DNA from: Oceanobacillus luteolus
Lineage (GTDB): Bacteria > Bacillota > Bacilli > Bacillales > Amphibacillaceae
Length of the DNA stretch: 64,000 nt
Direction: 5' to 3'
Assembly: GCF_023715655.1 (NCBI RefSeq)
Contig: NZ_JAMBON010000005.1
Coordinates: forward strand, 1 to 64,000
The position numbers were made by a program, and so were the translations under genes. This document shows positions 1 through 64,000 of this stretch, one piece after another. The notes under the pieces were generated by a model. It was given only the letters and a program-made list of their open reading frames with translations. It had not been told where the DNA came from and did no database searches. Within the stretch, counting starts at the first letter, position 1. Each line of letters starts with the position of its first letter.

Positions 1-81
1 TTCTACGGTCTCTGGTTGGTAGTTTTCTAGAATCTGTTTCGCTAGTTCAGCTGATTTCTGATCTCGCTTTGACTTAGTCAA
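1..81 (-). CDS. IS256-family transposase, N-terminal fragment (runs off window)
   Basis: Only the first 27 codons are in the window. They start at a TTG (79-81) preceded by GGGAGG eight bases upstream. The peptide begins MTKSKRDQKSAELAKQ and continues with ILENYQPETVE. This resembles the opening of IS256-type (mutator) transposases, which typically run 'AKQI..NY.P.T.EDM' before the conserved 'FGPMFEAML' block. The catalytic DDE domain is outside the window, so the family call rests on a short stretch. Whether the element is intact cannot be judged. It could be another small protein with a similar start. Confidence 0.5.
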   Translation of the reverse strand, partial: MTKSKRDQKSAELAKQILENYQPETVE

Positions 82-121
82 TAGAATAACCTCCCAATCT
101 TATATGTTTATTCTAACAATA

Positions 122-178
122 AAAAAATAAACTGCGAAGCAAGAGCCGTACGCTCTCTCACTTACACAGTTTATTTTA
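122..178. repeat. long imperfect hairpin upstream of the transposase start
   Basis: AAAATAAACTG near 122-134 pairs with CAGTTTATTTT near 167-178. Inside is a second perfect stem, AGAGC/GCTCT, around a short loop. It lies just upstream of the transposase start and could be the insertion-sequence end, a protective 5' structure, or a terminator for leftward or rightward transcription. The sequence does not decide between these. Confidence 0.4.
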
Positions 179-185
179 CACTCCC

Positions 186-393
186 CCATTCGGGCTCTTA
201 GAAACTCTATAAAGACACGAAGGAATGATTCCACACTCCATTCGGGCTCTTAGAAACTCTATAATGACTCGAAAGAATGATTCCACACTCCATTCGAGCT
301 CTTAGAACACTTATAAAGACCCGAATGAGATATTCTATACTCCATCCAGGTTCTTAGAACCTCTATAATGTCACAAACGAATGAAATCCTATC
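186..393. repeat. four tandem 52-bp hairpin repeats (array I)
   Basis: Four units start with CCA at 186, 238, 290 and 342, an exact 52-bp period. Each has the pattern CCATTCGGGCTCTTAGAA, then CTCTATAA, then a C-rich stretch, then GAATGA. Each unit can fold on itself (CATTCG with CGAATG in unit 3; CATTC with GAATG plus TCTT with AAGA in units 1 and 2). Divergence rises toward unit 4. No open reading frame uses the array. A second array with the same 52-bp period occurs at 62695-62902. The intergenic stretch 82-437 contains only this array and the hairpin. Confidence 0.85.
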
Positions 394-437
394 AGTTCAA
401 TCTCCAATAAATAAAAGGACAGGAAAATTCCTGTCCT

Positions 438-3098
438 CTATTTCCATACACTTAACCGCTCCGAACGTTTGACAAATTTAGCGGACATGGCACGCATTCT
501 GGCCTTTAATAATAGTTTTCGTCCTTCAGGTGTTCTTGTATAAATAAGTTCTGCTTTACCAATCTTCTTCTGCCATTGAGCTAGGAACGTTTCCGCGTAG
601 TCTTTCCTTCTCCCAATTTCTTCTGGTAAAGCATGATAATCATGTTTGACCCAAAGAGTTTTACCAGACTGTCGATGCAGTATGTATCTAGGGTTTTCAA
701 TTGGATCTAGTAATTCTTGTAAAGCTTGTAAAAATAACTTTTGTTCGTATTTTGTCCCTCTTTCCAGATGACAATAGACTTCACCTAATGGAGCTTGTTC
801 CGTATATATTCGATTTTCAGAAGGCGGCGTTTGAAGCAATCCAATTTCATAAAGTGTGTGATAGATTGCTTCTCCAACCGACTTCATCCTTTTCTCTATC
901 GAAGAATTAAACAGAAATATCCGCAATGCTTTCCACCAAAACGGCGAAGATGCGAGCACACCGAAAATGAGTCCCATACTTAGATAGACTACTCCTTCAT
1001 TCGATTCAACCGTGGAAAAACGAATTTTTTCAGCAAGGGCATTAAAGGTATAAGCGATTGTTATAATAGACGTCAATACAAGCGATTTCAATGTATTACG
1101 GAGAATAAACGGTCTCGGAATAAAGACTTTATCAACTTGAAGTTCCTCGCGTTTCTGTGAACCTTCCGAAACTGCCCTTTTCCAGCGTGTAAACAACCTA
1201 CTTCGATCAATAGCACGCCTAGTCATTTCTTGATTGATTTCCTCAATCGTCGCTTTAGTATAATCGTTTTGCGGAATACGCAACCTATCTATTCCGGAGA
1301 CAATTAATGGCAATTCTTCATCCACCCCTGTTAATGAACGAAAGCGTCGTCTCAAGGATTTCAAGTCATATCCTCCATCCTCAAGAGCAGAATCGACACA
1401 GACTAGGTGCCATATATTTGCTGCCTTTTCCGGATTGCCCTTTTCAATTCGGATAGCGCGACCACGCATCTGGTTTGTCAGCATGAATGTACCGACATAT
1501 GAAGCTAGGATCAGCGTATTGACGCTCGGTGCATCCCATCCTTCTCCAAGCAATGCGGTTGTTCCGACTAATACATCAATTTCACCCGCAGCAAAGATTT
1601 CTGTGATGACTTGGACCATCCGCTGCCGGGAAGCTCTCTGCCAAGAGATTTTCACATACCGTTCATCGTGAACCAATACTTCTGCTTCAAACTTTAACTG
1701 ACTTTTCTCTAATAGAGGAAGTGAACTTTTTGGTATGATGACGATGGAACCTGTCAATACACCTAGTTTGCACTGTTCACCTAGCTCTCTTCTTGCACTT
1801 TCAAAAACCGGTATAACACCAAGCCGAACGAGAGGGCTAATGTCTTCCTTACTTTTTGGTAAATCATCACCATAAATGTAATCTGCTAATATAACCAACC
1901 TTAAAGAATCACCGAGGGATTTCTTTTCCAATAAAATTATTTTATTGATGCTGTCGAGCTTCGAAGTACTATGTAGTAGTGTCCGCTCCATCGCTTTTGT
2001 AGCAATTAATTGTACCCTTCTTCGTTCGATGGCGCCAATTGCTGATAGCTTTTTGCGAATACTTTTTATCGGTTCTTCTTTCGGATCCACCCATTTATCT
2101 TTATAAAGCAAACTGGTTAACAATTCCTGCGTCCATTCCAAATCAAATTCCGGTAAATGTTCCGCTTTTTCATCGACAAGCTGGAACGGTTTCTCCCAAG
2201 CATTACTTCCTATTTCCTTCAAGTACAATATCATACTGATAAAGTAAGCATGGTTCGCCAACTTCTCTTCCACAAATTCTTCCGATTGAATCCACGGATG
2301 AGATTGGATCAATTGTTGGAAATCTTCATTATGTAATAAATCATTTTTGAACTGCTCTACTTCTCTATGATAAAACTCAATTGGACCTTGCTCCTGTTTA
2401 GTAGGCTTAGACATCCAAATATAGTCCTGATGCGGACAAAGGTCACCTTCCTTCACGAGGGCGGCAACTTCAATCTCTTCATCTATCGGTCCGCACAACT
2501 CTATATACCTGTCCCATTCGGACTTGTCCACATCGTAAGGGGGTGTTGCGGTCAATGCTACTGTACTTAGATTTGTCAGCTTTTTACGTACATCCGTCAA
2601 CGTCCTCCACCAGCTTGTCCGCAAATGATGGGCTTCATCAAGAATCAGCGTTTGAAAGTTGCATTCAAAAAATTTATCACGAGCGACTTCCTTTTCACTA
2701 ACCTCTACTTCTTCCGCTTCCTCATCATCAATCTGCTCGGTGTCATCATGCCCATTCTCATCAAACAGCGCATGTAATCCTTGATACGTGGTTACTGTCA
2801 AAAATGTTGGATTTCTCAAGTCCATCGAAATCCAATCAGGTACTTCATTCACTTGTAAAAACAATGACACAAACCGATCGACCCATTGATTGCGGATAGC
2901 CAATGTAGGAGCAACGATTAACGTCGGCTTATTTAAACGCAACATGACCTCCAATCCAAGGACTGTTTTCCCCGATCCAGGAGGGGCAATTAAATGAAGA
3001 TGATTATTTTCCAAATGCTCATCTAAGTTTTTCAATACCTCAGCTTGATAACTGCGCCAAGGATAACAAAATTCAACACTTTTTGGGAAAGCTTCCAT
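438..3098 (-). CDS. SF2 DEAD/DEAH-box helicase with C-terminal membrane segments
   Basis: This 886-residue protein has a superfamily 2 helicase core. Visible motifs are Walker A (APPGSGKT, about residues 38-45), a DEAH box (LDEAHH, about 153), motif III-like TATPP, a GEGWDAP segment and motif VI QMRGRAIR. After the core come two hydrophobic segments in the last third (SLVLTSIITIAYTF and VVYLSMGLIFGVLASS) and a basic C-terminal part. This suggests a membrane-anchored ATPase/helicase or translocase. It stands alone and its neighbours give no functional hint. Stand-alone helicases of this size are common in Bacillaceae. Substrate and role are unknown. A defence role is possible, but no partner nuclease or methylase is adjacent. 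Confidence 0.75.
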   Translation of the reverse strand: MEAFPKSVEFCYPWRSYQAEVLKNLDEHLENNHLHLIAPPGSGKTVLGLEVMLRLNKPTLIVAPTLAIRNQWVDRFVSLFLQVNEVPDWISMDLRNPTFLTVTTYQGLHALFDENGHDDTEQIDDEEAEEVEVSEKEVARDKFFECNFQTLILDEAHHLRTSWWRTLTDVRKKLTNLSTVALTATPPYDVDKSEWDRYIELCGPIDEEIEVAALVKEGDLCPHQDYIWMSKPTKQEQGPIEFYHREVEQFKNDLLHNEDFQQLIQSHPWIQSEEFVEEKLANHAYFISMILYLKEIGSNAWEKPFQLVDEKAEHLPEFDLEWTQELLTSLLYKDKWVDPKEEPIKSIRKKLSAIGAIERRRVQLIATKAMERTLLHSTSKLDSINKIILLEKKSLGDSLRLVILADYIYGDDLPKSKEDISPLVRLGVIPVFESARRELGEQCKLGVLTGSIVIIPKSSLPLLEKSQLKFEAEVLVHDERYVKISWQRASRQRMVQVITEIFAAGEIDVLVGTTALLGEGWDAPSVNTLILASYVGTFMLTNQMRGRAIRIEKGNPEKAANIWHLVCVDSALEDGGYDLKSLRRRFRSLTGVDEELPLIVSGIDRLRIPQNDYTKATIEEINQEMTRRAIDRSRLFTRWKRAVSEGSQKREELQVDKVFIPRPFILRNTLKSLVLTSIITIAYTFNALAEKIRFSTVESNEGVVYLSMGLIFGVLASSPFWWKALRIFLFNSSIEKRMKSVGEAIYHTLYEIGLLQTPPSENRIYTEQAPLGEVYCHLERGTKYEQKLFLQALQELLDPIENPRYILHRQSGKTLWVKHDYHALPEEIGRRKDYAETFLAQWQKKIGKAELIYTRTPEGRKLLLKARMRAMSAKFVKRSERLSVWK

Positions 3099-3306
3099 AA
3101 AATCACCTAATGTAGTTTAGTTGTATGACTAAGCATATCTTGGATGAAATATCCGTTTAACGATTATAGTATCATAGTTTGATAGGGGATATATTAGTTC
3201 ATTTTACTCAAAATATATTCATCATATGTTTTGACGCAGACAATTGCTTCAAATATACTGAAGCCAACACGAATCGATCGATACCGAATCTAGAAAGGAA
3301 ATCAAA

Positions 3307-3762
3307 ATGAAACTCTACACTTTAACATCAAAACAGCATCTACCTGTTTCCCGTGAAGAAGCCTGGAATTTCCTTTCGAACCCGGCTCAATTAGAAAATA
3401 TCACCGCTGATAATATGTCGCTCACACCACTCGAGCCACTGCCGCAAGCGATGTATGAAGGTATGATTATCCATTATCAAATCAGACCATTCCTTGGCAT
3501 CAAATTGAATTGGGTTACGGAAATCACTCATATTGATGAAGGGCAAATGTTCGTTGACGAGCAACGTTTTGGTCCTTTCCGCTTCTGGCATCACGAGCAC
3601 CGACTCGTTGAAAAAGGAAATGGCACGGAAATGCAAGATATCGTGCATTATGCAATGCCGTTTTCTCTACTCGGTTGTATTGCACACGTTGTATTCGTAC
3701 GGAGCATGTTGGAAAATATGTTTAAATACCGTAAATCCGTGATGAAAGATATATTTAGTTAG
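3307..3762 (+). CDS. SRPBCC (START-like) ligand-binding protein
   Basis: The protein has 151 residues and the usual SRPBCC beginning, in which a strand is followed by 'pvsreeaWnFLSNPaqLenItad'. This fold forms a hydrophobic pocket for a small ligand or coenzyme-Q-like lipid. The central strands (HYQIRPFLGIKLNW, RFGPFRFWHHEHRL) and the long C-terminal helix ending in MFKYRKSVMKDIF fit the family length of about 150 residues. The start is supported by GAAAGGAAA seven bases upstream. It is monocistronic and divergent from the helicase. The specific ligand cannot be inferred. The family is sometimes annotated as a cell-division inhibitor-like protein, but without strong evidence. Confidence 0.7.
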   Translation: MKLYTLTSKQHLPVSREEAWNFLSNPAQLENITADNMSLTPLEPLPQAMYEGMIIHYQIRPFLGIKLNWVTEITHIDEGQMFVDEQRFGPFRFWHHEHRLVEKGNGTEMQDIVHYAMPFSLLGCIAHVVFVRSMLENMFKYRKSVMKDIFS

Positions 3763-3803
3763 TGAATTAGTCCTTGTATTTCTCCAATAGACATGGTAAT
3801 TAG

Positions 3804-3834
3804 AAAAAGCTAGAACTGTAAAGTCCTAGCTTTT
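3804..3834. terminator. bidirectional terminator between SRPBCC gene and glpK
   Basis: AAAAGCTAG and CTAGCTTTT pair around a 12-base loop, with an A-run on one side and a T-run on the other. It lies between the convergent 3' ends at 3762 and 3880. Confidence 0.8.
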
Positions 3835-3879
3835 ATCTATGATAATAGAAGTCATTTCCTATGAATCTATCCCTCTACC

Positions 3880-5397
<1,518 letters not shown>

Positions 5398-5429
5398 TTA
5401 GCATATTTATTTCTTATCCAAATTTCATA

Positions 5430-6257
5430 CTATACAGCCTTTGATTTTATCTCTTCCTTCTGCAGATCTTTTCTCATTTCCATATTCACTGCGCCAACAA
5501 TGATAATCAGGACAAGTACACTCATAATCCAGAAGAGTGTAGAGAACTCTCCCAAAAATAATGCTTGATAAAAAACTGTGCCATATACTCCGCCAAATAA
5601 TGGACCAGCGATTGGTATCCATGCATATCCCCAATCAGAGCTGCCTTTACCTGGTATCGGCAAGAGTGCATGGGCAATTCTTGGTCCCAAGTCACGCGCC
5701 GGATTGATTGCATACCCGGTTGCACCACCTAGGGAGACACCAATCGCAACAATCAATAGTCCAACGATTAACGGATTCAATCCTTCTGTAAATTGATTGG
5801 CTCCGATAAACATAAGTCCAAGAAGCAATACAAACGTGCCAATCATCTCACTTAGAAAATTTGAAAATGGACTTCTGACAGCTGGTGAAGTCGAAAATAC
5901 TGCAAGCTTTGCACCAGCATCCTCTGTTTTACTCCAGTGTGGCAAGTAATTCAGATAAGCAATCGTTGCACCAAGAATCGCACCGATCATTTGCGCAGTA
6001 ATATAAAGCGGAACCTTTTCCCATGGAAATTCCCCGACTGCAGCGAAACCGAGTGTTACAGCTGGGTTGATATGGGCACCTGAAATATTACCAACTGCAT
6101 AAACGCCCATCGCCACCGCCAATCCCCAACCGACTGTGATGACAATCCATCCGGAATTTTCTGCTTTGGTGTTTTTCAACACCACTCCACCAACGACTCC
6201 TGCACCAAGTGTAATAAGAATCATCGTACCAATCAGTTCACCTAAAAATTCGGACAT
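5430..6257 (-). CDS. glpF: glycerol uptake facilitator (MIP/aquaglyceroporin)
   Basis: This 275-residue integral membrane channel for glycerol starts MSEFLGELIGT. Both MIP half-helix signatures are present: HINPAVTLGF near residue 70 and INPARDLGPR in the second half. The Asp after NPAR is the residue that separates glycerol facilitators from water-selective aquaporins. AAAGGAG seven bases upstream supports this start; the longer reading to 6326 is not needed. It precedes glpK with about 50 bases between, so it is the first gene of a glpFK unit. Confidence 0.95.
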   Translation of the reverse strand: MSEFLGELIGTMILITLGAGVVGGVVLKNTKAENSGWIVITVGWGLAVAMGVYAVGNISGAHINPAVTLGFAAVGEFPWEKVPLYITAQMIGAILGATIAYLNYLPHWSKTEDAGAKLAVFSTSPAVRSPFSNFLSEMIGTFVLLLGLMFIGANQFTEGLNPLIVGLLIVAIGVSLGGATGYAINPARDLGPRIAHALLPIPGKGSSDWGYAWIPIAGPLFGGVYGTVFYQALFLGEFSTLFWIMSVLVLIIIVGAVNMEMRKDLQKEEIKSKAV

Positions 6258-6306
6258 GGTTACACTCCTTTCCATAAACCATTGCTTATTTGTAGGGACG
6301 GACATT

Positions 6307-6320
6307 TGTAAGCGCTTCAA
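6307..6320 (-). promoter_or_regulatory. cre-like catabolite-repression site upstream of glpF
   Basis: On the minus strand the site reads TTGAAGCGCTTACA, about 50 bases before the glpF start. It matches 12 of 14 positions of the CcpA consensus TGWAANCGNTNWCA. Carbon catabolite control of glycerol genes is established in Bacillus; use of this particular site is inferred. Confidence 0.5.
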
Positions 6321-6345
6321 ATTCATTGAAGTATATTACAAAAAT

Positions 6346-6392
6346 GCCCACACTCTAAATATATTACTTAGAAAGTAAGTTAGAATGTGGGC
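6346..6392 (-). terminator. intrinsic terminator of the formaldehyde dehydrogenase gene
   Basis: GCCCACATTCTAA pairs with TTTAGAGTGTGGGC across a 20-base loop on the minus strand and is followed by ATTTTTG. It lies just past the stop at 6436 and before the glpF leader. Confidence 0.75.
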
Positions 6393-6435
6393 TTGTATAA
6401 TTAGTTGCTATATTTATTTTTCAATAGGTAGTTTT

Positions 6436-7683
6436 TTAACCGATAGCATCAGCCGTATCCAGTTTCAGATGTTTACGGACCGTGCCATGAGGATCGATGA
6501 CAAACTTTCTTGCTGCTCCTCCATCGAACTTCTGATACCCTTCAGGAGCATCATCAATGGAAATAACAGTAGCATTAACCACTTTCGAGATTTGTGCACG
6601 GTCACTGAAGATTGCTTTCATGAGGTCACGGTTATATCTCATAACAGGAGTTTGTCCAGTTACGAAATGATGTGCCTTCGCGAATCCTAGACCGAAACGG
6701 ATTTTCAACGTTCCTTCTTTCGCATCAGTGTCTACCGCACCTGGGTCTCCTGTTACGTACAATCCAGGAATACCTAGACGGCCGCCAGCTCTCGTAATAT
6801 CCATGATGGAGTTCAGTACTGTTGCAGGAGCTTCACCAGCATCACGGCCATGTCCGCTAGCTTCAAAGCCAACCGCGTCGATTGCACAGTCTACTTCTGG
6901 AACTCCAAGAATCTGTTCAATTTGTTCGCCGAGATCATCATGTTCTCTCAAGTTGACCGTTTCGCATCCAAAGCTTCTAGCTTGTGCGAGACGCTCTTCG
7001 TTCAAATCTCCAACAATTACAACCGACGCACCAAGCAATTGTGCAGAATGTGCCGCCGCAAGTCCAACTGGACCAGCACCAGCTACATAAACGGTGGACC
7101 CCATTTTAACTCCTGCACTGACCGCTCCATGGTATCCTGTCGGGAAAATATCAGAAAGCATGGTTAAATCAAGAATTTTATCCATCGCTTGATCTTTATC
7201 AGGGAATTTCAATAGCTGGAAATCAGCATATGGGACAAGTACATACTCGGATTGTCCGCCGACCCATCCTCCCATATCCACATATCCGTATGCAGAACCA
7301 GGACGATCTGGGTTAACATTCAAGCAAATATGTGTATCTTGCTGACGACAATTGTCACAACGTCCACAAGCAATATTGAACGGAACCGATACAATATCAC
7401 CTTTTTTGATGAATTCTACGTCACTACCAACTTCGACTACTTCACCAGTAATCTCATGCCCCAGCACCAAACCACTCGGAGCAGTCGTTCTACCACGGAC
7501 CATATGCTGGTCACTTCCACAGATGTTAGTAGCAATCACTTTAAGTATAACCCCATGATTTACCTTTCTACCAACATTGAGAGGGTTGACCCCTGGTCCA
7601 TCACGGAGAACGAGATCCGGATATCCAATATCCTTTAATTCTACTTCTCCTGGCTTTGAATACACTACCGCTTTGTTCGACAA
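6436..7683 (-). CDS. zinc-dependent alcohol dehydrogenase, glutathione-independent formaldehyde dehydrogenase type
   Basis: The predicted product is a 415-residue cytosolic medium-chain dehydrogenase that oxidises formaldehyde or another small aldehyde/alcohol with NAD+. The N-terminal GroES-like domain has the catalytic zinc region (CGSDQH and GHEITGEVVEVG) and the structural zinc loop CGRCDNCRQQDTHIC. A Rossmann domain with GAGPVGLAAA follows. Length and the 'VNPLNVGRKVNHGVILKV' region fit the Pseudomonas FdhA-type subfamily. TTG at 7683 is the likely start because AAGGAG is eight bases upstream; the GTG nine bases further up overlaps that ribosome binding site. It is monocistronic. Exact substrate is uncertain, since formaldehyde dismutases and threonine-type dehydrogenases look similar. 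Confidence 0.85.
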   Translation of the reverse strand: MSNKAVVYSKPGEVELKDIGYPDLVLRDGPGVNPLNVGRKVNHGVILKVIATNICGSDQHMVRGRTTAPSGLVLGHEITGEVVEVGSDVEFIKKGDIVSVPFNIACGRCDNCRQQDTHICLNVNPDRPGSAYGYVDMGGWVGGQSEYVLVPYADFQLLKFPDKDQAMDKILDLTMLSDIFPTGYHGAVSAGVKMGSTVYVAGAGPVGLAAAHSAQLLGASVVIVGDLNEERLAQARSFGCETVNLREHDDLGEQIEQILGVPEVDCAIDAVGFEASGHGRDAGEAPATVLNSIMDITRAGGRLGIPGLYVTGDPGAVDTDAKEGTLKIRFGLGFAKAHHFVTGQTPVMRYNRDLMKAIFSDRAQISKVVNATVISIDDAPEGYQKFDGGAARKFVIDPHGTVRKHLKLDTADAIG

Positions 7684-7944
7684 TAGACTCACTCCTTAAA
7701 TTTTTTAATAATAAGGATGACTATCATGTATGCGCTTACCCACGTATAAGTATAGCATATTAAAATAAAAATTCAAATAGTTTAGATAAAAATGAATTTG
7801 CATAATATTACTTAAAACGACATAAAAACAAATAATTATCTATGAAAAGGGTCGCTTTGATGATATTTCTCGGATACATCAGAACACAACTACTTAAAAG
7901 AGGTATAATAGAAATAGATTTATAAGAGAAAAGAGTTGATGCAA

Positions 7945-8571
7945 ATGAGTAAGTACGAATGGAGAAAGCATGCAAAGGAACTCTATTTACCGAAACAAAA
8001 ACCTAATCTAATAGCTGTCCCAGAAATGAAATTTTTCACGATAAAAGGAAAGGGCAATCCGAATAGCGAGTCTTTCAAACAGGACATCGAAACCCTTTAC
8101 GGCTTATCCTATGCCATCCGCATGATGCCGAAGAAAGGGCTGACACCAGAAGGTTATTTTGAATATACCTTTTTCCCTTTGGAAGGTCACTGGGATTTGG
8201 ATGAGGAAGGCAGGAAGCTCGACTATCTTAATAAAGACCATCTCGTTTACAAATTGATGATCAGACAACCAGACTTTGTAACAGACGAGCTATTCGACTA
8301 CGCAGTGAATACAGTGAAAAACAAAAAAGCACCTCACAATATAGACGATGTGAAATTTGAATCCATTACAGAAGGGTTATGTGTCCAAGCGATGCATATC
8401 GGGAGCTTCGATGATGAGCCGAAAACCTTTGAGGTGATGGAACAGTTTTGTATGGACAATAACTTGGATAGAGCAGAGAAAACCCATAAAGAAATTTACA
8501 TTTCGGATTTCAGGAGAACTGCAACGGAGAAATTGAAGACCGTGTTGAGGTTTAAAGTCACGAAAAATTAA
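7945..8571 (+). CDS. GyrI-like small-molecule-binding domain protein
   Basis: About 208 residues (MSKYEWRKHAKELYLP...). The order of strands and the 'VPEMKFFTIKGKGNPN' opening match the stand-alone GyrI-like/SOUL-fold proteins that bind hydrophobic small molecules. The 'YFEYTFFPLEGHWDL' segment and the C-terminal 'KEIYISDFRRT..EKLKTVLRFKV' are typical of that group. No DNA-binding domain is fused, unlike AraC/MerR regulators with this domain. ATG at 7945 is placed nine bases after AAAGAG; TTG 7936 and ATG 7939 are alternatives. It stands alone. Confidence 0.75.
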   Translation: MSKYEWRKHAKELYLPKQKPNLIAVPEMKFFTIKGKGNPNSESFKQDIETLYGLSYAIRMMPKKGLTPEGYFEYTFFPLEGHWDLDEEGRKLDYLNKDHLVYKLMIRQPDFVTDELFDYAVNTVKNKKAPHNIDDVKFESITEGLCVQAMHIGSFDDEPKTFEVMEQFCMDNNLDRAEKTHKEIYISDFRRTATEKLKTVLRFKVTKN

Positions 8572-8580
8572 AAAGAGGAA

Positions 8581-8614
8581 ACCAAACGCTCAGCATCAGC
8601 ACGGAGCGTTTGGT
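8581..8614. terminator. bidirectional terminator between convergent genes
   Basis: ACCAAACGCTC and GAGCGTTTGGT form a perfect 11-bp stem with a 12-base loop between the gyrI-like gene and the RraA-like gene. Confidence 0.8.
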
Positions 8615-8624
8615 AATTTTCAAT

Positions 8625-9107
8625 TTATACAAGCTTTTCCAACGCCACAATCACACCGTCTTCATCGGCATAGACATAATCTCCTGGTTTCCAATGGACA
8701 TTACCAAAGGTAAAACTCACATCCCGCTCCCCAATACCGTTCTTCTTACTTTTCAATGGATTTGTTCCGAGCGCTAAAACCCCAACATCCATTGATGCAA
8801 TATCAGCTGAATCACGGATACAGCCGTTGATGATCACACCTGCGAGTTTTCGCGATACGGCGATACCTGCAAGACGGTCCCCCATCAGCGCACAGTTTGT
8901 TGAGCCGCCGCCATTCACAACAATTACCGAACCTTCTGGAACAGATTCCAACGCTTCTTCAAACAGCACATTATCTTCAAACACCTGTACCGTTTCAATT
9001 TTTCCGAAAAATCGCCGCTTTTTCCCATATGAACGTAAATCTAATTGACAAACTTGTACCTCGCTTGCATAGTCATCACAAATATCTGCTGTTTTAAAAT
9101 TTGTCAT
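8625..9107 (-). CDS. RraA family protein
   Basis: A 160-residue protein beginning MTNFKTADICDDYASEVQVC, which matches the RraA opening. The family includes inhibitors of RNase E and class II HMG/CHA aldolases. It shows the VVNGGGSTNCALMGDRLA block, the GVIINGCIRDSADI motif (Arg/Asp for pyruvate and metal binding in aldolases) and the C-terminal GDYVYADEDGVIVA. GGGGAG upstream fixes the start at 9107. A strong terminator separates it from ade, so it may have its own promoter. Enzyme (oxaloacetate decarboxylase/aldolase) and regulator roles cannot be separated here. The bacterium probably lacks RNase E, which favours the enzyme. Confidence 0.8.
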   Translation of the reverse strand: MTNFKTADICDDYASEVQVCQLDLRSYGKKRRFFGKIETVQVFEDNVLFEEALESVPEGSVIVVNGGGSTNCALMGDRLAGIAVSRKLAGVIINGCIRDSADIASMDVGVLALGTNPLKSKKNGIGERDVSFTFGNVHWKPGDYVYADEDGVIVALEKLV

Positions 9108-9172
9108 ATTCGCTCCCCCTCTTTTATTCAGAATAGTTTCTTTTATTATGATAGAAATATTAGAATTTGAAA

Positions 9173-9214
9173 AGAAAAAACTTGGCATCCACCAGATATA
9201 TGGTGAATGCCAAG
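9173..9214 (-). terminator. intrinsic terminator after adenine deaminase 1
   Basis: CTTGGCATTCACCA pairs with TGGTGGATGCCAAG on the minus strand, loop ATATATC, followed by a run of T. It sits immediately past the stop at 9216. Confidence 0.9.
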
Positions 9215-9215
9215 C

Positions 9216-10970
9216 TTACTTGCTACTATAAATTTTTCCTGCCTCAACGGGAATATGCTTAAATTCTTTTACATCAAATAACCCTTTATCCGTCAGTTTT
9301 ATTTCTGGAATGACGGGGAGAGCCATGAATGACAGCAATATGAAAGGATTAAAGTCGCCCGAAAATCCAATGTGGGCAAGTGCTTGATTCAATCGCTGCA
9401 TGTCGCTATATACTTTTTCAAAACTTCGATTGGAAACTAATCCAGCAATAGGTAATGACAATGAAGCAATCAGCTTGCCTTCATGAACAACAACGATCCC
9501 TCCATTGATCCCCTTAATACTATTTATCGCTAACATTATATCCTGATCATTCGTACCTGTAGCGATGATATTATGTGAATCATGGGCAATCGTTGTTGCA
9601 ATTGCCCCGGAAGTCAGGCCTAATCCATGTATGATACCTAGACCAATGTTGCCCGTTTGGTGATGACGTTCAACTACAGCAAGCTTCAGATAGTCTTTTT
9701 CAAGCGAAGGCTGAAAAAGACCATTTCTTATATCCACAGCATCGATTTTATGTTCCGTCACAATACTGTTTGGGATGACGGAAATAATATTTGCTTTCTG
9801 ATTTTCGCCAATCTCCAACCGCAGATCGTCCGTTGAGATTTCATGTATCTGAATGCTATTCATAATTTTTTCAGCTGGAGTGAGCGTATTTTTTATTTTT
9901 GGCATAGTTTTTCCATTCATCGCCACCGATTCCCCGTTTACAAAAACCTCATGAATTGTAACGTCTTCCAAGCTATCCAACAACAAGAAATCTGCATCAT
10001 ATCCAGGAGCAATAGCCCCTTTCGTCTTTAAGCCAAAATATTCCGCAGCATTCAATGTCGCCATCTGAAAAGCCGTAATCGGATGAATACCATGCTCAAT
10101 CGAAATCTTTACATTATGATCGATGCTTCCTTCTTCAATCAAATCATCCAAATGTTTATCATCTGTCACAAACAAGCAGCGTCGGGCATTATTCTCATTC
10201 ACTGCTTGCAACAGTGTTTTTAGATCACGGGATGCGGACCCTTCACGAAGCATGACATACATGCCTCGACGTAATCTGTCTCTCACCTGTTCCGCTGTTG
10301 TACATTCATGATCGCTACGGATACCCGCTGTCATGTAAACATTTATTCCATTTTCATCAACCCCAGCGGCATGACCATCAATTACTCTATTGTTACTTGC
10401 TGCATCCAGCAATTTGTCGAGCATCGCATCATTTCCTTGAAAAACTGCGGGGAAGTCCATCACTTCACCTAGGCTGATCACCCGTTCCTCGTTGTAAAAA
10501 GGAAGTAAGTCTTCATCTGTCAACACGGCCCCTGCATTCTCGAATGGGGTGGCGGGAACACAGGAAGGGAGACCGATAAATACATTTAATGGAATATTTT
10601 CAGATGCATCGAGCATAAACTTAATACCGTCGACACCGCTGACGTTTGCAATTTCATGCGGATCAGCAATGACTGATGTTACACCATGCGGTAATACAAC
10701 ATTCGCAAATTCCGCAGGTGTAACCATCGCGGATTCAATATGAACATGTCCATCAATGAAACCCGGTGTTACAAACTTTCCTTTCGCATCAATGACTTTC
10801 TCCCCTGCAAAACTCCCAATTCCAGCAAATACACCATCGACAATAGCGATATCTGCTTCAACAATTTCATGGCTGAAGACATCCAGTATTCTACCGTTTT
10901 TAATAACTGTGTCAGCAGGAGTTTTCTTGGCAGCTACTGCGATTCTCTTTTTTAATTTGTTTTTATCCAC
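9216..10970 (-). CDS. ade: adenine deaminase (copy 1)
   Basis: It deaminates adenine to hypoxanthine. The 584-residue protein is an amidohydrolase-fold adenine deaminase with PGFIDGHVHIESAM (metal ligands), VTSVIADPHEIANV, the 'IDGHAAGVDENGINVYMTAGIRSDHE' block and the C-terminal region 'TTIAHDSHNIIATGTND'. All are conserved in the Ade/AdeC family, whose members are about 580 residues. A GTG start at 10970 is supported by AAGGAGGG six bases upstream. It lies directly downstream of the AzgA-like permease on the same strand, so uptake and deamination of adenine are probably coupled. A second paralogue lies in the microcompartment operon at 22333-24144. Confidence 0.93.
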   Translation of the reverse strand: MDKNKLKKRIAVAAKKTPADTVIKNGRILDVFSHEIVEADIAIVDGVFAGIGSFAGEKVIDAKGKFVTPGFIDGHVHIESAMVTPAEFANVVLPHGVTSVIADPHEIANVSGVDGIKFMLDASENIPLNVFIGLPSCVPATPFENAGAVLTDEDLLPFYNEERVISLGEVMDFPAVFQGNDAMLDKLLDAASNNRVIDGHAAGVDENGINVYMTAGIRSDHECTTAEQVRDRLRRGMYVMLREGSASRDLKTLLQAVNENNARRCLFVTDDKHLDDLIEEGSIDHNVKISIEHGIHPITAFQMATLNAAEYFGLKTKGAIAPGYDADFLLLDSLEDVTIHEVFVNGESVAMNGKTMPKIKNTLTPAEKIMNSIQIHEISTDDLRLEIGENQKANIISVIPNSIVTEHKIDAVDIRNGLFQPSLEKDYLKLAVVERHHQTGNIGLGIIHGLGLTSGAIATTIAHDSHNIIATGTNDQDIMLAINSIKGINGGIVVVHEGKLIASLSLPIAGLVSNRSFEKVYSDMQRLNQALAHIGFSGDFNPFILLSFMALPVIPEIKLTDKGLFDVKEFKHIPVEAGKIYSSK

Positions 10971-11010
10971 TATTCACCCTCCTTCCAACACAATCATTTT
11001 TTAGTAAGTA

Positions 11011-11152
11011 TTCAAAATGGAGGATGAAAAGGACCGAGCAGTTCGAGGCGGCTTAGCTTTGAGCACCGGAATGTACGTTTGTAGGTACATGAGGAGCGGA
11101 AAAGCAAGCCAACGAAGAAATGCGAAGAGTCATTTTCACCGGACATTTTGAA
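11011..11152. repeat. 142-bp structured intergenic element with inverted termini
   Basis: TTCAAAATG at the left end and CATTTTGAA at the right end are exact inverted copies, extended inward by TGAAAA/TTTTCA and GGAC/GTCA pairs. The interior holds the hairpin TGTAC-N8-GTACA and a GCTT/AAGC stem, so the whole could fold into a branched structure. It is relatively G+C-rich, has no coding frame of note and sits between the AzgA-like gene and ade. It resembles a dispersed repeat or MITE-like element. No second copy was seen in this window. Confidence 0.55.
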
Positions 11153-11161
11153 CATCCTATT

Positions 11162-12535
11162 TTAGTGGCCGCCGACCATAAAGTGAATGATGAATGCAAT
11201 CGTGATAAAATAAACAATCCAGTGTATTTCCTTAAATCTGCCAGTCATCATTTTCAATGCAGTATAGCTGATGAAACCAAATGCCAACCCTGTTGCAATA
11301 CTATATGTTAAAGGCATCATAATGATTGTTAAAAAGACAGGGATAACATCAGTATAGTCATCAAATTTAATATTCGTGATTTCTGTCAGCATCAATGCAC
11401 CGACAATGACCAGAATCGGCGCAGTGGCAACACTTGGGATAAAGCCTACGAGTGGTGCGAATAACAGGGCAAATAAGAATAGAACCCCTACCGTAAGTGC
11501 GGTTAATCCAGTTCTTCCCCCTTCAGAAATACCAGTCGCATTCTCCACATATGCATTAAGTGCTGTACTTCCGAGTGAAGCACTCGCCATCGTACCAACC
11601 GCATCTGCTTGAAGTGCTTTATCTAAATCTTGGATTTTACCATTTTCATCTGTCAGGCCAGCTTTCTTAGTAAGACCGATTAATGTAGCTAGGTTATCAA
11701 ATAGTTCAACAATCGTAAAGGAGAATATAACAGATAGCACCCCATAGCCAACGGCTGCCATAATATCCATCTGCAAAAATGTTTCAGCTACGCTAGGGAG
11801 TTGGAAAGAGATAACATCACTCGCAGCTTTTGGAACCTCAGCAACACCAGCAATCATCGCGATGATGGTTGTGATGATGATCGTCAGCAATAGTCCGCCT
11901 TTAATTTTCTTCGCCATAAAGAACCCGGCAATCACGATACCTATCGCAGCAATTAATGGACCTGCTGCTGTAATATCACCCAATCCAATGACTGTCGCCT
12001 CATTAGCGACAATTAAACCGGCGTTTTGGAAACCAATAAATGCAATGAATAGACCAATACCAACCCCGATTGCCGACTTCAATGGGGTCGGCACACCCTC
12101 CACAATCTTCTGCCGTATTCCCGTAACGGTAAGGATTAAGAAAACGAGACCGGAAATGAATACAGCACCAAGTGCCGTTTGCCAAGTCAGCCCTAAACCA
12201 ATAACAACGGTATACGCGAAAAATGCATTCAGACCCATACCAGGTGCTATAGCGACGGGATAGTTTACCCAAAACGCAAATAAGAACGTACAGAACACAC
12301 TCGCGTAAATCGTTGCCGCAAAAGCTGCTTCATGCGGAATTCCTGCATCTGCCAGTATCATCGGATTTACAATAATAATATAACTCATTGCCAAGAAAGA
12401 TGTTAAGCCTGCGATCAATTCTGTTCTTACATCTGTACCCCGTTCAGACAGTTTAAATAATCTTTCCAGTAAATTATTCTGATTCGGTGGGACATTATTT
12501 TTACCTCGGACTACTTCTTCCGCCTGTTTTGACAT
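11162..12535 (-). CDS. NCS2 family (AzgA-like) purine permease
   Basis: A polytopic membrane transporter of 457 residues that imports adenine/guanine/hypoxanthine-type purines by proton symport. The AzgA-subfamily hallmarks are TDVRTELIAGLTSFLAMSYIIIVNP near residue 35, NYPVAIAPGMGLNAFFAY, the 'FDNLATLIGLTKKAGL' half-helix region and 'STALNAYVENATGISEGGRTG'. AAAGGGG eight bases upstream supports ATG 12535. It is preceded by the structured leader at 12673-12811 and followed by ade. Specificity is inferred from family and neighbourhood. Confidence 0.9.
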   Translation of the reverse strand: MSKQAEEVVRGKNNVPPNQNNLLERLFKLSERGTDVRTELIAGLTSFLAMSYIIIVNPMILADAGIPHEAAFAATIYASVFCTFLFAFWVNYPVAIAPGMGLNAFFAYTVVIGLGLTWQTALGAVFISGLVFLILTVTGIRQKIVEGVPTPLKSAIGVGIGLFIAFIGFQNAGLIVANEATVIGLGDITAAGPLIAAIGIVIAGFFMAKKIKGGLLLTIIITTIIAMIAGVAEVPKAASDVISFQLPSVAETFLQMDIMAAVGYGVLSVIFSFTIVELFDNLATLIGLTKKAGLTDENGKIQDLDKALQADAVGTMASASLGSTALNAYVENATGISEGGRTGLTALTVGVLFLFALLFAPLVGFIPSVATAPILVIVGALMLTEITNIKFDDYTDVIPVFLTIIMMPLTYSIATGLAFGFISYTALKMMTGRFKEIHWIVYFITIAFIIHFMVGGH

Positions 12536-12672
12536 ACTCCACACCCCTTTATTAACTTTATTTGTTACTCACCAATGGCGGGTTCCTGACACCGAAATTT
12601 TTTTATTCTCCTTCACCCCCCCTACAAGACATTTTTGCTTCGAACAGGTTTTTCTCGCATTTTTTTATACAG

Positions 12673-12811
12673 AAAAAGCCACAGTAAACTCCTGAAATTC
12701 AAGATGATTACTGCGGCTCATTTCTTTTCCGTAAACAGAACAAGAATGTTGATACCGCTCTCAATATAAGGCATAAAGCGAAATACACTTCATTGCCCAG
12801 CAAGCTATACT
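12673..12811 (-). promoter_or_regulatory. structured leader RNA with attenuator, copy C (upstream of AzgA-like permease)
   Basis: Read on the minus strand. An outer stem AGTATA/TATATT (12806-12811 with 12763-12768) encloses a hairpin GGC-A-ATGAAG/CTTTAT-GCC. Next is stem P1, GCGG/CCGC (12755-12758 with 12713-12716), enclosing the hairpin TTCTG-TTTA-CGGAA (12727-12740). The P1 3' strand AGCCGC is also the first part of a terminator stem (12677-12718, AGCCGCAGTAA with TTTACTGTGGCT) followed by T5. Copies A (31338-31482) and B (33302-33442) share this plan. P1 and the terminator exclude each other, so stabilising P1 should permit read-through. Confidence 0.7.
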
Positions 12812-12838
12812 TTTGGCATTTTTTGTCTTTTTACACAG

Positions 12839-12882
12839 GATTATTGGATATCCTTTGCTTATATATATTCCATCCAATAATC
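12839..12882. repeat. perfect 11-bp inverted repeat downstream of the XDH/BMC operon
   Basis: GATTATTGGAT (12839-12849) and ATCCAATAATC (12872-12882) are exact inverted copies separated by 22 bases. The spacer contains an A/T-rich TATATATA stretch that could include a -10 element for the AzgA-like gene. No T-run follows on the minus strand, so a terminator is less likely than a regulator site or an RNA processing hairpin. Confidence 0.5.
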
Positions 12883-12926
12883 AATTATTCTACGATTAAA
12901 GAAGCTGGCATTGGATTTTTTACTGA

Positions 12927-13241
12927 TTAAATCGGTTCAATAAACACATCCATGATGCCGCCACAAATTCCGCCATCTTCATACATGATGCCTTTTGTTA
13001 AATCAACCTGATGCTGGCAAGCCCTGCCTTTCTCTATCACCATAAAAGACTTTTCAATCACTTCTCCTTCTCCGCAGCCACCGCCTATCGTTCCATAGAT
13101 ATCTCCATTGGAAAAGATAAGCATCTTCGCTCCAGTACTCCTAGGCGTGGATCCTTTCGTTCGAATGACCGTAGCAACCGCAGCCTTCTTACCTGCTTTT
13201 TGTACAGACATGACTTTATCGAAGAACTCCATGTTGTTCAT
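12927..13241 (-). CDS. XdhC/CoxI N-terminal domain protein (short)
   Basis: A 104-residue protein equal to the XdhC_CoxI domain alone. It has 'VATVIRTKGSTPRSTGAKMLIF', 'GTIGGGCGEGEV' and 'CGGIMDVFIEPI', with the conserved Gly-rich/Cys motif and the terminal CGG block. XdhC proteins bind molybdenum cofactor, have it sulphurated and insert it into xanthine dehydrogenase. Its ATG overlaps the stop of the preceding gene (ATGA). The Rossmann half found in full-length XdhC is absent here but present in the upstream gene, so the two products may work as one split chaperone. It is the last gene of the long operon. Confidence 0.85.
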   Translation of the reverse strand: MNNMEFFDKVMSVQKAGKKAAVATVIRTKGSTPRSTGAKMLIFSNGDIYGTIGGGCGEGEVIEKSFMVIEKGRACQHQVDLTKGIMYEDGGICGGIMDVFIEPI

Positions 13242-14068
13242 TTTCTTACTCTCTCCCGGAATTTTAATTGTGAATAGCTAGAGATTTTTTCCTTTAATGA
13301 GTTGCCCGTTGCAGTATGTTTTACTTTTAGTATTTCCGCCAAAATGCTGATTGCAATTTCCGCAGGCGTTTGCGCACCAACATCCAATCCTACAGGTGAG
13401 TAGATGTTTGTAAAATTATGGTCCGTGAATTCTGTCTTCAACTGTTCAAACACACCAGAAATCCTTCGCCTGCTGCCGATCATTCCGATATACTTAGTTC
13501 GCTCCTCGGGTTCCATTTCCTCCTCACGTCTCAACAGTTCCTGCAGACTGACCACATCAAATTGATGTCCCCGTGTCAACAGAAGAATATACGTTTCAGA
13601 TGTAATCGGTACGTGACGGAAAAAGTCAATATATGGTGCACAAACTACCTTGTCGACATAAGGAAAACGTTCCCTGTTTGCAAACTGCTCTCGATCGTCA
13701 ATGACCGTCACATAGAAACCAAGCATCTTCCCCATTTCCGCGACAGGTTCAGATACATGACCAGCTCCAGCCACAATCAGATGAGGCGGAGCTTGAAAGA
13801 CCTCTATGAAGCATTCAACTTTTGTTTCCTTATATTGAATCTCAATTGTTTTTGTTCTGCGAACCTCCAGTAAAGGCAAACTGCACTTAATGATTTCGGA
13901 TTGTAACTCGGAGGGAAGTTGATATTCATCATATAATGTGCCATCCTTTTCTAAGAGCAACGACGTACCAAGTAATGCTTTATCAGTATGACGAGTAATC
14001 GTAATGAGAGCAACATCCTTCTGTTCTTGGATAGCTTCTGAAAATCTTTCGTATAGTTGACGACTCAT
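13238..14068 (-). CDS. XdhC family molybdenum cofactor insertion protein with Rossmann domain
   Basis: About 276 residues (MSRQLYERFSEAIQ...). The N-terminal third resembles a degenerate XdhC_CoxI domain ('KDVALITITRHTDKALLGTSLLL'). It lacks the GGGCGEGEV and CGG motifs kept in the 104-residue neighbour. The C-terminal part is the XdhC Rossmann domain ('PHLIVAGAGHVSEPVAEMGK', 'VTVIDDREQFANRERFP', 'IGMIGSRRR', 'GLDVGAQTPAEIAISILAEIL'). It would mature the xanthine dehydrogenase encoded just upstream, as PucA does in B. subtilis. Seven bases separate it from the large subunit gene. ATG 14068 or the preceding TTG 14071 could be the start. Confidence 0.88.
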   Translation of the reverse strand: MSRQLYERFSEAIQEQKDVALITITRHTDKALLGTSLLLEKDGTLYDEYQLPSELQSEIIKCSLPLLEVRRTKTIEIQYKETKVECFIEVFQAPPHLIVAGAGHVSEPVAEMGKMLGFYVTVIDDREQFANRERFPYVDKVVCAPYIDFFRHVPITSETYILLLTRGHQFDVVSLQELLRREEEMEPEERTKYIGMIGSRRRISGVFEQLKTEFTDHNFTNIYSPVGLDVGAQTPAEIAISILAEILKVKHTATGNSLKEKISSYSQLKFRERVRK

Positions 14069-14077
14069 CAAGGCACA

Positions 14078-16411
14078 TCACCTCGCAGTCAGCGTTTGTT
14101 TTTTGGTAGCTTGCATTGCCTGGTAAACCCGCTCTGGTGTTGCCGGTAGTTGATAAATCCTTGCTCCTGTAGCGTCATAAATTGCGGCCATGATCGCCGG
14201 GATAATCGGAATCATCACTACTTCAGCAATTCCTTTCGCACCGAAAGGACCACTATTCTCATTAGATTCCACAGGAATGGTTTCAATGACAGGTGTTTCT
14301 CTGATCGTCGGGATTACATAATCTGTGAAGCTTTTTGTTTTGTTGTAGCCGTTTTCCATCAATACGTCTTCATACAACGTATAGCCAATTCCCATGACAG
14401 CTCCGCCTTCACATTGCCCTTCCAGTCCTTGTGGATTCAAGACTTTTCCACAATCGGGAATCGCAACGACCCGAAGAACCTCGGTTTCACCGGTTAATGT
14501 ATCAACCTCTACCATAACAACATGCGTCATATAACCGTAAAAATGGTGAGGGGCCCCACCGGAATTTTTCAATTCTTCTTTTTCTCTTGGAAGGTAGAAA
14601 TGACCCTCCACCACCATTGGTTGGTGTTTTTCATAAAGATGTTCATAAATTGCTTTATAATTTACAGCACGTTTTTCCTCTCCAGCTACATGTAACTTAT
14701 TTTCCGAAAGCTCGATTTGGTCTGCTGAAACTTGTAGGATTTCTGCCGCAGCTTCAGCCATTAAGCCGATCATTTTCGGAGCTGCAGTAGCAATTGCACG
14801 ACCACCTGTGTATGTTGAACGCGATGCAGAAATTGTTCCGCTGTCCAGAGCCTCTGTCGTATCTCCCTGTATAACGTCGATATCTTCTATATCACATTTT
14901 AAAAGCTCTGCTGCAACTTGTGCGTACACTGTCCCATTTCCTGTTCCGATTTCCTCGATGGCAACCGCAACTTTAAATCGTCCATCTTCCAATAGCTCGA
15001 TGGTAGCTGCACCATAGTCGGGGGTACCAAGACCCATACCGATGGCATGAAAAGATGTGGCAACAGCAACACCACGTTTCTTCCACGGTTCACTAGCTTG
15101 AGCTTTATATACGTCCCTGTTTTTCCATAACTCACTTTGTTCCGCCTTCTCTAACGTTTCCACTGTACCGACACTTGAGGTGACGACATGCCCAAGACTG
15201 GATTTTTCTCCTTGACAGTAAGCGTTCTTCTTCCTGATTTCAATCGGATCGAGACCAGTTTTTTCCGCAAGCAGGTCAATATGTGTCTCAATCCCAACAC
15301 AAACCTGGTTGACCCCAAAACCGCGAAAAGCGCCCGCAATTCCGTTATTCGTAAAAACACAAAAACCTTCCATATCCACATTTGGAATTTTATAAGGGCC
15401 AGCACCATGTTCGATTGCAAGGGCGACAACCGCACCACCTAATGAGGCATATGCCCCGGTATCCGCAACAGCCCGCAATTTATGAGCGATTAACGTACCA
15501 TCTTTTTTCGCTCCGGTTTTCACCGTTACTTTAAAAGGGTGGCGTTTAATCCCAGAGGCAACCGATTCCTCACGTGATAAATGAAGTTTCACCGGTCTGC
15601 CTCCCGTGTTCATCGCAAGTAATGCTAAATAAATTTGTACGGTTATTTCATCTTTCCCACCAAAGCCTCCACCATTGGGACTGGAATAAATATGAATTCG
15701 CTCTGGATTCAGTGCAAGAGATCGTGCAATTTGCAGCTTATCCCGGTGACCATATTGGGATGGACAATGAATCGACAGGGACCCGTCTTCCTCCAACACG
15801 CCCCAGCCACCTTCCGTCTCTAAAAATGCGTGCATTTGCCGAGGGGAATAGAATGTATTCTCAAAAATATAATCCGCCTCTTCAAACCCTTTCTCGATAT
15901 CACCATTTTGGATCGTAATATGACTATGGATATTTCCATCTGGGTGAAGCTGTGGAGCACCTTGTACCATAGCACTTTCCGGATCTGTCACAGCTTCCAG
16001 AGGATCATAGTCTACATGGATTAACTCAAGAATTTCCTTGGCAGCTTCCTCCGTTTCCGCTGCAACCAACGCGACGGCATCACCCAAACATCTCACTACG
16101 TCTTCACACAGCACCGGTTGATCAGGTGTTACAATACCAAATCCATTGAAACCTGGTATATCTTTATGTGTTAACACGCAGATTACCTCTGGATGTTCCA
16201 GTGCTTTTGCTATATCAATCGACTTGATTTTTGCAAATGGATACTTTGCCCGAAGTACCTTCCCCCAAACCATATTCGGGAATTTTAGATCTGTTTTATA
16301 TTTCTGCTCTCCGGTCACTTTTTCTGGTCCGTCAATTCTTTTTACTCGTTTCCCTACCCATTTTAATTGTTCTTCCTTCATCGTTTGTACTTCTTTTATT
16401 TCGTTACTCAT
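14078..16411 (-). CDS. pucD: xanthine dehydrogenase, molybdopterin-binding subunit
   Basis: The 777-residue catalytic subunit hydroxylates hypoxanthine to xanthine (and xanthine to urate) at the Mo centre. It begins with 'WVGKRVKRIDGPEKVTGEQKY', the ald_Xan_dh_C N-terminus. It contains 'NGGGFGGKDEIT', 'GAFRGFGVNQ', 'GTISASRSTYTGGRAI' and the C-terminal 'PFGAKGIAEVVMIP', whose Glu is the general base. It overlaps the FAD subunit gene by four bases (ATGA), and XdhC maturation genes follow. In this operon hypoxanthine-to-xanthine is probably the relevant step, because no uricase is seen. Confidence 0.93.
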   Translation of the reverse strand: MSNEIKEVQTMKEEQLKWVGKRVKRIDGPEKVTGEQKYKTDLKFPNMVWGKVLRAKYPFAKIKSIDIAKALEHPEVICVLTHKDIPGFNGFGIVTPDQPVLCEDVVRCLGDAVALVAAETEEAAKEILELIHVDYDPLEAVTDPESAMVQGAPQLHPDGNIHSHITIQNGDIEKGFEEADYIFENTFYSPRQMHAFLETEGGWGVLEEDGSLSIHCPSQYGHRDKLQIARSLALNPERIHIYSSPNGGGFGGKDEITVQIYLALLAMNTGGRPVKLHLSREESVASGIKRHPFKVTVKTGAKKDGTLIAHKLRAVADTGAYASLGGAVVALAIEHGAGPYKIPNVDMEGFCVFTNNGIAGAFRGFGVNQVCVGIETHIDLLAEKTGLDPIEIRKKNAYCQGEKSSLGHVVTSSVGTVETLEKAEQSELWKNRDVYKAQASEPWKKRGVAVATSFHAIGMGLGTPDYGAATIELLEDGRFKVAVAIEEIGTGNGTVYAQVAAELLKCDIEDIDVIQGDTTEALDSGTISASRSTYTGGRAIATAAPKMIGLMAEAAAEILQVSADQIELSENKLHVAGEEKRAVNYKAIYEHLYEKHQPMVVEGHFYLPREKEELKNSGGAPHHFYGYMTHVVMVEVDTLTGETEVLRVVAIPDCGKVLNPQGLEGQCEGGAVMGIGYTLYEDVLMENGYNKTKSFTDYVIPTIRETPVIETIPVESNENSGPFGAKGIAEVVMIPIIPAIMAAIYDATGARIYQLPATPERVYQAMQATKKQTLTAR

Positions 16412-17286
16412 CTTTCATCCCACCTCTGCATCAAACGGTGTAGACCTCTTTCAAGCAACGCACTTGCCATACTCCGCCGGTATTTAGCGCTTCCTCTGAC
16501 ATCTGATATTGGCATCACTTCTTTCCAAGCTGCTCCGGCAATATTTTGGATTGCTGTCTCATCCAATGGACCAAGGGTAAGCATTCTTTCGCATTTTTTA
16601 GAGCGAATGATTGTTGGTCCTACAGAGCCAAATGCAATTTTTCCAGAGAGACACTCTCGCGGGTTCTCCCCCATTTTCAAATTGATGGCCACATTAACAA
16701 TCGAGATGGATTGGGCTTTTCTTGGACCTAACTTTTCAAAAATACCAATTTCATTTTCTCCCTGAGGCTGAATGATGATATTGGTAATCATCTCATCTTG
16801 CTTTAAAACCGTTCTCCCTGGTCCCGTAAAAAATTCATGGATAGGAACGACTTTCTTATCATGAAATGAGCTTATTTCTATTTTTGCATCAAGTACATAA
16901 AGTGCAGGAATCATGTCACCTGCTGGTGATGCAGTAGCAAGATTTCCCCCGAGCGTCCCCATATTTTGAAGTTGAACCGCCCCCACCTCTCTAGATGCTC
17001 CAACGAGTACATCCGCTTTTTCCTGAAGCAACTCTGATTTAACTATATCTGTATGGGTAGTTAACGGGCCGATATGAATCCCATTTTCTGCTTCGGAGAT
17101 AAAACGCAGCTCATCCAATCGCTTTAGATTAATCCATATTTCCGGACGAAAGTAACCATCCTTCATGCGGACGACCGCATCTGTCCCTCCGGCAAGTAGA
17201 CGAGAAGATTTCTCTTCTTCATGCAGAAAGTAAAGGCATTCCTCAACCGTCGACGGCGAATACATATCCATCTCTGAAACTCTCAT
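16408..17286 (-). CDS. pucC: xanthine dehydrogenase, FAD-binding subunit
   Basis: A 292-residue CoxM/PucC-type flavin subunit that passes electrons from the iron-sulphur centres to an acceptor. The FAD loops are visible as 'LLAGGTDAVVRMKDG' near residue 30 and 'QNMGTLGGNLATASPAGDM' near residue 110, followed by the CO_deh_flav_C domain. GGAGG six bases before ATG 17286 fixes the start. It is translationally coupled to the molybdopterin subunit. Confidence 0.92.
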   Translation of the reverse strand: MRVSEMDMYSPSTVEECLYFLHEEEKSSRLLAGGTDAVVRMKDGYFRPEIWINLKRLDELRFISEAENGIHIGPLTTHTDIVKSELLQEKADVLVGASREVGAVQLQNMGTLGGNLATASPAGDMIPALYVLDAKIEISSFHDKKVVPIHEFFTGPGRTVLKQDEMITNIIIQPQGENEIGIFEKLGPRKAQSISIVNVAINLKMGENPRECLSGKIAFGSVGPTIIRSKKCERMLTLGPLDETAIQNIAGAAWKEVMPISDVRGSAKYRRSMASALLERGLHRLMQRWDER

Positions 17287-17330
17287 CTCAACCCTCCTTG
17301 AAAAAAGTAAATATCATTCGAATTTCTTAA

Positions 17331-17942
17331 CTATGTTTTCCACTGTTGGTCCAGTGAAGTCCCTACAAGATAATCATCAAGGTTGTTCAAATTCAATAAG
17401 ACATGTGGCTCGTTAACGGGGATATGCTCGATTGCATCATGATATTTTTGGATGACATTCCGTAATCCTTTACTTTCTTCATTCACCTTCATTAAGTCAC
17501 GCTTTACGCTAACGGAAAACAAAACAGGATGACCACGTTTTTCTTGATAAACGGGAATGAGGACTTTTCTTTTTGTCTGATGGAAAGCACGTATAAGGAT
17601 TCTCAGTGTCTCACTGGATACAGGTTGATCCACTGCAGATACGAGAATTCCATCTATATCATCAGCTACACATGAAACACCTTTCTGGATAGATGTACTT
17701 TTTCCGTTGGGGTAGTTTTCATTTAATACTGTAATTACATCGTAGGCTGAAATCCTTTTCTGTAACTCTTCCGCTCTATAGCCAAGTACAACAATAATTT
17801 CAGCTAGGCCAACTTCGAGCAATTGTTCAATCTGGTACTCGATTAACGTCTTTCCTTTCCAAGGAAGCAGGGCTTTTAATTCCCCCATCCGGCTGGAAAA
17901 CCCAGCTGCAAGCAGAATTGCTGATACTTTCCTTGCCGTCAT
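17331..17942 (-). CDS. pucB: molybdenum cofactor nucleotidyltransferase, MocA/PucB type
   Basis: A 203-residue NTP-transferase-like protein starting 'KVSAILLAAGFSSRMGELKALLPWKGKTLIEY'. This is the nucleotide-binding motif of MobA/MocA enzymes that attach CMP or GMP to molybdopterin. It also has 'EIIVVLGYRAEEL', 'GILVSAVDQP' and 'GHPVLFS'. It overlaps the iron-sulphur subunit gene by four bases. B. subtilis has the same gene (pucB) beside its xanthine dehydrogenase subunits, and a MocA role (cytidylylation for the xanthine oxidase family) is the best reading. Confidence 0.85.
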   Translation of the reverse strand: MTARKVSAILLAAGFSSRMGELKALLPWKGKTLIEYQIEQLLEVGLAEIIVVLGYRAEELQKRISAYDVITVLNENYPNGKSTSIQKGVSCVADDIDGILVSAVDQPVSSETLRILIRAFHQTKRKVLIPVYQEKRGHPVLFSVSVKRDLMKVNEESKGLRNVIQKYHDAIEHIPVNEPHVLLNLNNLDDYLVGTSLDQQWKT

Positions 17943-18427
17943 CCTGGCGCTCCTCCTGCTGCCAACTGTCTCCTGGCAGCAGTTTGTACTGCCTTAATGA
18001 TTTTCGTATATCCTGTACAACGACAAAGATTACCGCCTAGGGCTGTCTTCACTTCATCATCTGTTGGGATATGATCGATGCTGTTTATAAAAGCTTTCGC
18101 AGAAACGATAATTCCCGGAGTGCAATATCCACATTGTGTCGCACCTTCATCGACAAAAGCCTGCTGCATGACATCCATGCCCCCGACTTGGCCGATACCT
18201 TCCACGGTTGTAATATTTGTATTCTCGGTTTGGCCGACAAGCATAAGGCAGGAACAAACGACTTCACCATCAACTTCAACTGAGCACGAACCACATTCAC
18301 CTTTCCCACAGCATTCCTTTGCACCAATTAAATCCAATTCATCTCTGAGTACATCCAACAGAGTTGAAGCAGGCGGACTCTTTATGGAAACCTCCTCACC
18401 ATTAACTTTTAATTGAATTTCTTTCAA
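17939..18427 (-). CDS. pucE: xanthine dehydrogenase, 2Fe-2S subunit
   Basis: A 162-residue electron-transfer subunit with two [2Fe-2S] sites. The N-terminal plant ferredoxin-like domain has 'AKECCGKGECGSCSVEVDGEVVCSC', split here as CCGKGECGSC followed by a Cys ten or more residues on. The C-terminal domain has 'CGYCTPG' and 'GNLCRCTGY'. TTG 18427 is preferred over GTG 18436 because GGGGG lies seven bases upstream of the former and overlaps the latter. It opens the XDH block, about 70 bases after the amidohydrolase gene. Confidence 0.92.
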   Translation of the reverse strand: MKEIQLKVNGEEVSIKSPPASTLLDVLRDELDLIGAKECCGKGECGSCSVEVDGEVVCSCLMLVGQTENTNITTVEGIGQVGGMDVMQQAFVDEGATQCGYCTPGIIVSAKAFINSIDHIPTDDEVKTALGGNLCRCTGYTKIIKAVQTAARRQLAAGGAPG

Positions 18428-18499
18428 GCAGTTCACCCCCTACTTTCACACTGGATTAAATTACTAAATATTACAAAAACTCATTAACTGATTCTTCCT

Positions 18500-19840
18500 T
18501 TATACTTTCATAATGGAAGGTACTCGCTTTAATAACCTTTTTATTGATTTGTCTGCTTCATACAAGACAATATCTTTATCCACTGTTTTCACTTCGCCTT
18601 TTTCCATAACAACTTTACCATTGATAATCGTTGTATCCACATCTGCCCTTGTAGCAGAATAAACGATTCGGGAAATCGGGTCGACATCAGATGAAGGGTA
18701 CGTATGAAATTTATACAAATCCAAAATCGCGAGATCAGCTTTCTTACCAACTTCAATACTGCCTATTTCATTTTCCATCCCAACTGCTCTGGCCCCACCA
18801 ATCGTTGCCATCCGGAACACCGTCCGCGCGTCCATATGCGTAGGTCCGAGATGTGGCTTTTGAATCAATGAAGCAAGCCGCATTTCATTAAACATATCCA
18901 GATTATTATTACATGGTGCTCCGTCCGCCCCTAAACTTACATTCACATCTCTGTCGAGCATATCCGGCACTTCCGCAATTCCCGATGCCAATTTCAAGTT
19001 GGATCCAGGACAATGGCTCATCTTCACGCCACGTTCTTTAATAATCCTTTTTTCTTCGTCATCCAACCACACACAATGTGCGAGAATCAGATTTTCATTT
19101 GCAAGGCCAATCTGATCCAAATAAACAACATTTCTCATTCCTCGTTGCATCTCGACTATTTGAATTTCTCCTCTATTTTCGGAAGCATGGGTATGGACTT
19201 TTACCTGATAATGCTTCGATAGATCTCGGACGGCAGTTAATAGCTCTTCCGTACAAGAAACGACGAAACGTGGACAGAAAGCGTATTGAATTCGGCCATT
19301 ATCGTACTGATGCCATTTTTCAAGAAGGTCGACACTTTGCTGAATCGATTTCGTCGTATCTTCTACAAGTAAATCAGGAACGTTATCTCCCATATCCATC
19401 ATGACTTTCCCAGACAGACAACGGATCCCGCTTTCCGCCATAGCCTGAAAAGCAGCATCAGTATGATTTACCGTTTCCATATCGACAATGGTCGTTGTAC
19501 CACTTTGAATCAATTCTCCAAGCCCAAGCATGGCGGAATAATAGCTGGATTCCTCATCATGGGCAGCTTCGAGCGGCCAAATTTTCTTCTGCAGCCAGTC
19601 CATTAATTCCAGATCATCAGCTTGGCCACGGAATAGCGTTTGACACAGATGGATATGGGTTTGGATGAATCCGGGAATTACTGTTTTATTCTTAGCATCA
19701 ATAATTTGATCCGCGGCATAACCTAAATCACCACCGACTTGAATGATTCTGTCATTTTCTATATACAAGTCGCCTTCAAGAATTTCTTCCCCAGCATTCA
19801 TCGTAATGATTTGTGCATTTTTAATTAACACACTCGCCAT
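18500..19840 (-). CDS. ATZ/TRZ-type amidohydrolase (deaminase), candidate 4-aminoimidazole deaminase
   Basis: A 446-residue metal-dependent amidohydrolase of the guanine deaminase/5'-deoxyadenosine deaminase/chlorohydrolase group. Motifs are PGFIQTHIHLCQTLFRGQADDL (first metal ligands), 'VHTHASENRGE', 'LAHCVWL', 'MSHCPGSNLKLASG' and 'LGADGAPCNNNLDMF' with the catalytic Asp. These enzymes usually remove an amino group from an N-heterocycle. ATG 19840 follows GGGGG and leaves 25 bases after the M20 gene. In this operon it could deaminate guanine, or (inferred) convert 4-aminoimidazole to 4-imidazolone. Guanine or 8-oxoguanine deaminase is the main alternative. Confidence 0.8.
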   Translation of the reverse strand: MASVLIKNAQIITMNAGEEILEGDLYIENDRIIQVGGDLGYAADQIIDAKNKTVIPGFIQTHIHLCQTLFRGQADDLELMDWLQKKIWPLEAAHDEESSYYSAMLGLGELIQSGTTTIVDMETVNHTDAAFQAMAESGIRCLSGKVMMDMGDNVPDLLVEDTTKSIQQSVDLLEKWHQYDNGRIQYAFCPRFVVSCTEELLTAVRDLSKHYQVKVHTHASENRGEIQIVEMQRGMRNVVYLDQIGLANENLILAHCVWLDDEEKRIIKERGVKMSHCPGSNLKLASGIAEVPDMLDRDVNVSLGADGAPCNNNLDMFNEMRLASLIQKPHLGPTHMDARTVFRMATIGGARAVGMENEIGSIEVGKKADLAILDLYKFHTYPSSDVDPISRIVYSATRADVDTTIINGKVVMEKGEVKTVDKDIVLYEADKSIKRLLKRVPSIMKV

Positions 19841-19865
19841 GGAATTCCCCCAGTTTATTTTAGTT

Positions 19866-21008
19866 TCACTCCTTACTTGAAATCGGTTGACCGGCAAGAC
19901 GTAATGCCAGTTCCTTGTAAAAAACGATGGAACGCATATATGCATAGATATCAACATATTCGTTCGGCTGATGGGCAAGCTTCTCATCACCTGGCCCATA
20001 AATCAGAGTTGGAATAAGGCTCGCTGGGTTTAATACCGCAGCATCTGTGTAATAGGAAACTCCGTGTACGGAATCCTCTTCTTTCAACTGTAACGCTGTC
20101 GTAATGAGCTTATGTGACTTTTCGGTTAGAATCGATGGACGGTCCAATAACTTCATTACAGAAAAATCCGGAGCGTCTTCACTAGAAAAGATTTCTTTTA
20201 GGTTTCGTTTGATTTCATTCAGCAACTGTTCATGTGATTGCGGAGGGATGGACCGGATATCGATTTTCATACTAGCTCGGTCCGGAATCACATTCGTTTG
20301 AACTCCACCTTGTAACATCGTTATCGCCATACTGCTTTCTCCAAGCGGTTCACTGGATATTTTCCACTTCCGCTTTAATGATTCAATCATTTCCATCACG
20401 GGCTTCATCCATTCCACAGCATTGATCCCCCGATCAGGCATGGCTCCATGAGCCGTCTTGCCATGCAGGATGATTTCCAGCCACAATGCACCTTTATGGC
20501 CAACGACAACTTTCTCATTCGTCGGCTCCCCGATAATTAATGCCTCTACATTCTCTAAACCTTCATCTTGCAAATATTCCCGAGCACCACAGCTGTCCAC
20601 CTCTTCTCCAGCCGTTGCAAGAAAAACGATATCTTTCTCCAGTTTGATTTGCTCATTAAATAAAGTTTCTACAGCAAGGAACATGGCGGAGAGGCCGCTT
20701 TTCATATCTGAAGCTCCACGGCCATATAACTTGTCACCTTCGATTTCCCCAGAATAAGGAGAATATATCCATGGTATTTCTCCCGGTAAAACAGTGTCCA
20801 TATGTCCGCAAAACAGAATCTTCCCCTTGCCTTCACCTTTTAATTCGATTTGGAAATTACTTCTATTCGGCTCAATTTCCGTGATGGTATAGGGGATTCC
20901 TGTTTTTTCACATCGCTCTGCTAAAAACTTTGCAACTTCATGCTCGTTTCCAGGTGGATTGCAACTATCAATTTGAATCATTTCCTGTAAGAACTTTACA
21001 GCTTTCAT
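19866..21008 (-). CDS. M20 family (ArgE/DapE-type) deacylase
   Basis: A 380-residue zinc hydrolase with the complete M20 ligand set: GHMDTV near residue 70, GRGASDMKSGL, the TAGEEVDSCGA Glu pair, IIGEPTN and the C-terminal 'HQPNEYVD'. A dimerisation lid domain (GKTAHGAMPDRGINAVEWM) is present. The ATG directly follows the TAA of the DUF1989 gene, so the two are tightly coupled. Family members remove acyl, formyl or carbamoyl groups from amino acids. In the pathway proposed here it could split N-formylglycine to formate and glycine. That assignment is inference; an N-carbamoyl amino acid hydrolase is an alternative. Confidence 0.85.
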   Translation of the reverse strand: MKAVKFLQEMIQIDSCNPPGNEHEVAKFLAERCEKTGIPYTITEIEPNRSNFQIELKGEGKGKILFCGHMDTVLPGEIPWIYSPYSGEIEGDKLYGRGASDMKSGLSAMFLAVETLFNEQIKLEKDIVFLATAGEEVDSCGAREYLQDEGLENVEALIIGEPTNEKVVVGHKGALWLEIILHGKTAHGAMPDRGINAVEWMKPVMEMIESLKRKWKISSEPLGESSMAITMLQGGVQTNVIPDRASMKIDIRSIPPQSHEQLLNEIKRNLKEIFSSEDAPDFSVMKLLDRPSILTEKSHKLITTALQLKEEDSVHGVSYYTDAAVLNPASLIPTLIYGPGDEKLAHQPNEYVDIYAYMRSIVFYKELALRLAGQPISSKE

Positions 21009-21626
21009 TTATATTGCCTCCACAATTTGCATTTTGAGAGGAGTCACTTTCCATCCATTGACAGGGGCCATATCTTGAGAACAAGTCGAACAGGCAATGA
21101 CGACTTCTTCCAATGCTTTAAATCGTACATAATCACCCGGTTTCGATAGTGGTTCATGAATCTCATAATCTCCCACGTCATCCAATACGTTGTTCATGAA
21201 AATATTTATTGGATCAGGGATCGGCTCATGATCAAGTCCATAATCTTTCAACGCATTTTTTAGATTGTCATGACAGTTCGGATGGTTTTCGTCTCCGAAA
21301 TCGATTTTATAGCGGTAATAGTCACATGCGGGAAAAAAGAAATCATGTTTTCCGACTGTATCCGCAGTAAAAGTCATCAGTGGACGACGGCGATTACTAT
21401 AGAGTCCATCGCCGATTTTCAACCGGATACTGCTCAGTGATGCGCGCATATGGACAGGTGACACAAACTCTTTCGGATCATTTCTATTGAAGCAGACGAA
21501 ATCTCCGACTTGTTTTCCTTCCACATCAATAATGATTATTTCTTCTCCAGGCTTTAATAAAGCACTTCTCCCCTCATAAGGAGGGATAAATATCTCTTCT
21601 TTGATTCTCTGTTGTGAAGAAACCAT
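21009..21626 (-). CDS. DUF1989 (urea carboxylase-associated) family protein, possible deiminase
   Basis: A 205-residue protein of the DUF1989 fold. Recognisable parts are 'GRSALLKPGEEIIIIDVEGKQVGDFVCFN', 'DPINIFMNN', and the Cys-containing segment CSTCSQDMAPVNGW before the C-terminus. Two members of this family, CgdA and CgdB, form carboxyguanidine deiminase, so the fold can hydrolyse a C=NH group. Placed between a cyclase-family hydrolase and an M20 deacylase, it is a candidate iminohydrolase for formiminoglycine (product N-formylglycine and ammonia). That substrate is inferred, not shown. Confidence 0.8.
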   Translation of the reverse strand: MVSSQQRIKEEIFIPPYEGRSALLKPGEEIIIIDVEGKQVGDFVCFNRNDPKEFVSPVHMRASLSSIRLKIGDGLYSNRRRPLMTFTADTVGKHDFFFPACDYYRYKIDFGDENHPNCHDNLKNALKDYGLDHEPIPDPINIFMNNVLDDVGDYEIHEPLSKPGDYVRFKALEEVVIACSTCSQDMAPVNGWKVTPLKMQIVEAI

Positions 21627-21638
21627 TTTTAAACCTCC

Positions 21639-22322
21639 TTATTCTATGAAGACCGCAACTGCCCGAATCGGTGACCCAGTTCCCTTCCGAATTTTCAGTG
21701 GCAAGCCGAAGTATAGGAACCGTTTGCCAGCAACCTCATTTAAGTTTGCCAGATTTTCCGTATTGGAGATTCCGTATTCCCTGCAGACAAGATGACCGGA
21801 GAATTTCGGATCTTTTGGATTATCAATGGCTGGCGCATCAATTCCAATATTGACAACGCCTCGTTCCGCAAGCCATCGCGCTCCATAATAATCAAGCCCA
21901 GTGTAGCGGGTTAGCCATTCATCTGTTCCATAACTTCGGTTATAGTGCCCTGTATAGAGCAGAACAATATCACCTTTTTCCAAGACTTGCTGTGATTGTT
22001 TCAATGCCATCTCCAACTCACGAGGTGTAATATAGTCGTCTGGGGAAATATGTGATACATCTAAGCAAACAGCTGGGCCATAGAAATATTCAAGAGGCAT
22101 TTCATCAATAAATTTCCCATTCGGGTCATATTCGTATGTTGCATCCGTATGAGTTGCACCGTGCTCATTGATTAATAGATTATTTGTTGCAAACTCAAAA
22201 CCTACTTTTTTCATACTTTCTTCATGAGTAAGATTCGGAAATATCAATGTAGGCTGATGTAATGGGAAAACCGGCATACCCTGATAAATTTCCTGTGAGA
22301 GATCAACTAATCTAACTGCCAT
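21639..22322 (-). CDS. cyclase/kynurenine formamidase-like metal hydrolase
   Basis: A 227-residue PF04199-type hydrolase. The metal motif is HGATHTDA near residue 55, and the second-half ligands appear in 'SGHLVCREYGISNTENLANL' (His and Glu). The family includes kynurenine formamidase and isatin hydrolase; the latter opens a cyclic lactam. The usual 'DAPxH' is replaced by DATYEYD, so the third ligand environment differs from KynB. In this operon it may open 4-imidazolone to formiminoglycine (inference). It is followed after 12 bases by the DUF1989 gene and preceded by adenine deaminase 2. Confidence 0.82.
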   Translation of the reverse strand: MAVRLVDLSQEIYQGMPVFPLHQPTLIFPNLTHEESMKKVGFEFATNNLLINEHGATHTDATYEYDPNGKFIDEMPLEYFYGPAVCLDVSHISPDDYITPRELEMALKQSQQVLEKGDIVLLYTGHYNRSYGTDEWLTRYTGLDYYGARWLAERGVVNIGIDAPAIDNPKDPKFSGHLVCREYGISNTENLANLNEVAGKRFLYFGLPLKIRKGTGSPIRAVAVFIE

Positions 22323-22332
22323 ACTAAACCTC

Positions 22333-24144
22333 CTATTTTACAACAGGGGATAGAATTTCGAACTTATCGACATCAATTAACCCCATATCCGTGATTTTCC
22401 ATTCCGGGCTCGTGACAAGCGACCAGAAAGATAGGTGCATAAATGGCACATGAATACTACAACCTAATTCGTCCTTAGCAAGTCGCGTAAGCTCTGCTAT
22501 CTTTTCACTGACCTCTTTACCGCTTAGCTCATCCGTAATCAAACCGCCTACCCTGAGCGGCAGATCACCAACAACTTTGCCATCTTTAATCATGGCAATA
22601 CCGCCATCCATCGCAATGACGCGATTTACTGCAGTAACCATATCTTCATAATTCGTCCCGGTCACAATTATATTATGGGTATCATGGGCAACACTTTCGG
22701 CAATCGCGCCGCTTTGCAGTTTAAATCCGTTCAAAAACCCCTTTCCAATATTACCTGTTCTTCCATGTCTTTCCACAACTAGAACTGGCAGGACATCCTG
22801 CTGCAAGCATGGTTGGACTACTCCGTTAGATACATTTAAATCAAATTCATCGGCACCTGTCAGATTTTGATCCGGAATAGCGACAATTGCACGTACACGG
22901 GCACGGCTGCCTCTCGCTTGGATATGCAAGTCTTCCAACCGTACAGGGCCTCGCTTAACAGATTTCTTCACACTTTCAGGATACGTATATGTTCCTAGAT
23001 CTATCGTCAGTTCGCCTTTTTCAGCTGCCAAGACTCCGTTCAAATACACTTGATGAATCGTCATCTCGTTCAAATCATCAATTACCGCAATATTTGCCCG
23101 TTTTCCTGGAGCTAAAAGACCGACATCCTTGAATCCAAAATGTGTTGCAGGATTGATGGTAGCCATTTGGATTGCTTCCACCGGGTCAATGCCTTGAGCA
23201 ATCGTACGTCTGACAATATCGTTCATATGTCCATCTTTCAATAAATCTTCCGGAACCATATCATCCGATACAAGAATCGCACGTCTGGAATCCATTCCTT
23301 CTTCCGTGATAGCTCGGATACACTCCGCCATATTCCTTTGGGAAGAGCCTTCGCGCATGAACACACTAATTCCATAACGCAGCTTTTCCACCATCTCTTC
23401 CTTGGTCGTCGTCTCATGACAGGAAACATGGGTGCCGCCGCTAATAATATGGGCTGCCAATTCTTTTCCAAATAATCCAGGAGCATTCCCTTCGACCGTT
23501 TTTCCAATACTGTTCGCATAGGAAACAGCTGCAACTAAATCATCTATCAATTCCGGTGCATTTTCATAAACCGGCTGGATATTACTAAAGCTCTGAATCT
23601 CACCAATGCCCTGAACATATGGATCGTTAAGCAGTTCTGCCATATGTTTACTATTGACCTCAAAACCTGCTGTTTCAAGTCCCGGAGCATCCGGTACTGC
23701 CGCAGGAACAGTAAAATAAATTTGATTCGGCAATGTTTTCGCTTCCTTAATCATTTCTTGCATGCCATGGACTCCAAGCACGTTGCCAATTTCATGCGGG
23801 TCAGCGACAATTGTAGTCGTCCCTGTTGGAATCGATAACCGGGAAAATTCTGTACATGTCAACATCGCACTTTCAAAATGCATATGTGAATCAATAAATC
23901 CAGGAGATATAAACTTCCCCCTCACATCAACAACCTTCGTCCGGCTGCCGATTAATCCGCTCGCATCACCAACCATCAAAATATGTTCACCTTTTATCGC
24001 AACGTCGGCTTCATAAATTTCTCTCGTAATCGTGTTGATGACAAAACCATCTTTTAAAACGAGGTCGGCAAATTGATTGGAATCAAGCAACACGTCGATA
24101 AGCTTTCTCCATTGGATAGCTTGTTTGATGTTTTCTGCCTGCAT
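22333..24144 (-). CDS. adenine deaminase (copy 2), inside the microcompartment operon
   Basis: A 603-residue adenine deaminase-family amidohydrolase with 'PGFIDSHMHFESAMLT', 'TTTIVADPHEIGNV', 'HVSCHETTT' and 'AESVAHDTHNIIVTGTN'. It is about 19 residues longer than copy 1, with a different N-terminus (MQAENIKQAIQWRKLIDVLL). That stretch is amphipathic and could serve as an encapsulation peptide, though Ade proteins often begin with a similar helix. It lies directly after the BMC vertex gene. Copy 2 may be the encapsulated enzyme and copy 1 the cytosolic one, or it may act on a different aminopurine. Confidence 0.88.
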   Translation of the reverse strand: MQAENIKQAIQWRKLIDVLLDSNQFADLVLKDGFVINTITREIYEADVAIKGEHILMVGDASGLIGSRTKVVDVRGKFISPGFIDSHMHFESAMLTCTEFSRLSIPTGTTTIVADPHEIGNVLGVHGMQEMIKEAKTLPNQIYFTVPAAVPDAPGLETAGFEVNSKHMAELLNDPYVQGIGEIQSFSNIQPVYENAPELIDDLVAAVSYANSIGKTVEGNAPGLFGKELAAHIISGGTHVSCHETTTKEEMVEKLRYGISVFMREGSSQRNMAECIRAITEEGMDSRRAILVSDDMVPEDLLKDGHMNDIVRRTIAQGIDPVEAIQMATINPATHFGFKDVGLLAPGKRANIAVIDDLNEMTIHQVYLNGVLAAEKGELTIDLGTYTYPESVKKSVKRGPVRLEDLHIQARGSRARVRAIVAIPDQNLTGADEFDLNVSNGVVQPCLQQDVLPVLVVERHGRTGNIGKGFLNGFKLQSGAIAESVAHDTHNIIVTGTNYEDMVTAVNRVIAMDGGIAMIKDGKVVGDLPLRVGGLITDELSGKEVSEKIAELTRLAKDELGCSIHVPFMHLSFWSLVTSPEWKITDMGLIDVDKFEILSPVVK

Positions 24145-24165
24145 ACGTGATCACCACCCCTAATA

Positions 24166-24429
24166 TCATTCTAAATTGTCGATGATACCGACAATCGCAG
24201 CATCTACCGGAGAATTTTTATTTTTGACCGCTCGTGAAGCCATACTGCCTTTCACATAAATTACCCTTTCGCCAATACCTGCACCGACGGTATCCACTGT
24301 TATGATTGGCTGAGAGTCGAGGGGATTTCCATCTAATCCGATAGATTGCGTGATTAATAACTTGGTACCCACTAAATTTTCATCTTTTCTCGTTGCAGTC
24401 ACTCGACCGACTACAATTCCCATCTCCAT
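24166..24429 (-). CDS. BMC-P pentameric vertex protein (EutN/CcmL family)
   Basis: An 87-residue protein starting MEMGIVVGRVTATRKDENLVG, with 'LLITQSIGLDGNP' and 'VDTVGAGIGERVIYVKGSMAS'. This is the standard EutN/CcmL sequence pattern and length. Pentamers of this protein cap the twelve vertices of a microcompartment. The ATG at 24429 lies eight bases after GGGAG and five bases past the stop of the flavoprotein-like gene. It is the only pentamer gene in the window, and its presence argues that the locus can build a closed shell. Confidence 0.93.
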   Translation of the reverse strand: MEMGIVVGRVTATRKDENLVGTKLLITQSIGLDGNPLDSQPIITVDTVGAGIGERVIYVKGSMASRAVKNKNSPVDAAIVGIIDNLE

Positions 24430-24433
24430 CCCA

Positions 24434-25186
24434 TCATCTCCCTTCCTTCTCACCAATTTCCATATGGTATTCCCGGGCAGCATCACGTGCCAGCGGTGTA
24501 ATGATCGTTCCTTTATCCACTTCAATATAGCGTATTCCATCTTTTGCATAGTTCAAAATGGTATTTGCTGTTATTACTGGATTTACTCCTTTTTCAGTTC
24601 TATTCAAGAAATGTGGGAGCAAATCTTCCTCTTTTTCTATGAGTCGGATTCCTAATCCTCTGACTTTCTGTAATTGTTTTTTCATCTCTCTTTTCAAATA
24701 AGCATTTCCATGATGCAAATCGGCTTCCTGCCAAACAGGATGATACGGGTCGGCACCTTGGGAAAATGCAGTGACACTTCTTCCCTTCATCAGTGCCCAT
24801 AACAATAACCTGATCGAAGTCCGGGCATCATTAAAAGAAATGAGATCCGAAACGGCCGAAAATGGCAGGTTCGGTATATAAAAATGTTCAAATTGTTCTT
24901 TATGTTTTTCGGCATTCTGCAATGTTATCCAATCATCTATCCTTGTCTGACGGGCGAGCTCCGTCACATCATAGAGTTCAAGAAGATGTTCAGCCGGACA
25001 GATTCGAACTCTGATTCCATGCTGATGAAAATCTATTAACTCCTTAAAATCCCTTTGCAGTTCGTTCATATGATGGAAAAGCAGCACTAGCATGGTTGAA
25101 CGATGAGCTTGTTCCGTTCGTACATTTCTTATAAATAGTTCACGCAAAGTTGCGTCAACTACCGAACTTCGCTGCCTGCTGTGCAA
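24434..25186 (-). CDS. BMC-associated flavoprotein-like accessory protein
   Basis: A 250-residue protein with a TTG start after AAAGGTG. Residues 103-155 ('IPNLPFSAVSDL', 'LLLWALMKGRSVTAFSQG', 'DPYHP') follow the pattern of the flavoprotein-fold proteins often found in BMC operons. The C-terminal 'GTIITPLARDAARE' is a tail shared by several BMC accessory proteins, and PduM has a related one. The usual flavin-contact residues are not obvious, so it may have lost flavin binding. It may organise cargo or shell. The UbiX fold belongs to the same superfamily. The function is unknown and the family call is from memory of patterns. Confidence 0.5.
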   Translation of the reverse strand: MHSRQRSSVVDATLRELFIRNVRTEQAHRSTMLVLLFHHMNELQRDFKELIDFHQHGIRVRICPAEHLLELYDVTELARQTRIDDWITLQNAEKHKEQFEHFYIPNLPFSAVSDLISFNDARTSIRLLLWALMKGRSVTAFSQGADPYHPVWQEADLHHGNAYLKREMKKQLQKVRGLGIRLIEKEEDLLPHFLNRTEKGVNPVITANTILNYAKDGIRYIEVDKGTIITPLARDAAREYHMEIGEKEGR

Positions 25187-25188
25187 AC

Positions 25189-25467
25189 TTATTCACCTTT
25201 CAGTAATGCACGCTCAACTTCACTATGTGGCCGCGGAATGACATGAACGCTGATCAGTTCTCCAACCCTGCTTGCTGCGTCTGCACCGGCATCTGTCGCA
25301 GCCTTCACTGCACCTACATCTCCACGGACCATGACGGTCACCAGTCCAAACCCAATCTTTTCATAGCCGCAAATCTCAACATTTGCCGCCTTTACCATCG
25401 CATCTGCCGCCTCTATTGCACCTACAAGCCCTTTTGTTTCAACTAATCCTAAAGCTTCTCCACCCAT
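25189..25467 (-). CDS. BMC-H shell hexamer protein with KIGFG pore
   Basis: A 92-residue single-BMC-domain protein, '[29 protein letters not shown]', with the C-terminal '[18 protein letters not shown]'. Its pore-loop motif is KIGFG where PduA-type proteins have KIGSG. That puts a ring of six Phe at the central pore and should change what crosses the facet. The start is ATG after GGAGG. It lies two bases before the flavoprotein-like gene and about 33 bases after the tailed hexamer gene. Confidence 0.95.
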
Positions 25468-25500
25468 TTGGAAAACCTCCTCTTATTGTAAAAAACGTTT

Positions 25501-25917
25501 TTAATCTTTATTCTCATCTTTTTTATTTTTTTTAGTTCTTGGGGATGAAGTTGAATCTGATTGATTTTTTGTTCCATCATTAGCTTTCTTCTTTGTTACT
25601 CGTTTCGGCTTCACCGGTTCTGGCTCATTTTTCAACATGAATTTGCTCAACAGCTTGGCATTCACGTCATGATGTGTTCTTGCAATCACTTCTGTTGAAA
25701 CGATGACTCCTACCTTTTCTGCTTGTTTTTTACCTGCCTCAACTGCTGAGGTGACTGCTGCCACATCTCCAGAAAGATGTACGGTTACACCAACATAGCC
25801 TTTTACACCAATTATTTTTTCCAGTCCGATAATTTCCACATCCGCAGCCTTTACAGCGGCATCAGCGGCTGATACCGCAGTCGTATAACCTACAGTCTCT
25901 ATTAAACCTAAGGCCAT
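25501..25917 (-). CDS. BMC-H shell protein with lysine-rich C-terminal tail
   Basis: About 138 residues. Residues 1-95 are a BMC domain ('ALGLIETVGYTTAVSAADAAVKAADVEIIG', 'GVKGYVGVTVHLSGDVAAV', 'VSTEVIARTHHDVN'). Some 40 further residues form a low-complexity basic tail rich in Lys, Asn and Ser, ending in KNKKDENKD. The tail would project from the hexamer and could bind cargo, nucleic acid or the neighbouring double-BMC protein. GGAGG is nine bases from TTG 25920 and twelve from ATG 25917; either may be the start. Confidence 0.93.
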   Translation of the reverse strand: MALGLIETVGYTTAVSAADAAVKAADVEIIGLEKIIGVKGYVGVTVHLSGDVAAVTSAVEAGKKQAEKVGVIVSTEVIARTHHDVNAKLLSKFMLKNEPEPVKPKRVTKKKANDGTKNQSDSTSSPRTKKNKKDENKD

Positions 25918-25925
25918 CAATTACT

Positions 25926-26870
25926 TCATCCTCCTCTCCTATCCAAACTTATTAATTTGGCAGCCTCTCTTTTCAACACATCTATTACACTGGAAACAAT
26001 GTCATACTTACCAGATAACAATAAATAATTTTGTTGGATCTCAAAGTTAAAATCCTTCCCATCATGACGTTTCAACAAGGTATCCATCAGTACAATGCTT
26101 GTGTAATAGGGTATCCCTTCCAGGACAGCAATACTTTCCACAGATTTGCCAATATCTAAATGGCCAGCAAGCCATCTATCAGGGGATGACAAGGTATAGG
26201 CTTCGAAAGCTTTGAGGGAACGGCGATTCAGTTGTTGATATAGATCAAACATGACTTGCTCTAATCTACCTGTATTTTCATCATAAAGTTCCGCCGTGAA
26301 TGCTGATATAGCATCTTTCGTCCAAGACACACTGAATTTCATGCCTTGATTGTTACGGATCACTTCATTGATCATCAGCAGCTGACTCGGCAAACACTCT
26401 GTCATACTCACTACACCAACCGCCTCATTATTAAGCATTCGACCGAAGCTGCTTCTTAGTCCTGTCACCAACTGCGGGAAAAACCATACAGTACCACCAT
26501 TTCTCGTCTTTCCGATGATTTTTGATGCATTCGATGAATCATTGCCTGTAAAGGAGTTTTGGTTCGGTACCTTACCTTGTGCAAGTGCCAGGGAACGCAA
26601 GGCAGATATTGATTCTTCATTGAACTGTCTCGGCTGGAGCGATGGCCGATTTTGTTTCTCTTTAGGTTTTGAGGCCATGGTGGGAGATTTCGGATTCTTT
26701 TGTTTGAAACCAAGCCGCTCCTCTTTATGCATCCGCTGGTAATTCGGCCGCTTAATATGTGCAAGAGCAGGATTTTCAGTTATTTTATTCGGTTGCTCGA
26801 CCTTTCTGGAGACAATTGTTTTATTTCCTTGTAAAATCTCCTGGACGACTTGTTTCATGACATCGGACAA
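25926..26870 (-). CDS. divergent double-BMC-domain protein with long basic N-terminal extension
   Basis: A 314-residue protein that does not look like a standard shell protein. Residues 1-16 (MSDVMKQVVQEILQGN) form an amphipathic helix like an encapsulation peptide. Residues 17-115 are a basic, probably disordered linker. Residues about 149-234 and 243-308 each follow the BMC strand-helix-strand-strand-helix pattern. Domain 1 has 'AVGVVSMTECLPSQLLMINEVI', then 'FTAELYDENTGRLEQVM' and 'SLKAFEAYTLSSPD'. Domain 2 has 'SIAVLEGIPYYTSIVLMDTLLK', then 'LLLSGKYDIVSSVIDVLKREA'. This suggests a BMC-T-like trimer fused to a scaffold arm. TTG start after GAGGTG. The function is inferred. Confidence 0.6.
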   Translation of the reverse strand: MSDVMKQVVQEILQGNKTIVSRKVEQPNKITENPALAHIKRPNYQRMHKEERLGFKQKNPKSPTMASKPKEKQNRPSLQPRQFNEESISALRSLALAQGKVPNQNSFTGNDSSNASKIIGKTRNGGTVWFFPQLVTGLRSSFGRMLNNEAVGVVSMTECLPSQLLMINEVIRNNQGMKFSVSWTKDAISAFTAELYDENTGRLEQVMFDLYQQLNRRSLKAFEAYTLSSPDRWLAGHLDIGKSVESIAVLEGIPYYTSIVLMDTLLKRHDGKDFNFEIQQNYLLLSGKYDIVSSVIDVLKREAAKLISLDRRGG

Positions 26871-26925
26871 TTAACTTCACCTCACATTCCAATTAATCTG
26901 GAGTGGCCGGCATCCTTTTAGCAGT

Positions 26926-27189
26926 TCAGAGAATCTTCTTCAATTCCGAATGTGGACGTGGGATGACATTAAAAGAAATTAATTCTCCACCTGCTAATTC
27001 TGGAGCCAACCTGCCTACTTCTACTGCAGCACTCACATCGGCAACATCACCTTCAATAACTACGGTGATTAAACCGGATCCTACTCTTTTCATATCGACT
27101 AAAGTGATGTTGGCCGCTTTTGCCATCGAATCCAATGCTTCTACTGCTGCTGTAAGTCCTCTTGTTTCAACTAATCCAATTGCACTCAA
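26926..27189 (-). CDS. BMC-H shell hexamer protein with VGSG pore
   Basis: An 87-residue canonical BMC-H protein: 'AIGLVETRGLTAAVEALDSMAKAANITLV', pore segment KRVGSG, 'LITVVIEGDVADVSAAVEVG' and '[17 protein letters not shown]'. The TTG start is supported by GGGGGAG seven bases upstream. It is the first shell gene after UbiD. With a conventional Ser at the pore it is the likely bulk facet protein and the counterpart to the Phe-pored hexamer. Confidence 0.95.
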   Translation of the reverse strand: MSAIGLVETRGLTAAVEALDSMAKAANITLVDMKRVGSGLITVVIEGDVADVSAAVEVGRLAPELAGGELISFNVIPRPHSELKKIL

Positions 27190-27219
27190 ACTGTCTCTCC
27201 CCCTTTATGCACGAACTGA

Positions 27220-28566
27220 CTATAGATAATCCTGCAAATTAATATGGTCGTATGGCTCTGGGACAGATGTTCTTCTGAATAATTCTTTCTCAGACAGAGG
27301 GTACGTCGCGTCTATCCCCATCTTCGCAGACACGCCTCGTAAATTATGGGACGATTCCAAGGGTGAACCTTTTGCACCTGGTATGATGAAGACATCTTGA
27401 TCTGCTTGACACCTTGTAGCAATCGCCCATTCGACATCTTCAGGATTAAATACATCCACATCATCATCCACAACAACGACATGCTTCAAATCTTTATCAC
27501 TGGCAAAGGCTGCAAGCGCTGCTTGTTTTGCATCACCTTCCGACCTCTTTTCAATCTGAATGACGGCATGCAACCGTGCAGCTGCGGCCTTTGTAACATG
27601 AACGGCTTTCACATTGCGGACGACTTGTCTTACCGTGCTGAATAGAGTCATCTCTCTGACGAGGCACATAGATAATTTTTCTTCAGAACTTGATGGAAAA
27701 ATCGTTTGCATGATTGGATTATTCCGGTACGTCACTGCTGTCATCTCCACAATTGGTTCACGTCCATGTCCCCCGTAATATCCGCCGAGTTCACCGAATG
27801 CTCCCTCCTGATCTCGTTCATGTGGAAGAATTCTTCCCTCCATCACAATTTCCGCTTCTGCAAGAACCTCAAGATCCACCGTTTTCGCTTTGACAACATC
27901 AAGTGGATTACCAAGCAGGGCACCTGCAACATTCAATTTATCTGCATGAAAGAGGTGGGTACTAAACTGGGAGGCAAGTATGACAGCTGGAACAACCCCG
28001 AACATAACAGCGACTTCCAACGGTTCCCCTCTCTCCTCCAAGTAAGCATACTGTTCAGCAAGCTCTGGGGAGGTGATCACAATATTCGTCCGATTGCCAC
28101 CAATAAACTTCATTCGACGAATTGAGGTGTATCGCTTTTTCCCATCGAGATCCTTTACAACTAAAATTCCGGAAACATAATATGGCCCATCATCCTCTGC
28201 ATGAAATGTCGGAATCGGAAAGAGTTCACCTAAATTAAATGGAGGCGTTATCACATTTTCTTGTACCGGAGCCTGTGTAACAAGATTGGTGGGGAGTGGA
28301 TTGATGATGGAATTGACCATGTTTGGCAGTAATTCCGATTCCTCCAACCCCATACTATCCGCCATCAATTTCCGGCTGCCTCCGAGTCCTCCGACTACCG
28401 GGACGGAATAACCTTTCACCTTCTCAAACCACAAAGGCCGTTCCCCCTTTAATGCACGGAGAACTGCACCTAGTTCATACTCTGGGCTTACTTCCCGTTT
28501 CACACGGGAGAGGTGTCCGCGCTTCTCCCAATCAGCAAGTAAATCTCTCATATTTAGGGGATTCAT
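27220..28566 (-). CDS. UbiD family prFMN-dependent decarboxylase, candidate 4-amino-5-imidazolecarboxylate decarboxylase
   Basis: A 448-residue non-oxidative decarboxylase that uses prenylated FMN. Catalytic positions are visible: Arg in YTSIRRM (about 150), then Glu254 and Glu259 in EGAFGE. The Arg-Glu-Glu spacing of 104 and 5 residues equals that of fungal Fdc1. It is translationally coupled to its cofactor enzyme UbiX (ATGA overlap) and directly precedes the first shell gene. UbiD enzymes decarboxylate aromatic, acrylic and heteroaromatic acids. Here an imidazolecarboxylate is proposed from pathway context. No ubiquinone or phenol pathway genes are nearby. Confidence 0.88.
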   Translation of the reverse strand: MNPLNMRDLLADWEKRGHLSRVKREVSPEYELGAVLRALKGERPLWFEKVKGYSVPVVGGLGGSRKLMADSMGLEESELLPNMVNSIINPLPTNLVTQAPVQENVITPPFNLGELFPIPTFHAEDDGPYYVSGILVVKDLDGKKRYTSIRRMKFIGGNRTNIVITSPELAEQYAYLEERGEPLEVAVMFGVVPAVILASQFSTHLFHADKLNVAGALLGNPLDVVKAKTVDLEVLAEAEIVMEGRILPHERDQEGAFGELGGYYGGHGREPIVEMTAVTYRNNPIMQTIFPSSSEEKLSMCLVREMTLFSTVRQVVRNVKAVHVTKAAAARLHAVIQIEKRSEGDAKQAALAAFASDKDLKHVVVVDDDVDVFNPEDVEWAIATRCQADQDVFIIPGAKGSPLESSHNLRGVSAKMGIDATYPLSEKELFRRTSVPEPYDHINLQDYL

Positions 28567-29132
28567 TCTTTCTCCCCCCATCTTTCCATTAATTCATGTT
28601 CAATCCGAAGTTCGTCCAATATCCGGGCAACGACAAAATTGACCAACTCCCAAATTTCTGTCGGCTGATGATAAAAACCAGGACTTGCCGGTAAAATCGA
28701 TACACCTGCTTCCGCCAAGGTCATCATATTCCTCAAATGTATGACGTTGAACGGAGCTTCCCTCGGCACGACTACGAAATTCCTTCTTTCTTTCATCACC
28801 ACACCGGCTGCCCGGCTTACAAGAGAATCACCGACTCCATTGGCGATGGCACCAAGTGTATTCATCGAACAAGGTACAATGACCATGCCATCGGTTTGGA
28901 ATGAGCCACTTGCAATCGCAGCAAATAAGTTTTTATTATGATAAATAATTGCATACTCCTTCAAATCCTCTATATCTACGCCACATTCAAATTGCATCAC
29001 CTTTACTCCCATTTCGGTTGCAACTAAATGGACTTCAATTCCCATTTGATGAAGCGCGCGGATCAATGTGTAAGCATAGATTGATCCGCTTGCTCCTGTA
29101 ATGCCGACGACGATTCTCATCTTACGGCTCAT
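28563..29132 (-). CDS. UbiX family flavin prenyltransferase
   Basis: A 189-residue protein that makes prenylated FMN from FMN and dimethylallyl phosphate for UbiD enzymes. Visible motifs are 'GITGASGSIYA' (phosphate loop, residues 10-20), 'VPCSMNTLGAIANGVGDSL', 'VPREAPFN' and 'SPGFYH'. It overlaps UbiD by four bases, so cofactor synthesis and use are co-expressed. Pad1/VdcB-type paralogues have the same role. The ATG is preceded by AAGGTG. Confidence 0.93.
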   Translation of the reverse strand: MSRKMRIVVGITGASGSIYAYTLIRALHQMGIEVHLVATEMGVKVMQFECGVDIEDLKEYAIIYHNKNLFAAIASGSFQTDGMVIVPCSMNTLGAIANGVGDSLVSRAAGVVMKERRNFVVVPREAPFNVIHLRNMMTLAEAGVSILPASPGFYHQPTEIWELVNFVVARILDELRIEHELMERWGEKE

Positions 29133-29141
29133 AAAGTCACC

Positions 29142-29735
29142 TTATATCGTTTGCTGACTTTGGGAGAATTTTTGCTTCGCAGCTTTCATATATTCATCGG
29201 TCGTCAAAATCTCTCCGAATAAATCCATATCGCGGAGACCCGCAATATGCATATCTTCATCTTTGGATGCAGTTGCATCGGATAAAGCGATGACGTTATA
29301 GCCGTGATAGAGAGCATCAGAAGCCGTACTTCTCACACATACATTCGTCCATACCCCTGTAAGCACAACCGTATCAATCGACTCTTCCCTCAAAAATAAA
29401 TCGAAGTCGGTATAGCTGAATGCACTATGTCTGCGCTTCTGTACGACATAATCACCTTTATCCTCTTCCGGCTGAAGTTCTGGAATAAACTGTGAGCCCC
29501 ATGTACCTTTAATCGCATGTACTGGTCTTACTCTGAAATCCGCATCATTTTTTCGGTGTGCTTCTTGAACATGGATAACCTGAATATTATTCTCATGGCA
29601 AAAATCAATTGCTTCCCTAATTTTAGGGACAATTTTTTCTCCATCTGGGCACCGTAGCGTTGCATTTTCACCAATAAAATCATTCAGCATATCGATAATC
29701 ACTAGCGCATGTTTTTTACCTTTCAATTCTGCCAA
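29142..29735 (-). CDS. isochorismatase-fold cysteine amidohydrolase, candidate ureido hydrolase
   Basis: A 197-residue cysteine hydrolase of the N-carbamoylsarcosine amidase/RutB/biuret hydrolase group. The triad is visible: Asp in 'VIIDMLNDF' near residue 15, Lys in 'VVQKRRHSAF' and nucleophile Cys in 'GVWTNVCVRSTASDA'. Such enzymes hydrolyse carbamoyl or ureido groups to amine, CO2 and ammonia. Located between a hydantoinase-like amidohydrolase and UbiX/UbiD, it fits cleavage of 4-ureido-5-imidazolecarboxylate to the amino acid (inferred). TTG start after AAGGGTGG. An N-terminal amphipathic extension is not seen. Confidence 0.88.
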   Translation of the reverse strand: MAELKGKKHALVIIDMLNDFIGENATLRCPDGEKIVPKIREAIDFCHENNIQVIHVQEAHRKNDADFRVRPVHAIKGTWGSQFIPELQPEEDKGDYVVQKRRHSAFSYTDFDLFLREESIDTVVLTGVWTNVCVRSTASDALYHGYNVIALSDATASKDEDMHIAGLRDMDLFGEILTTDEYMKAAKQKFSQSQQTI

Positions 29736-29751
29736 GTCAACCCACCCTTTC

Positions 29752-31233
29752 CTAATTACTTACTAACGCTTTCTCTATTCTATGCTTCTCTTCCAGCTCT
29801 TTTGCAGATTCTTCATAAACCTCATATTTAATCTCGCGATCTAATCTCTGGATACTTTGACGTTTCACATATTCACCGTAACCCGCTTTTCCGACGATGC
29901 CGCCATTGTCTTCATCATAAATAACTTTGCCACGGACAATCGTTTGGATCGGTTTTCCTTTTAATTTCATACCATGGAGCGGATTGTATTTTGCCATGGA
30001 TTCCGTCTTTTGTTCGTCAATCGTATACTCACGTTCGAGATCGATTACAGTGAAGTCCGCGTCACTGCCAAGTTCAATTGCACCCTTTTTCGGATAAATT
30101 CCATAATGGATTGCAGCATTTCTGCTCGTCACCTCTACAAAGCGGGAGAGGGACAAACGGCCTTTATTGAAACCTTCACTAACAAGGATTGGTACCATTG
30201 TCTCGACTCCAGGAATGCCCGGGAAACTGTTCCAAATCGTTGAATCTGCTGCAGCTTTTTCTGTTGCAATTTCATAAGGGGCATGGTCTGTTCCGACGAA
30301 ATCAATCGTACCGTCAGCAAGCGCCTGCCAGTGAACGATATTATCTTCTTTTTCACGGAGAGGTGGTGCAATTTTCGCAAAGGTACCCCGCTCCGACATG
30401 GAATCTTGCGCATTCAGTACAAGATAATGCGGACACGTTTCTGCAGTCACTTTAACGCCACGTAATTTCGCCTCGCGAACGAGTTGCACCCCTTCCTTCG
30501 TACTCATATGAACGATATGGACACGTGCACCCGTTGCTTCCGCATAGCTGATGACGAGCTGGATTGCCACTTTTTCCGCCAGTGACATTCTTGCTTCCGC
30601 CCAAGCTGGACCATCCAATCTGCCTTCACTTTTCAATTTTTCTGTGTAGAACGTACAAATGTCATAATTCTCAGCGTGTACCCCAATCGGTAATCCTGTT
30701 GGTGCAATTTTACGGAAAATCTCCAACATTTCCCCATCAGTAACTTTTGGAAATGTCGGCACAGACGGTGTCATATAAACTTTAAATGCAACGACACCTT
30801 CTTCAATTTGCGGATAAATATTATCGAGCCAGCCTTCCCGTACATCTTCACCAGTCATGCCGCCCCAGAAACAGTAATCAATATAAGCCTGATCTCTTAG
30901 CGGCTCAATTTTTTTATAAAAACTTTCCCTATCTCTTACAGAAGGTTTACTACAGCACGGCATGTCAATATGGGTCGTTACTCCCCCTGCAGCAGCAGAC
31001 CTAGTGCCTGTCGTAAATGTCTCGCGGTGGGTAAAACCAGGATCCATAAAATGTGTATGTGGGTCGATACATCCAGGTACGACGAGATTTTCTTTTATAT
31101 CAATGGTTTCCTTCGCCTTCAGCGTACTCACATCGTTCGTGAAGCCTACTATCTTTCCATCATTTACGAGTATATTTGTTTTTACTTTTCGGTCTCCTTG
31201 AGGTATAAGTGCATTCGTTAAAATTAAATCCAT
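29752..31233 (-). CDS. hydantoinase/allantoinase-type cyclic amidohydrolase, candidate xanthine amidohydrolase
   Basis: A 493-residue binuclear zinc enzyme that opens cyclic amides. Ligand motifs: 'GCIDPHTHFMDPG' (HxH), 'VVAFKVYMTP' (Lys to be carbamylated), 'GVHAEN', 'IVHMST' and 'VGTDHAPYE'. It resembles allantoinase and dihydropyrimidinase. The last 40 residues (after 'KAGYGEYVKRQS') are a charged helical extension beyond the family's usual end and might be a targeting segment. It is the first gene of the long operon behind promoter 31528-31556 and leader A. Opening the xanthine pyrimidine ring to 4-ureido-5-imidazolecarboxylate is inferred; allantoin is the alternative substrate. Confidence 0.85.
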   Translation of the reverse strand: MDLILTNALIPQGDRKVKTNILVNDGKIVGFTNDVSTLKAKETIDIKENLVVPGCIDPHTHFMDPGFTHRETFTTGTRSAAAGGVTTHIDMPCCSKPSVRDRESFYKKIEPLRDQAYIDYCFWGGMTGEDVREGWLDNIYPQIEEGVVAFKVYMTPSVPTFPKVTDGEMLEIFRKIAPTGLPIGVHAENYDICTFYTEKLKSEGRLDGPAWAEARMSLAEKVAIQLVISYAEATGARVHIVHMSTKEGVQLVREAKLRGVKVTAETCPHYLVLNAQDSMSERGTFAKIAPPLREKEDNIVHWQALADGTIDFVGTDHAPYEIATEKAAADSTIWNSFPGIPGVETMVPILVSEGFNKGRLSLSRFVEVTSRNAAIHYGIYPKKGAIELGSDADFTVIDLEREYTIDEQKTESMAKYNPLHGMKLKGKPIQTIVRGKVIYDEDNGGIVGKAGYGEYVKRQSIQRLDREIKYEVYEESAKELEEKHRIEKALVSN

Positions 31234-31337
31234 TAAATTCTCCCCTTTTTACTAGAATAGTAGTTTAAATAAATATCAAAACTTCCAATTAGTTCTAGTT
31301 TCCGACATCCCTCCCTTCTCTAATATTTTTTCAATAT

Positions 31338-31482
31338 AAAAAACCGCAGACCTAAAACAATCCCAAAAGGAATTATTTTAAATCTGCGGTTCAACAACTT
31401 CCGTATAACAGAAATTTCATGAAACCGCTTTATTAGGTGCTGGAACAATAACGACCTGCGCTAATGTTCCTAAGCAATAAAG
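31338..31482 (-). promoter_or_regulatory. structured leader RNA with attenuator, copy A (upstream of hydantoinase/BMC operon)
   Basis: On the minus strand: outer stem CTTTATT/AATAAAG (31476-31482 with 31428-31434), inner hairpin GGAACA/TGTTCC, then P1 GCGGTT/AACCGC (31423-31428 with 31386-31391) enclosing TTCTG-TTATA-CGGAA (31399-31413). A terminator stem (31342-31391, AACCGCAGA with TCTGCGGTT) ends in a T-run. P1 and terminator share AACCGC. Conserved bases shared with copy B are 'AAGCGGTT-CATG', 'TCTGTT-TACGGA' and 'TTGAACCGCAGATTTA'. About 105 bases separate it from the ATG at 31233. Confidence 0.75.
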
Positions 31483-31527
31483 GCAGTCTTATATTTGATG
31501 ATTTCTTATTTTCGTTGGTTAATCATT

Positions 31528-31556
31528 AGAATAATAAACCTTTTCCATAATGTCAA
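31528..31556 (-). promoter_or_regulatory. sigma-A promoter of the hydantoinase/BMC operon
   Basis: TTGACA (31551-31556) and TATTCT (31528-31533) on the minus strand are separated by exactly 17 bases. Transcription would begin near 31521, about 40 bases before the first stem of leader A, so the leader is fully transcribed. Confidence 0.75.
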
Positions 31557-31611
31557 GCCGTATTCTGATTTTTGGTACTAATACATATATTTTAACTCTT
31601 GCAACAACATG

Positions 31612-33138
31612 TCAATTCGCTTTTCTATCAATTATTTTTTCTTGATCAGTCATCTGTCCCTGTTGTACAAGCCTTGATTTCGACATAATCAAGAAGTATA
31701 TCCCAATCAGAACATAACCGACGCTATATTCAAAAGATGCATTAAAGGCAACTGCAGAGGCATGAATAATACCAAAGAACGATAATACCGCACCCGCGAA
31801 TGAAAAGAGAGATGCCTTCTTAAAATCATGATCAATCACACATACTACAATGGCACCTAAAATGATAGCCGATATTAAAGCCCCCTGCCCCAATGGAACA
31901 ATTGCTGGTGAGATATTGCTGACCACTTCCCCTGCCTCGTTATTAAATCTTGTCATCAAGTAGTTGGAGAAATACGGAATCATGGCAATTGCAATTGCCG
32001 GATAATATTTACTATGTGAGGTCTGATAAGCCGTTGCAATCAAGGAAACCCCGACAAACACCATAATCGGTGCGATGGCAGCAAGCGGGATAATCGAAGA
32101 AACAACAGCGATCAAACCGAACATCGCTGCAAACATATACACAATTCCATTCAATATACTATAACCTCTTCCCGCACCCATCCATTTGGAGCCTGTAGAT
32201 GCAAGATAGACAGTCGTTGGAAATGCTCCGCCAAATATTGGTCCGATCATTGTTCCAACGCCATCAGCAATCATACTTTCCTTAATATCATATTTATCTC
32301 CAAGTGCTCCAACAGCTTCTACATTGTTCATCGTTTCGATTGCATTATAAATAGTTATTGGAAGCACTACAGCAAAAATAGATACCGCAGTTCCGAACAG
32401 GAGTCCCATTCCCTCAATGGTAGCTAATGTCGGCAAGAATGGGAAAAAGCCAAATTGAGAAAGTCCCTCAGATATTCCGTCCAACTTTTCATATCCAAAG
32501 AGATAAGCTAACACCGTACCAATAATTACTGCAAATAATGAAGCTGGAATCTTGAACGGCATCGCAATCTTGCCAATGATCCCAACGATAATGATGGCTA
32601 ATACAACAAGGCCGACAACAGGAATTTGCAGCGTATTGAACATCATTTCACCAGCGATAAACGTTAGAGCCAACCCCGCTAACGCACCAAGCATAGCTGC
32701 CCTTGGTATATTCCGGTGTAACCATTTACCGATAAACCCCATACTCGCTTCAATAATTCCCGCTATGAAACAGGCAGCTACAGAGATTTTCCATGCGGTC
32801 TCCGGATCATTCGTAAACGCCAATGCCGGTGCCATCACCCCGAATAAAAATACAAACATCGCAGGCGTACTGATCCCGTAAGACAATGCTGTGACGTCGG
32901 TACGCTGTTCTTTGACAGCTAGTTTTTTGGCCATATGGGCGTAATACAAATTACCAAATAATACAGCTACCGCCGCTCCCGGAATCACACGGCCAAATAC
33001 TATATCTGCAGGGTAGCCCATTCCAAGCATTGCCACAGAAATGATGACAAAGTTTGCAAGATTGTTTTGAAATAATGCAAAGAAAGCATCGATATCTTCT
33101 TTCTTAAACAATGGGTAATGAAAAGTATTATTATTCAT
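31612..33138 (-). CDS. NCS2 family purine/xanthine-type permease
   Basis: A 508-residue polytopic transporter of the NCS2 superfamily, closer to an uncharacterised AzgA-like branch than to PbuX/PyrP. Recognisable parts are 'NNLANFVIISVAMLGMGYPADIVFGRVIPGAA', 'TDVTALSYGISTPAMFVFLFG', 'PITIYNAIETMNNVEAVGA' (half-helix region) and 'PIFGGAFPTTVYL'. ATG 33138 has GGAG nine bases upstream. Leader B precedes it and it sits upstream of the BMC operon, so it probably imports the substrate of that pathway (xanthine, urate, or another oxopurine). It ends before promoter 31556 and is likely a separate transcript. Confidence 0.85.
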   Translation of the reverse strand: MNNNTFHYPLFKKEDIDAFFALFQNNLANFVIISVAMLGMGYPADIVFGRVIPGAAVAVLFGNLYYAHMAKKLAVKEQRTDVTALSYGISTPAMFVFLFGVMAPALAFTNDPETAWKISVAACFIAGIIEASMGFIGKWLHRNIPRAAMLGALAGLALTFIAGEMMFNTLQIPVVGLVVLAIIIVGIIGKIAMPFKIPASLFAVIIGTVLAYLFGYEKLDGISEGLSQFGFFPFLPTLATIEGMGLLFGTAVSIFAVVLPITIYNAIETMNNVEAVGALGDKYDIKESMIADGVGTMIGPIFGGAFPTTVYLASTGSKWMGAGRGYSILNGIVYMFAAMFGLIAVVSSIIPLAAIAPIMVFVGVSLIATAYQTSHSKYYPAIAIAMIPYFSNYLMTRFNNEAGEVVSNISPAIVPLGQGALISAIILGAIVVCVIDHDFKKASLFSFAGAVLSFFGIIHASAVAFNASFEYSVGYVLIGIYFLIMSKSRLVQQGQMTDQEKIIDRKAN

Positions 33139-33301
33139 TTCTCCCAACTCCCTATTCTTTGTTTAAAACATAGCAGTGCTTACAATAAAATCATCTGCTC
33201 CCCCTTTGAATTATTTTCAAATGTTCACTAGACCGCCCCCTCCTCAAATACTATCTTTCCAAATGTTTTTTCTATCTCGGTATGCCATCTGTCAAAGAGC
33301 C

Positions 33302-33442
33302 CAAAAAAACCGCAGACTTAGATTTAATCTAAATCTGCGGTTCAAGCAGCCTCCGTAAAACAGAGACTACATGTAACCGCTTCAAAAACAACTAGGAACA
33401 ATAGACGAAAATACGTGTAATGCTCCTCGAAGATTATTGAAG
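33302..33442 (-). promoter_or_regulatory. structured leader RNA with attenuator, copy B (upstream of NCS2 permease)
   Basis: On the minus strand: stem CTTCAA/TTGAAG (33437-33442 with 33380-33385), hairpin GGAGCA/TGTTCC (33421-33426 with 33395-33400), P1 GCGGTT/AACCGC (33375-33380 with 33337-33342) around CTCTG-TTTTA-CGGAG (33351-33365). A terminator stem follows (33308-33342) with a 7-T run. Against copy A the closing pair of the inner hairpin changes from T-A to C-G, and the outer stem differs while still pairing. The terminator stem is followed after about 165 bases by the permease ATG. No convincing promoter was found upstream. Confidence 0.75.
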
Positions 33443-33568
33443 TTAGATGAATAGGTTGTTTAATCATATGAAGATGTCCCATTGAACATGCCAACATTCT
33501 TTGGTTGAGATTTTATAATAAGAGGAGTAAATATTAGGAAAAACTTGAGTATAAACCGTTCACAGCTT

Positions 33569-33943
33569 CTAGCTCTCCAGTGTAAAGCTTTCTTTATCAA
33601 AGATAATCACACTACATGCATGGTTAGTTTCGGAATCATAATCTTTTAGGACGGCTACTACAGGATGTCCAGTCACTTCTTCGATTTCTTGTTTCAATTT
33701 AACTTTAAATTCAGCGATGAGGGCTGCATCTGCATACATTGTTAGTTCTTTATAATTTTTATTTAACACGTGAAAGGCAGCGACTCTTTTCTGTTGGGCA
33801 AAAATGATGATTCTATCATCAAAGATTTGAATCCGTTGACTCACTACACCTGTCGCATAAAACTCCTGATTGATCTTATTATAGATTTGAGCAATCGTTT
33901 TCTTTAGTAAGCGACTTTCAGCTTTGGTTAAAATAGTGTTCAT
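33569..33943 (-). CDS. MpsC-like (DUF2294) protein
   Basis: A 124-residue protein beginning MNTILTKAESRLLKKTIAQIYNKI, with 'QRIQIFDDRIIIFAQQKRVAAFHVL' and the C-terminal 'VVAVLKDYDSETNHACSVIIFDKE'. This matches the DUF2294 family, now linked by name to MpsC of the staphylococcal membrane-potential-generating system. No MpsA/MpsB genes are adjacent, so the link is by family only. GGAGG upstream supports the ATG at 33943. It is monocistronic. Confidence 0.6.
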   Translation of the reverse strand: MNTILTKAESRLLKKTIAQIYNKINQEFYATGVVSQRIQIFDDRIIIFAQQKRVAAFHVLNKNYKELTMYADAALIAEFKVKLKQEIEEVTGHPVVAVLKDYDSETNHACSVIIFDKESFTLES

Positions 33944-34018
33944 AGTATCAGCCTCCTACCTGTCATTTTTTGTAATTTCATTTTGAAGATGTTTTGTATG
34001 TAAGTATTAAAATTAAGG

Positions 34019-34294
34019 TTATACGTAAGAAGTGTTGTTGTTGCTTTTCAATAATAGTGGCGTTATACTTTCTAGCATTATTGCTTGTACCATTTCGTAA
34101 GAGTCATTTGATTGAAGCCCAGTATTACCCACCATAGTACCATAGCAACCCCACGTTGTAAACAAGTTTTCTATATATTCTACAGATTTTGAATATTGTT
34201 TTAGTTTGTCGGTACCTGGTTTCTCTTGCGATATTTCCGTAAAGTTAAACTGATTTTGTCGTGGAGCTATCCAATAAAATTCGACATACTTCAC
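34019..34294 (-). CDS. hypothetical protein, weakly supported
   Basis: An open frame of 91 codons with a GTG start and no clear ribosome binding site. The peptide (MKYVEFYWIAPRQNQFNF... ending SNNNTSYV) is not recognised, has no signal peptide or membrane segment, and contains the Gly/Ser-rich piece WGCYGTMVGNTG. It could be the remnant of a larger gene. A terminator for the next gene lies immediately upstream. Confidence 0.25.
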   Translation of the reverse strand: MKYVEFYWIAPRQNQFNFTEISQEKPGTDKLKQYSKSVEYIENLFTTWGCYGTMVGNTGLQSNDSYEMVQAIMLESITPLLLKSNNNTSYV

Positions 34295-34314
34295 ATTAGT
34301 TCAACAGCACAAAA

Positions 34315-34361
34315 AACCTGATCCATAAGCTGCAAGAAAAATCAGCTTCATGGTTCAGGTT
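34315..34361 (-). terminator. intrinsic terminator of the M20 amidohydrolase gene
   Basis: On the minus strand AACCTGA-CCAT-AAGCTG pairs with CAGCTTATGG-TCAGGTT, followed by TTTTTTG. It lies 17 bases past the stop at 34378. Confidence 0.85.
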
Positions 34362-34377
34362 TTCTTCGATATCTACC

Positions 34378-35553
34378 TTATCCCAACAGTTTCATCACCG
34401 TATAAACGAACATATTAACAGAGTTTGTTAACGCATCTTCATCTATATTGAACCGTGAATGATGATGCGGGTAATCCGTTTCCTTACCTTTATTTCCGAT
34501 GCCAGTGAAAAAGTAAACACCCGGTGCTTTTGTCAGATATCCGGAGAAATCTTCAGCACCCATATTTGGCTTCATAGGAACAACGGCCTCCTGGCCAAAC
34601 AAGCTTTGTGCCGACTCCTCTATGATAGCGGCTAGTTTTTCATCATTAACGACTGGATCAGGCCCTTCTCGATATTCAAAAGAATAGGCGGCTCCATGGG
34701 CTTCTGTTATCCCTTTGATGATTTGCTCCATTCTTGTCTTAGCCAGGTCCCTATTTTCTTCAGTAAAAAGGCGGACAGTCCCAGCAATTTCTACTGAACC
34801 AGGCAAGACATTCATCGCTGTCCCACCGTGTATCTTTGTAACGGAGACGACTAAACTTTCAATTGGGTCTGCATTTCGGGATACGATCTGCTGCAAATTC
34901 GTCACCACTTGTGATGCAATCGTTATGGCATCTACCGCTTGATGTGGTAAACCTGCATGACCAGCGTTACCTTCTACAGTAATATAAAATGTATCGGCCG
35001 CTGCCATTACAGGGCCAGCTGCAATACCAATTTTTCCTGTTTCCAATGGGGACCATAGGTGACTCCCGATAACCAAGTCCACTCCATCCATCACACCTGC
35101 TTCAACCATTTCTAAAGCACCACCAGGGAAAACCTCTTCCGCATGTTGAAATAGGAAACGCACTTCTCCACATATTTCATTCTTTTTCGAAGCGAGTATT
35201 TTGGCAACACCTAACAACACTGCAGCATGCCCATCATGCCCACAAGCATGCATTTTTCCAGGATGTTTCGACGCATATGGCAATACGTTTTCTTCCTGAA
35301 CTGGTAATGCATCAATATCTGCACGTAATGCGATTGTCTTACCTTCACCAGTTCCAACTAAACGTGCCATTACACTTGTTTTAGTAGGACGGGTTACTTC
35401 CAAACCATCAAAATTGTTTAGCGTATCGTATATAAATTGTGAAGTCTCCACTTCTTCATAAGCTACTTCCGGATGTTGATGAAAATGACGTCTCCATTCG
35501 ATAACTTCCTCTTGTATTTCTGCAGTCATATTTTTTATTTCTGCTATGTTCAT
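34378..35553 (-). CDS. M20 family amidohydrolase (hippurate/IAA-amino acid hydrolase type)
   Basis: A 391-residue zinc hydrolase of the M20D group. It has 'RRHFHQHPEVAYEE', 'LRADIDALPV', 'HACGHDGHAAVLLGVA', 'FLFQHAEEVFPGGA' and 'GAEDFSGYL'. The Cys-Gly-His-Asp motif and absence of the DxxS pattern separate it from ArgE/DapE enzymes. Members hydrolyse N-acylated or aryl-amino acids. AAAGGAGG fixes the ATG at 35553. It is divergent from the YfcC-type carrier, suggesting that carrier and hydrolase handle one N-acyl compound. Confidence 0.88.
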   Translation of the reverse strand: MNIAEIKNMTAEIQEEVIEWRRHFHQHPEVAYEEVETSQFIYDTLNNFDGLEVTRPTKTSVMARLVGTGEGKTIALRADIDALPVQEENVLPYASKHPGKMHACGHDGHAAVLLGVAKILASKKNEICGEVRFLFQHAEEVFPGGALEMVEAGVMDGVDLVIGSHLWSPLETGKIGIAAGPVMAAADTFYITVEGNAGHAGLPHQAVDAITIASQVVTNLQQIVSRNADPIESLVVSVTKIHGGTAMNVLPGSVEIAGTVRLFTEENRDLAKTRMEQIIKGITEAHGAAYSFEYREGPDPVVNDEKLAAIIEESAQSLFGQEAVVPMKPNMGAEDFSGYLTKAPGVYFFTGIGNKGKETDYPHHHSRFNIDEDALTNSVNMFVYTVMKLLG

Positions 35554-35737
35554 TTCGTTTCCTCCTTTGAAGATCATTTTAGTACGGTAATAAGTAGAGT
35601 CCATTCTATAATGAAATAGTATACCATTAATTTTGCTGAAAAATTAAAAGATACACCCAATAGCTAAAATTATTATTGTTTTTTTCAGACTTTAATGGTA
35701 AATTCAATAGAAATAAACGAATAAAAGGTGATTATTC

Positions 35738-37153
35738 ATGAAAAAGACGGAAAAACATCATATTGAACCTCAGAAAAAATCCTGGGTACCTCATATTTTT
35801 GTACTTCTATTTGTACTCATATTTTTAGCCTCCTTAGCTACTTACATTGTACCAGCTGGATCATATGAGCGTGTAACGAACGAAGAAGGAATGGAAGTAA
35901 TTGATCCCGAATCTTTCGAGTATATCGACCGTACTCCAGTTGATTTATTTGGCTTTATGCTCGCCATACCAAATGGACTTATTGAAACAGCGGAAATTGT
36001 TTTCGGGATCATTATTATCGGTGGGATGTTTGCTGTTATCGAGAGGACTGGAATCATCAACCTCGGTGTCGGAAAACTCGCAAACACCTTTGCCAATCGG
36101 GGTTTAATTGTTATTCCCATATTAATGATACCTTTCGCACTTATAACTGCATTTACAAGTCAAATCGAATTATCATTAATTTATTTACCTGCCATTTTAC
36201 CTCTCATCTTACGACTAGGTTTTGATAAAGTTACAGCAGCTGCAACAGTACTCATAGCTACGGTTGCTGGGTTTACTCTCGGAATCACTTCACCCGCAAA
36301 CGTCGGGGTTGCCCAGCAAGTATCCCAGCTTCCATTATACTCCGGTATGAACTACCGTATTATCATGCTGATCACTATACTGACCATTGGAATTTTCTAT
36401 GTCATGCGCTATGCGAAGAAAGTCCGTGATAATCCTGAGTTAAGTGTTACATACGATGAATACGAACGGATACAAAATAATGTAGTGGAAGATAATGGCG
36501 AACAAAAAGCGACGAAGCGACAAATCGCCGCTTCGTTCATTTTACTAATTGCATTTGGTGTTTTAATTTATGGACTCCTCGTACATGGCTGGTATTTCCG
36601 TGAATTGGCAGGTTTGTACATTCTGACAGGTGTTGCTGTTGGGATTGTTGGAGGTCTCAACGGAACACAGATTGCGGAATCTTTCGTCGAAGGATTTAAA
36701 AATATTATTCTCGGCGCCCTTGTCGTTGGGATTGCCCGTGGTATTGCCGTTGTTCTCAACGACGGGAACATAATGGATACCCTTATCTATGCTGCCGGGA
36801 ACGTAGTAGCGTCGATGCCGAGTGAGATTACAGCAGTCATTATGTTTGTTGTGCAAGGAATCATCAACTTCTTCATTCCATCTGGAAGCGGACAAGCCAT
36901 GGTCACCATGCCAATTATGTCGGGACTTGCGGATTTATCTGGTGTAACGCGACAAGTGGCTGTACTTGCCTTCTTGTTTGGAGATGGATTTGCCAACATC
37001 TTCTACCCGACTTCTGGATATTTCATGGCTGCATTAGCAATTGCTGGCATCGCATGGGAGAAATGGGTGAAGTTCATTTGGAAACTTCTCCTCATATGGT
37101 ATAGTCTCGCCATCGTCTTCCTGCTTATCGCTCAATGGATGAACTATACATGA
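35738..37153 (+). CDS. YfcC/ArcD-type carboxylate or peptide carrier
   Basis: A 471-residue membrane protein with about 12 hydrophobic helices, starting with 'KSWVPHIFVLLFVLIFLASLATYIVPAGSYERV', the YfcC family opening. It contains 'LIYLPAILPLILRLGFDKVTAAATVL' and 'FFIPSGSGQAMVTMPIMSGLADLSGVTRQ', a conserved substrate-site block of the family. The group includes short-chain acid, arginine/ornithine and peptide-related carriers. The ATG follows AGGTG. Substrate is likely the compound cleaved by the divergent M20 enzyme. Confidence 0.82.
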   Translation: MKKTEKHHIEPQKKSWVPHIFVLLFVLIFLASLATYIVPAGSYERVTNEEGMEVIDPESFEYIDRTPVDLFGFMLAIPNGLIETAEIVFGIIIIGGMFAVIERTGIINLGVGKLANTFANRGLIVIPILMIPFALITAFTSQIELSLIYLPAILPLILRLGFDKVTAAATVLIATVAGFTLGITSPANVGVAQQVSQLPLYSGMNYRIIMLITILTIGIFYVMRYAKKVRDNPELSVTYDEYERIQNNVVEDNGEQKATKRQIAASFILLIAFGVLIYGLLVHGWYFRELAGLYILTGVAVGIVGGLNGTQIAESFVEGFKNIILGALVVGIARGIAVVLNDGNIMDTLIYAAGNVVASMPSEITAVIMFVVQGIINFFIPSGSGQAMVTMPIMSGLADLSGVTRQVAVLAFLFGDGFANIFYPTSGYFMAALAIAGIAWEKWVKFIWKLLLIWYSLAIVFLLIAQWMNYT

Positions 37154-37181
37154 CTTGAATGTCAAACATCCTTTAAACCAC

Positions 37182-37212
37182 AAAAAACTCGCACAACCGT
37201 GCGAGTTTTTTT
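37182..37212. terminator. bidirectional terminator after the YfcC-type gene
   Basis: AACTCGCAC and GTGCGAGTT form a perfect 9-bp stem with an AACC loop, flanked by A6 and T7. It serves the carrier gene and the convergent TM2 gene. Confidence 0.93.
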
Positions 37213-37223
37213 GTATTCCTTTC

Positions 37224-37457
37224 TTACCTTGGATTCCTACACATTCCCGGTAAAAGAAAGATATCAATAAACAACCATAAAAATAGAAAACCTAACGGAA
37301 CATATCCAATTAATATCCAGGTCGTTCCCCAACCGATCAAGCCTAACAATAATTGCATGATACCAGTTGCCACTCTGCCTGTATAAAACCGGTGAATCCC
37401 AAACGTCCCTAGGAAAACCAATAATACATAAGCAAGTGCTATATTTTTTTGATACAT
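37224..37457 (-). CDS. TM2 domain-containing small membrane protein
   Basis: A 77-residue protein starting MYQKNIALAYVLLVFLGTFGIHRFYTGRVATGIMQLL in TM2-family pattern, with two membrane helices. The 'GIHRFYTG' hinge and Gly-rich second helix are the family signature. GGAGG seven bases upstream fixes ATG 37457. The role of stand-alone bacterial TM2 proteins is not established. Confidence 0.85.
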   Translation of the reverse strand: MYQKNIALAYVLLVFLGTFGIHRFYTGRVATGIMQLLLGLIGWGTTWILIGYVPLGFLFLWLFIDIFLLPGMCRNPR

Positions 37458-37647
37458 TTTGTCGCCTCCTGACATAGTCCATCTCTTTATGGTATAAGTA
37501 TTTCCCTAATTTTATCATGAACACTCCAAAACCTAATGATTAATCATCAATCCTTTCCTTATAGTATGTTAAAATAAATGAAATACCAAAAATTTTAAAA
37601 TAATTATAGCTCGATATAGAGTGAATCACCGAAAGGAAGGTGCAACT

Positions 37648-38526
37648 ATGAAAGACAAACTAAAAAAACACTTTCCATCTTTGCAATACTATGAATCAAT
37701 TCCAAGAAATCTCAATCAACAACTTACATGGTTCATGGCAGATAATGGACATGTCATTGGAATCGATCCTATAGAATTAAACGACAAGGAATTGGCACTT
37801 TTACATATGTTCCTCCAGCCATTGGAAGATGAATTCCCTCCCATGACGGAAGAAGAAAAATACTGGTCAACACTCATTGAATCAGAAAGCGAAGTCCATG
37901 ATCTTGAGACGCCATTTCGCTTTATTTATTTTCAATTTCCTAAAAAGCAAATCCAACCTACGACCTTTAAGGATGCAATCAATCAATTATTTGAACGAGA
38001 TGTCGTTATTCTATGGAAGAGTAAAACAGAAGGAATCATTGTAGATTTCAAGGAAGATGATGGAGAAGAGCTTATTTCATTAAGCGAAATTATTGACGTT
38101 TTAATGAGTGACCTTTACATCAACATTCGTTTTTTTGTAGGTCCTTATCAAACCAGCTTGCGTCACACGAAGCATCATGTTGAACGCCTCGTCTCCCAAG
38201 CGGAAACCGTATTTTCTTACTCGGAAAATAATGTCGTTGCTTACGTCGAAGCAATCCCTTTTATGCTGATTGAGCAATTGACACCTACTTTAAAAGAAGA
38301 TTTGAATCAGTTAGTATCGCAAGAATTTAAAGATGATCCCGAGTTCCTGAACATGATGGAAGTATTTCTGAAAAGCGATCTCAATGTATCTGTTGCAGCG
38401 AAGAAGTTGTACATGCATCGTAATAGCCTGCAATATCGGATTGAAAAGTTCCACGAAAAGACAGGTTTGGATATCCGTAAGTTCCATCACGCATTGACAG
38501 CCTATTTGGCATTGCTTATTAAATAA
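37648..38526 (+). CDS. PucR/CdaR-type helix-turn-helix regulator
   Basis: A 292-residue protein whose last 60 residues (FLKSDLNVSVAAKKLYMHRNSLQYRIEKFHEKTGLDIR) are the PucR/CdaR C-terminal helix-turn-helix. The N-terminal part is an unassigned sensory region (about residues 1-200). ATG 37648 has GGAAGGTG six bases upstream. PucR-type proteins activate catabolic operons, including purine genes in B. subtilis. It is 4.5 kb from the purine block and nearer the M20/YfcC pair, so its target is uncertain. Confidence 0.75.
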   Translation: MKDKLKKHFPSLQYYESIPRNLNQQLTWFMADNGHVIGIDPIELNDKELALLHMFLQPLEDEFPPMTEEEKYWSTLIESESEVHDLETPFRFIYFQFPKKQIQPTTFKDAINQLFERDVVILWKSKTEGIIVDFKEDDGEELISLSEIIDVLMSDLYINIRFFVGPYQTSLRHTKHHVERLVSQAETVFSYSENNVVAYVEAIPFMLIEQLTPTLKEDLNQLVSQEFKDDPEFLNMMEVFLKSDLNVSVAAKKLYMHRNSLQYRIEKFHEKTGLDIRKFHHALTAYLALLIK

Positions 38527-38534
38527 TAGAAATA

Positions 38535-38567
38535 TGGAGCTGGAGGATAACATATCTTCCAGCTCCA
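38535..38567. terminator. bidirectional terminator
   Basis: TGGAGCTGGA and TCCAGCTCCA form a 10-bp stem around a 13-base loop between the convergent ends of the PucR-type gene and the isomerase gene. Confidence 0.85.
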
Positions 38568-38572
38568 TTGTA

Positions 38573-39541
38573 CTATGCCCACCACATATCTGCAGGTTTT
38601 TCTACTATATTCACCTGTTTCAAATTCTTGACTGCTTGCGCAAATCCTTCCTCAATCGACATGATCGGATCTTCATGTTCTACACTGATGACATAATCAT
38701 AACCATAGGTCCGTAATGCACTGACTATATTAGTCCATTCCTGAATACTATGGCCATAACCAACCGAACGGAACGTCCACGCCCGTGTCTGTACTGAGGA
38801 ATAAGGCTGCATATCAGTAAGTCCGTACATGTTCACATTATCTTGATCGATATAAGTGTCCTTCGCATGGAAATGATGAATCGCATTTTCTTTACCAAGT
38901 ATTTTTATTGCAGCAACAGGGTCAATCCCTTGCCACCACATGTGACTCGGATCGAAATTCGCACCAACAGCGTCATTCGTTGCTTCACGCAATTTCAACA
39001 TCGTATATGGGGTATGGACAAGGAAACCGGCATGTAATTCAATACCTACCTTAACTCCATGGTCCTCAGCAAACTGTCCTGCTTCTTTCCAATACGGAAT
39101 AAGTTTCTCTTCCCATTGCCACTCTAAGATATCACTGTATTCAGTCGGCCAAGGAGTGACTGGCCAGTTTGGATATTTTGAATCCTCATTCGACCCAGGA
39201 GTGCCTGAAAACGTATTAACTACTGGTACTCCCATCAACTCTGCCAATCTTACTGTCTTCACAAAAGTATCATGTGCTGATTGTGCTTGCTTTTCATCAG
39301 GTGAAATAGGATTATCATGACAACTGAACGCACTAATTGTAAGGCCACGGGAATGGATTTTCTCTAGATATTCTTTGCGCTTGTCTTCACTTTCCAGCAA
39401 TTCATCGAGATTGCAATGTGCGTTTCCTGGATTTCCACCAGTCCCAATCTCCACTGCCTGTAAACCTGCATCTCTTACATAATCCAGCATGTCATCCAAT
39501 GACTTATCCGCAAATAGAACAGTGAATACACCTAGTTTCAT
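38573..39541 (-). CDS. sugar phosphate isomerase/epimerase family protein (TIM barrel)
   Basis: A 322-residue xylose isomerase-like TIM barrel, beginning MKLGVFTVLFADKSLDDML. Metal ligands are suggested by 'VGIELHAG', 'GANFDPSHMWWQG', 'HFHAKD' and 'ISVEHEDP'. It is the last gene of the sugar operon. Members of this family next to Gfo/Idh oxidoreductases act as isomerases or as hydrolases/lyases on 3-keto-glycosides. GGAGG eight bases upstream fixes the ATG at 39541. Confidence 0.82.
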   Translation of the reverse strand: MKLGVFTVLFADKSLDDMLDYVRDAGLQAVEIGTGGNPGNAHCNLDELLESEDKRKEYLEKIHSRGLTISAFSCHDNPISPDEKQAQSAHDTFVKTVRLAELMGVPVVNTFSGTPGSNEDSKYPNWPVTPWPTEYSDILEWQWEEKLIPYWKEAGQFAEDHGVKVGIELHAGFLVHTPYTMLKLREATNDAVGANFDPSHMWWQGIDPVAAIKILGKENAIHHFHAKDTYIDQDNVNMYGLTDMQPYSSVQTRAWTFRSVGYGHSIQEWTNIVSALRTYGYDYVISVEHEDPIMSIEEGFAQAVKNLKQVNIVEKPADMWWA

Positions 39542-39580
39542 ATGTAATCCCTCCAAGTGATAATATTTATATTCTCAGGT

Positions 39581-40621
39581 TCAATTAAGCTTGACGCTAG
39601 TCCCCGTTTCACTGCTTTCATAAATCGCTTCAATCACCTTCGTCACCATTAAAGCCTGCTCCGGTTTGACGACTAATTCCACATTTCCTAAACAACTATC
39701 CACAAAATTTTCAGCTTGGTGATAACCAGCCGCTTCCTCGTTGAGTTCAGCCTTCGCTTCACTTGTTACAAAAGTTCCGAAATTCGGCTTGTAAAGTTCA
39801 AACGGAAAAACATTTATCCCCCCTGCTGAACCCGAAATGCTTAAGTGATTTGTATCTTCCTTAATATTGGCTGCCCATGAGCATTCAAACAGCATCGAAG
39901 CTCCATCAGCAAATTTAATATAAGCTGAAACATGATCATCCACATTAAATGTCTCTGGATTGAATGAACCCCATTCATTGATCTGTCCAGGGGTTTTACT
40001 TAACCGATTATATGTCGATCCCATGACTTCCACTGGCTCCGATTTATCGAGCAGCCACAGAGCTAAATCAAGGAAATGACAACCATAGTCAATCAGACTA
40101 CCGCCACCTTGAAGCTCTTTATTCGTAAACACACCCCAACCAGGAACCTTCCGTCTACGAAGAGCTTGCACCCTTGTGACCAATGGATCACCGATTTCAT
40201 TCGCCTTCACCGCTTCTTTTGCTATCTTACCGGCATCTGTAAAACGATAATGATAAGCGATGGCTAATAGCTTTTTCGTCTTCCTTGCGGCGGCAATCAT
40301 TCTCTCGCATTCTTCCACGGATACCGCCATCGGCTTTTCACATAACACATGGACTCCAGCTTCCAATGCAGCAATTGCAGCTTCTGCGTGGAACTTATTT
40401 GGTGTACAAATCGTAACTGCATCGACTGCCGCAAATAAATCTTGGTAGTTCTCGAATACCTGTGGAATATTGTAACGCCGAGAAACTTCCTTCGCTCGCT
40501 CCACGTCGATATCATGAACCGCAATCAACTCCACCTTTTCTTGGAGCTTCTGATAGGCAGGGATATGGCGACCCTGTGCAATTCCCCCAACTCCGATAAT
40601 GCCCATTTTCAATTTTGTCAT
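39581..40621 (-). CDS. Gfo/Idh/MocA family oxidoreductase (1)
   Basis: A 346-residue NAD(P)-dependent sugar oxidoreductase. The N-terminal Rossmann domain has 'MGIIGVGGIAQGRHIPAY', then 'CTPNKFHAEAAIAALEAGVHVLCEKPMA' with the EKP lysine motif, and the catalytic region 'GGGSLIDYGCHFLDLALWL'. Such enzymes oxidise or isomerise sugars, inositols or 3-keto glycosides. GAAGGG is placed upstream of the ATG. It lies between a second paralogue and the TIM-barrel gene in the same operon. Confidence 0.88.
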   Translation of the reverse strand: MTKLKMGIIGVGGIAQGRHIPAYQKLQEKVELIAVHDIDVERAKEVSRRYNIPQVFENYQDLFAAVDAVTICTPNKFHAEAAIAALEAGVHVLCEKPMAVSVEECERMIAAARKTKKLLAIAYHYRFTDAGKIAKEAVKANEIGDPLVTRVQALRRRKVPGWGVFTNKELQGGGSLIDYGCHFLDLALWLLDKSEPVEVMGSTYNRLSKTPGQINEWGSFNPETFNVDDHVSAYIKFADGASMLFECSWAANIKEDTNHLSISGSAGGINVFPFELYKPNFGTFVTSEAKAELNEEAAGYHQAENFVDSCLGNVELVVKPEQALMVTKVIEAIYESSETGTSVKLN

Positions 40622-40676
40622 AAGAAACCCTTCTTTACTAAATTGACTTTTTCACTATTCTTTAAGGACAGAACGT

Positions 40677-41699
40677 TTATCCAACAATACTTTTCTTCTC
40701 TGCGGATTCAAGCGCAGCAAGAATTACTTCCAATGACTTTTTACCTTCTTCTCCGTTAATCAGCGGCTCCGTGTCATTTAGTATGGAATCGATAAAATGG
40801 TCAATCACATGTGTTGTTGTCTGACCGCCTTCCTCATTAGACTGGATGCCGCTTAACTTGTACTTAACAACCTCTCCGTTTGTATACTCTACAATTAGCG
40901 AGTAATCCGGATCATCTTCTAATCTTAGAATCGCTTTTTCACCATAGATCACTGTGGAGTTATCTTCTTTCGCATTAAATGCCCAGCTCGCTGTCAACGT
41001 TCCGATAACACCACGCGCAGATTTTAGGATGACAACCGCTTGATCGTCCACATCAGTATTTTCTTTCGCCGCTGTTTCCACAAAAGCAGCAACTTCAACG
41101 AATTCATCATTTAATACATAGCGGATTAAATCGGCCTTATGTACACCAAGATCTCCCATCGCCCCAATAAAGGCTTGTTCTTTATTGAAGAACCAACTGT
41201 TCGCACCGTCAGCACTCCAGTTTTCCGGACCACCATGGCCAAAAGTCGTTCGGAAACTGTAAATTTTACCGGCGTCTCCATTTTCAATCAGCTCTTTTGC
41301 TTTTTGATGTGAGGAGACAAACCGCTGATTATGTGCTATCATCAGTTTCTTACCATTTTTCTTTGCCGCTTCTATCATCTGGTCAGCTTCTTCTCTTGAC
41401 GTTGCCATCGGCTTTTCGCATAATACATGACAGCCTGCATTTAGGGCTGCAATGGAAACTGGTGCATGCAGGTAGTTCGGAAGACAAACACTTACTGCAT
41501 CAATATTTTCTGTTGCAAGCAGTTCTTCATAATCTGTATAAGCAACAGCTCCGTATTGTTCCGCCGCTGCTTGTGCCCGTTCCTCAACAATGTCACACAC
41601 AGCTACAATATCCACATTAGGATTGTTGGCATGTTCCACTAAATGGCGATGTTTTGCAATGCTGCCACAACCAATGACAGCAATCCGTAACTTTGTCAT
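40677..41699 (-). CDS. Gfo/Idh/MocA family oxidoreductase (2)
   Basis: A 340-residue paralogue with 'RIAVIGCGSIAKHRHL', 'CLPNYLHAPVSIAALNAGCHVLCEKPMA' and 'GAMGDLGVHKADLIRYVL'. It has the same domain plan as its neighbour but divergent sequence, so the two probably act on different intermediates or form successive steps. It corresponds in position to ThuB beside ThuA in rhizobial trehalose/maltitol operons. GGAG precedes the ATG at 41699. Confidence 0.88.
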   Translation of the reverse strand: MTKLRIAVIGCGSIAKHRHLVEHANNPNVDIVAVCDIVEERAQAAAEQYGAVAYTDYEELLATENIDAVSVCLPNYLHAPVSIAALNAGCHVLCEKPMATSREEADQMIEAAKKNGKKLMIAHNQRFVSSHQKAKELIENGDAGKIYSFRTTFGHGGPENWSADGANSWFFNKEQAFIGAMGDLGVHKADLIRYVLNDEFVEVAAFVETAAKENTDVDDQAVVILKSARGVIGTLTASWAFNAKEDNSTVIYGEKAILRLEDDPDYSLIVEYTNGEVVKYKLSGIQSNEEGGQTTTHVIDHFIDSILNDTEPLINGEEGKKSLEVILAALESAEKKSIVG

Positions 41700-41749
41700 A
41701 GATATCCACTCCTCATTTCAGTGTATAATCCTATATTATTCTTTAGTAA

Positions 41750-42466
41750 TTATCTTGATAAATCTTCCAACGGCTCTGCATTTCCACGGACCGGTTTTGG
41801 CGTATTGTTATTCGCAGCCCAGTTTGCTGCATTTTTAATGACTTGCTGAATATCTTTCTGATGATAGGTTGGATACGTTTCATGTCCAGGACGGAAATAA
41901 AAAATCTTACCTCGACCCCGTTTGAATGTTGCTCCGCTGCGGAAAACTTCTCCGCCTGCAAACCAGCTGACAAATATTAGTTCATCCGGTGTTGGAATAT
42001 CAAAATGTTCACCGTACATTTCTTCTTTTTCAAGTTCGATATATTCACCTAGTCCTTCTGTAATCGGATGTGTTGGATCGACTACCCAAACCCTTTCCTT
42101 CTCATCAGCTTCCCGCCATTTTAAGTCACAGGAAGTACCCATCAGTTTTTTGAAAACCTTTGAGAAATGACCGGAATGCAGAACGATTAAGCCCATCCCG
42201 TCGTGGACACGCTGTACCACTTTTTCAACAACGGTGTCATCCACTTCGTCATGTGCCACATGTCCCCACCAAATTAAAACATCAGTTTCTTGTAGAACAG
42301 TGTCAGTAAGACCATGTTCAGGCTCATCCAGTGTAGCAGTTTGCACTTGGTGTCCAGCATCCCCTAAAAATGCTGCAATCGTACCATGAATACCTTCCGG
42401 GTAAATTTCCGCTACAACCGGGTTGGTTTTTTCATGGCGATTTTCATTCCATACAGTAATTTTCAT
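41750..42466 (-). CDS. thuA: ThuA domain protein
   Basis: A 238-residue protein with the ThuA/glutamine-amidotransferase-like fold. It shows '[26 protein letters not shown]', '[14 protein letters not shown]', '[20 protein letters not shown]' and '[19 protein letters not shown]'. ThuA is needed with ThuB for use of trehalose, maltitol and related disaccharides in rhizobia, probably via 3-keto sugars. The ATG at 42466 follows TGGAGTG. Confidence 0.85.
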
Positions 42467-42488
42467 CGTAATCACTCCATTATATTGG

Positions 42489-43310
42489 TTACTCTTTTAC
42501 AGATCCTGAGGTCAATCCAGATACAATTCGACGCTGGAAAATCAATACAAGAATGACGATTGGAATCGTCACAATGACTGTCGCGGCGGTAATGTCTCCC
42601 CACGGAATTGAATACTGGCTTTGATACATAGAAATACCGACTGGTATCGTCCTCCATCTGTCATCACTATTAATGGTCAGCGCGAATAAGTATTCATTCC
42701 AAGCCGCAATAAAAACTAGAATTCCCGTTGTAAACACTCCTGGTGCCGCCAGCGGAAAAATAACCTTTCGAAACGTTTGAAAAGGTGTAGCTCCGTCCAA
42801 CTTTGCTGATTCGTCCAACTCAAACGGAATTCTCTTAAAAAAAGTAGATAAAATCCATATTGCTAAGGGCAATGTAATCGTTATATACGGAAGCACTAAT
42901 CCTGGATAACTATCACGAAGTCCAAGATCCGTAACTAAATTAAAGATTGGTGAAATAATTGCAATTTGTGGGAACATGGATGATGCGAGAACAAGCCCGA
43001 GAATCAATCCTTTCCCTTTAATAGGCAGTCTTGTCACTGCATATGCAGTAAAAGAAGCAAATGTCAGTGCCAATACCGTCGTCACGCCCGACACGACAAA
43101 GCTGTTCAACATATACCTGAGCAACGGACGGTTTGTTAGTGCAGCCTCATAAGAATCCAGTGTCGGATTCGTCGTAAACCATTTATAAGATGAGAAAATC
43201 TCCCCCACTGGCTTTATCGATGTCAAAAACACCCAGAAAAATGGAAACATGACGATAAATACAAAGATAATCAAAAAGAAATAAAAACCAAATCCAGTTC
43301 GTTTATTCAT
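42489..43310 (-). CDS. sugar ABC transporter permease, MalG type
   Basis: A 273-residue inner-membrane permease with six helices. It shows the ABC contact loop (EAA motif) '[24 protein letters not shown]' and the MalG-like N-terminus '[13 protein letters not shown]'. It pairs with the MalF-type permease and the binding lipoprotein upstream. No ATPase lies within this operon; the divergent MsmX-type ATPase probably serves it. Confidence 0.93.
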
Positions 43311-43322
43311 CTGCTACCCTCC

Positions 43323-44642
43323 TCATTTCGCTCCTCTATCAAAGAGATCAGAACCGATGATTTTCACATACGCAAAACTGATAATGGCTACACAAATGAA
43401 GACAATTACTGAAAGTGTGGATCCTTCACCAAAGTTCTGTTGCGCAAACAACGTTTTATATGCGTATACGGAAATGGATTCTGTAGCATTTGCTGGACCT
43501 CCACCTGTCAACACATAGATCAAGTCGAACACACGGAAAGCATCCAACGTTCTAAACAGTAATGCTACTAAGATAGCAGGCTTCAGCAACGGTAATGTAA
43601 TTTTCCAAAATTGTTGCCACTTATTGGCTCCATCCACATTTGCCGCTTCATATAATGAATTCGGTATCGTCTGTAAACCTGCCAATAGCAGAAGCGCCAT
43701 ATACGGTGTTGTTTTCCAAACATCTGCTAGAATAATAGAAAACATACCACCAGATGAAGTGGATAACAGCCAAGAAGCACCAGGGATGATATTTAAGACA
43801 CTTAGATAATGTGCGACAATACCTGATTGCCCATCATATAGAAAGCCCCACATCATTGCGGCAACTGCCGTCGGAATCGCCCAAGGTACAAGAATGGAGG
43901 TACGAACAAGCCCCCTACCCTTAAAAGCTCGGTTGATTAGTAGAGCAACTCCTAGTCCTATTGCCAACTCAAGCGATACGGACACAACCGTAAAAAATGT
44001 AGTATTCCACAACGAACCCCACATCCGTGCATCCTTCAAATAGTCTACATAATTGGAAAATCCAACAAAATTCGACTCAAGAATGTTTCCGGATGTTGTA
44101 TGTAATAAATCTGCCGTTTGCTGGAATTTTTCGTTACCGCTGGATTCAGCAATAGCTGACAATTCTTCTGAATAGGACAATAAGTCTTGTCGATAATCTT
44201 CCGCAAAATCATTGTCAATTTTGGCATATTTCAATTCTGAATCCCGTACAGGAGTAAAACTCATCAACAGTTCATCAATCTGCTCCACCTTTGAATTGAT
44301 TTCTTCGTCACTGATCAACTCTGAGTGATGCTCTTCCACTCCTTCGTGAATCGTACGAATACTTTGTTGGATGTCTGCATCGTCTGTTTCATTGCTTAGA
44401 TTATTCAACTGACTATTAATATAAAAGTAATTATCGACATAGCGTTCTAAATCAATATTGGAACTTAACATACGCTGGGATCGCGTCGGATCGTTCAACC
44501 GATAATCAAACAAGCTATTGTAAAAAGATTGAGCTACCGGCCACAACACAACAGCAAAAATCAGAATAAGCGATGGGAGGACCATAGCATATCCGAGCTG
44601 TTTTTCACTTAATTGGAATGAACGCCGATCTCTCTTTTTCAT
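43323..44642 (-). CDS. sugar ABC transporter permease, MalF type with enlarged extracellular loop
   Basis: A 439-residue permease, about 145 residues longer than typical Gram-positive MalF homologues. The extra part lies between helix 1 ('YAMVLPSLILIFAVVLWPVAQSF') and the usual 'GFSNYVDYLKDARMWGSLWNT' block. It is acidic and predicted helical, and would be exposed outside the cell near the binding protein. The EAA loop 'AANVDGANKWQQFWKITLPLLKP' is intact. GGGGG precedes the ATG. Confidence 0.92.
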   Translation of the reverse strand: MKKRDRRSFQLSEKQLGYAMVLPSLILIFAVVLWPVAQSFYNSLFDYRLNDPTRSQRMLSSNIDLERYVDNYFYINSQLNNLSNETDDADIQQSIRTIHEGVEEHHSELISDEEINSKVEQIDELLMSFTPVRDSELKYAKIDNDFAEDYRQDLLSYSEELSAIAESSGNEKFQQTADLLHTTSGNILESNFVGFSNYVDYLKDARMWGSLWNTTFFTVVSVSLELAIGLGVALLINRAFKGRGLVRTSILVPWAIPTAVAAMMWGFLYDGQSGIVAHYLSVLNIIPGASWLLSTSSGGMFSIILADVWKTTPYMALLLLAGLQTIPNSLYEAANVDGANKWQQFWKITLPLLKPAILVALLFRTLDAFRVFDLIYVLTGGGPANATESISVYAYKTLFAQQNFGEGSTLSVIVFICVAIISFAYVKIIGSDLFDRGAK

Positions 44643-44678
44643 AGGATACCCCCTCGCTTGAGAACAATAGATTAATAG

Positions 44679-44713
44679 AAAAGCAAGATGAGAGTAATGC
44701 CCATCTTGCTTTT
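44679..44713 (-). terminator. intercistronic hairpin between binding protein and permease genes
   Basis: AAAAGCAAGATG pairs with CATCTTGCTTTT around an 11-base loop. It lies between the stop at 44735 and the permease ATG at 44642. It probably acts as a partial terminator or mRNA stabiliser that raises expression of the binding protein relative to the permeases. Confidence 0.75.
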
Positions 44714-44734
44714 GTTTTTCAATGCACTACAGAC

Positions 44735-46090
44735 TTACTCCTGCATCGCCTCTTCAATCTTCGTCTGCATATTCTTAGCAGCCTCTTCCGCTGTTTGATC
44801 TCCTGTCAACGCTTTGGAGATTTCAATTTGCATAATATCAGATACTTCTGGATAAATCGGTGAAACTGGTCTTGGTACAGCATTTTCGAGAGTGGCAACA
44901 AACTCAGGATTTGCAAACAATGGACGTGCATTCTTCACTTCTTCATCCTCATACAGTTCTTGAAGTGTTGGAGCTGAACCACCCTCGATTGCTGTGATTT
45001 TTTGCCCCTCTGGTCCTGTCATAAATTTCAGGAATTCCCAAGCTTCTTCCGGATGTTCTGTGTAGCGGTTGATCATGCCCATCCAACCACCTAATGACGA
45101 AGCTACCCCCGCATCGCCCGCTGGTAGTGTTGCAATTTCTACATTTCCAACGACTTTAGATCTTGACTCATCTTCAGAAGACGCTTGCATATATGGCCAG
45201 TTACGTGCAAAGACCGATTTTCCTTCAATAAACGCATTCTCAGTCTCTACTTCTTGGAAATTAAGAATATTGTCAGGTACAAAATCAGAATTTACGATTT
45301 CCTGCATTTTTTCAATTGCTTTAACGGTTTCTGGACTATCGACAACTACATTATTATCTTCATCAATAATTTGGCCACCGTAGGAAGCAATGTACTCAAT
45401 TGCTCCTGTGATCAACCCTTCATATTGAGCTGCTTGCATAATATAACCAAATTCCGTGCCTTCTTCACCTTGCAATTCCGCTGCCATTTCAATCAATTCA
45501 TCCCATGTTTCCGGAGGACTGTCTACGATATCTGATCGATAATAAAATACTCCTGCGTCAGTGAACTTCGGCATGGCCCATTGCTTACCGTTATAATTTC
45601 CAGCAGCAACTGTTCCTGGGAAATAAGCATCCATATCTATGCCGTCTCTTTCAATGAAGCGGTCCAATTCTAATATATAGTTAGCTTGTGCAAATTCAGC
45701 CGGCCAAATGACGTCCGCATCGAACACATCAATTTCAGAACTTTGCGAGCTGAACATCGTCACGTATTGATCGTGGGATTCCCCAGTATCTGCTGGCATC
45801 TCACGGAATTCTATCTTAATGTGAGGATGTTTTTCTTCAAATGCTTGAACCAACTTTTCGCTTGCACCCGTTGTATCCAAACCACGAGCATAAACTAAAG
45901 TGACTTGTTCTTGATCACCTTCAGCTTCCTTTTCAGACTCACTTTCCGTTTCAGTCTCCGCCTCCGTCTGATTATCGTTGTTTGACGTATCGTCGGCAGC
46001 TTGTCCATCCTCTTCATCGCCACATGCAACAAGTACTACAGCTAGAACAATGATAAGTAAAAATGCTAGAAACTTCCTCGTTAATTTCAA
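44735..46090 (-). CDS. sugar ABC transporter substrate-binding lipoprotein
   Basis: A 451-residue extracellular binding protein with a lipoprotein signal: hydrophobic stretch LAFLLIIVLAVVLVAC with the lipobox LVAC, followed by an Asp/Glu-rich linker (residues about 24-62). The body has the family 1 pattern 'VTLVYARGLDTTGASEKLVQAFEEKHPHIKIEF', 'DVFDADVIWPAEFAQANYI' and 'SSLGGWMGMINRYTEHPEEAWEFLKFMTG'. TTG start after AGGAGG. The LacI-type operator at 46143-46156 is just upstream. Confidence 0.94.
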   Translation of the reverse strand: MKLTRKFLAFLLIIVLAVVLVACGDEEDGQAADDTSNNDNQTEAETETESESEKEAEGDQEQVTLVYARGLDTTGASEKLVQAFEEKHPHIKIEFREMPADTGESHDQYVTMFSSQSSEIDVFDADVIWPAEFAQANYILELDRFIERDGIDMDAYFPGTVAAGNYNGKQWAMPKFTDAGVFYYRSDIVDSPPETWDELIEMAAELQGEEGTEFGYIMQAAQYEGLITGAIEYIASYGGQIIDEDNNVVVDSPETVKAIEKMQEIVNSDFVPDNILNFQEVETENAFIEGKSVFARNWPYMQASSEDESRSKVVGNVEIATLPAGDAGVASSLGGWMGMINRYTEHPEEAWEFLKFMTGPEGQKITAIEGGSAPTLQELYEDEEVKNARPLFANPEFVATLENAVPRPVSPIYPEVSDIMQIEISKALTGDQTAEEAAKNMQTKIEEAMQE

Positions 46091-46142
46091 TGTGTCCCCT
46101 CCTATTGATAAAGCGTTTTCATGATACTGGAAAAGAGTAAAA

Positions 46143-46156
46143 TGTAATCGATTACA
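46143..46156. promoter_or_regulatory. LacI-family operator upstream of the sugar importer operon
   Basis: TGTAATCGATTACA is a perfect 14-bp palindrome with central CG, the classical layout of LacI-family sites. A near copy, TGTAATCGATTTCA, lies upstream of the lacI-type gene (48049-48062). It is 53 bases before the TTG start of the binding-protein gene. Confidence 0.7.
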
Positions 46157-46259
46157 TGTTTACCCATAATTATAAGATAAAATAGACACTTGTCAATGGT
46201 TTTCATTAAAATAATGAAAAGACTCTAAATACATAAAACGGAAATGTTTATATCATTGC

Positions 46260-47015
46260 CTACTTTCTATAGAATCCACCTTCCGAATTAATAACTTGTC
46301 CTGTTATCCATTCCGCTTCTTCACTCGCAAGGAACGCAACCAACCGTGCAGCATCTTCAGGTTGGCCAATTCTCCCCATTAAAAACTTCGGCAGCAACTC
46401 CTGTTTCAACTGCTCCGTCATCCAACCCGTATCGGTTGGCCCTGGATTCACTGCATTTACCGTTATCCCAAGCGGTGCCAACTCTGCAGAAAGGGATAGC
46501 GTAAATGCTGATATTGCTCCTTTTGTCGCGACATAGGCCAACTCTCCTGTCATAGGTCCTAATGCTTGGCCGGAAGTCATATTAATAATACGCCCATAAG
46601 TTTTGTTATTCTGTTGAAAACGTTTGGCAAATTCGGTACTGAGTAAAATAGGGGTACGCATATTGACGGCATAATGATCATCGAGCAGCTTTACATCAAG
46701 ATTCTTATATCCGTCATTTAAGGAGTAAGCTGCATTATTTACAATAACATTAGGAAGCCCCAGTGTGCGTTCAACTTCATCAAGCAGCTGATAGGGAGCA
46801 TCTTCATGCGCCAAATCAATTTCCATTCCTGCACAACGGACTCCCGAATCCCTGATTTCTTGAATAAACTGATTGGGCCAGTCTGACTTTGTTTGCCAAT
46901 AAGTGAAGAAAACATCATATTTTTCTTCTGCCAGTTTTTTACTGATCGCCCTTCCTATTCCTTTTTCATGACTCACTCCAGTAACTAAAGCAATACGTTC
47001 AGTCGTTTGGTTCAT
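46260..47015 (-). CDS. SDR family oxidoreductase
   Basis: A 251-residue short-chain dehydrogenase resembling FabG-type enzymes: 'IALVTGVSHEKGIGRAISKKLAEE' (cofactor motif), 'VIVNNAAYSLNDGY', the active-site region 'INMTSGQALGPMTGELAYVATKGAISAFT' with Ser, Tyr and Lys, and the C-terminal 'EWITGQVINSEGGF'. The ATG at 47015 with GGGGGTG removes an apparent overlap with the LacI-type gene. Located in the sugar operon, it may reduce or oxidise a sugar derivative. Confidence 0.85.
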   Translation of the reverse strand: MNQTTERIALVTGVSHEKGIGRAISKKLAEEKYDVFFTYWQTKSDWPNQFIQEIRDSGVRCAGMEIDLAHEDAPYQLLDEVERTLGLPNVIVNNAAYSLNDGYKNLDVKLLDDHYAVNMRTPILLSTEFAKRFQQNNKTYGRIINMTSGQALGPMTGELAYVATKGAISAFTLSLSAELAPLGITVNAVNPGPTDTGWMTEQLKQELLPKFLMGRIGQPEDAARLVAFLASEEAEWITGQVINSEGGFYRK

Positions 47016-47034
47016 ATCTACACCCCCAAAAACT

Positions 47035-48018
47035 TTATGTCGATTCACGAATAACGAGTTCGTGCTCTAAAATGACACTTTCCACTGCTTTTCCCTTAAT
47101 TTTATTAATAAGCATATTCGCGGAAATGGACCCCATTTTATACATAGGCTGTGAAATCGTAGTTAAAGTCGGATGGGTCATATTGGAGAAAACGATCTTA
47201 TCAAACCCTACCAGGGCGATATCCTCCGGTACACGTATTTGATTGATATTAAGCTCTTTTAAAGCTCCAATCGCCAACACATCAGATACCGCAAACACTG
47301 CTGTCGGCCGTACTTCTTGTTTTAATAATCCTTTCATCGCTTGTTGACCATCTTCAAATTTTACGTTTTCCATATTAAGGATCCACTCTGGACGAATCGG
47401 CAACTCAAATTCTTCCATCGCTTTTTGAAATCCACGGTAACGTTCACGGGCGTATAAAAATTTTTCATCCGAATTGATGAGAGCAATTTTTTCATGACCC
47501 AGCTTGATGAGGTGCCTGACCGCATGATAAGCTGCCAGTTCATTGTCGATGGATACATAACAAATCGTTCCATCTTCATCATATTCACTGCATTGTACGA
47601 TTGGATAATCTTTGGCAAGGTCAGTCAATGTTTTTTTATTCACCGTGGGGTCCATTGAAATAATTCCTTCAGCCAATCGGTTTTTCACCATATTAAAATA
47701 AATGTTTTCCCTTTCAGGGTTGGAATCCGTTTCACAAAGGAGAATATTATATCCCTCTTCAATCGCCGTATCTTCAATTCCATTAATGATTTCTGTATAA
47801 AATGGATTAGAAATGCTCGGCAACAAGACAAGGAGTAGTCTGCTTCTAGAAGTCCTTAGATTCCTGCCAAGTGCACTTGGCTCATAATTCAATTCATGAA
47901 TTGCTTGTTCCACTTTGGTTCGCGTTTTCAACGTTACAACATCCGGATTGTTTAATACCCTTGAAACCGTTGCAACAGATACCCCGGCTTTTTTTGCAAC
48001 CTTTTGTATGTTTGCCAT
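47035..48018 (-). CDS. LacI family transcriptional regulator
   Basis: A 327-residue repressor. The N-terminal helix-turn-helix 'IQKVAKKAGVSVATVSRVLNNPD' and hinge 'LNYEPSALGRNLRTSRSR' precede a periplasmic-binding-protein-like effector domain. Operator candidates lie upstream of itself and of the importer operon, so it probably represses both until the sugar is present. ATG after AAAGGGTG. Confidence 0.92.
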   Translation of the reverse strand: MANIQKVAKKAGVSVATVSRVLNNPDVVTLKTRTKVEQAIHELNYEPSALGRNLRTSRSRLLLVLLPSISNPFYTEIINGIEDTAIEEGYNILLCETDSNPERENIYFNMVKNRLAEGIISMDPTVNKKTLTDLAKDYPIVQCSEYDEDGTICYVSIDNELAAYHAVRHLIKLGHEKIALINSDEKFLYARERYRGFQKAMEEFELPIRPEWILNMENVKFEDGQQAMKGLLKQEVRPTAVFAVSDVLAIGALKELNINQIRVPEDIALVGFDKIVFSNMTHPTLTTISQPMYKMGSISANMLINKIKGKAVESVILEHELVIREST

Positions 48019-48048
48019 TAAATCACCCTTTGACTATCTCTAAACAAA

Positions 48049-48062
48049 TGTAATCGATTTCA
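48049..48062. promoter_or_regulatory. LacI-family operator upstream of the regulator gene
   Basis: TGTAATCGATTTCA differs at one base from the perfect palindrome at 46143-46156. It sits 31 bases before the regulator's ATG, consistent with autoregulation. Confidence 0.65.
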
Positions 48063-48264
48063 ATATTAATTATTAGTATATATTTTTTCAGTATTAAAGA
48101 CAATGTGATTATATGACTATCTAGTTTGCCATTTATTCTTGGATAATTAAGCCTTTTGATATATTCATCGTATGATAATTCTTCATGATGGATGGAACAT
48201 CATCTAATTATAGCAAACCCAGTAGCAAAAATAATAGAAAAATTGGCCTTCTTGTAAATATGCA

Positions 48265-48352
48265 TAAAAACGCTTTCACTCTTTGTGCACGTTTACTATT
48301 TAACAAATCAACTAATCTATTATAATTAGAATTAGATAATGAAACGCTTTCA
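48265..48352 (+). promoter_or_regulatory. promoter and two cre-like sites for the MsmX-type gene
   Basis: TAAAAACGCTTTCA (48265-48278) and TGAAACGCTTTCA (48340-48352) flank a TATAAT at 48321-48326. Both match the CcpA/LacI-type core AAACGCTTTC. The second overlaps the expected start of transcription, a position typical for repression. Confidence 0.55.
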
Positions 48353-48374
48353 AAATTGATAGGGGGAGTATTCA

Positions 48375-49472
48375 ATGGCAGAATTAGTATTGGAACATAT
48401 TCAAAAGAAGTATGACAAAGAAGTAGTCGCTGTAAAGGATTTTAATCTACATATTCAAGATAAGGAATTTATTGTATTCGTCGGACCTTCAGGTTGTGGA
48501 AAATCTACTACCCTACGGATGATTGCCGGCCTGGAAGAAATTACGGAAGGAAATTTATATATCGATAATAAAAGAATGAATGATGTCCCTCCGAAAGACC
48601 GAGACATCGCAATGGTTTTCCAAAACTATGCACTCTACCCGCATATGAGTGTATACGATAATATGGCATTCGGATTGAAGCTCAGAAAAATGAAGAAAGA
48701 TGAAATTGATCGCCGTGTTCAGGAAGCAGCAAAAATTTTAGGTTTGGAAGAATACTTGGATAGGAAACCGAAAGCACTTTCTGGAGGACAACGTCAGCGT
48801 GTTGCATTAGGCCGTGCTATTGTACGTGATCCTAAAGTGTTCTTGATGGACGAACCTCTATCAAACCTTGATGCTAAGCTACGTGTCCAAATGCGTACAG
48901 AAATCCAAAAGCTGCACAGACGTCTGCAATCAACAACTATCTATGTGACACACGATCAAACGGAAGCGATGACGATGGCAACCCGCCTCGTTGTAATGAG
49001 AGATGGGGAAATCCAGCAAATCGGAGCACCCGCAGAGGTTTATGAGAATCCGAATAATGTATTTGTCGGCGGCTTTATCGGCTCACCTTCCATGAACTTT
49101 TTCAATGGAGTAATCCAAGACTCTTACTTTGTAATTGGTGACGTTAAAATTAAAATACCAGAAGGAAAACTGAAAGTACTGAAAGACAATAATTATATCG
49201 GTAAGGAAGTCATACTTGGAGTGCGTCCAGAGCACATCCATGATGAACTTGTTTTCATCGAATCCACACCGGAAACAAAGATTTCAACTGTAATTGAAGT
49301 TGCGGAATTAAACGGTGCTGAAACGTTCTTATACTCAAAAGTGGGAGATCAAAACTTCGTAGCACGAATTGATTCACGTACTGATGTTATGGCTGGAGAT
49401 ACGATGGACCTAGCATTCGATATGAATAAAGCTCATTTCTTTGATGCGGATACTGAGGAAAGAATTAAGTAA
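48375..49472 (+). CDS. sugar ABC transporter ATPase, MsmX/UgpC type
   Basis: A 365-residue ATPase with Walker A (GPSGCGKST near residue 38), Q-loop ([16 protein letters not shown]), signature [14 protein letters not shown], Walker B ([13 protein letters not shown]), H-loop ([11 protein letters not shown]) and a C-terminal TOBE domain. MsmX-type ATPases energise several CUT1 importers, and this one is the likely partner for the permease pair that lacks its own ATPase. GGGGGAG precedes the ATG. Confidence 0.93.
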
Positions 49473-49481
49473 TACACACTA

Positions 49482-49507
49482 TGGGAAAGCCATTCAAGGC
49501 TTTCCCA
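49482..49507 (+). terminator. terminator of the MsmX-type gene
   Basis: TGGGAAAGCC and GGCTTTCCCA form a perfect 10-bp stem with a 6-base loop, followed by TTTTC. Confidence 0.9.
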
Positions 49508-49548
49508 TTTTCATTCTACATTCAGAAAAAATAAATAATCACCCTGGC

Positions 49549-50841
49549 CTACTGCGGAATAGTCATGAGCCCAAACGCAACTAAAATGTTTGCAATTATA
49601 CCAACAGCAATCGCCCCTACCGGTCCAACCGCCATCCTTACTATTGGACGACCTGCTACTTCATTTAACAGATAGAAACCTGCAATGAAGAAAAAGCCGA
49701 AACCTGGCGCAATCATATTAGAAGCATTTGCACCACCAATTAATAATGCAACTTCAAGCAGCCTTGTCATTGCATTCCGGATGTTTTCCCCAGAATTACG
49801 AACTCCAGGATATTTATCTAGGAATCTAGCAATATAACTTAATAGCATTACCTCCGCGAAAATAATTGCTGCCCCAATAATAAGTGCCAGCCAAACATTT
49901 GGAGAGAAGAATCCGACTACAAAAATCAAGGTAAATCCAACAGGACTGTAAACACCAGTAGCAATTGCTGTACTCGCAACTAGGGGAATAAAACCAATCG
50001 CTCTCGCCGCTGCAGCGATTCCCGCATCCGCCGTTTGGCCTTCAGATAATAGATTCAACGAGATTGGATCACCAGCCATTAACATAAGGTTTGTAGCACC
50101 GGCAATCAGACCACCGATAACCATGAAAAAGACTACATTCTTTTTAATTGATCTTACTTTATCACTAAAGAGAGAAGCTAAATCGACAGATGACCCTTCT
50201 GACGCTTTCTCTTTGATTGCATATACAAATAAGAAAATCATTCCAACAATTAATGCCATACCTTCTTGGTTGATGGAGACTACATTATCACCAATTGTAA
50301 TTAAACCTTGCTCGTTCACAAATACTGCCAGTTGCCTAACGAGTGCTGCTACGACGAAGGTTAGAACACCTTTCTTAATCCCGAATTGCATTGCTACTGC
50401 GAGTGCTGGAAAAGTCATAAATGTAACGACAACAGGGGTTCCAACTTCACCTAATGGCTCTAAGAAATTAACCGGCAAGTAATCAAATAATTTTACAAAT
50501 CCCTCTAACCCTGCAATAAGTCCCCAACCATATAGTCCTCCAATTAATGCGGCAACAGGGGTACCCCATTTATTTTTAGGAGTCAAAAGTCCGATGATAT
50601 CTGTTCCTAATAAAATACTATGAATCAAAATAATACTAGCGGATATAGTGAACGGTATACCAAATCCAATTACTAATCCAAAACTCATTGCAAAGGCAGT
50701 TAATCCAAGTTCTCTTCTATTAAGTCTACCTTCAATATGTTCGGAAACAATCGGACGTAATCCATCGTTAAAAACAGCAATATTTCTATTGGCTAAAATG
50801 GCGGCAACCATCCCAATTAAAACGACAAATAATGTCTCCAT
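49549..50841 (-). CDS. yhfT: YhfT family membrane protein
   Basis: A 430-residue polytopic membrane protein with about 10-12 helices, beginning 'METLFVVLIGMVAAILANRNIAVFNDGLRPIV'. It matches the YhfT family of E. coli in position and character and is presumed to be a transporter of unknown substrate. GGAGG precedes the ATG. It is the last gene of the yhf-like operon. Confidence 0.82.
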   Translation of the reverse strand: METLFVVLIGMVAAILANRNIAVFNDGLRPIVSEHIEGRLNRRELGLTAFAMSFGLVIGFGIPFTISASIILIHSILLGTDIIGLLTPKNKWGTPVAALIGGLYGWGLIAGLEGFVKLFDYLPVNFLEPLGEVGTPVVVTFMTFPALAVAMQFGIKKGVLTFVVAALVRQLAVFVNEQGLITIGDNVVSINQEGMALIVGMIFLFVYAIKEKASEGSSVDLASLFSDKVRSIKKNVVFFMVIGGLIAGATNLMLMAGDPISLNLLSEGQTADAGIAAAARAIGFIPLVASTAIATGVYSPVGFTLIFVVGFFSPNVWLALIIGAAIIFAEVMLLSYIARFLDKYPGVRNSGENIRNAMTRLLEVALLIGGANASNMIAPGFGFFFIAGFYLLNEVAGRPIVRMAVGPVGAIAVGIIANILVAFGLMTIPQ

Positions 50842-50852
50842 GGAAAATCCTC

Positions 50853-51212
50853 CTATCTATTTTCTTTAATGGCATTAATAATCATAGGCACTGCAGCATC
50901 CACATGATCTCCTGTAAATCCGAAAGCTTTTTTTCCACTTTTTACCGCTTCCATTACACTTTCATTCTTAGGCTTTTTTCCTGGCATCGATACGGTTTCA
51001 CATTTGTCTCTACCAATTATCGCAATCGCCATTGCCAAAGCTCCCCCGCCTCCGGTATGACATGCTCCAAGATAATAATCCGCTTGGTTTGTTTTCATTA
51101 TCATAGCTGCTTCCAAATCAGATTTGATGACCGTTTCAATTGATGAATCTAATTCTTTAATCAGGTTCTCAATTTCCTTCTTCTCAACTTGACCACCAAT
51201 TACAATTTTCAT
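50853..51212 (-). CDS. yhfU: YhfU family (DUF2620) protein
   Basis: A 119-residue protein with 'MKIVIGGQVEKKEIENLI', 'ADYYLGACHTGGGGALAMAIAIIG' and 'GKKAFGFTGDHVDAAVPMII'. The glycine-rich centre resembles the nucleotide or phosphate-binding loop of small PTS IIB-like folds, but the function is unknown. It lies 11 bases upstream of yhfT. Confidence 0.8.
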   Translation of the reverse strand: MKIVIGGQVEKKEIENLIKELDSSIETVIKSDLEAAMIMKTNQADYYLGACHTGGGGALAMAIAIIGRDKCETVSMPGKKPKNESVMEAVKSGKKAFGFTGDHVDAAVPMIINAIKENR

Positions 51213-51224
51213 TTTATTTCCTCC

Positions 51225-51590
51225 TCATAAATTTATATTTAATACATTTGTGAAATGCATATATAGAAATTGTTTTTCTCCTTCAGGTAGAGAGTCATCC
51301 AATAGTTCTTCGACCATTCGTACTTGTTCCACGGCAAAATCATAATGAATGGAACCTTTAACTTCTCGCTTAATTTCTAAACTTGGCGAAGGGAATTCTT
51401 CCCCTTTTTTTCTTCTTTCCAACGCCATTGGTAAATGAGTGAAAAGCATTTCCGCTTGCTCGATATCTGTTTTATCGATTGCCTCCATTAATTGTTCGAA
51501 AGCTTGTAAAGAAACATCATATGATTTTTGGCTAATCACTTCTTGCTCCAACAAGATTTGTAATCTCTCTTTATACGATTCTAAATTCAT
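51225..51590 (-). CDS. yhfY: PRD-domain protein (YhfY-like)
   Basis: A 121-residue helical protein with PRD character: 'SLQAFEQLMEAI', 'ADMLFTHLPMALERRKKGEE' (as AEMLFTHLPMALERR) and 'GEKQFLYMHFTNVL'. PRDs are PTS-regulated modules. Here it stands without a DNA- or RNA-binding domain, as YhfY does in E. coli. GAGGAGG fixes the ATG at 51590. Confidence 0.75.
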   Translation of the reverse strand: MNLESYKERLQILLEQEVISQKSYDVSLQAFEQLMEAIDKTDIEQAEMLFTHLPMALERRKKGEEFPSPSLEIKREVKGSIHYDFAVEQVRMVEELLDDSLPEGEKQFLYMHFTNVLNINL

Positions 51591-51683
51591 TGCTTTTCCT
51601 CCTCTAGTCATGACGCCTTTTAAAATCCACTCCAATTAATCAGTTTCCAAAAATAAGACAGCGCTTTCAAAACTCTATAAACT

Positions 51684-52835
51684 TCATCTAATCTGATTCC
51701 CCATAGCATCATAGATTCCAATTAACTCAGGTTTTGAGTTAAGATTTTTTACGATAGCTAATTGGGCATTGGTCACAAATGCTTGGGTTCGAAATGCATA
51801 AATAACGGTGTCCCCAACCCTTGCTTTATTTGTATTTAATGTTCCATAATAATCGATATTAGATGGATTATTTTCAATAGCTTCCACCTCTTTAACATTA
51901 TTTATATTTGTACCTAAAAGAGCGTGCTCCACACGGGATCTAGGATAAAATCCACCACCAAAAACATAAGAGTGCCGATCATAAACGTGAGACACTTCAG
52001 AGACATATACCATTGCAGGACACTCCGGTAAATCTTTCGCTGCATGCAAAGGGGTTGAACCTGTAAATGCATGTCCTGGCTCTCCTTGGGTTGCACCTAG
52101 CTCCTTCAATAAAGGGAGAGTATCTGTAGATGTTGCACTAGGCATATTCATTTCAATGTTTGAAAAGCCTTTTCGTTTCAATAATTCTTTTGCCTTTAAC
52201 ATGGATTGAACATTCGGTGTTGGTTCCACTTCATCTTCTTTAATCAGCAAACATGGAAAGCTTGTCAAGCCGGCAATTTCTATTCCTTCCAGTTGTATTA
52301 GTTCATCGATTTCCCGTAATAATTGTTGATTTGTAAAACCGCCTTTTTGACCGTCATAAATAAAATTATCCAGATCAGCAATGCGTAGAAATACTTTTTG
52401 CCTCCTACCCACTTCTAAAGCAATATCACTAATTATCCGAGCATTTTCATAGCTGAAAACAGTAATATAATCCGGATGAAGTGTTAGAATGCTATGGACC
52501 ATACACTTTGGAATTTGAACAAGATGGCCGACATGACCTATAGGGATCCCATGATTATACAATGTTATTGCCTCCCAAGGATCTACTGCTACAGCTTTCT
52601 CAATCCCCGCTTCTACAATTGTCTTTGCGACCAATGGATTCCGACCTAACTGTTTTGTCATAAAGAACAGTTCAATATCCTGTTTTTTGGCTTCTCTGGC
52701 CAAAATTGTAGCATTTTGTTTTACTGTATCCAGGTCTACCACATATGTGTTAGGAGAAATATACCCTTGGTGATGAAAATCGATGGATGCCTCAATTAAT
52801 TTACTGTTTCTCTTCCAAGTAGCTTCTAAAAACAT
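51684..52835 (-). CDS. yhfX: YhfX family alanine racemase-like PLP enzyme
   Basis: A 383-residue fold-type III PLP enzyme. It has 'SPNTYVVDLDTVKQNATILAREAKKQDIELFFMTKQLGRNP', with the PLP lysine in FFMTKQLG, and 'GEPGHAFTGSTPLH'. A C-terminal barrel contains 'VFGGGFYPRSRVEHALLG'. It resembles alanine/ornithine racemases, but the reaction in this cluster is unknown. GGAGG precedes the ATG. Confidence 0.85.
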   Translation of the reverse strand: MFLEATWKRNSKLIEASIDFHHQGYISPNTYVVDLDTVKQNATILAREAKKQDIELFFMTKQLGRNPLVAKTIVEAGIEKAVAVDPWEAITLYNHGIPIGHVGHLVQIPKCMVHSILTLHPDYITVFSYENARIISDIALEVGRRQKVFLRIADLDNFIYDGQKGGFTNQQLLREIDELIQLEGIEIAGLTSFPCLLIKEDEVEPTPNVQSMLKAKELLKRKGFSNIEMNMPSATSTDTLPLLKELGATQGEPGHAFTGSTPLHAAKDLPECPAMVYVSEVSHVYDRHSYVFGGGFYPRSRVEHALLGTNINNVKEVEAIENNPSNIDYYGTLNTNKARVGDTVIYAFRTQAFVTNAQLAIVKNLNSKPELIGIYDAMGNQIR

Positions 52836-52846
52836 GTTTTCTCCTC

Positions 52847-54061
52847 CTACGGTTTCGACATTAAAGAGAGAAATGATGTGCCATTTTCAGGTTTATTGAG
52901 CTGCAAAAAATCTGCTCCAGTTGCTGCGATATCTGATAATGTCTTTCTTTCATCAAGAAATGCGCTCTTTGCTTTTTTCTGGTAAGCTAATAGAAATGTT
53001 TTTTCTCTTGTATGCTGATTATGCCCAATGGTCGGGTCATTCCCATGGTCAGCGCTCATAATCAATAGATCTTGATCGGTCATTTTATTTAACAATGAAG
53101 TTAAATAATAGTCTACCAATTCAATTCGATTTGCATAGCGTTTTGGATTCTGAGCATGCCCAGCCAAATCAGTTTCTTGAACAGTTGCAGCTATAAGTCC
53201 ATGCTTGATATGGTCCATTTCAGATATGATATCTTTCATAACTTGCTCTGTATCTACTCCAGGAAACTTGGAAGCCCCTTTACAATAAATGACATCTTGC
53301 ATTTTACCAATTAGCGAGACATCTAGCCCTGCATTTACAGCGATCATGGGTAACTGATTTTCTGGTGATATACCGAACCCCAAGTGTCTTACTTGATATC
53401 CCTGTTTATAAACATTCGATTTCGGTGAGTTTACTCCAACCAGACCGTCATCTCTTCTTTCAACAACCTTTTGTAGCTGTTCTGAAGTAACATTTTCCCC
53501 GCCTAGAGCGATCACCCGGTTAACTTTAACATTTTGTCTAACGCATTTACCGATTTCCAAAACTTCCTCGTATGATATTTCGTCCAATGGTCCAGTGACA
53601 TTATAAATTTGCCCATAGTCTGTTTCGATATTGTCTGCAACAATCACCCGATCATTTACCAAAAGATAAGGCAACTCTTGTTTCGGTATCGTTACTTTGA
53701 ATCTTTCCACTTCTAATGCTCGCTTAACATGCTGTAAATTATCTATAAATGGTGCTCGATATGTTTTTTTCGGCTTAGTCCCCATAATCTCGTTATGCCC
53801 CTCAAAACTATCGGCGCCCGGGTGCATTGGGTTAAGTTTTCCATAACTAGCTAATGGGCCCTCTTTCTTTGTTAATGCTGGGTGGTTTAAAATATTATTG
53901 ATTCCTAACTTTTCCATATTTGGTATGTTTATGGATGGGATACTGTCAATGATATGGCAAAAAGTATTAGCTCCGAGGTCTTCAGGATGGTATTCCTCCA
54001 CATCTTCCATTGTCCCAACGCCAAGACTATCTAAGATTAAAATAATTACCCTACGTTCCAC
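52847..54061 (-). CDS. yhfW: YhfW family phosphopentomutase-like metalloenzyme
   Basis: A 404-residue alkaline-phosphatase-superfamily enzyme. Its metal sites are visible as 'ILILDSLGVGTMEDVEEY' at the N-terminus, 'DSFEGHNEIMGTKP' with a possible phosphorylatable residue, and 'LLIMSADHGNDPTIGHNQHTREKTFLLAY' at the C-terminus. It resembles DeoB, but the cluster context is that of E. coli YhfW. GTG start after AGGAGGGG. Substrate is unknown. Confidence 0.85.
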   Translation of the reverse strand: MERRVIILILDSLGVGTMEDVEEYHPEDLGANTFCHIIDSIPSINIPNMEKLGINNILNHPALTKKEGPLASYGKLNPMHPGADSFEGHNEIMGTKPKKTYRAPFIDNLQHVKRALEVERFKVTIPKQELPYLLVNDRVIVADNIETDYGQIYNVTGPLDEISYEEVLEIGKCVRQNVKVNRVIALGGENVTSEQLQKVVERRDDGLVGVNSPKSNVYKQGYQVRHLGFGISPENQLPMIAVNAGLDVSLIGKMQDVIYCKGASKFPGVDTEQVMKDIISEMDHIKHGLIAATVQETDLAGHAQNPKRYANRIELVDYYLTSLLNKMTDQDLLIMSADHGNDPTIGHNQHTREKTFLLAYQKKAKSAFLDERKTLSDIAATGADFLQLNKPENGTSFLSLMSKP

Positions 54062-54091
54062 TGCACTCCCCTCCTTTTAGTATATTCTCAA

Positions 54092-55204
54092 CTAATACTG
54101 TGAATTACTTTTTATTGTTTTAATGGAGGTATCAATAATGCGTATTACTGTATCAGGACCACTTCGCATTGGATTAATCCGAATCATCCTTTTACCCAGC
54201 GTGGGATCAGCAGATAGGAATGTTCCGGATACTTTATAGAACATCGGTACAAATTCATATTTTGATTCAGCACCAATCGGATTTGGCGCCGCTCCTAACT
54301 CATTTGCATATTTGAGAACTTCCTCAGCTATCGGCTCCTCAAATTCTACTAGCAACACTTTGGATTGGGCATTTGCAAGGAAAGCCCGTTTAATACCAGG
54401 AATAATTCCTTCATTCAATCTATCAACTAATTTCTCATTGACTTCAGCTTGTATGGCCAACATGACAGGTGCGTAAATGAGGCCTCTAAGCGCTTCCAAT
54501 GCTTCGTAGCCTTGAACTTGACTACCACCTGAATAGTTCAATTCCTCAATCTTTTCAATGTGCTCTGTCTTGCCAACAAGGAGACCAATCCCCTCTGGAC
54601 CCAACAATTTAAATAAAGAGAATGTAGACAAGTCCGCTCCGGCTTGTGCACCTATATGCTTCACCTTCATTGCCGCATAATTGTCATCAGTAATGATCGT
54701 GAGAGATGAATTAGCGGTTTTGATTGTTTTGATGACTTCATCTATTTCATAGTTGTCATCGATTTTTTGTCGTGTATGCTGAACCAAAGCCCCTTTTATG
54801 TCTGGATTATCACGGATTGTCTTTATTAATTGTTCATTATCATGGAAGTCAACAGCTACCGGTATAATCGACATGGAATCTATTGTAGTTTTACTCGTTG
54901 GGTAAATGGGTGCATCATGTACCAATATCTTCTCATTTGGTTTGAGAAAGCTCATCAAGCCGTATCGTAATGCCCCAGTACCCGCACCGCGAACAAGCTT
55001 TGCTTTCTCCACTCCAAAAAATTCTGCTAGTACTTCTTCAACTTTCTTTGTATAACGGGGTTTATTCATCCCTCTTACTACACCTAAATCTCCTAGCGAA
55101 AGTATCTCATCTCCCTGAAAATGTTTGGTGACAATATCAACCAAGGAAAATTGCATTCTCTGCGCTTCTTCCATTGAGATACTTTTTAGTGGTTTGGTTT
55201 TCAT
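54092..55204 (-). CDS. yhfS: YhfS family PLP-dependent aminotransferase-like enzyme
   Basis: A 370-residue fold-type I PLP enzyme. Motifs: 'VRGAGTGALRYGLMSFL' (phosphate-binding), 'ITDDNYAAMKVKHIGAQAGADLSTFSLFKLLGPEGIGLLVG' (Asp and the probable Schiff-base Lys in SLFKLLGPEG) and 'MIRINPMRSGPDTVIR'. It resembles cystathionine/selenocysteine synthase-like enzymes. It starts 31 bases before the next gene in the operon. Confidence 0.84.
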   Translation of the reverse strand: MKTKPLKSISMEEAQRMQFSLVDIVTKHFQGDEILSLGDLGVVRGMNKPRYTKKVEEVLAEFFGVEKAKLVRGAGTGALRYGLMSFLKPNEKILVHDAPIYPTSKTTIDSMSIIPVAVDFHDNEQLIKTIRDNPDIKGALVQHTRQKIDDNYEIDEVIKTIKTANSSLTIITDDNYAAMKVKHIGAQAGADLSTFSLFKLLGPEGIGLLVGKTEHIEKIEELNYSGGSQVQGYEALEALRGLIYAPVMLAIQAEVNEKLVDRLNEGIIPGIKRAFLANAQSKVLLVEFEEPIAEEVLKYANELGAAPNPIGAESKYEFVPMFYKVSGTFLSADPTLGKRMIRINPMRSGPDTVIRIIDTSIKTIKSNSQY

Positions 55205-55213
55205 GATTTCACC

Positions 55214-56089
55214 TCAACCATTCATAAATTCAGTTGGATTTTTAATCAACATTTTCTCAATCGACTCAGTTGAAAGCCCTGTCTGTTCAAGAAGGGGAAC
55301 GAACGAATCGAGTAAATAAGAGTATCCGAGGCCACCTTGGTACTCTAGATGGGATTTTCTAGTTATATCCATCGATAGTAAAACCTTATCGATATAACCC
55401 TTCTGTTGAATCTCCCACAAGATATCTGCACGTACTTGATCCGGCATATAACTTTCCTTGCCAATCGTATCAAACTCTACATACGCCCCTTCTTTTAACA
55501 TATGAAGAATATAATCTGCATCCCCCGTCAAATCGACATGACCTATTATTACTCGATTTAGATCCACTCCATGTTGTTTAAAAAAGGCAACCTGTTCGTG
55601 GCCTAATGTACCTAAAGTAGTATGAGTGGTAATTGGTTTATTCGTTTCCTTGTGAGCAATGACAACCGCCTCAAAAACTTTCTTTTCTGTTTCCGTCCAC
55701 TTATTATGGCTCGTTCCGATTTCTCCAATAATTTCCGCTTTCGTATTTGTTCCTTTAATCCCTTCCGTTATTTCTATTAACATCCGTTCAGCTAACTCAT
55801 CTCTCGATTCTCGAAAGACCTGAATAGGATAAAACTTTTCTTGATAAAAACCAGTAGCATGAATAATATTTATCCCACTTTTTTCGGCAACCTTTTCAAC
55901 ATACGGGATGTTCCTTCCCATTCCAAAATTGGTTACGTCAACAATATTACGAACACCTTTATCAAATAATTTTTGATATTCTTTTACTGTTTCTGAGAAT
56001 ACATCAAGTTGGCAGTCTTCACTTTTTTTCACTTCAGAAAGATCAATTGTTGTATGTTCATGCATATAGGTAATCCCAGGTTCCAACAC
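55214..56089 (-). CDS. php: phosphotriesterase homology protein (YhfV/Php)
   Basis: About 291 residues of the PHP/phosphotriesterase amidohydrolase family, with 'TYMHEHTTIDLSEVKKSEDCQLD' (HxH), 'AEIIGEIGTSHNKWTETEKK', 'IIGHVDLTGDADYIL' and 'LLSMDITRKSHL'. Similarity to E. coli YhfV is clear along its length. The start is ambiguous: GTG 56089 has GAGG nine bases upstream, whereas GTG 56098 directly abuts it. The physiological substrate is unknown; lactonase or phosphoesterase activity is plausible. Confidence 0.88.
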   Translation of the reverse strand: MLEPGITYMHEHTTIDLSEVKKSEDCQLDVFSETVKEYQKLFDKGVRNIVDVTNFGMGRNIPYVEKVAEKSGINIIHATGFYQEKFYPIQVFRESRDELAERMLIEITEGIKGTNTKAEIIGEIGTSHNKWTETEKKVFEAVVIAHKETNKPITTHTTLGTLGHEQVAFFKQHGVDLNRVIIGHVDLTGDADYILHMLKEGAYVEFDTIGKESYMPDQVRADILWEIQQKGYIDKVLLSMDITRKSHLEYQGGLGYSYLLDSFVPLLEQTGLSTESIEKMLIKNPTEFMNG

Positions 56090-56206
56090 ACCTCTCACCC
56101 TCTTTCTTCGAATCTATAACTATGAAGTTAGCTATGGTTAGGAAGGAGTAATGCCGTATACCTGTAAAATCATACTCATTCCTCACCTAATGTATAAACA
56201 CACCCC

Positions 56207-57133
56207 TTAATATTTCGGCATTTTGACTCCTTTTTCCACTTGTCTCTGGATATCTAGAATATCTTGTAACTGTACGGAACCCCATTTTTCAATGAATTCT
56301 TCTTCTCTTTCACCATCAATAACAATGACAGCTTCCGAAGTATCTTCGGATAGTTCTATCGTTCTTGGAACCTTGAAGCCAATCGACGGAAAGGCCTTCA
56401 TTAATCTCTTATCATCACTGCTCCACACTGCAGCATCAATCTTCTTGGAATCTAACATATCAAACAGTTGCATATAATTTATGTGTACATATTCAACAGA
56501 CAAGCCATTGAATTCACTATAAGTCAACTCCGTTTGGTCCGTAGATTCAACATCGACCCCTACCCTCATTCCATCGTAAATCGTGTGATCCTCCCGGTTT
56601 GCTAAAAATATTTTATGAGAGGAGACATAGCTTTCAACGCCAAAGCGTTTGAATATTTTTAGATTGGGATATTTTAATAGAATATTATCTGCTGTCATTT
56701 TGGAAACAATTGCGAAATCACTACGCTTTGTCCGGACTGTTTCTAAACGATTTAATCCCCCTCGCATGTATGATAAGGATATTTTTTTACCTGCTCCTTC
56801 AAACGCTTCAAATAAGCCCGTTGCTAATCCTTCATACTTTCGGGAGTATGGTAACGGCATGGATCCTATCAAAGGAGAAATTCCCGCAATCTCTTGCAAC
56901 AATTGGTCGTCCTTATCAATTAAATAAGTACCTAGATGCCCTCGAGCCTCCAAACGAATTGCTTTTAGCTCTTCTAATAAGCCTAAAGCAATTTGAACCG
57001 TTCCTCGTCCTATGGAAAGTTTCACGCTATAATCAGACACTCGAGGGATTTTACTTCCAATCTCCAATTCTAATAACTCTTTTGCTATATGCTTTGCTGC
57101 TAAACCGTTTTTTGAATATAATTTTTCCCACAT
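56207..57133 (-). CDS. yhfZ: YhfZ-like helix-turn-helix regulator of the yhf cluster
   Basis: A 308-residue protein with an N-terminal GntR-like winged helix ('IPRVSDYSVKLSIGRGTVQIALGLLEEL') and a C-terminal part of the periplasmic-binding-protein type ('FAIVSKMTADNILLKYPNLKIFKRFG'). E. coli YhfZ has the same position and design. ATG 57133 has GAGG nine bases upstream. Two copies of a 21-bp sequence upstream are probable operators. The gap of about 110 bases to php holds no recognisable signal. Confidence 0.82.
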   Translation of the reverse strand: MWEKLYSKNGLAAKHIAKELLELEIGSKIPRVSDYSVKLSIGRGTVQIALGLLEELKAIRLEARGHLGTYLIDKDDQLLQEIAGISPLIGSMPLPYSRKYEGLATGLFEAFEGAGKKISLSYMRGGLNRLETVRTKRSDFAIVSKMTADNILLKYPNLKIFKRFGVESYVSSHKIFLANREDHTIYDGMRVGVDVESTDQTELTYSEFNGLSVEYVHINYMQLFDMLDSKKIDAAVWSSDDKRLMKAFPSIGFKVPRTIELSEDTSEAVIVIDGEREEEFIEKWGSVQLQDILDIQRQVEKGVKMPKY

Positions 57134-57147
57134 ATTTATATACCTCA

Positions 57148-57168
57148 CCAATATACTATTTTTCGTAC
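57148..57168 (-). promoter_or_regulatory. yhf operon operator candidate, proximal copy
   Basis: The plus strand reads CCAATATACTATTTTTCGTAC. It is 19/21 identical to the distal copy at 57276-57296 and lies just upstream of the GAGG of yhfZ, so a bound regulator would block the operon's own transcription start or initiation. Confidence 0.55.
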
Positions 57169-57275
57169 ATTAATAGTATAGAATCATTCTATATTCAAAG
57201 CAATTCTAATGCAATATATTCAATCTTGCTTAATCTATTCCCATTATTTATTTTCTTCTCAATACATACTTAATC

Positions 57276-57296
57276 CCAATATACTATATTTTGTAC
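57276..57296 (-). promoter_or_regulatory. yhf operon operator candidate, distal copy
   Basis: The plus strand reads CCAATATACTATATTTTGTAC, 128 bases from the proximal copy. The spacing is close to twelve helical turns, which suits looping by a dimer or tetramer. Confidence 0.55.
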
Positions 57297-57356
57297 AACT
57301 GTATTGTAAGTGTTTACATTTTAAAACTCAAGTAATTAATTTGGAAAAATTTAAAT

Positions 57357-57379
57357 AAGGGAGTGGATGACCACTCCTT
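57357..57379 (-). terminator. terminator of the threonine dehydratase-like gene
   Basis: GGAGTGG and CCACTCC pair with a 4-base loop; the minus strand continues CTTATTTAAATTTTT. The T-run is interrupted, so termination may be partial. Confidence 0.55.
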
Positions 57380-57443
57380 CATTTCCTTGTGAAATATAAC
57401 AGCTAATTTATCTATCATGCTCTACTCCTGAAGACAAGACTTG

Positions 57444-58370
57444 TTATCTAACATCCATATTTCCTCCCGTCAGTACACATACGACATTTTTATCCTTCAC
57501 ATGCAGCTTACCATGCATCGCTGCAGCTACTGTAGTCGCACTCGACGGCTCAATCAGCTGTTTCATCCGCTCCAGGACAAGAAGTTGTGCTTCCTTAATG
57601 TCATCGTCCGATACTAGCACAATATCATCTATATAGCGCTGAACGACTGGAAATGTCAGATAACCTGGTTTTATCGCCCGAAGCCCATCGGCAATTGTAG
57701 TTGATACCGGGATCTCCGTCAGCTCCCCATTTTTTAATGATAGATACGTATCATTTGCTGTTTCTGGTTCTACACCGATTACTTTTACATTTGGCTTACT
57801 CTGCTTTATTGCAGTCAATACGCCGGAGATCAATCCACCTCCGCCAATTGGAACGACAACCACATCTGTCTCTGACAGCTGCGCTAATATCTCTAAACCG
57901 ACTGTACCCTGCCCTGCCATGACAAGTGCGTCATTATATGGAGGAATAAACACACCATGATTCTGTTCTGCTACCTCCTCAGCCTTTATCAATCTTTCTT
58001 CGGATGTTAGACCATGTTTTGCAACCGTTCCACCATAGGCGTTTATCGCTTTCAATTTACTTTCCCTTACATCTTCAGGCACTACAATAGTTGCCGGCAC
58101 CCTTAATTGATTTGCAATATAGGCAACTGCCTGTCCGTGATTGCCGCTGGATGCCGTCGTGATAAATCTAGCTTTCCCCTTTACTGCCTTTTTCACTTTA
58201 TTCGTCGCGCCACGGATTTTAAAGGAGCCAGTCTTCTGAAGATGTTCCGCTTTAAAATACATGTTATTGCCACAGATTTCACTTAGCTGTGTGGAATGCA
58301 AAATTGGCGTTTCATGGATAACATCTTGTATCTCCTGTTTAGCTTCTAGGATCTCTTTTAAACCAATCAT
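57444..58370 (-). CDS. threonine/serine dehydratase (catabolic TdcB-like)
   Basis: A 308-residue PLP-dependent lyase that deaminates threonine (to 2-oxobutyrate) or serine. The PLP lysine is in 'TGSFKIRGATNKV', the phosphate-binding loop is 'GGGGLISGV', and 'TTASSGNHGQAVAYIA' is present. There is no C-terminal ACT-like regulatory domain (biosynthetic IlvA is about 420-510 residues), so it is a short catabolic form. GGGAGG fixes ATG 58370. A hydroxyaspartate dehydratase is an alternative. Confidence 0.86.
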   Translation of the reverse strand: MIGLKEILEAKQEIQDVIHETPILHSTQLSEICGNNMYFKAEHLQKTGSFKIRGATNKVKKAVKGKARFITTASSGNHGQAVAYIANQLRVPATIVVPEDVRESKLKAINAYGGTVAKHGLTSEERLIKAEEVAEQNHGVFIPPYNDALVMAGQGTVGLEILAQLSETDVVVVPIGGGGLISGVLTAIKQSKPNVKVIGVEPETANDTYLSLKNGELTEIPVSTTIADGLRAIKPGYLTFPVVQRYIDDIVLVSDDDIKEAQLLVLERMKQLIEPSSATTVAAAMHGKLHVKDKNVVCVLTGGNMDVR

Positions 58371-58573
58371 TAGTAAGCCTCCCTTTGCCAATAAGTAATT
58401 CGTATTTTTACCCTCTTTAAATCTATGTTTCTAAAATAATGATATTGTATATGTCACTCAAATAATTTTTGAGTCGTTTATATCAATCTAACATATAATC
58501 TTCTGAAAACAGCCAAAAGTGATATAATAAAGAGTACAGCTTCATATTATTCCTAGAAAGGGGTTAGGTAACA

Positions 58574-59371
58574 ATGAATGAAAAGATTACCGTACTTAAC
58601 TTTGATAACACATATCAAAAACAAGCCTTTCTGCACAAGGAAAATGTTGATTGGGTGGACCTGCAATCGATTGCCAACACAAATCTTTTTTGTGAACGAG
58701 CTACATTAAAGACAATTGAACATAAGATTTCCCACCTGAGAAATAACATCACTCTGATTGGAAATGGAAACTACCACTACATCACCTATCTGCTGTTAAA
58801 ACAAGTTCAAAAACCTTTTACCCTAATTTTATTTGACCATCACACCGATACATTAAAAAGCCCTAGTGAGGATCTGATTTCCTGTGGTTCATGGGTACTT
58901 GAATCCCTTGAAACTAATCCCTACTTGCAAAAAGTTTTGATTATCGGGGTCAGTGAAGAAGGAGAAACACAAATCCCCCCTTCCATAGAAGGAAAAGTAC
59001 GTCTTTATACAAAACACCATCTCCGCTTGAATTTCAAGCGTGCACTCCACTCCATCAACCAAGAAATTCAAACCGACGAAGTTTACCTTAGTATCGATAA
59101 AGATGTCCTCGATAAAAAAGACGCAATAACTGCCTGGGATCATGGGAATATGCGTTTACGTGAGCTCTTGAGAGTCGTTAAGGAAATTATTAAAAACAAA
59201 AACATAAGTGGAATCGACATTTGTGGGGAGTATCCTTCAAATTCAGATGAGTTCGGACTAGAAACTAAAGAAGCTAATGATAAAAACAGTTTTGCGAATC
59301 GATTTATGCTGGAGTATATAATCCGATGGCTGCGGCAGGCAAACCATTCTTCTGAGGTTTTACATGCTTAA
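58574..59371 (+). CDS. divergent arginase/ureohydrolase-family protein
   Basis: A 265-residue protein with the ureohydrolase fold. It keeps 'LILFDHHTDTL' (metal-binding DxHxD type), 'YLSIDKDVLDKKDA' (SxDxD) and a C-terminal 'DICGEYP' where arginases have an Asp/Glu-containing motif. The usual GGDHS is replaced by 'GNGNYHYIT', retaining one His. Such divergence makes arginine or agmatine uncertain; formimino-type substrates are possible. It is preceded by GGGG (GGGGTTAGG) and lies alone upstream of the acylase. Confidence 0.7.
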   Translation: MNEKITVLNFDNTYQKQAFLHKENVDWVDLQSIANTNLFCERATLKTIEHKISHLRNNITLIGNGNYHYITYLLLKQVQKPFTLILFDHHTDTLKSPSEDLISCGSWVLESLETNPYLQKVLIIGVSEEGETQIPPSIEGKVRLYTKHHLRLNFKRALHSINQEIQTDEVYLSIDKDVLDKKDAITAWDHGNMRLRELLRVVKEIIKNKNISGIDICGEYPSNSDEFGLETKEANDKNSFANRFMLEYIIRWLRQANHSSEVLHA

Positions 59372-59493
59372 TCATTTAGTGCTGAGAACTAAATATAATT
59401 CTTAACCGACTTTAATACCTGATTATTTCCATTCTCAAAAATAAAGGATTTCCCTCCAACAAAGAGAATCTATACTTTAAAGGAGGGTTACAA

Positions 59494-61881
59494 TTGGAAC
59501 AGGAAATAATAAACAAAGGACAAAAAAAGAGACTAACCAAAAGGAAACTATTCTTGTTTATTATCGGAGGAATTATTTTAGTTTTACTCTGCATGCTCTT
59601 ATTCGCAAATATATACTTAAATCGCTCGGTAGCACAGGTTAAAGGCACGATTAATCTTCCAATTTTACAAGATGAAGTCACCGTGTTGACGGATTCACAC
59701 GGAGTACCTCATATACGTGCTCAAAATGAGCAGGATTTATATATAGCACAAGGGTATGTTCAGGCGCAACATCGAATTTTCCAAATGGAATTATCCCGAA
59801 GACAAGCATCTGGAACGCTAAGTGAAGTAGTCGGTGAGGCCACAGTAAATCAAGATAAATATTTCCGGACATTGGGCCTAAGGCGTGCTGCTGAAGCGTC
59901 GTATGAGATTTATTCAGAAGAAAGCAAGCAAGTCTTACATTGGTTTGCTGATGGTGTGAATATGTACATTGAAGATGCGAAGAAAGCAAACCGTCTGCCA
60001 ATTGAATTTCAGTTAATGGATGCCGAGCCTGCAGAATGGACACCGATTGATTCACTTACAATTGGAAAGTTTATGGCGTTCGACCTTGGCGGGAACTGGG
60101 AACGGCAAGCATTTAATTACTATGTGCTGAGCCGTTTCTCGGAGGAGAAGGCGTACGAGCTGTTCCCTGTTTATCCCGAAAACCGCCCAACAATCATCAA
60201 GGATGAAGAAATCGACATTGCCAAGAGCTTTGAACATGCGGTGATTCCTCATGAATTCAATGGGAGTAATAATTGGGTCGTAAGCGGAGAAAAATCTGCA
60301 TCGGGCGAACCGATACTTGCAAATGATCCGCATTTAGGATTGGCGACCCCTTCCATTTGGCTTCAAATGCATTTGCAAACAGATAATTTAAATGTGAGTG
60401 GAGTAATTTTTGCAGGTGTACCTGGAATTATTTTGGGACATAACGAGGACATTGCATGGGGCGTGACCAATACAGGACCAGATGTACAGCAGCTCTATTT
60501 GGAAAAACAAAATCCAGAAGCACCAAATGAATTTTTGTTTGAAGATGAATGGGAAGAAGCGGAAGTAATTCCAGAACCGATTCACGTTAGAGATGGAGAA
60601 ACGATTGATTATGAAGTTGTCGTGACACGGCATGGACCTGTCATCTCCGAATTTGCAGAGGAAAGTGGTTGGGGGACGGTTCTGTCCTTACGCTGGACGG
60701 CACTCGAACCGACAACGGAACTCGAAGCAATTTTAGAGATGAATAAGGCGACCAATTGGCAGGAATTTGAAAAAGGGCTCGAAAAGTTCCTTGTGCCGGC
60801 GCAGAATTTTGTATTTGCTGCAAAAGATGGAACAATTGCTTATAAGGCAAACGGAAATATTCCACTTTATAAAAACCCTGGAGATGCCCTCCTCCCTCTT
60901 GAAGGTTGGCTTGCAGAAAATGAATTGAACGAGTACATCCCATTTGATGAACTGCCTACTGTGGTAAATCCGGAGAAGGGTTATATTGCTACAGCGAATA
61001 ACAAAGTTGTAGGTGATGACTATCCATATCATATCAGCAACGTCTGGGCACAGCCGTACCGCTACGAACGAATTTCCGAGGTGCTGGAGGAGAGAGATAA
61101 ACTGACAATAGAAGATATGCAGAATTTACAAATGGATCAAATGAATCTACAAGCAAGGGAATTTGTTCCTTCTTTTTTACAATTAATCGAGGATAATGAT
61201 TTATCGGAAAATGAAGAAGCAGCTTTGGAAATTATTGCATCTTGGGATTATGAGGATGATGCTGGTGAAGCAGCACCTTTAATTTTCCACCAATGGATGT
61301 ATGAAGTGGAAAATGTATTATATTCGGGACATTCGGGATTTCCAAGCTCAATGATGAATATGTTCACTGCGAGAGGACAAACGACGGATAAGATCATAAG
61401 AAAAGGAATCGTTGGAGAAGAGTCGATTTGGCTGGATGAAAATGGCGGATTGGAACATGTGTTGATTGAATCTTTAACCCAAGCCGTCCAAAAGCTCGAA
61501 GTGGAATTTAGAGAAGATTTTTCTGCTTGGAAATGGGGAGATTTTCACCAGGTGGAATTCCGACATCCGCTATCAAGCATTCATCCAGTATTGGAGTTTT
61601 TCTTTAATCGAAAGGACCCTTTGCCGATCGGAGGAAGTGCAATAACCCCGATGGCAGCAGCTCATAATCGTGATACAGGAGAAGTTGAGCACGGTGCTCC
61701 TTGGAGATTTGTAATTGATTTAGCTAATATTGAAACTGGATATCACATCAACGGCCCTGGACAAAGTGGTCATTTCAGAAGTGATGCGTATCATGATAAA
61801 ATTAACGATTGGGTGAATGGTATGTTTTATGAAACCCGATTGAATGAGGAAGAAGGGAAAGTATTGCGGTTTGCAAAATAA
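59494..61881 (+). CDS. penicillin acylase family Ntn-hydrolase, membrane-anchored
   Basis: A 795-residue precursor. A single N-terminal helix ('LFLFIIGGIILVLLCMLLFANIYL') anchors or exports it. The Ntn-hydrolase core follows, with 'ITVLTDSHGVPHIRAQNEQDLYIAQGYVQAQHRIFQMEL' read here as separate blocks, then 'GSNNWVVSGEKSASGEPILANDPHL', whose Ser after GSNNW is the autocatalytic nucleophile of the beta chain. Known family members hydrolyse penicillins, acyl-homoserine lactones or N-acyl peptides. TTG start after AAGGAGGG. Quorum quenching is one possible role. Confidence 0.9.
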   Translation: MEQEIINKGQKKRLTKRKLFLFIIGGIILVLLCMLLFANIYLNRSVAQVKGTINLPILQDEVTVLTDSHGVPHIRAQNEQDLYIAQGYVQAQHRIFQMELSRRQASGTLSEVVGEATVNQDKYFRTLGLRRAAEASYEIYSEESKQVLHWFADGVNMYIEDAKKANRLPIEFQLMDAEPAEWTPIDSLTIGKFMAFDLGGNWERQAFNYYVLSRFSEEKAYELFPVYPENRPTIIKDEEIDIAKSFEHAVIPHEFNGSNNWVVSGEKSASGEPILANDPHLGLATPSIWLQMHLQTDNLNVSGVIFAGVPGIILGHNEDIAWGVTNTGPDVQQLYLEKQNPEAPNEFLFEDEWEEAEVIPEPIHVRDGETIDYEVVVTRHGPVISEFAEESGWGTVLSLRWTALEPTTELEAILEMNKATNWQEFEKGLEKFLVPAQNFVFAAKDGTIAYKANGNIPLYKNPGDALLPLEGWLAENELNEYIPFDELPTVVNPEKGYIATANNKVVGDDYPYHISNVWAQPYRYERISEVLEERDKLTIEDMQNLQMDQMNLQAREFVPSFLQLIEDNDLSENEEAALEIIASWDYEDDAGEAAPLIFHQWMYEVENVLYSGHSGFPSSMMNMFTARGQTTDKIIRKGIVGEESIWLDENGGLEHVLIESLTQAVQKLEVEFREDFSAWKWGDFHQVEFRHPLSSIHPVLEFFFNRKDPLPIGGSAITPMAAAHNRDTGEVEHGAPWRFVIDLANIETGYHINGPGQSGHFRSDAYHDKINDWVNGMFYETRLNEEEGKVLRFAK

Positions 61882-61891
61882 TGCCATTGGA

Positions 61892-61926
61892 AAAGGGATA
61901 CTCCTTCAATCTGGAGTATCCCTTTG
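61892..61926 (+). terminator. terminator of the acylase gene
   Basis: AAAGGGATACTCC and GGAGTATCCCTTT form a perfect 13-bp stem with a short loop, followed by a T-containing run. Confidence 0.9.
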
Positions 61927-61929
61927 ATT

Positions 61930-62359
61930 TTCAGTAACATATAAGTTTATTTTTATTAATCCCGATTGTTTCGGGTGGGAAATTCTTAAGATTATCAGCT
62001 ATAATGGATAGCTTTTAGAAAACGCAGCATGTATTCAAAGTTAAAGAATTTCACTTTACCGCGGTATATGTTCCACTGGATGTTCTCTGACTTAAGCAAC
62101 ACAAGCCCTACCTGCTCTTGCGTCCTTGCGACCCCTTAGTCGCTCCAGTTTGAATAAGCATCAACAAAAACATTGTAGAATGCCAGAATTACTTAGTTGT
62201 TACTAGACTATTAATAATATCATTCACTATATCATTTGTCAAATTAATCTTAGATACTCTTTTTTTCTAGACAAAGTAAATCATTCCATCAACCTCCCGG
62301 CAGATGAAAATGATCTAAGCATTGGCTTTTCATATGAAAGTTTTTTATGCTCGGACGAT
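61930..62359. other. 430-bp region without a recognisable gene
   Basis: No convincing start, ribosome binding site or RNA gene was found. The frame of the following short ORF continues upstream without a stop from about 62215 (peptide including 'NLPADENDLSIGFSYESFLC'). This suggests the eroded front part of a former gene. Confidence 0.4.
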
Positions 62360-62635
62360 ATGGATGAGTGGACATATGACCTTGAGCAACGGGAAGCCTT
62401 TGAAAATGACAAGATAGAAAGATTTTATGGACACGTGGAATACGCACACAAACAGATGGTATTAAAACATAATGATATTTGTTACAGCACTTCTATTTTC
62501 ACAGAGGATGGGTACCATGAATCTGATAAAAGACTGTTTGAATTGTTGGCAAATACGTTTAAGACAGAAGAAGAAGGAGCTTATGACCCTATTTATTCCG
62601 GGGTCGGAGGCAAGAGGCTATCAAGGCGGAGATAA
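62360..62635 (+). pseudogene. hypothetical protein, possible gene remnant
   Basis: A 91-codon frame beginning MDEWTYDLEQREAFENDK, acidic and without membrane segments; not recognised. It has no clear ribosome binding site and the same frame stays open for at least 45 codons upstream. A truncated or decaying gene is more likely than a real short one. It borders the second 52-bp repeat array. Confidence 0.35.
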
Positions 62636-62694
62636 CCGTTCAAAACTGCGGGAATTGCAAATTACGAAGCTTGATATTTCTTCTAATTCAAGTT

Positions 62695-62902
62695 CCAGAG
62701 GGCACGTGAGAACCCCTTGCGTTACCCCTCACTTCTGAATCCTACTCCAGAGGGTACATGAGAATTTCTTACGTTACCCCTCACTTCTGAATCATGCTCC
62801 AGAGGGTACATGAGAACTTCTTACGTTACCCCTCACATAGAAATATTGTTCCAAAGGGAACGTGAAAACTCCTTGCTTACCTCTAACTCCAAAATTCTGT
62901 CC
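62695..62902. repeat. four tandem 52-bp hairpin repeats (array II)
   Basis: Units begin with CCA at 62695, 62747, 62799 and 62851 (exact 52-bp period), with a degenerate fifth start near 62902. Each carries CCAGAGGGTACATGAGAA, then TTCTTACGTTACCCCTCAC. GAGGGTA pairs with TACCC(C)TC and AGAA with TTCT, giving a hairpin per unit. It shares period, the CTCCA start, the AGAA block and hairpin design with array I at 186-393. No gene lies in 62636-62937. Confidence 0.85.
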
Positions 62903-62937
62903 CAGAAAAAGATCTGGCTCCAGAACATCATAAAATA

Positions 62938-63462
62938 TCAAACCAAAATCCCTGCCCTCTCCAATTCCCTGCAAGCTGCTTCAATCTTCTCTATTGAATC
63001 CGCTTCTAACGTATGAAGATGCAAACCTTCCGTTAACGATGATAAATGAGAGGCTTTTGGATCTTGCAGTTTTTCATAAAACAAGTCTACCTCTTTTCGA
63101 TTGCTCACCATGATCGAGGCTGTTAAGTCACCATATACCGGATGCTCCACACTCACATCCTTGACCGTAACGCCATGATCAACAATCATATACAACTCTT
63201 CTAGTGTTTGCTCTGGAGTATGTCGGACCACAATCGTCCGTCGTTGTACACTATCCTCGGCCTTCTCCCTTAAATAAACATATCCTTGACTCGTAGCGAT
63301 AATTGGTTCGTTTTTCGCTTTTAGGATGGAAACATCTTGAACAATAACTTGTCTGGAGACATTCGCTTTTTCAGCAAACTCTGAAGCTGTAATTGGTGTG
63401 GATGCACTTTCTAACGTTGTGATAATTAACTTTTGACGTTCTTGGGGCGACATTTTTTTCAT
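62938..63462 (-). CDS. niaR: NiaR (YrxA/NadR-type) niacin-responsive repressor of NAD synthesis
   Basis: A 174-residue regulator. The N-terminal helix-turn-helix ('PITASEFAEKANVSRQVIVQDVSILK') is followed by a 3H domain with three spaced His ('VVRHT', 'VDHGV', 'VEHPVYGDL', 'LHLHTLE') that binds metal and nicotinic acid. It represses de novo and salvage NAD genes. It is divergent from nadC with an operator candidate between them. Confidence 0.88.
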   Translation of the reverse strand: MKKMSPQERQKLIITTLESASTPITASEFAEKANVSRQVIVQDVSILKAKNEPIIATSQGYVYLREKAEDSVQRRTIVVRHTPEQTLEELYMIVDHGVTVKDVSVEHPVYGDLTASIMVSNRKEVDLFYEKLQDPKASHLSSLTEGLHLHTLEADSIEKIEAACRELERAGILV

Positions 63463-63551
63463 ATTTTTACACTTCCTTATGGTTATGCCATTCTAAAATT
63501 CTACCATGTGCATGTAAAATTTTACTTGATATAATATTAAATCTATGTAAA

Positions 63552-63569
63552 GATAGTTGTCAAGACATC
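63552..63569. promoter_or_regulatory. putative NiaR operator between niaR and nadC
   Basis: GATAGTTGTCAAGACATC is a partly palindromic sequence whose core reads TGTCTTGACA on the minus strand, close to the NiaR site described for Bacillus species. It is placed between the divergent starts at 63462 and 63650. Confidence 0.5.
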
Positions 63570-63649
63570 TAAATATACACCCAAATAAACACCCATGATT
63601 TCATTGTGAAAAACTTCACAACTAACTCGATTTATAAGGAGATATAAAG

Positions 63650-64000
63650 ATGAATCAACTAAAGTTAAAGAAAATGCTAGAATCATTTTTACTAGAAGAT
63701 ATTGGTGATAATGACTTAACAAGCAACTCTATCTTTCCTATCGAACAACAAGGTAAAGGGATTTTCATTTCGAAAGAGGATGGAATTATTGCAGGACTTG
63801 AAATCATCCAAGCTGCTTATCATTTGCTCGATCCACAAATCGAAGTTAAATTGCATTTTGCTGATGGAGATAGGGTCAATCAAGGAGATACGATTGCGGA
63901 AGCTTTTGGTCCAGTAAGACCTATCCTGACAGGCGAACGTGTCATTTTAAATTTACTCCAGCGGATGAGTGGAATCGCCACATTAACGAAAACATGTGTA
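63650..64000 (+). CDS. nadC: quinolinate phosphoribosyltransferase, N-terminal part (runs off window)
   Basis: The first 117 codons are present: 'MNQLKLKKMLESFLLEDIGDNDLTSNSIF', 'GIIAGLEIIQAAYHLLD' and 'ILTGERVILNLLQRMSGIATLTKTCV'. These are the NadC N-terminal domain and the start of the barrel. The enzyme converts quinolinate and PRPP to nicotinate mononucleotide. AAGGAGATATAAAG precedes the ATG. Position opposite niaR fits the Bacillus NAD regulon. Confidence 0.95.
   Translation, partial: MNQLKLKKMLESFLLEDIGDNDLTSNSIFPIEQQGKGIFISKEDGIIAGLEIIQAAYHLLDPQIEVKLHFADGDRVNQGDTIAEAFGPVRPILTGERVILNLLQRMSGIATLTKTCV

Follow-up and report, generated by a model that had tools for sequence, protein, structure and literature searches.

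The 21 minus-strand genes that run from 31233 to 12927 of the window (the whole 64-kb stretch of DNA analysed here) quite probably encode a BUF1/XAU-type microcompartment that would degrade xanthine hydrolytically to glycine by way of a folate-free DUF1989 plus M20 ending, with xanthine dehydrogenase (XDH), adenine deaminase and an ATZ/TRZ-type amidohydrolase feeding in. The genes, their intact catalytic residues, the shell set and the exchange of genes between loci can be read from the sequence; each substrate named below, and whatever the shell would enclose, is predicted. The locus type, put forward in a preliminary description as potentially new, is already known, if little studied, as BUF (Axen 2014, PMC4207490) and as the predicted xanthine-utilisation compartment XAU (Ravcheev 2019, PMC6620236); that BUF1 and XAU are the same is our own reading (from Maledivibacter). 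The pathway gene cluster was identified by Tong 2023 (Cell Chem Biol 30:1104), as cited in PMC12507026, which places it in Clostridia and Bacilli and gives a xanthinase kcat of 0.1 per second. The present analysis adds the proposed folate-free ending, the probable aminoimidazole deaminase, the putative cryptic BMC-T shell protein, the creatininase loci and the flanking riboswitches.

As first described, the ORFs form a single minus-strand series from the hydantoinase gene to the short XdhC gene, with small or overlapping gaps (-19 to +63 bp), and Pfam matches cover the shell, hydrolase, decarboxylase and XDH genes. The operon and three neighbouring genes comprise:

29752-31233, minus strand: hydantoinase/allantoinase-like amidohydrolase, predicted xanthine amidohydrolase (XauA, xanthinase); Pfam Amidohydro_1
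29142-29735, minus strand: isochorismatase-like cysteine hydrolase, predicted 4-ureido-5-imidazolecarboxylate hydrolase (XauC); Pfam
28563-29132, minus strand: UbiX flavin prenyltransferase; TIGR00421 and NF004685 above cut-off
27220-28581, minus strand: UbiD decarboxylase, predicted 4-amino-5-imidazolecarboxylate decarboxylase (XauD); Pfam
26926-27189, minus strand: BMC-H shell protein; PF00936, 89.5 bits
25926-26870, minus strand: 314-aa protein, putative cryptic BMC-T (PduB/EtuB-like) shell protein by AlphaFold2 and Foldseek; without Pfam match
25501-25920, minus strand: BMC-H shell protein with basic C-terminal tail; PF00936
25189-25467, minus strand: BMC-H shell protein, best copy in relatives 83-97 per cent identical; PF00936
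24434-25186, minus strand: 250-aa protein with a predicted UbiX/PPC-decarboxylase-like flavoprotein fold; AlphaFold2, Foldseek, weak TIGR02536
24166-24429, minus strand: EutN/CcmL pentameric vertex protein (BMC-P); PF03319
22333-24144, minus strand: adenine-deaminase-family protein, Asn-type, predicted 4-aminoimidazole deaminase (XauE position); TIGR01178
21639-22322, minus strand: cyclase-family metal hydrolase, predicted 4-imidazolonase (XauF); PF04199
21009-21626, minus strand: DUF1989 zinc hydrolase, predicted formiminoglycine deiminase (folate-free XauG replacement); PF09347
19866-21008, minus strand: M20 ArgE/DapE-family amidohydrolase, predicted N-formylglycine deformylase; TIGR01910
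18500-19840, minus strand: ATZ/TRZ-type amidohydrolase, probably a purine-base or nucleoside deaminase; NF005557
17939-18436, minus strand: XDH 2Fe-2S subunit; Pfam
17331-17942, minus strand: MobA-like nucleotidyltransferase (Mo cofactor); Pfam
16408-17286, minus strand: XDH FAD subunit; Pfam
14078-16411, minus strand: XDH Mo subunit; Pfam
13238-14071, minus strand: XdhC-like maturation factor, Rossmann part; Pfam XdhC_C
12927-13241, minus strand: XdhC/CoxI-like N-terminal part; Pfam
31612-33147, minus strand: hydrophobic permease-like protein, possible purine carrier; sequence only
9216-10970, minus strand: canonical adenine deaminase, adenine feed-in candidate; TIGR01178, 673.2 against 472.5
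11162-12544, minus strand: xanthine/uracil permease family carrier; PF00860

The likely true starts of the EutN and ATZ/TRZ genes, at about 24429 and about 19840, lie downstream of the called ORF starts. No aldehyde dehydrogenase was found among the operon genes with Pfam, and uricase was not found in the whole genome. The permease-like gene lies 378 bp from the operon, and its product has no match in Pfam or NCBIfam (E 0.001) or in the PDB (E 0.1).

In the proposed pathway the xanthine ring would be opened by the hydantoinase-like xanthinase, whose nearest PDB entry is the L-hydantoinase 1gkr and in which H59, H61, K151, H186, H242 and D316, presumably with metal roles, are invariant (alignment, n = 57). 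The cysteine hydrolase encoded next to it, a relative of biuret and carbamoylsarcosine hydrolases (nearest PDB entry 3hb7, E 1.8e-77) with an invariant D15/K100/C133 (n = 59), would take off the ureido group, and UbiD, using prenyl-FMN from the product of the adjacent UbiX gene, would decarboxylate 4-amino-5-imidazolecarboxylate; its R155, E259 and E264, which we take to be the catalytic Arg-Glu-Glu, are invariant as well (n = 71). The Asn-type 'adenine deaminase' would deaminate 4-aminoimidazole, the cyclase-family enzyme (H54, H58 and D60 invariant, n = 81) would convert 4-imidazolone to formiminoglycine, DUF1989 would, unlike the clostridial pathway, yield formylglycine and ammonia, and M20 would split formylglycine into formate and glycine. 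XDH and the canonical adenine deaminase (9216) would feed in from outside, as probably would the ATZ/TRZ deaminase. The enzyme set XauA, XauC, XauD, XauE and XauF is all present in the operon, the ade-like gene being a putative XauE by its place after EutN in comparison with the Amet gene numbers. This reading is supported because the catalytic residues checked are invariant in relatives and because glycine or purine riboswitches lie by some sister loci. Of the purine-to-glycine route via imidazole intermediates originally outlined, the parts given to the hydantoinase, cysteine hydrolase, UbiD/UbiX, cyclase and DUF1989/M20 are retained, but those given to ATZ/TRZ and ade are not, nor is XDH as a constant member of the operon.

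The same gene set was sought in other genomes, as had been suggested. Of the 226 relatives in a genome scan with the cyclase the best 80 loci were kept, and shell genes together with UbiD recur in 70 of them, which argues for a gene set beyond chance; since loci were fetched with the cyclase, its presence in them is by construction. One further locus, L080, carries shell and UbiD outside this tally of 70 shell loci, and for L109 and L117 the shells are elsewhere in the same genomes. Genome-wide checks covered 23 genomes for ATZ, 17 for xanthinase and 21 for creatininase. XDH had been taken for a fixed part of the operon, yet of the 70 shell loci only 2 have an xdhA match inside the stretch that was fetched; in three genomes that were followed further, XDH genes are found near the Asn-type ade.

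The replacement of the folate-dependent formiminotransferase (FTCD) by DUF1989, often with M20, is supported by their exchange among loci, and the iminohydrolysis and deformylation first assigned to these two proteins gain support in the same way. FTCD_N was checked in 51 genomes, the window's own and 50 others drawn from the 80 loci. It occurs in none of the 36 with DUF1989 in the locus, Siminovitchia fordii included along with the window's genome, where FTCD_N (XauG) was not found anywhere, and in all 10 of the shell-bearing genomes whose fetched locus is without DUF1989; its background in the class is 12 of 250 genomes. Locus L065, with FTCD and a cyclodeaminase, is sister to L052, with DUF1989 and M20 (support 1.0, nested in Bacilli), and both M20 and DUF1989 are absent from it where FTCD appears. 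The opposite case, L115 from a Coprococcus MAG, has the DUF1989 form with an M20 31 per cent identical; presumably from a gut anaerobe, it counts against a DUF1989 ending that only respiring Bacilli could afford. The 70 shell loci divide into 44 with DUF1989 and M20 (that of L115 being counted), 18 with DUF1989 without M20, 5 with FTCD and 3 with neither in reach, and M20 never occurs without DUF1989. Exclusion is not absolute genome-wide: when 22 genomes were searched, 15 of them lacking DUF1989 in the fetched locus and 7 having it there, 4 of the 15 proved to carry one elsewhere. These are L104 and L106, both with FTCD as well, and the shell-less L107 and L111. The loci are moreover related by descent, so these counts are not independent and independent switches are few.

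The DUF1989 protein is a predicted formiminoglycine deiminase, with C101, H115, C118, C182 and D185 invariant (n = 64) and its three-Cys Zn site (plus His and Asp) aligned to the published Tdm residues. The M20 protein scores 258.4 against 217.6 on TIGR01910. Among the titles listed in searches of the open-licence PMC literature none links DUF1989 to formiminoglycine, and the step may be published elsewhere; to our knowledge no DUF1989 or M20 protein has been tested on formiminoglycine or formylglycine.

The 'adenine deaminase' of the operon, in turn, is probably a 4-aminoimidazole deaminase. It barely passes TIGR01178 (485.3 against a cut-off of 472.5 bits), and in 71 of 71 operon copies an Asn replaces the strand-5 His of GHAxG, a metal ligand presumably, by what is known of the amidohydrolase superfamily. 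These Asn-type proteins form a clade separate from canonical Ade and are found in 68 of 70 shell loci, the gene of the remaining two (L114 and L119) lying just past the fetched stretch. Every non-operon copy with a motif match has His (11 of 16 and 6 of 9 in two samples, the others giving no match in the motif search or no protein); the first sample of 30 loci held 14 Asn-type, 11 His-type, 3 without a match and 2 without protein, and the second of 15 held 6, 6 and 3 without a match. The window's genome has a canonical ade (9216-10970) with the His-type motif alongside the Asn-type gene. Adenine feed-in, the role initially given to the operon copy, is disfavoured by the substitution at the presumed ligand and by the separate clade.

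An unlikely alternative would assign 4-aminoimidazole to the ATZ/TRZ protein and leave the operon ade-like protein merely converting adenine to hypoxanthine, as its passing of TIGR01178, if barely, would allow. The ATZ gene follows M20 in the window's operon, 42 of the 70 shell loci show a match within reach (only 21-31 per cent identical in L085, L104 and L106), and 15 of 21 tested genomes without ATZ in the locus have an ortholog elsewhere at at least 58 per cent identity. However, by a cut of >41 per cent identity and E<=1e-60 no ortholog was found in shell-bearing L097, L101, L104, L106, L112 and L115; two of these, L104 and L106, do have xanthinase, although their distant ATZ-like genes could substitute. 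A purine riboswitch lies immediately upstream of ATZ in L050, L052 and L065, and the Asn-type clade is nearly universal in shell loci, departs from canonical Ade at the presumed metal ligand and coexists with a canonical ade here. The evidence thus leans to the Asn-type protein for the step originally given to ATZ/TRZ, which looks dispensable for the pathway and probably feeds it by deaminating a purine base or nucleoside (726 against 522 on NF005557, the 5'-deoxyadenosine deaminase model). Slightly more doubtful still is a scheme in which DUF1989 and M20 are not terminal, M20 removing the ureido group, DUF1989 acting on some other amidine or guanidine, and formiminoglycine passing to an unrecognised enzyme or being excreted. 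The M20 family includes carbamoylases, carboxyguanidine deiminase is a named DUF1989 enzyme, and 18 loci with DUF1989 have no M20; yet this M20 passes the ArgE/DapE model with no carbamoylase among its best 25 models, the isochorismatase-like enzyme already stands beside xanthinase with its kinship to biuret and carbamoylsarcosine hydrolases, and M20 and DUF1989 are jointly gone in L065.

It is highly improbable that the compartment is a non-purine organelle here, serving another amino-heterocycle (e.g. AICA or hydantoin) with XDH as a chance neighbour, despite the few loci with an xdhA match in reach and six loci that have, in place of xanthinase, a creatininase accompanied by transporter genes of ECF or ABC type. 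Against it, xanthinase and the cysteine hydrolase stand at the head of the operon, some sister loci have purine and glycine riboswitches beside them, and both the published prediction (PMC6620236) and the biochemistry cited via PMC12507026 indicate xanthine. Because those six loci lack xanthinase, aminoimidazolecarboxylate breakdown may be the part that stays constant. We regard it as possible, if not quite probable, that UbiD, the Asn-type deaminase and imidazolonase form a constant module in the shell with interchangeable ends. The front end would be either xanthinase plus the cysteine hydrolase or a hydrolase of the creatininase family served by an ECF/ABC importer that takes up some imidazole or cyclic amide; the back end would be either folate FTCD or the folate-free pair of DUF1989 and M20, which would then make up a new deiminase/deformylase route for formiminoglycine. 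Creatininase was discarded as a genome-level marker, the family occurring in 16 of 21 tested genomes, xanthinase-bearing ones included, which leaves its position in the locus as the only informative feature.

A riboswitch scan of 39 loci and the window placed glycine riboswitches by a glyA-cluster gene in 5 of the 39 loci and purine riboswitches in 8, with neither at gathering score in 26; L106, counted as positive, scores exactly at that value. C74 in a purine riboswitch marks guanine specificity, and a motif search for it matched 2 of the 8 purine aptamers (L052 and L065), the remainder being judged by eye. Neither riboswitch was found in the 64-kb window, where the same scan gave a BsrC sRNA match at 62086.

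The shell set consists of three BMC-H proteins, one EutN/CcmL protein and a putative BMC-T recognised by fold only; the BMC-H gene at 26926-27189 is a short ORF recovered by genome HMM search. At E 0.001 Pfam matches neither the 314-aa nor the 250-aa ORF. By its structural model the unannotated 314-aa protein is probably a cryptic PduB-like BMC-T shell protein: its C-terminal domain (AlphaFold2 pLDDT mostly >90) has a tandem BMC fold matched by Foldseek to PduB 4fay (E 6.5e-8), and 5 of its 6 weak matches to PDB profiles are BMC shell proteins (best E 0.033). The fold of this domain is shared with the PduB/EtuB BMC-T proteins, whereas the protein is only 12-15 per cent identical to them, escapes Pfam and has a long N-terminal linker with an RPNYQ motif, preceded by an encapsulation-peptide-like helix (structure alignment n = 47, the window and 46 of 57 listed sequences). 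The family would be a BMC-T shell protein missed by domain searches. The 250-aa protein (mean pLDDT 88) matches UbiX 6qlg (E 6.2e-6) and, weakly, TIGR02536 (n = 43, the window and 42 of 65 sequences); both models start with a helix. Encapsulation peptides on hyd, isochor, UbiX, UbiD, cyclase, DUF1989 and M20 were set aside, a few loci inspected by eye having no common extra N-terminal helix.

If correct, these assignments would explain how loci of the Bacillus type complete the pathway when the folate enzyme is missing, a gap in the published scheme. They would also suggest what one DUF1989 subfamily and a clade of probably misnamed 'adenine deaminases' act on, and would point to a microcompartment whose imidazole core is fixed while its two ends can be exchanged. 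This bears on purine and uric-acid clearance and is directly testable in soil bacteria.

In histidine degradation, HutF and HutG act as deiminase and then deformylase on a formimino amino acid and so avoid folate. DUF1989 and M20 would follow the same logic with unrelated protein families, on glycine here rather than glutamate. Described members of the DUF1989 family are carboxyguanidine deiminase and the DUF1989 domain of TMAO demethylase; The three-Cys Zn site is conserved and CgdAB is a deiminase, whereas the substrate differs and CgdA/B are a pair in place of the single gene here. Clostridial purine fermentation (Clostridium cylindrosporum/acidurici; PMC3519856) has xanthine, 4-ureido-5-imidazolecarboxylate, formiminoglycine and glycine in common with the proposed route, but passes the formimino group to tetrahydrofolate where the present operon would release formate. 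The XAU pathway as described by Ravcheev (PMC6620236) ends with the folate enzyme XauG, whose gene is missing from the B. fordii cluster reported there; loci without XauG being thus on record, XauG is not obligatory for BUF1/XAU. That strain, Siminovitchia (Bacillus) fordii DSM 16014, is our locus L045, and its whole genome was found to be without FTCD_N, with DUF1989 and M20 in the place of XauG. BUF1/XAU loci as described (PMC4207490, PMC6620236, PMC8217296) and the present operon have in common the hydantoinase-, isochorismatase- and UbiD-like proteins, a deaminase, a cyclase and the shell, and both belong to Firmicutes and do without an aldehyde dehydrogenase.

The 21 genes running on the minus strand from 31233 to 12927, with gaps of -19 to +63 bp, bear out the single gene series of the preliminary description and form a real organelle operon, well conserved and of a type already published, whose functions are predicted. 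To this type a new terminal branch can probably be added, and two of its enzymes can be given other predicted roles. Pfam and NCBIfam matches in it are to a hydantoinase-type amidohydrolase, an isochorismatase-like hydrolase, UbiX, UbiD, EutN and an adenine-deaminase-like protein, followed by a cyclase, DUF1989, M20 (ArgE/DapE), an ATZ/TRZ-type amidohydrolase, xanthine dehydrogenase (XDH) subunits, and MobA- and XdhC-like factors. All three BMC-H genes found genome-wide (PF00936 search) lie within it, and the claimed lack of a uricase holds for the whole genome. The following features of the window are discussed or noted:

29752-31233, minus strand, hydantoinase-like gene (predicted xanthinase)
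25926-26870, minus strand, 314-aa protein
24434-25186, minus strand, 250-aa protein
22333-24144, minus strand, adenine-deaminase-like gene (ade-like)
21009-21626, minus strand, DUF1989
19866-21008, minus strand, M20
18500-19840, minus strand, ATZ/TRZ-type amidohydrolase (ATZ)
9216-10970, canonical adenine deaminase
33569-33943, MpsC-domain (PF10057) protein
34378-38526, second M20 amidohydrolase (CpsA/TIGR01891-like), then a plus-strand DcuC-family carrier and PucR-type HTH protein
38573-44642, minus strand, separate sugar-type set (xylose-isomerase-like, two GFO/IDH/MocA, ThuA, two ABC permeases)

GTDB genome contigs were scanned with a 12-sequence cyclase alignment, the best 80 of 226 relatives were kept as numbered loci, and gene presence was tallied by script from blastp of window proteins against locus ORFs. 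This search for the gene set in other genomes, proposed earlier as a check, found shell genes and UbiD in 70 of the best 80 loci, the nearest named locus being that of Virgibacillus indicus (cyclase 92%). Within these 70 shell loci the most constant genes are BMC-H2 (69), ade-like (68), UbiX (67), the 250-aa protein (65), EutN (65) and the 314-aa protein (64); lower counts include those of the isochorismatase-like hydrolase (57, of which 54 at >=60% identity), hydantoinase (54), ATZ (42, three at 21-31% identity) and xdhA (2). MpsC genes recur beside or inside 20 of the 70, and directly upstream of UbiX in several Paenibacillus loci. Residues invariant in relatives, which we take from family knowledge to be catalytic, are H59/H61/K151/H186/H242/D316 of xanthinase, D15/K100/C133 of the cysteine hydrolase, R155/E259/E264 of UbiD, H54/H58/D60 of the cyclase and H69/D101/E135/E136/E161 of M20. 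DUF1989 C101/H115/C118/C182/D185 are also invariant, with roles read by alignment to residues given in part of the published account of Tdm.

The 314-aa protein has no Pfam match and, from its predicted structure, is read as a BMC-T protein: its C-terminal domain is confident by AlphaFold2 and retrieved PduB (4fay, E 6.5e-8) and EtuB with Foldseek, while a profile search of PDB sequences gave six weak matches, the best at E 0.033 and five of them BMC shell proteins. Across 47 aligned sequences its N-terminus holds a conserved MSDFMKxxVxEVL stretch and its linker an RPNYQ motif with invariant R, N, Y and Q. By analogy with the PduB N-terminus, which presumably tethers cargo, it may do the same. 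Orthologs were not found in six of the 70 shell loci (L114, L115, L116, L119, L120, L121). The 250-aa protein has a predicted UbiX/PPC-decarboxylase-like fold.

The pathway had been proposed to end with DUF1989 and M20, and comparison with loci carrying folate-dependent formiminotransferase (FTCD) supports this. A cluster of ~300-aa genes (C13) occurs in L065, L109, L110, L114, L116, L119 and L121, all seven without DUF1989 in the fetched locus, and its two annotated members (in L121 and L065) are FTCD_N + FTCD formiminotransferases; in L065 a cyclodeaminase (FTCD_C) adjoins. A formate-THF ligase annotated in L106 groups by sequence with genes of L114 and L119. Among 51 whole genomes searched, FTCD_N is present in 11 (L065, L104, L106, L109, L110, L114, L116, L117, L119, L120, L121), ten with a shell and the other, L110, a fragment, whereas it is found in none of the 36 with DUF1989 in the locus, S. 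fordii included. The exclusion is not absolute, as DUF1989 lies elsewhere in the genomes of L104 and L106 (both with FTCD), L107 and L111. In the class FTCD_N is rare (12/250 genomes, 3/106 genera). L065 is sister to L052, which has DUF1989 and M20, inside Bacilli with support 1.0 in a tree of UbiD, UbiX, ade and cyclase. M20 (44 of 70 shell loci) never occurs without DUF1989 (62 of 70), 44 having both and 18 DUF1989 only, a correction of the script's 43/19 split, in which an identity cut dropped the M20 of L115. This exchange across genomes, together with the restriction of M20 to loci with DUF1989, argues that DUF1989, along with M20 in loci that have it, most likely takes the place of FTCD and acts hydrolytically. 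Such an ending would probably forgo the ATP that fermenters can obtain from formyl-THF, which may be why mostly Bacilli use it; L115, a Coprococcus MAG with DUF1989 and M20 (31% to the window M20) and without FTCD, speaks against this. Four genomes (L107, L108, L111, L113), Halalkalibacter and Bacillus suaedae cyclase relatives (64-68%) with shell-less loci, have neither FTCD_N nor a locus DUF1989; the only ade found in them is His-type, and two have DUF1989 pairs outside the locus.

Two assignments of the preliminary description appear to need exchanging. It took ATZ as the aminoimidazole deaminase and the operon adenine deaminase as a feed-in for adenine. ATZ looks dispensable, since no ortholog (>41% identity at E<=1e-60) was found in six shell-bearing genomes (L097, L101, L104, L106, L112, L115), two of which have xanthinase; more distant ATZ-like genes are present in L104 and L106, and 15 of 21 genomes without ATZ in the locus have an ortholog elsewhere. 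The ade-like protein and the canonical copy at 9216 fall in separate clades. Asn replaces His of the GHAxG motif in 71/71 operon copies, and SDHE reads SCHE; L114 and L119, the two shell loci counted as lacking ade, also have an Asn-type gene just past the edge of the fetched stretch. His is kept in 3nqb, in the canonical copy of the window and in every non-operon copy that gave a motif-search match. This His is presumably the strand 5 metal ligand of the amidohydrolase superfamily, and its replacement, with near-universal occurrence beside shell and cyclase genes, suggests that the ade-like protein is the 4-aminoimidazole deaminase.

Six shell loci without hydantoinase (L097, L101, L103, L105, L112, L115) carry a creatininase-cluster gene, assigned by Pfam for L101 and, with scores below cut-off throughout, by NCBIfam for L101, L105 and L115. 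It is accompanied in L097, L103, L105 and L115 by some components of an ECF-like transporter (ATPase, CbiQ, a hydrophobic ~190-198-aa protein), and in L101 and L112 by an ABC permease cluster. No xanthinase ortholog (E<=1e-90) was found in the five of these genomes searched (L097, L101, L103, L112, L115), while the other 12/12 tested have one; creatininase-family genes are common genome-wide (16/21 tested). All six loci keep the shell genes together with UbiX, UbiD, the Asn-type ade, the cyclase, DUF1989 and M20. The part that stays fixed may therefore be the breakdown of aminoimidazolecarboxylate. Paenibacillus ihuae (G731) has two microcompartment loci, L083 and the creatininase-group L105.

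Rfam scans of 39 loci and the window found purine riboswitches in eight loci (L042, L043, L045, L050, L052, L060, L065, L080), directly upstream of ATZ in L050, L052 and L065. Those of L052 and L065 hold the GACTATG segment of guanine-type aptamers. In L042 (13993-14090) and L043 (13905-14002) the family matches lie between ATZ and XDH genes and their joining sequences are unusual by eye, possibly reflecting an altered ligand such as xanthine. Pfam identifies the C15 gene of L045 as a serine hydroxymethyltransferase, and C15 genes of other loci belong to its sequence cluster. Glycine riboswitches, in tandem except in L073, adjoin a C15 gene in L045, L046, L047, L073 and L085:

L045, 13929-14113, glycine riboswitch (Rfam scan)
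L045, 16890-17084, glycine riboswitch (Rfam scan)

A glycine match in L106 stands exactly at cut-off and does not adjoin C15. Neither class was found in the window or in 26 of the 39 loci. The window has a BsrC small RNA family match at 62086-62173 (65 bits).

The possible novelty of the locus type was not sustained. Axen (2014; PMC4207490) named it BUF and listed among its enzymes amidohydrolases, a deaminase, a carboxy-lyase, an isochorismatase and formiminotransferases. Ravcheev (2019; PMC6620236) predicted a xanthine-utilisation (XAU) compartment. Maledivibacter halophilus, the species of L116, is listed with BUF1 and BUF3 by Sutter (2021; PMC8217296). A 2025 paper (PMC12507026) citing Tong (2023) places a recently identified xanthinase pathway cluster in Clostridia and Bacilli and gives a xanthinase kcat of 0.1 per second. 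With the BUF type published and the xanthinase cluster reported, the core idea was therefore already known.
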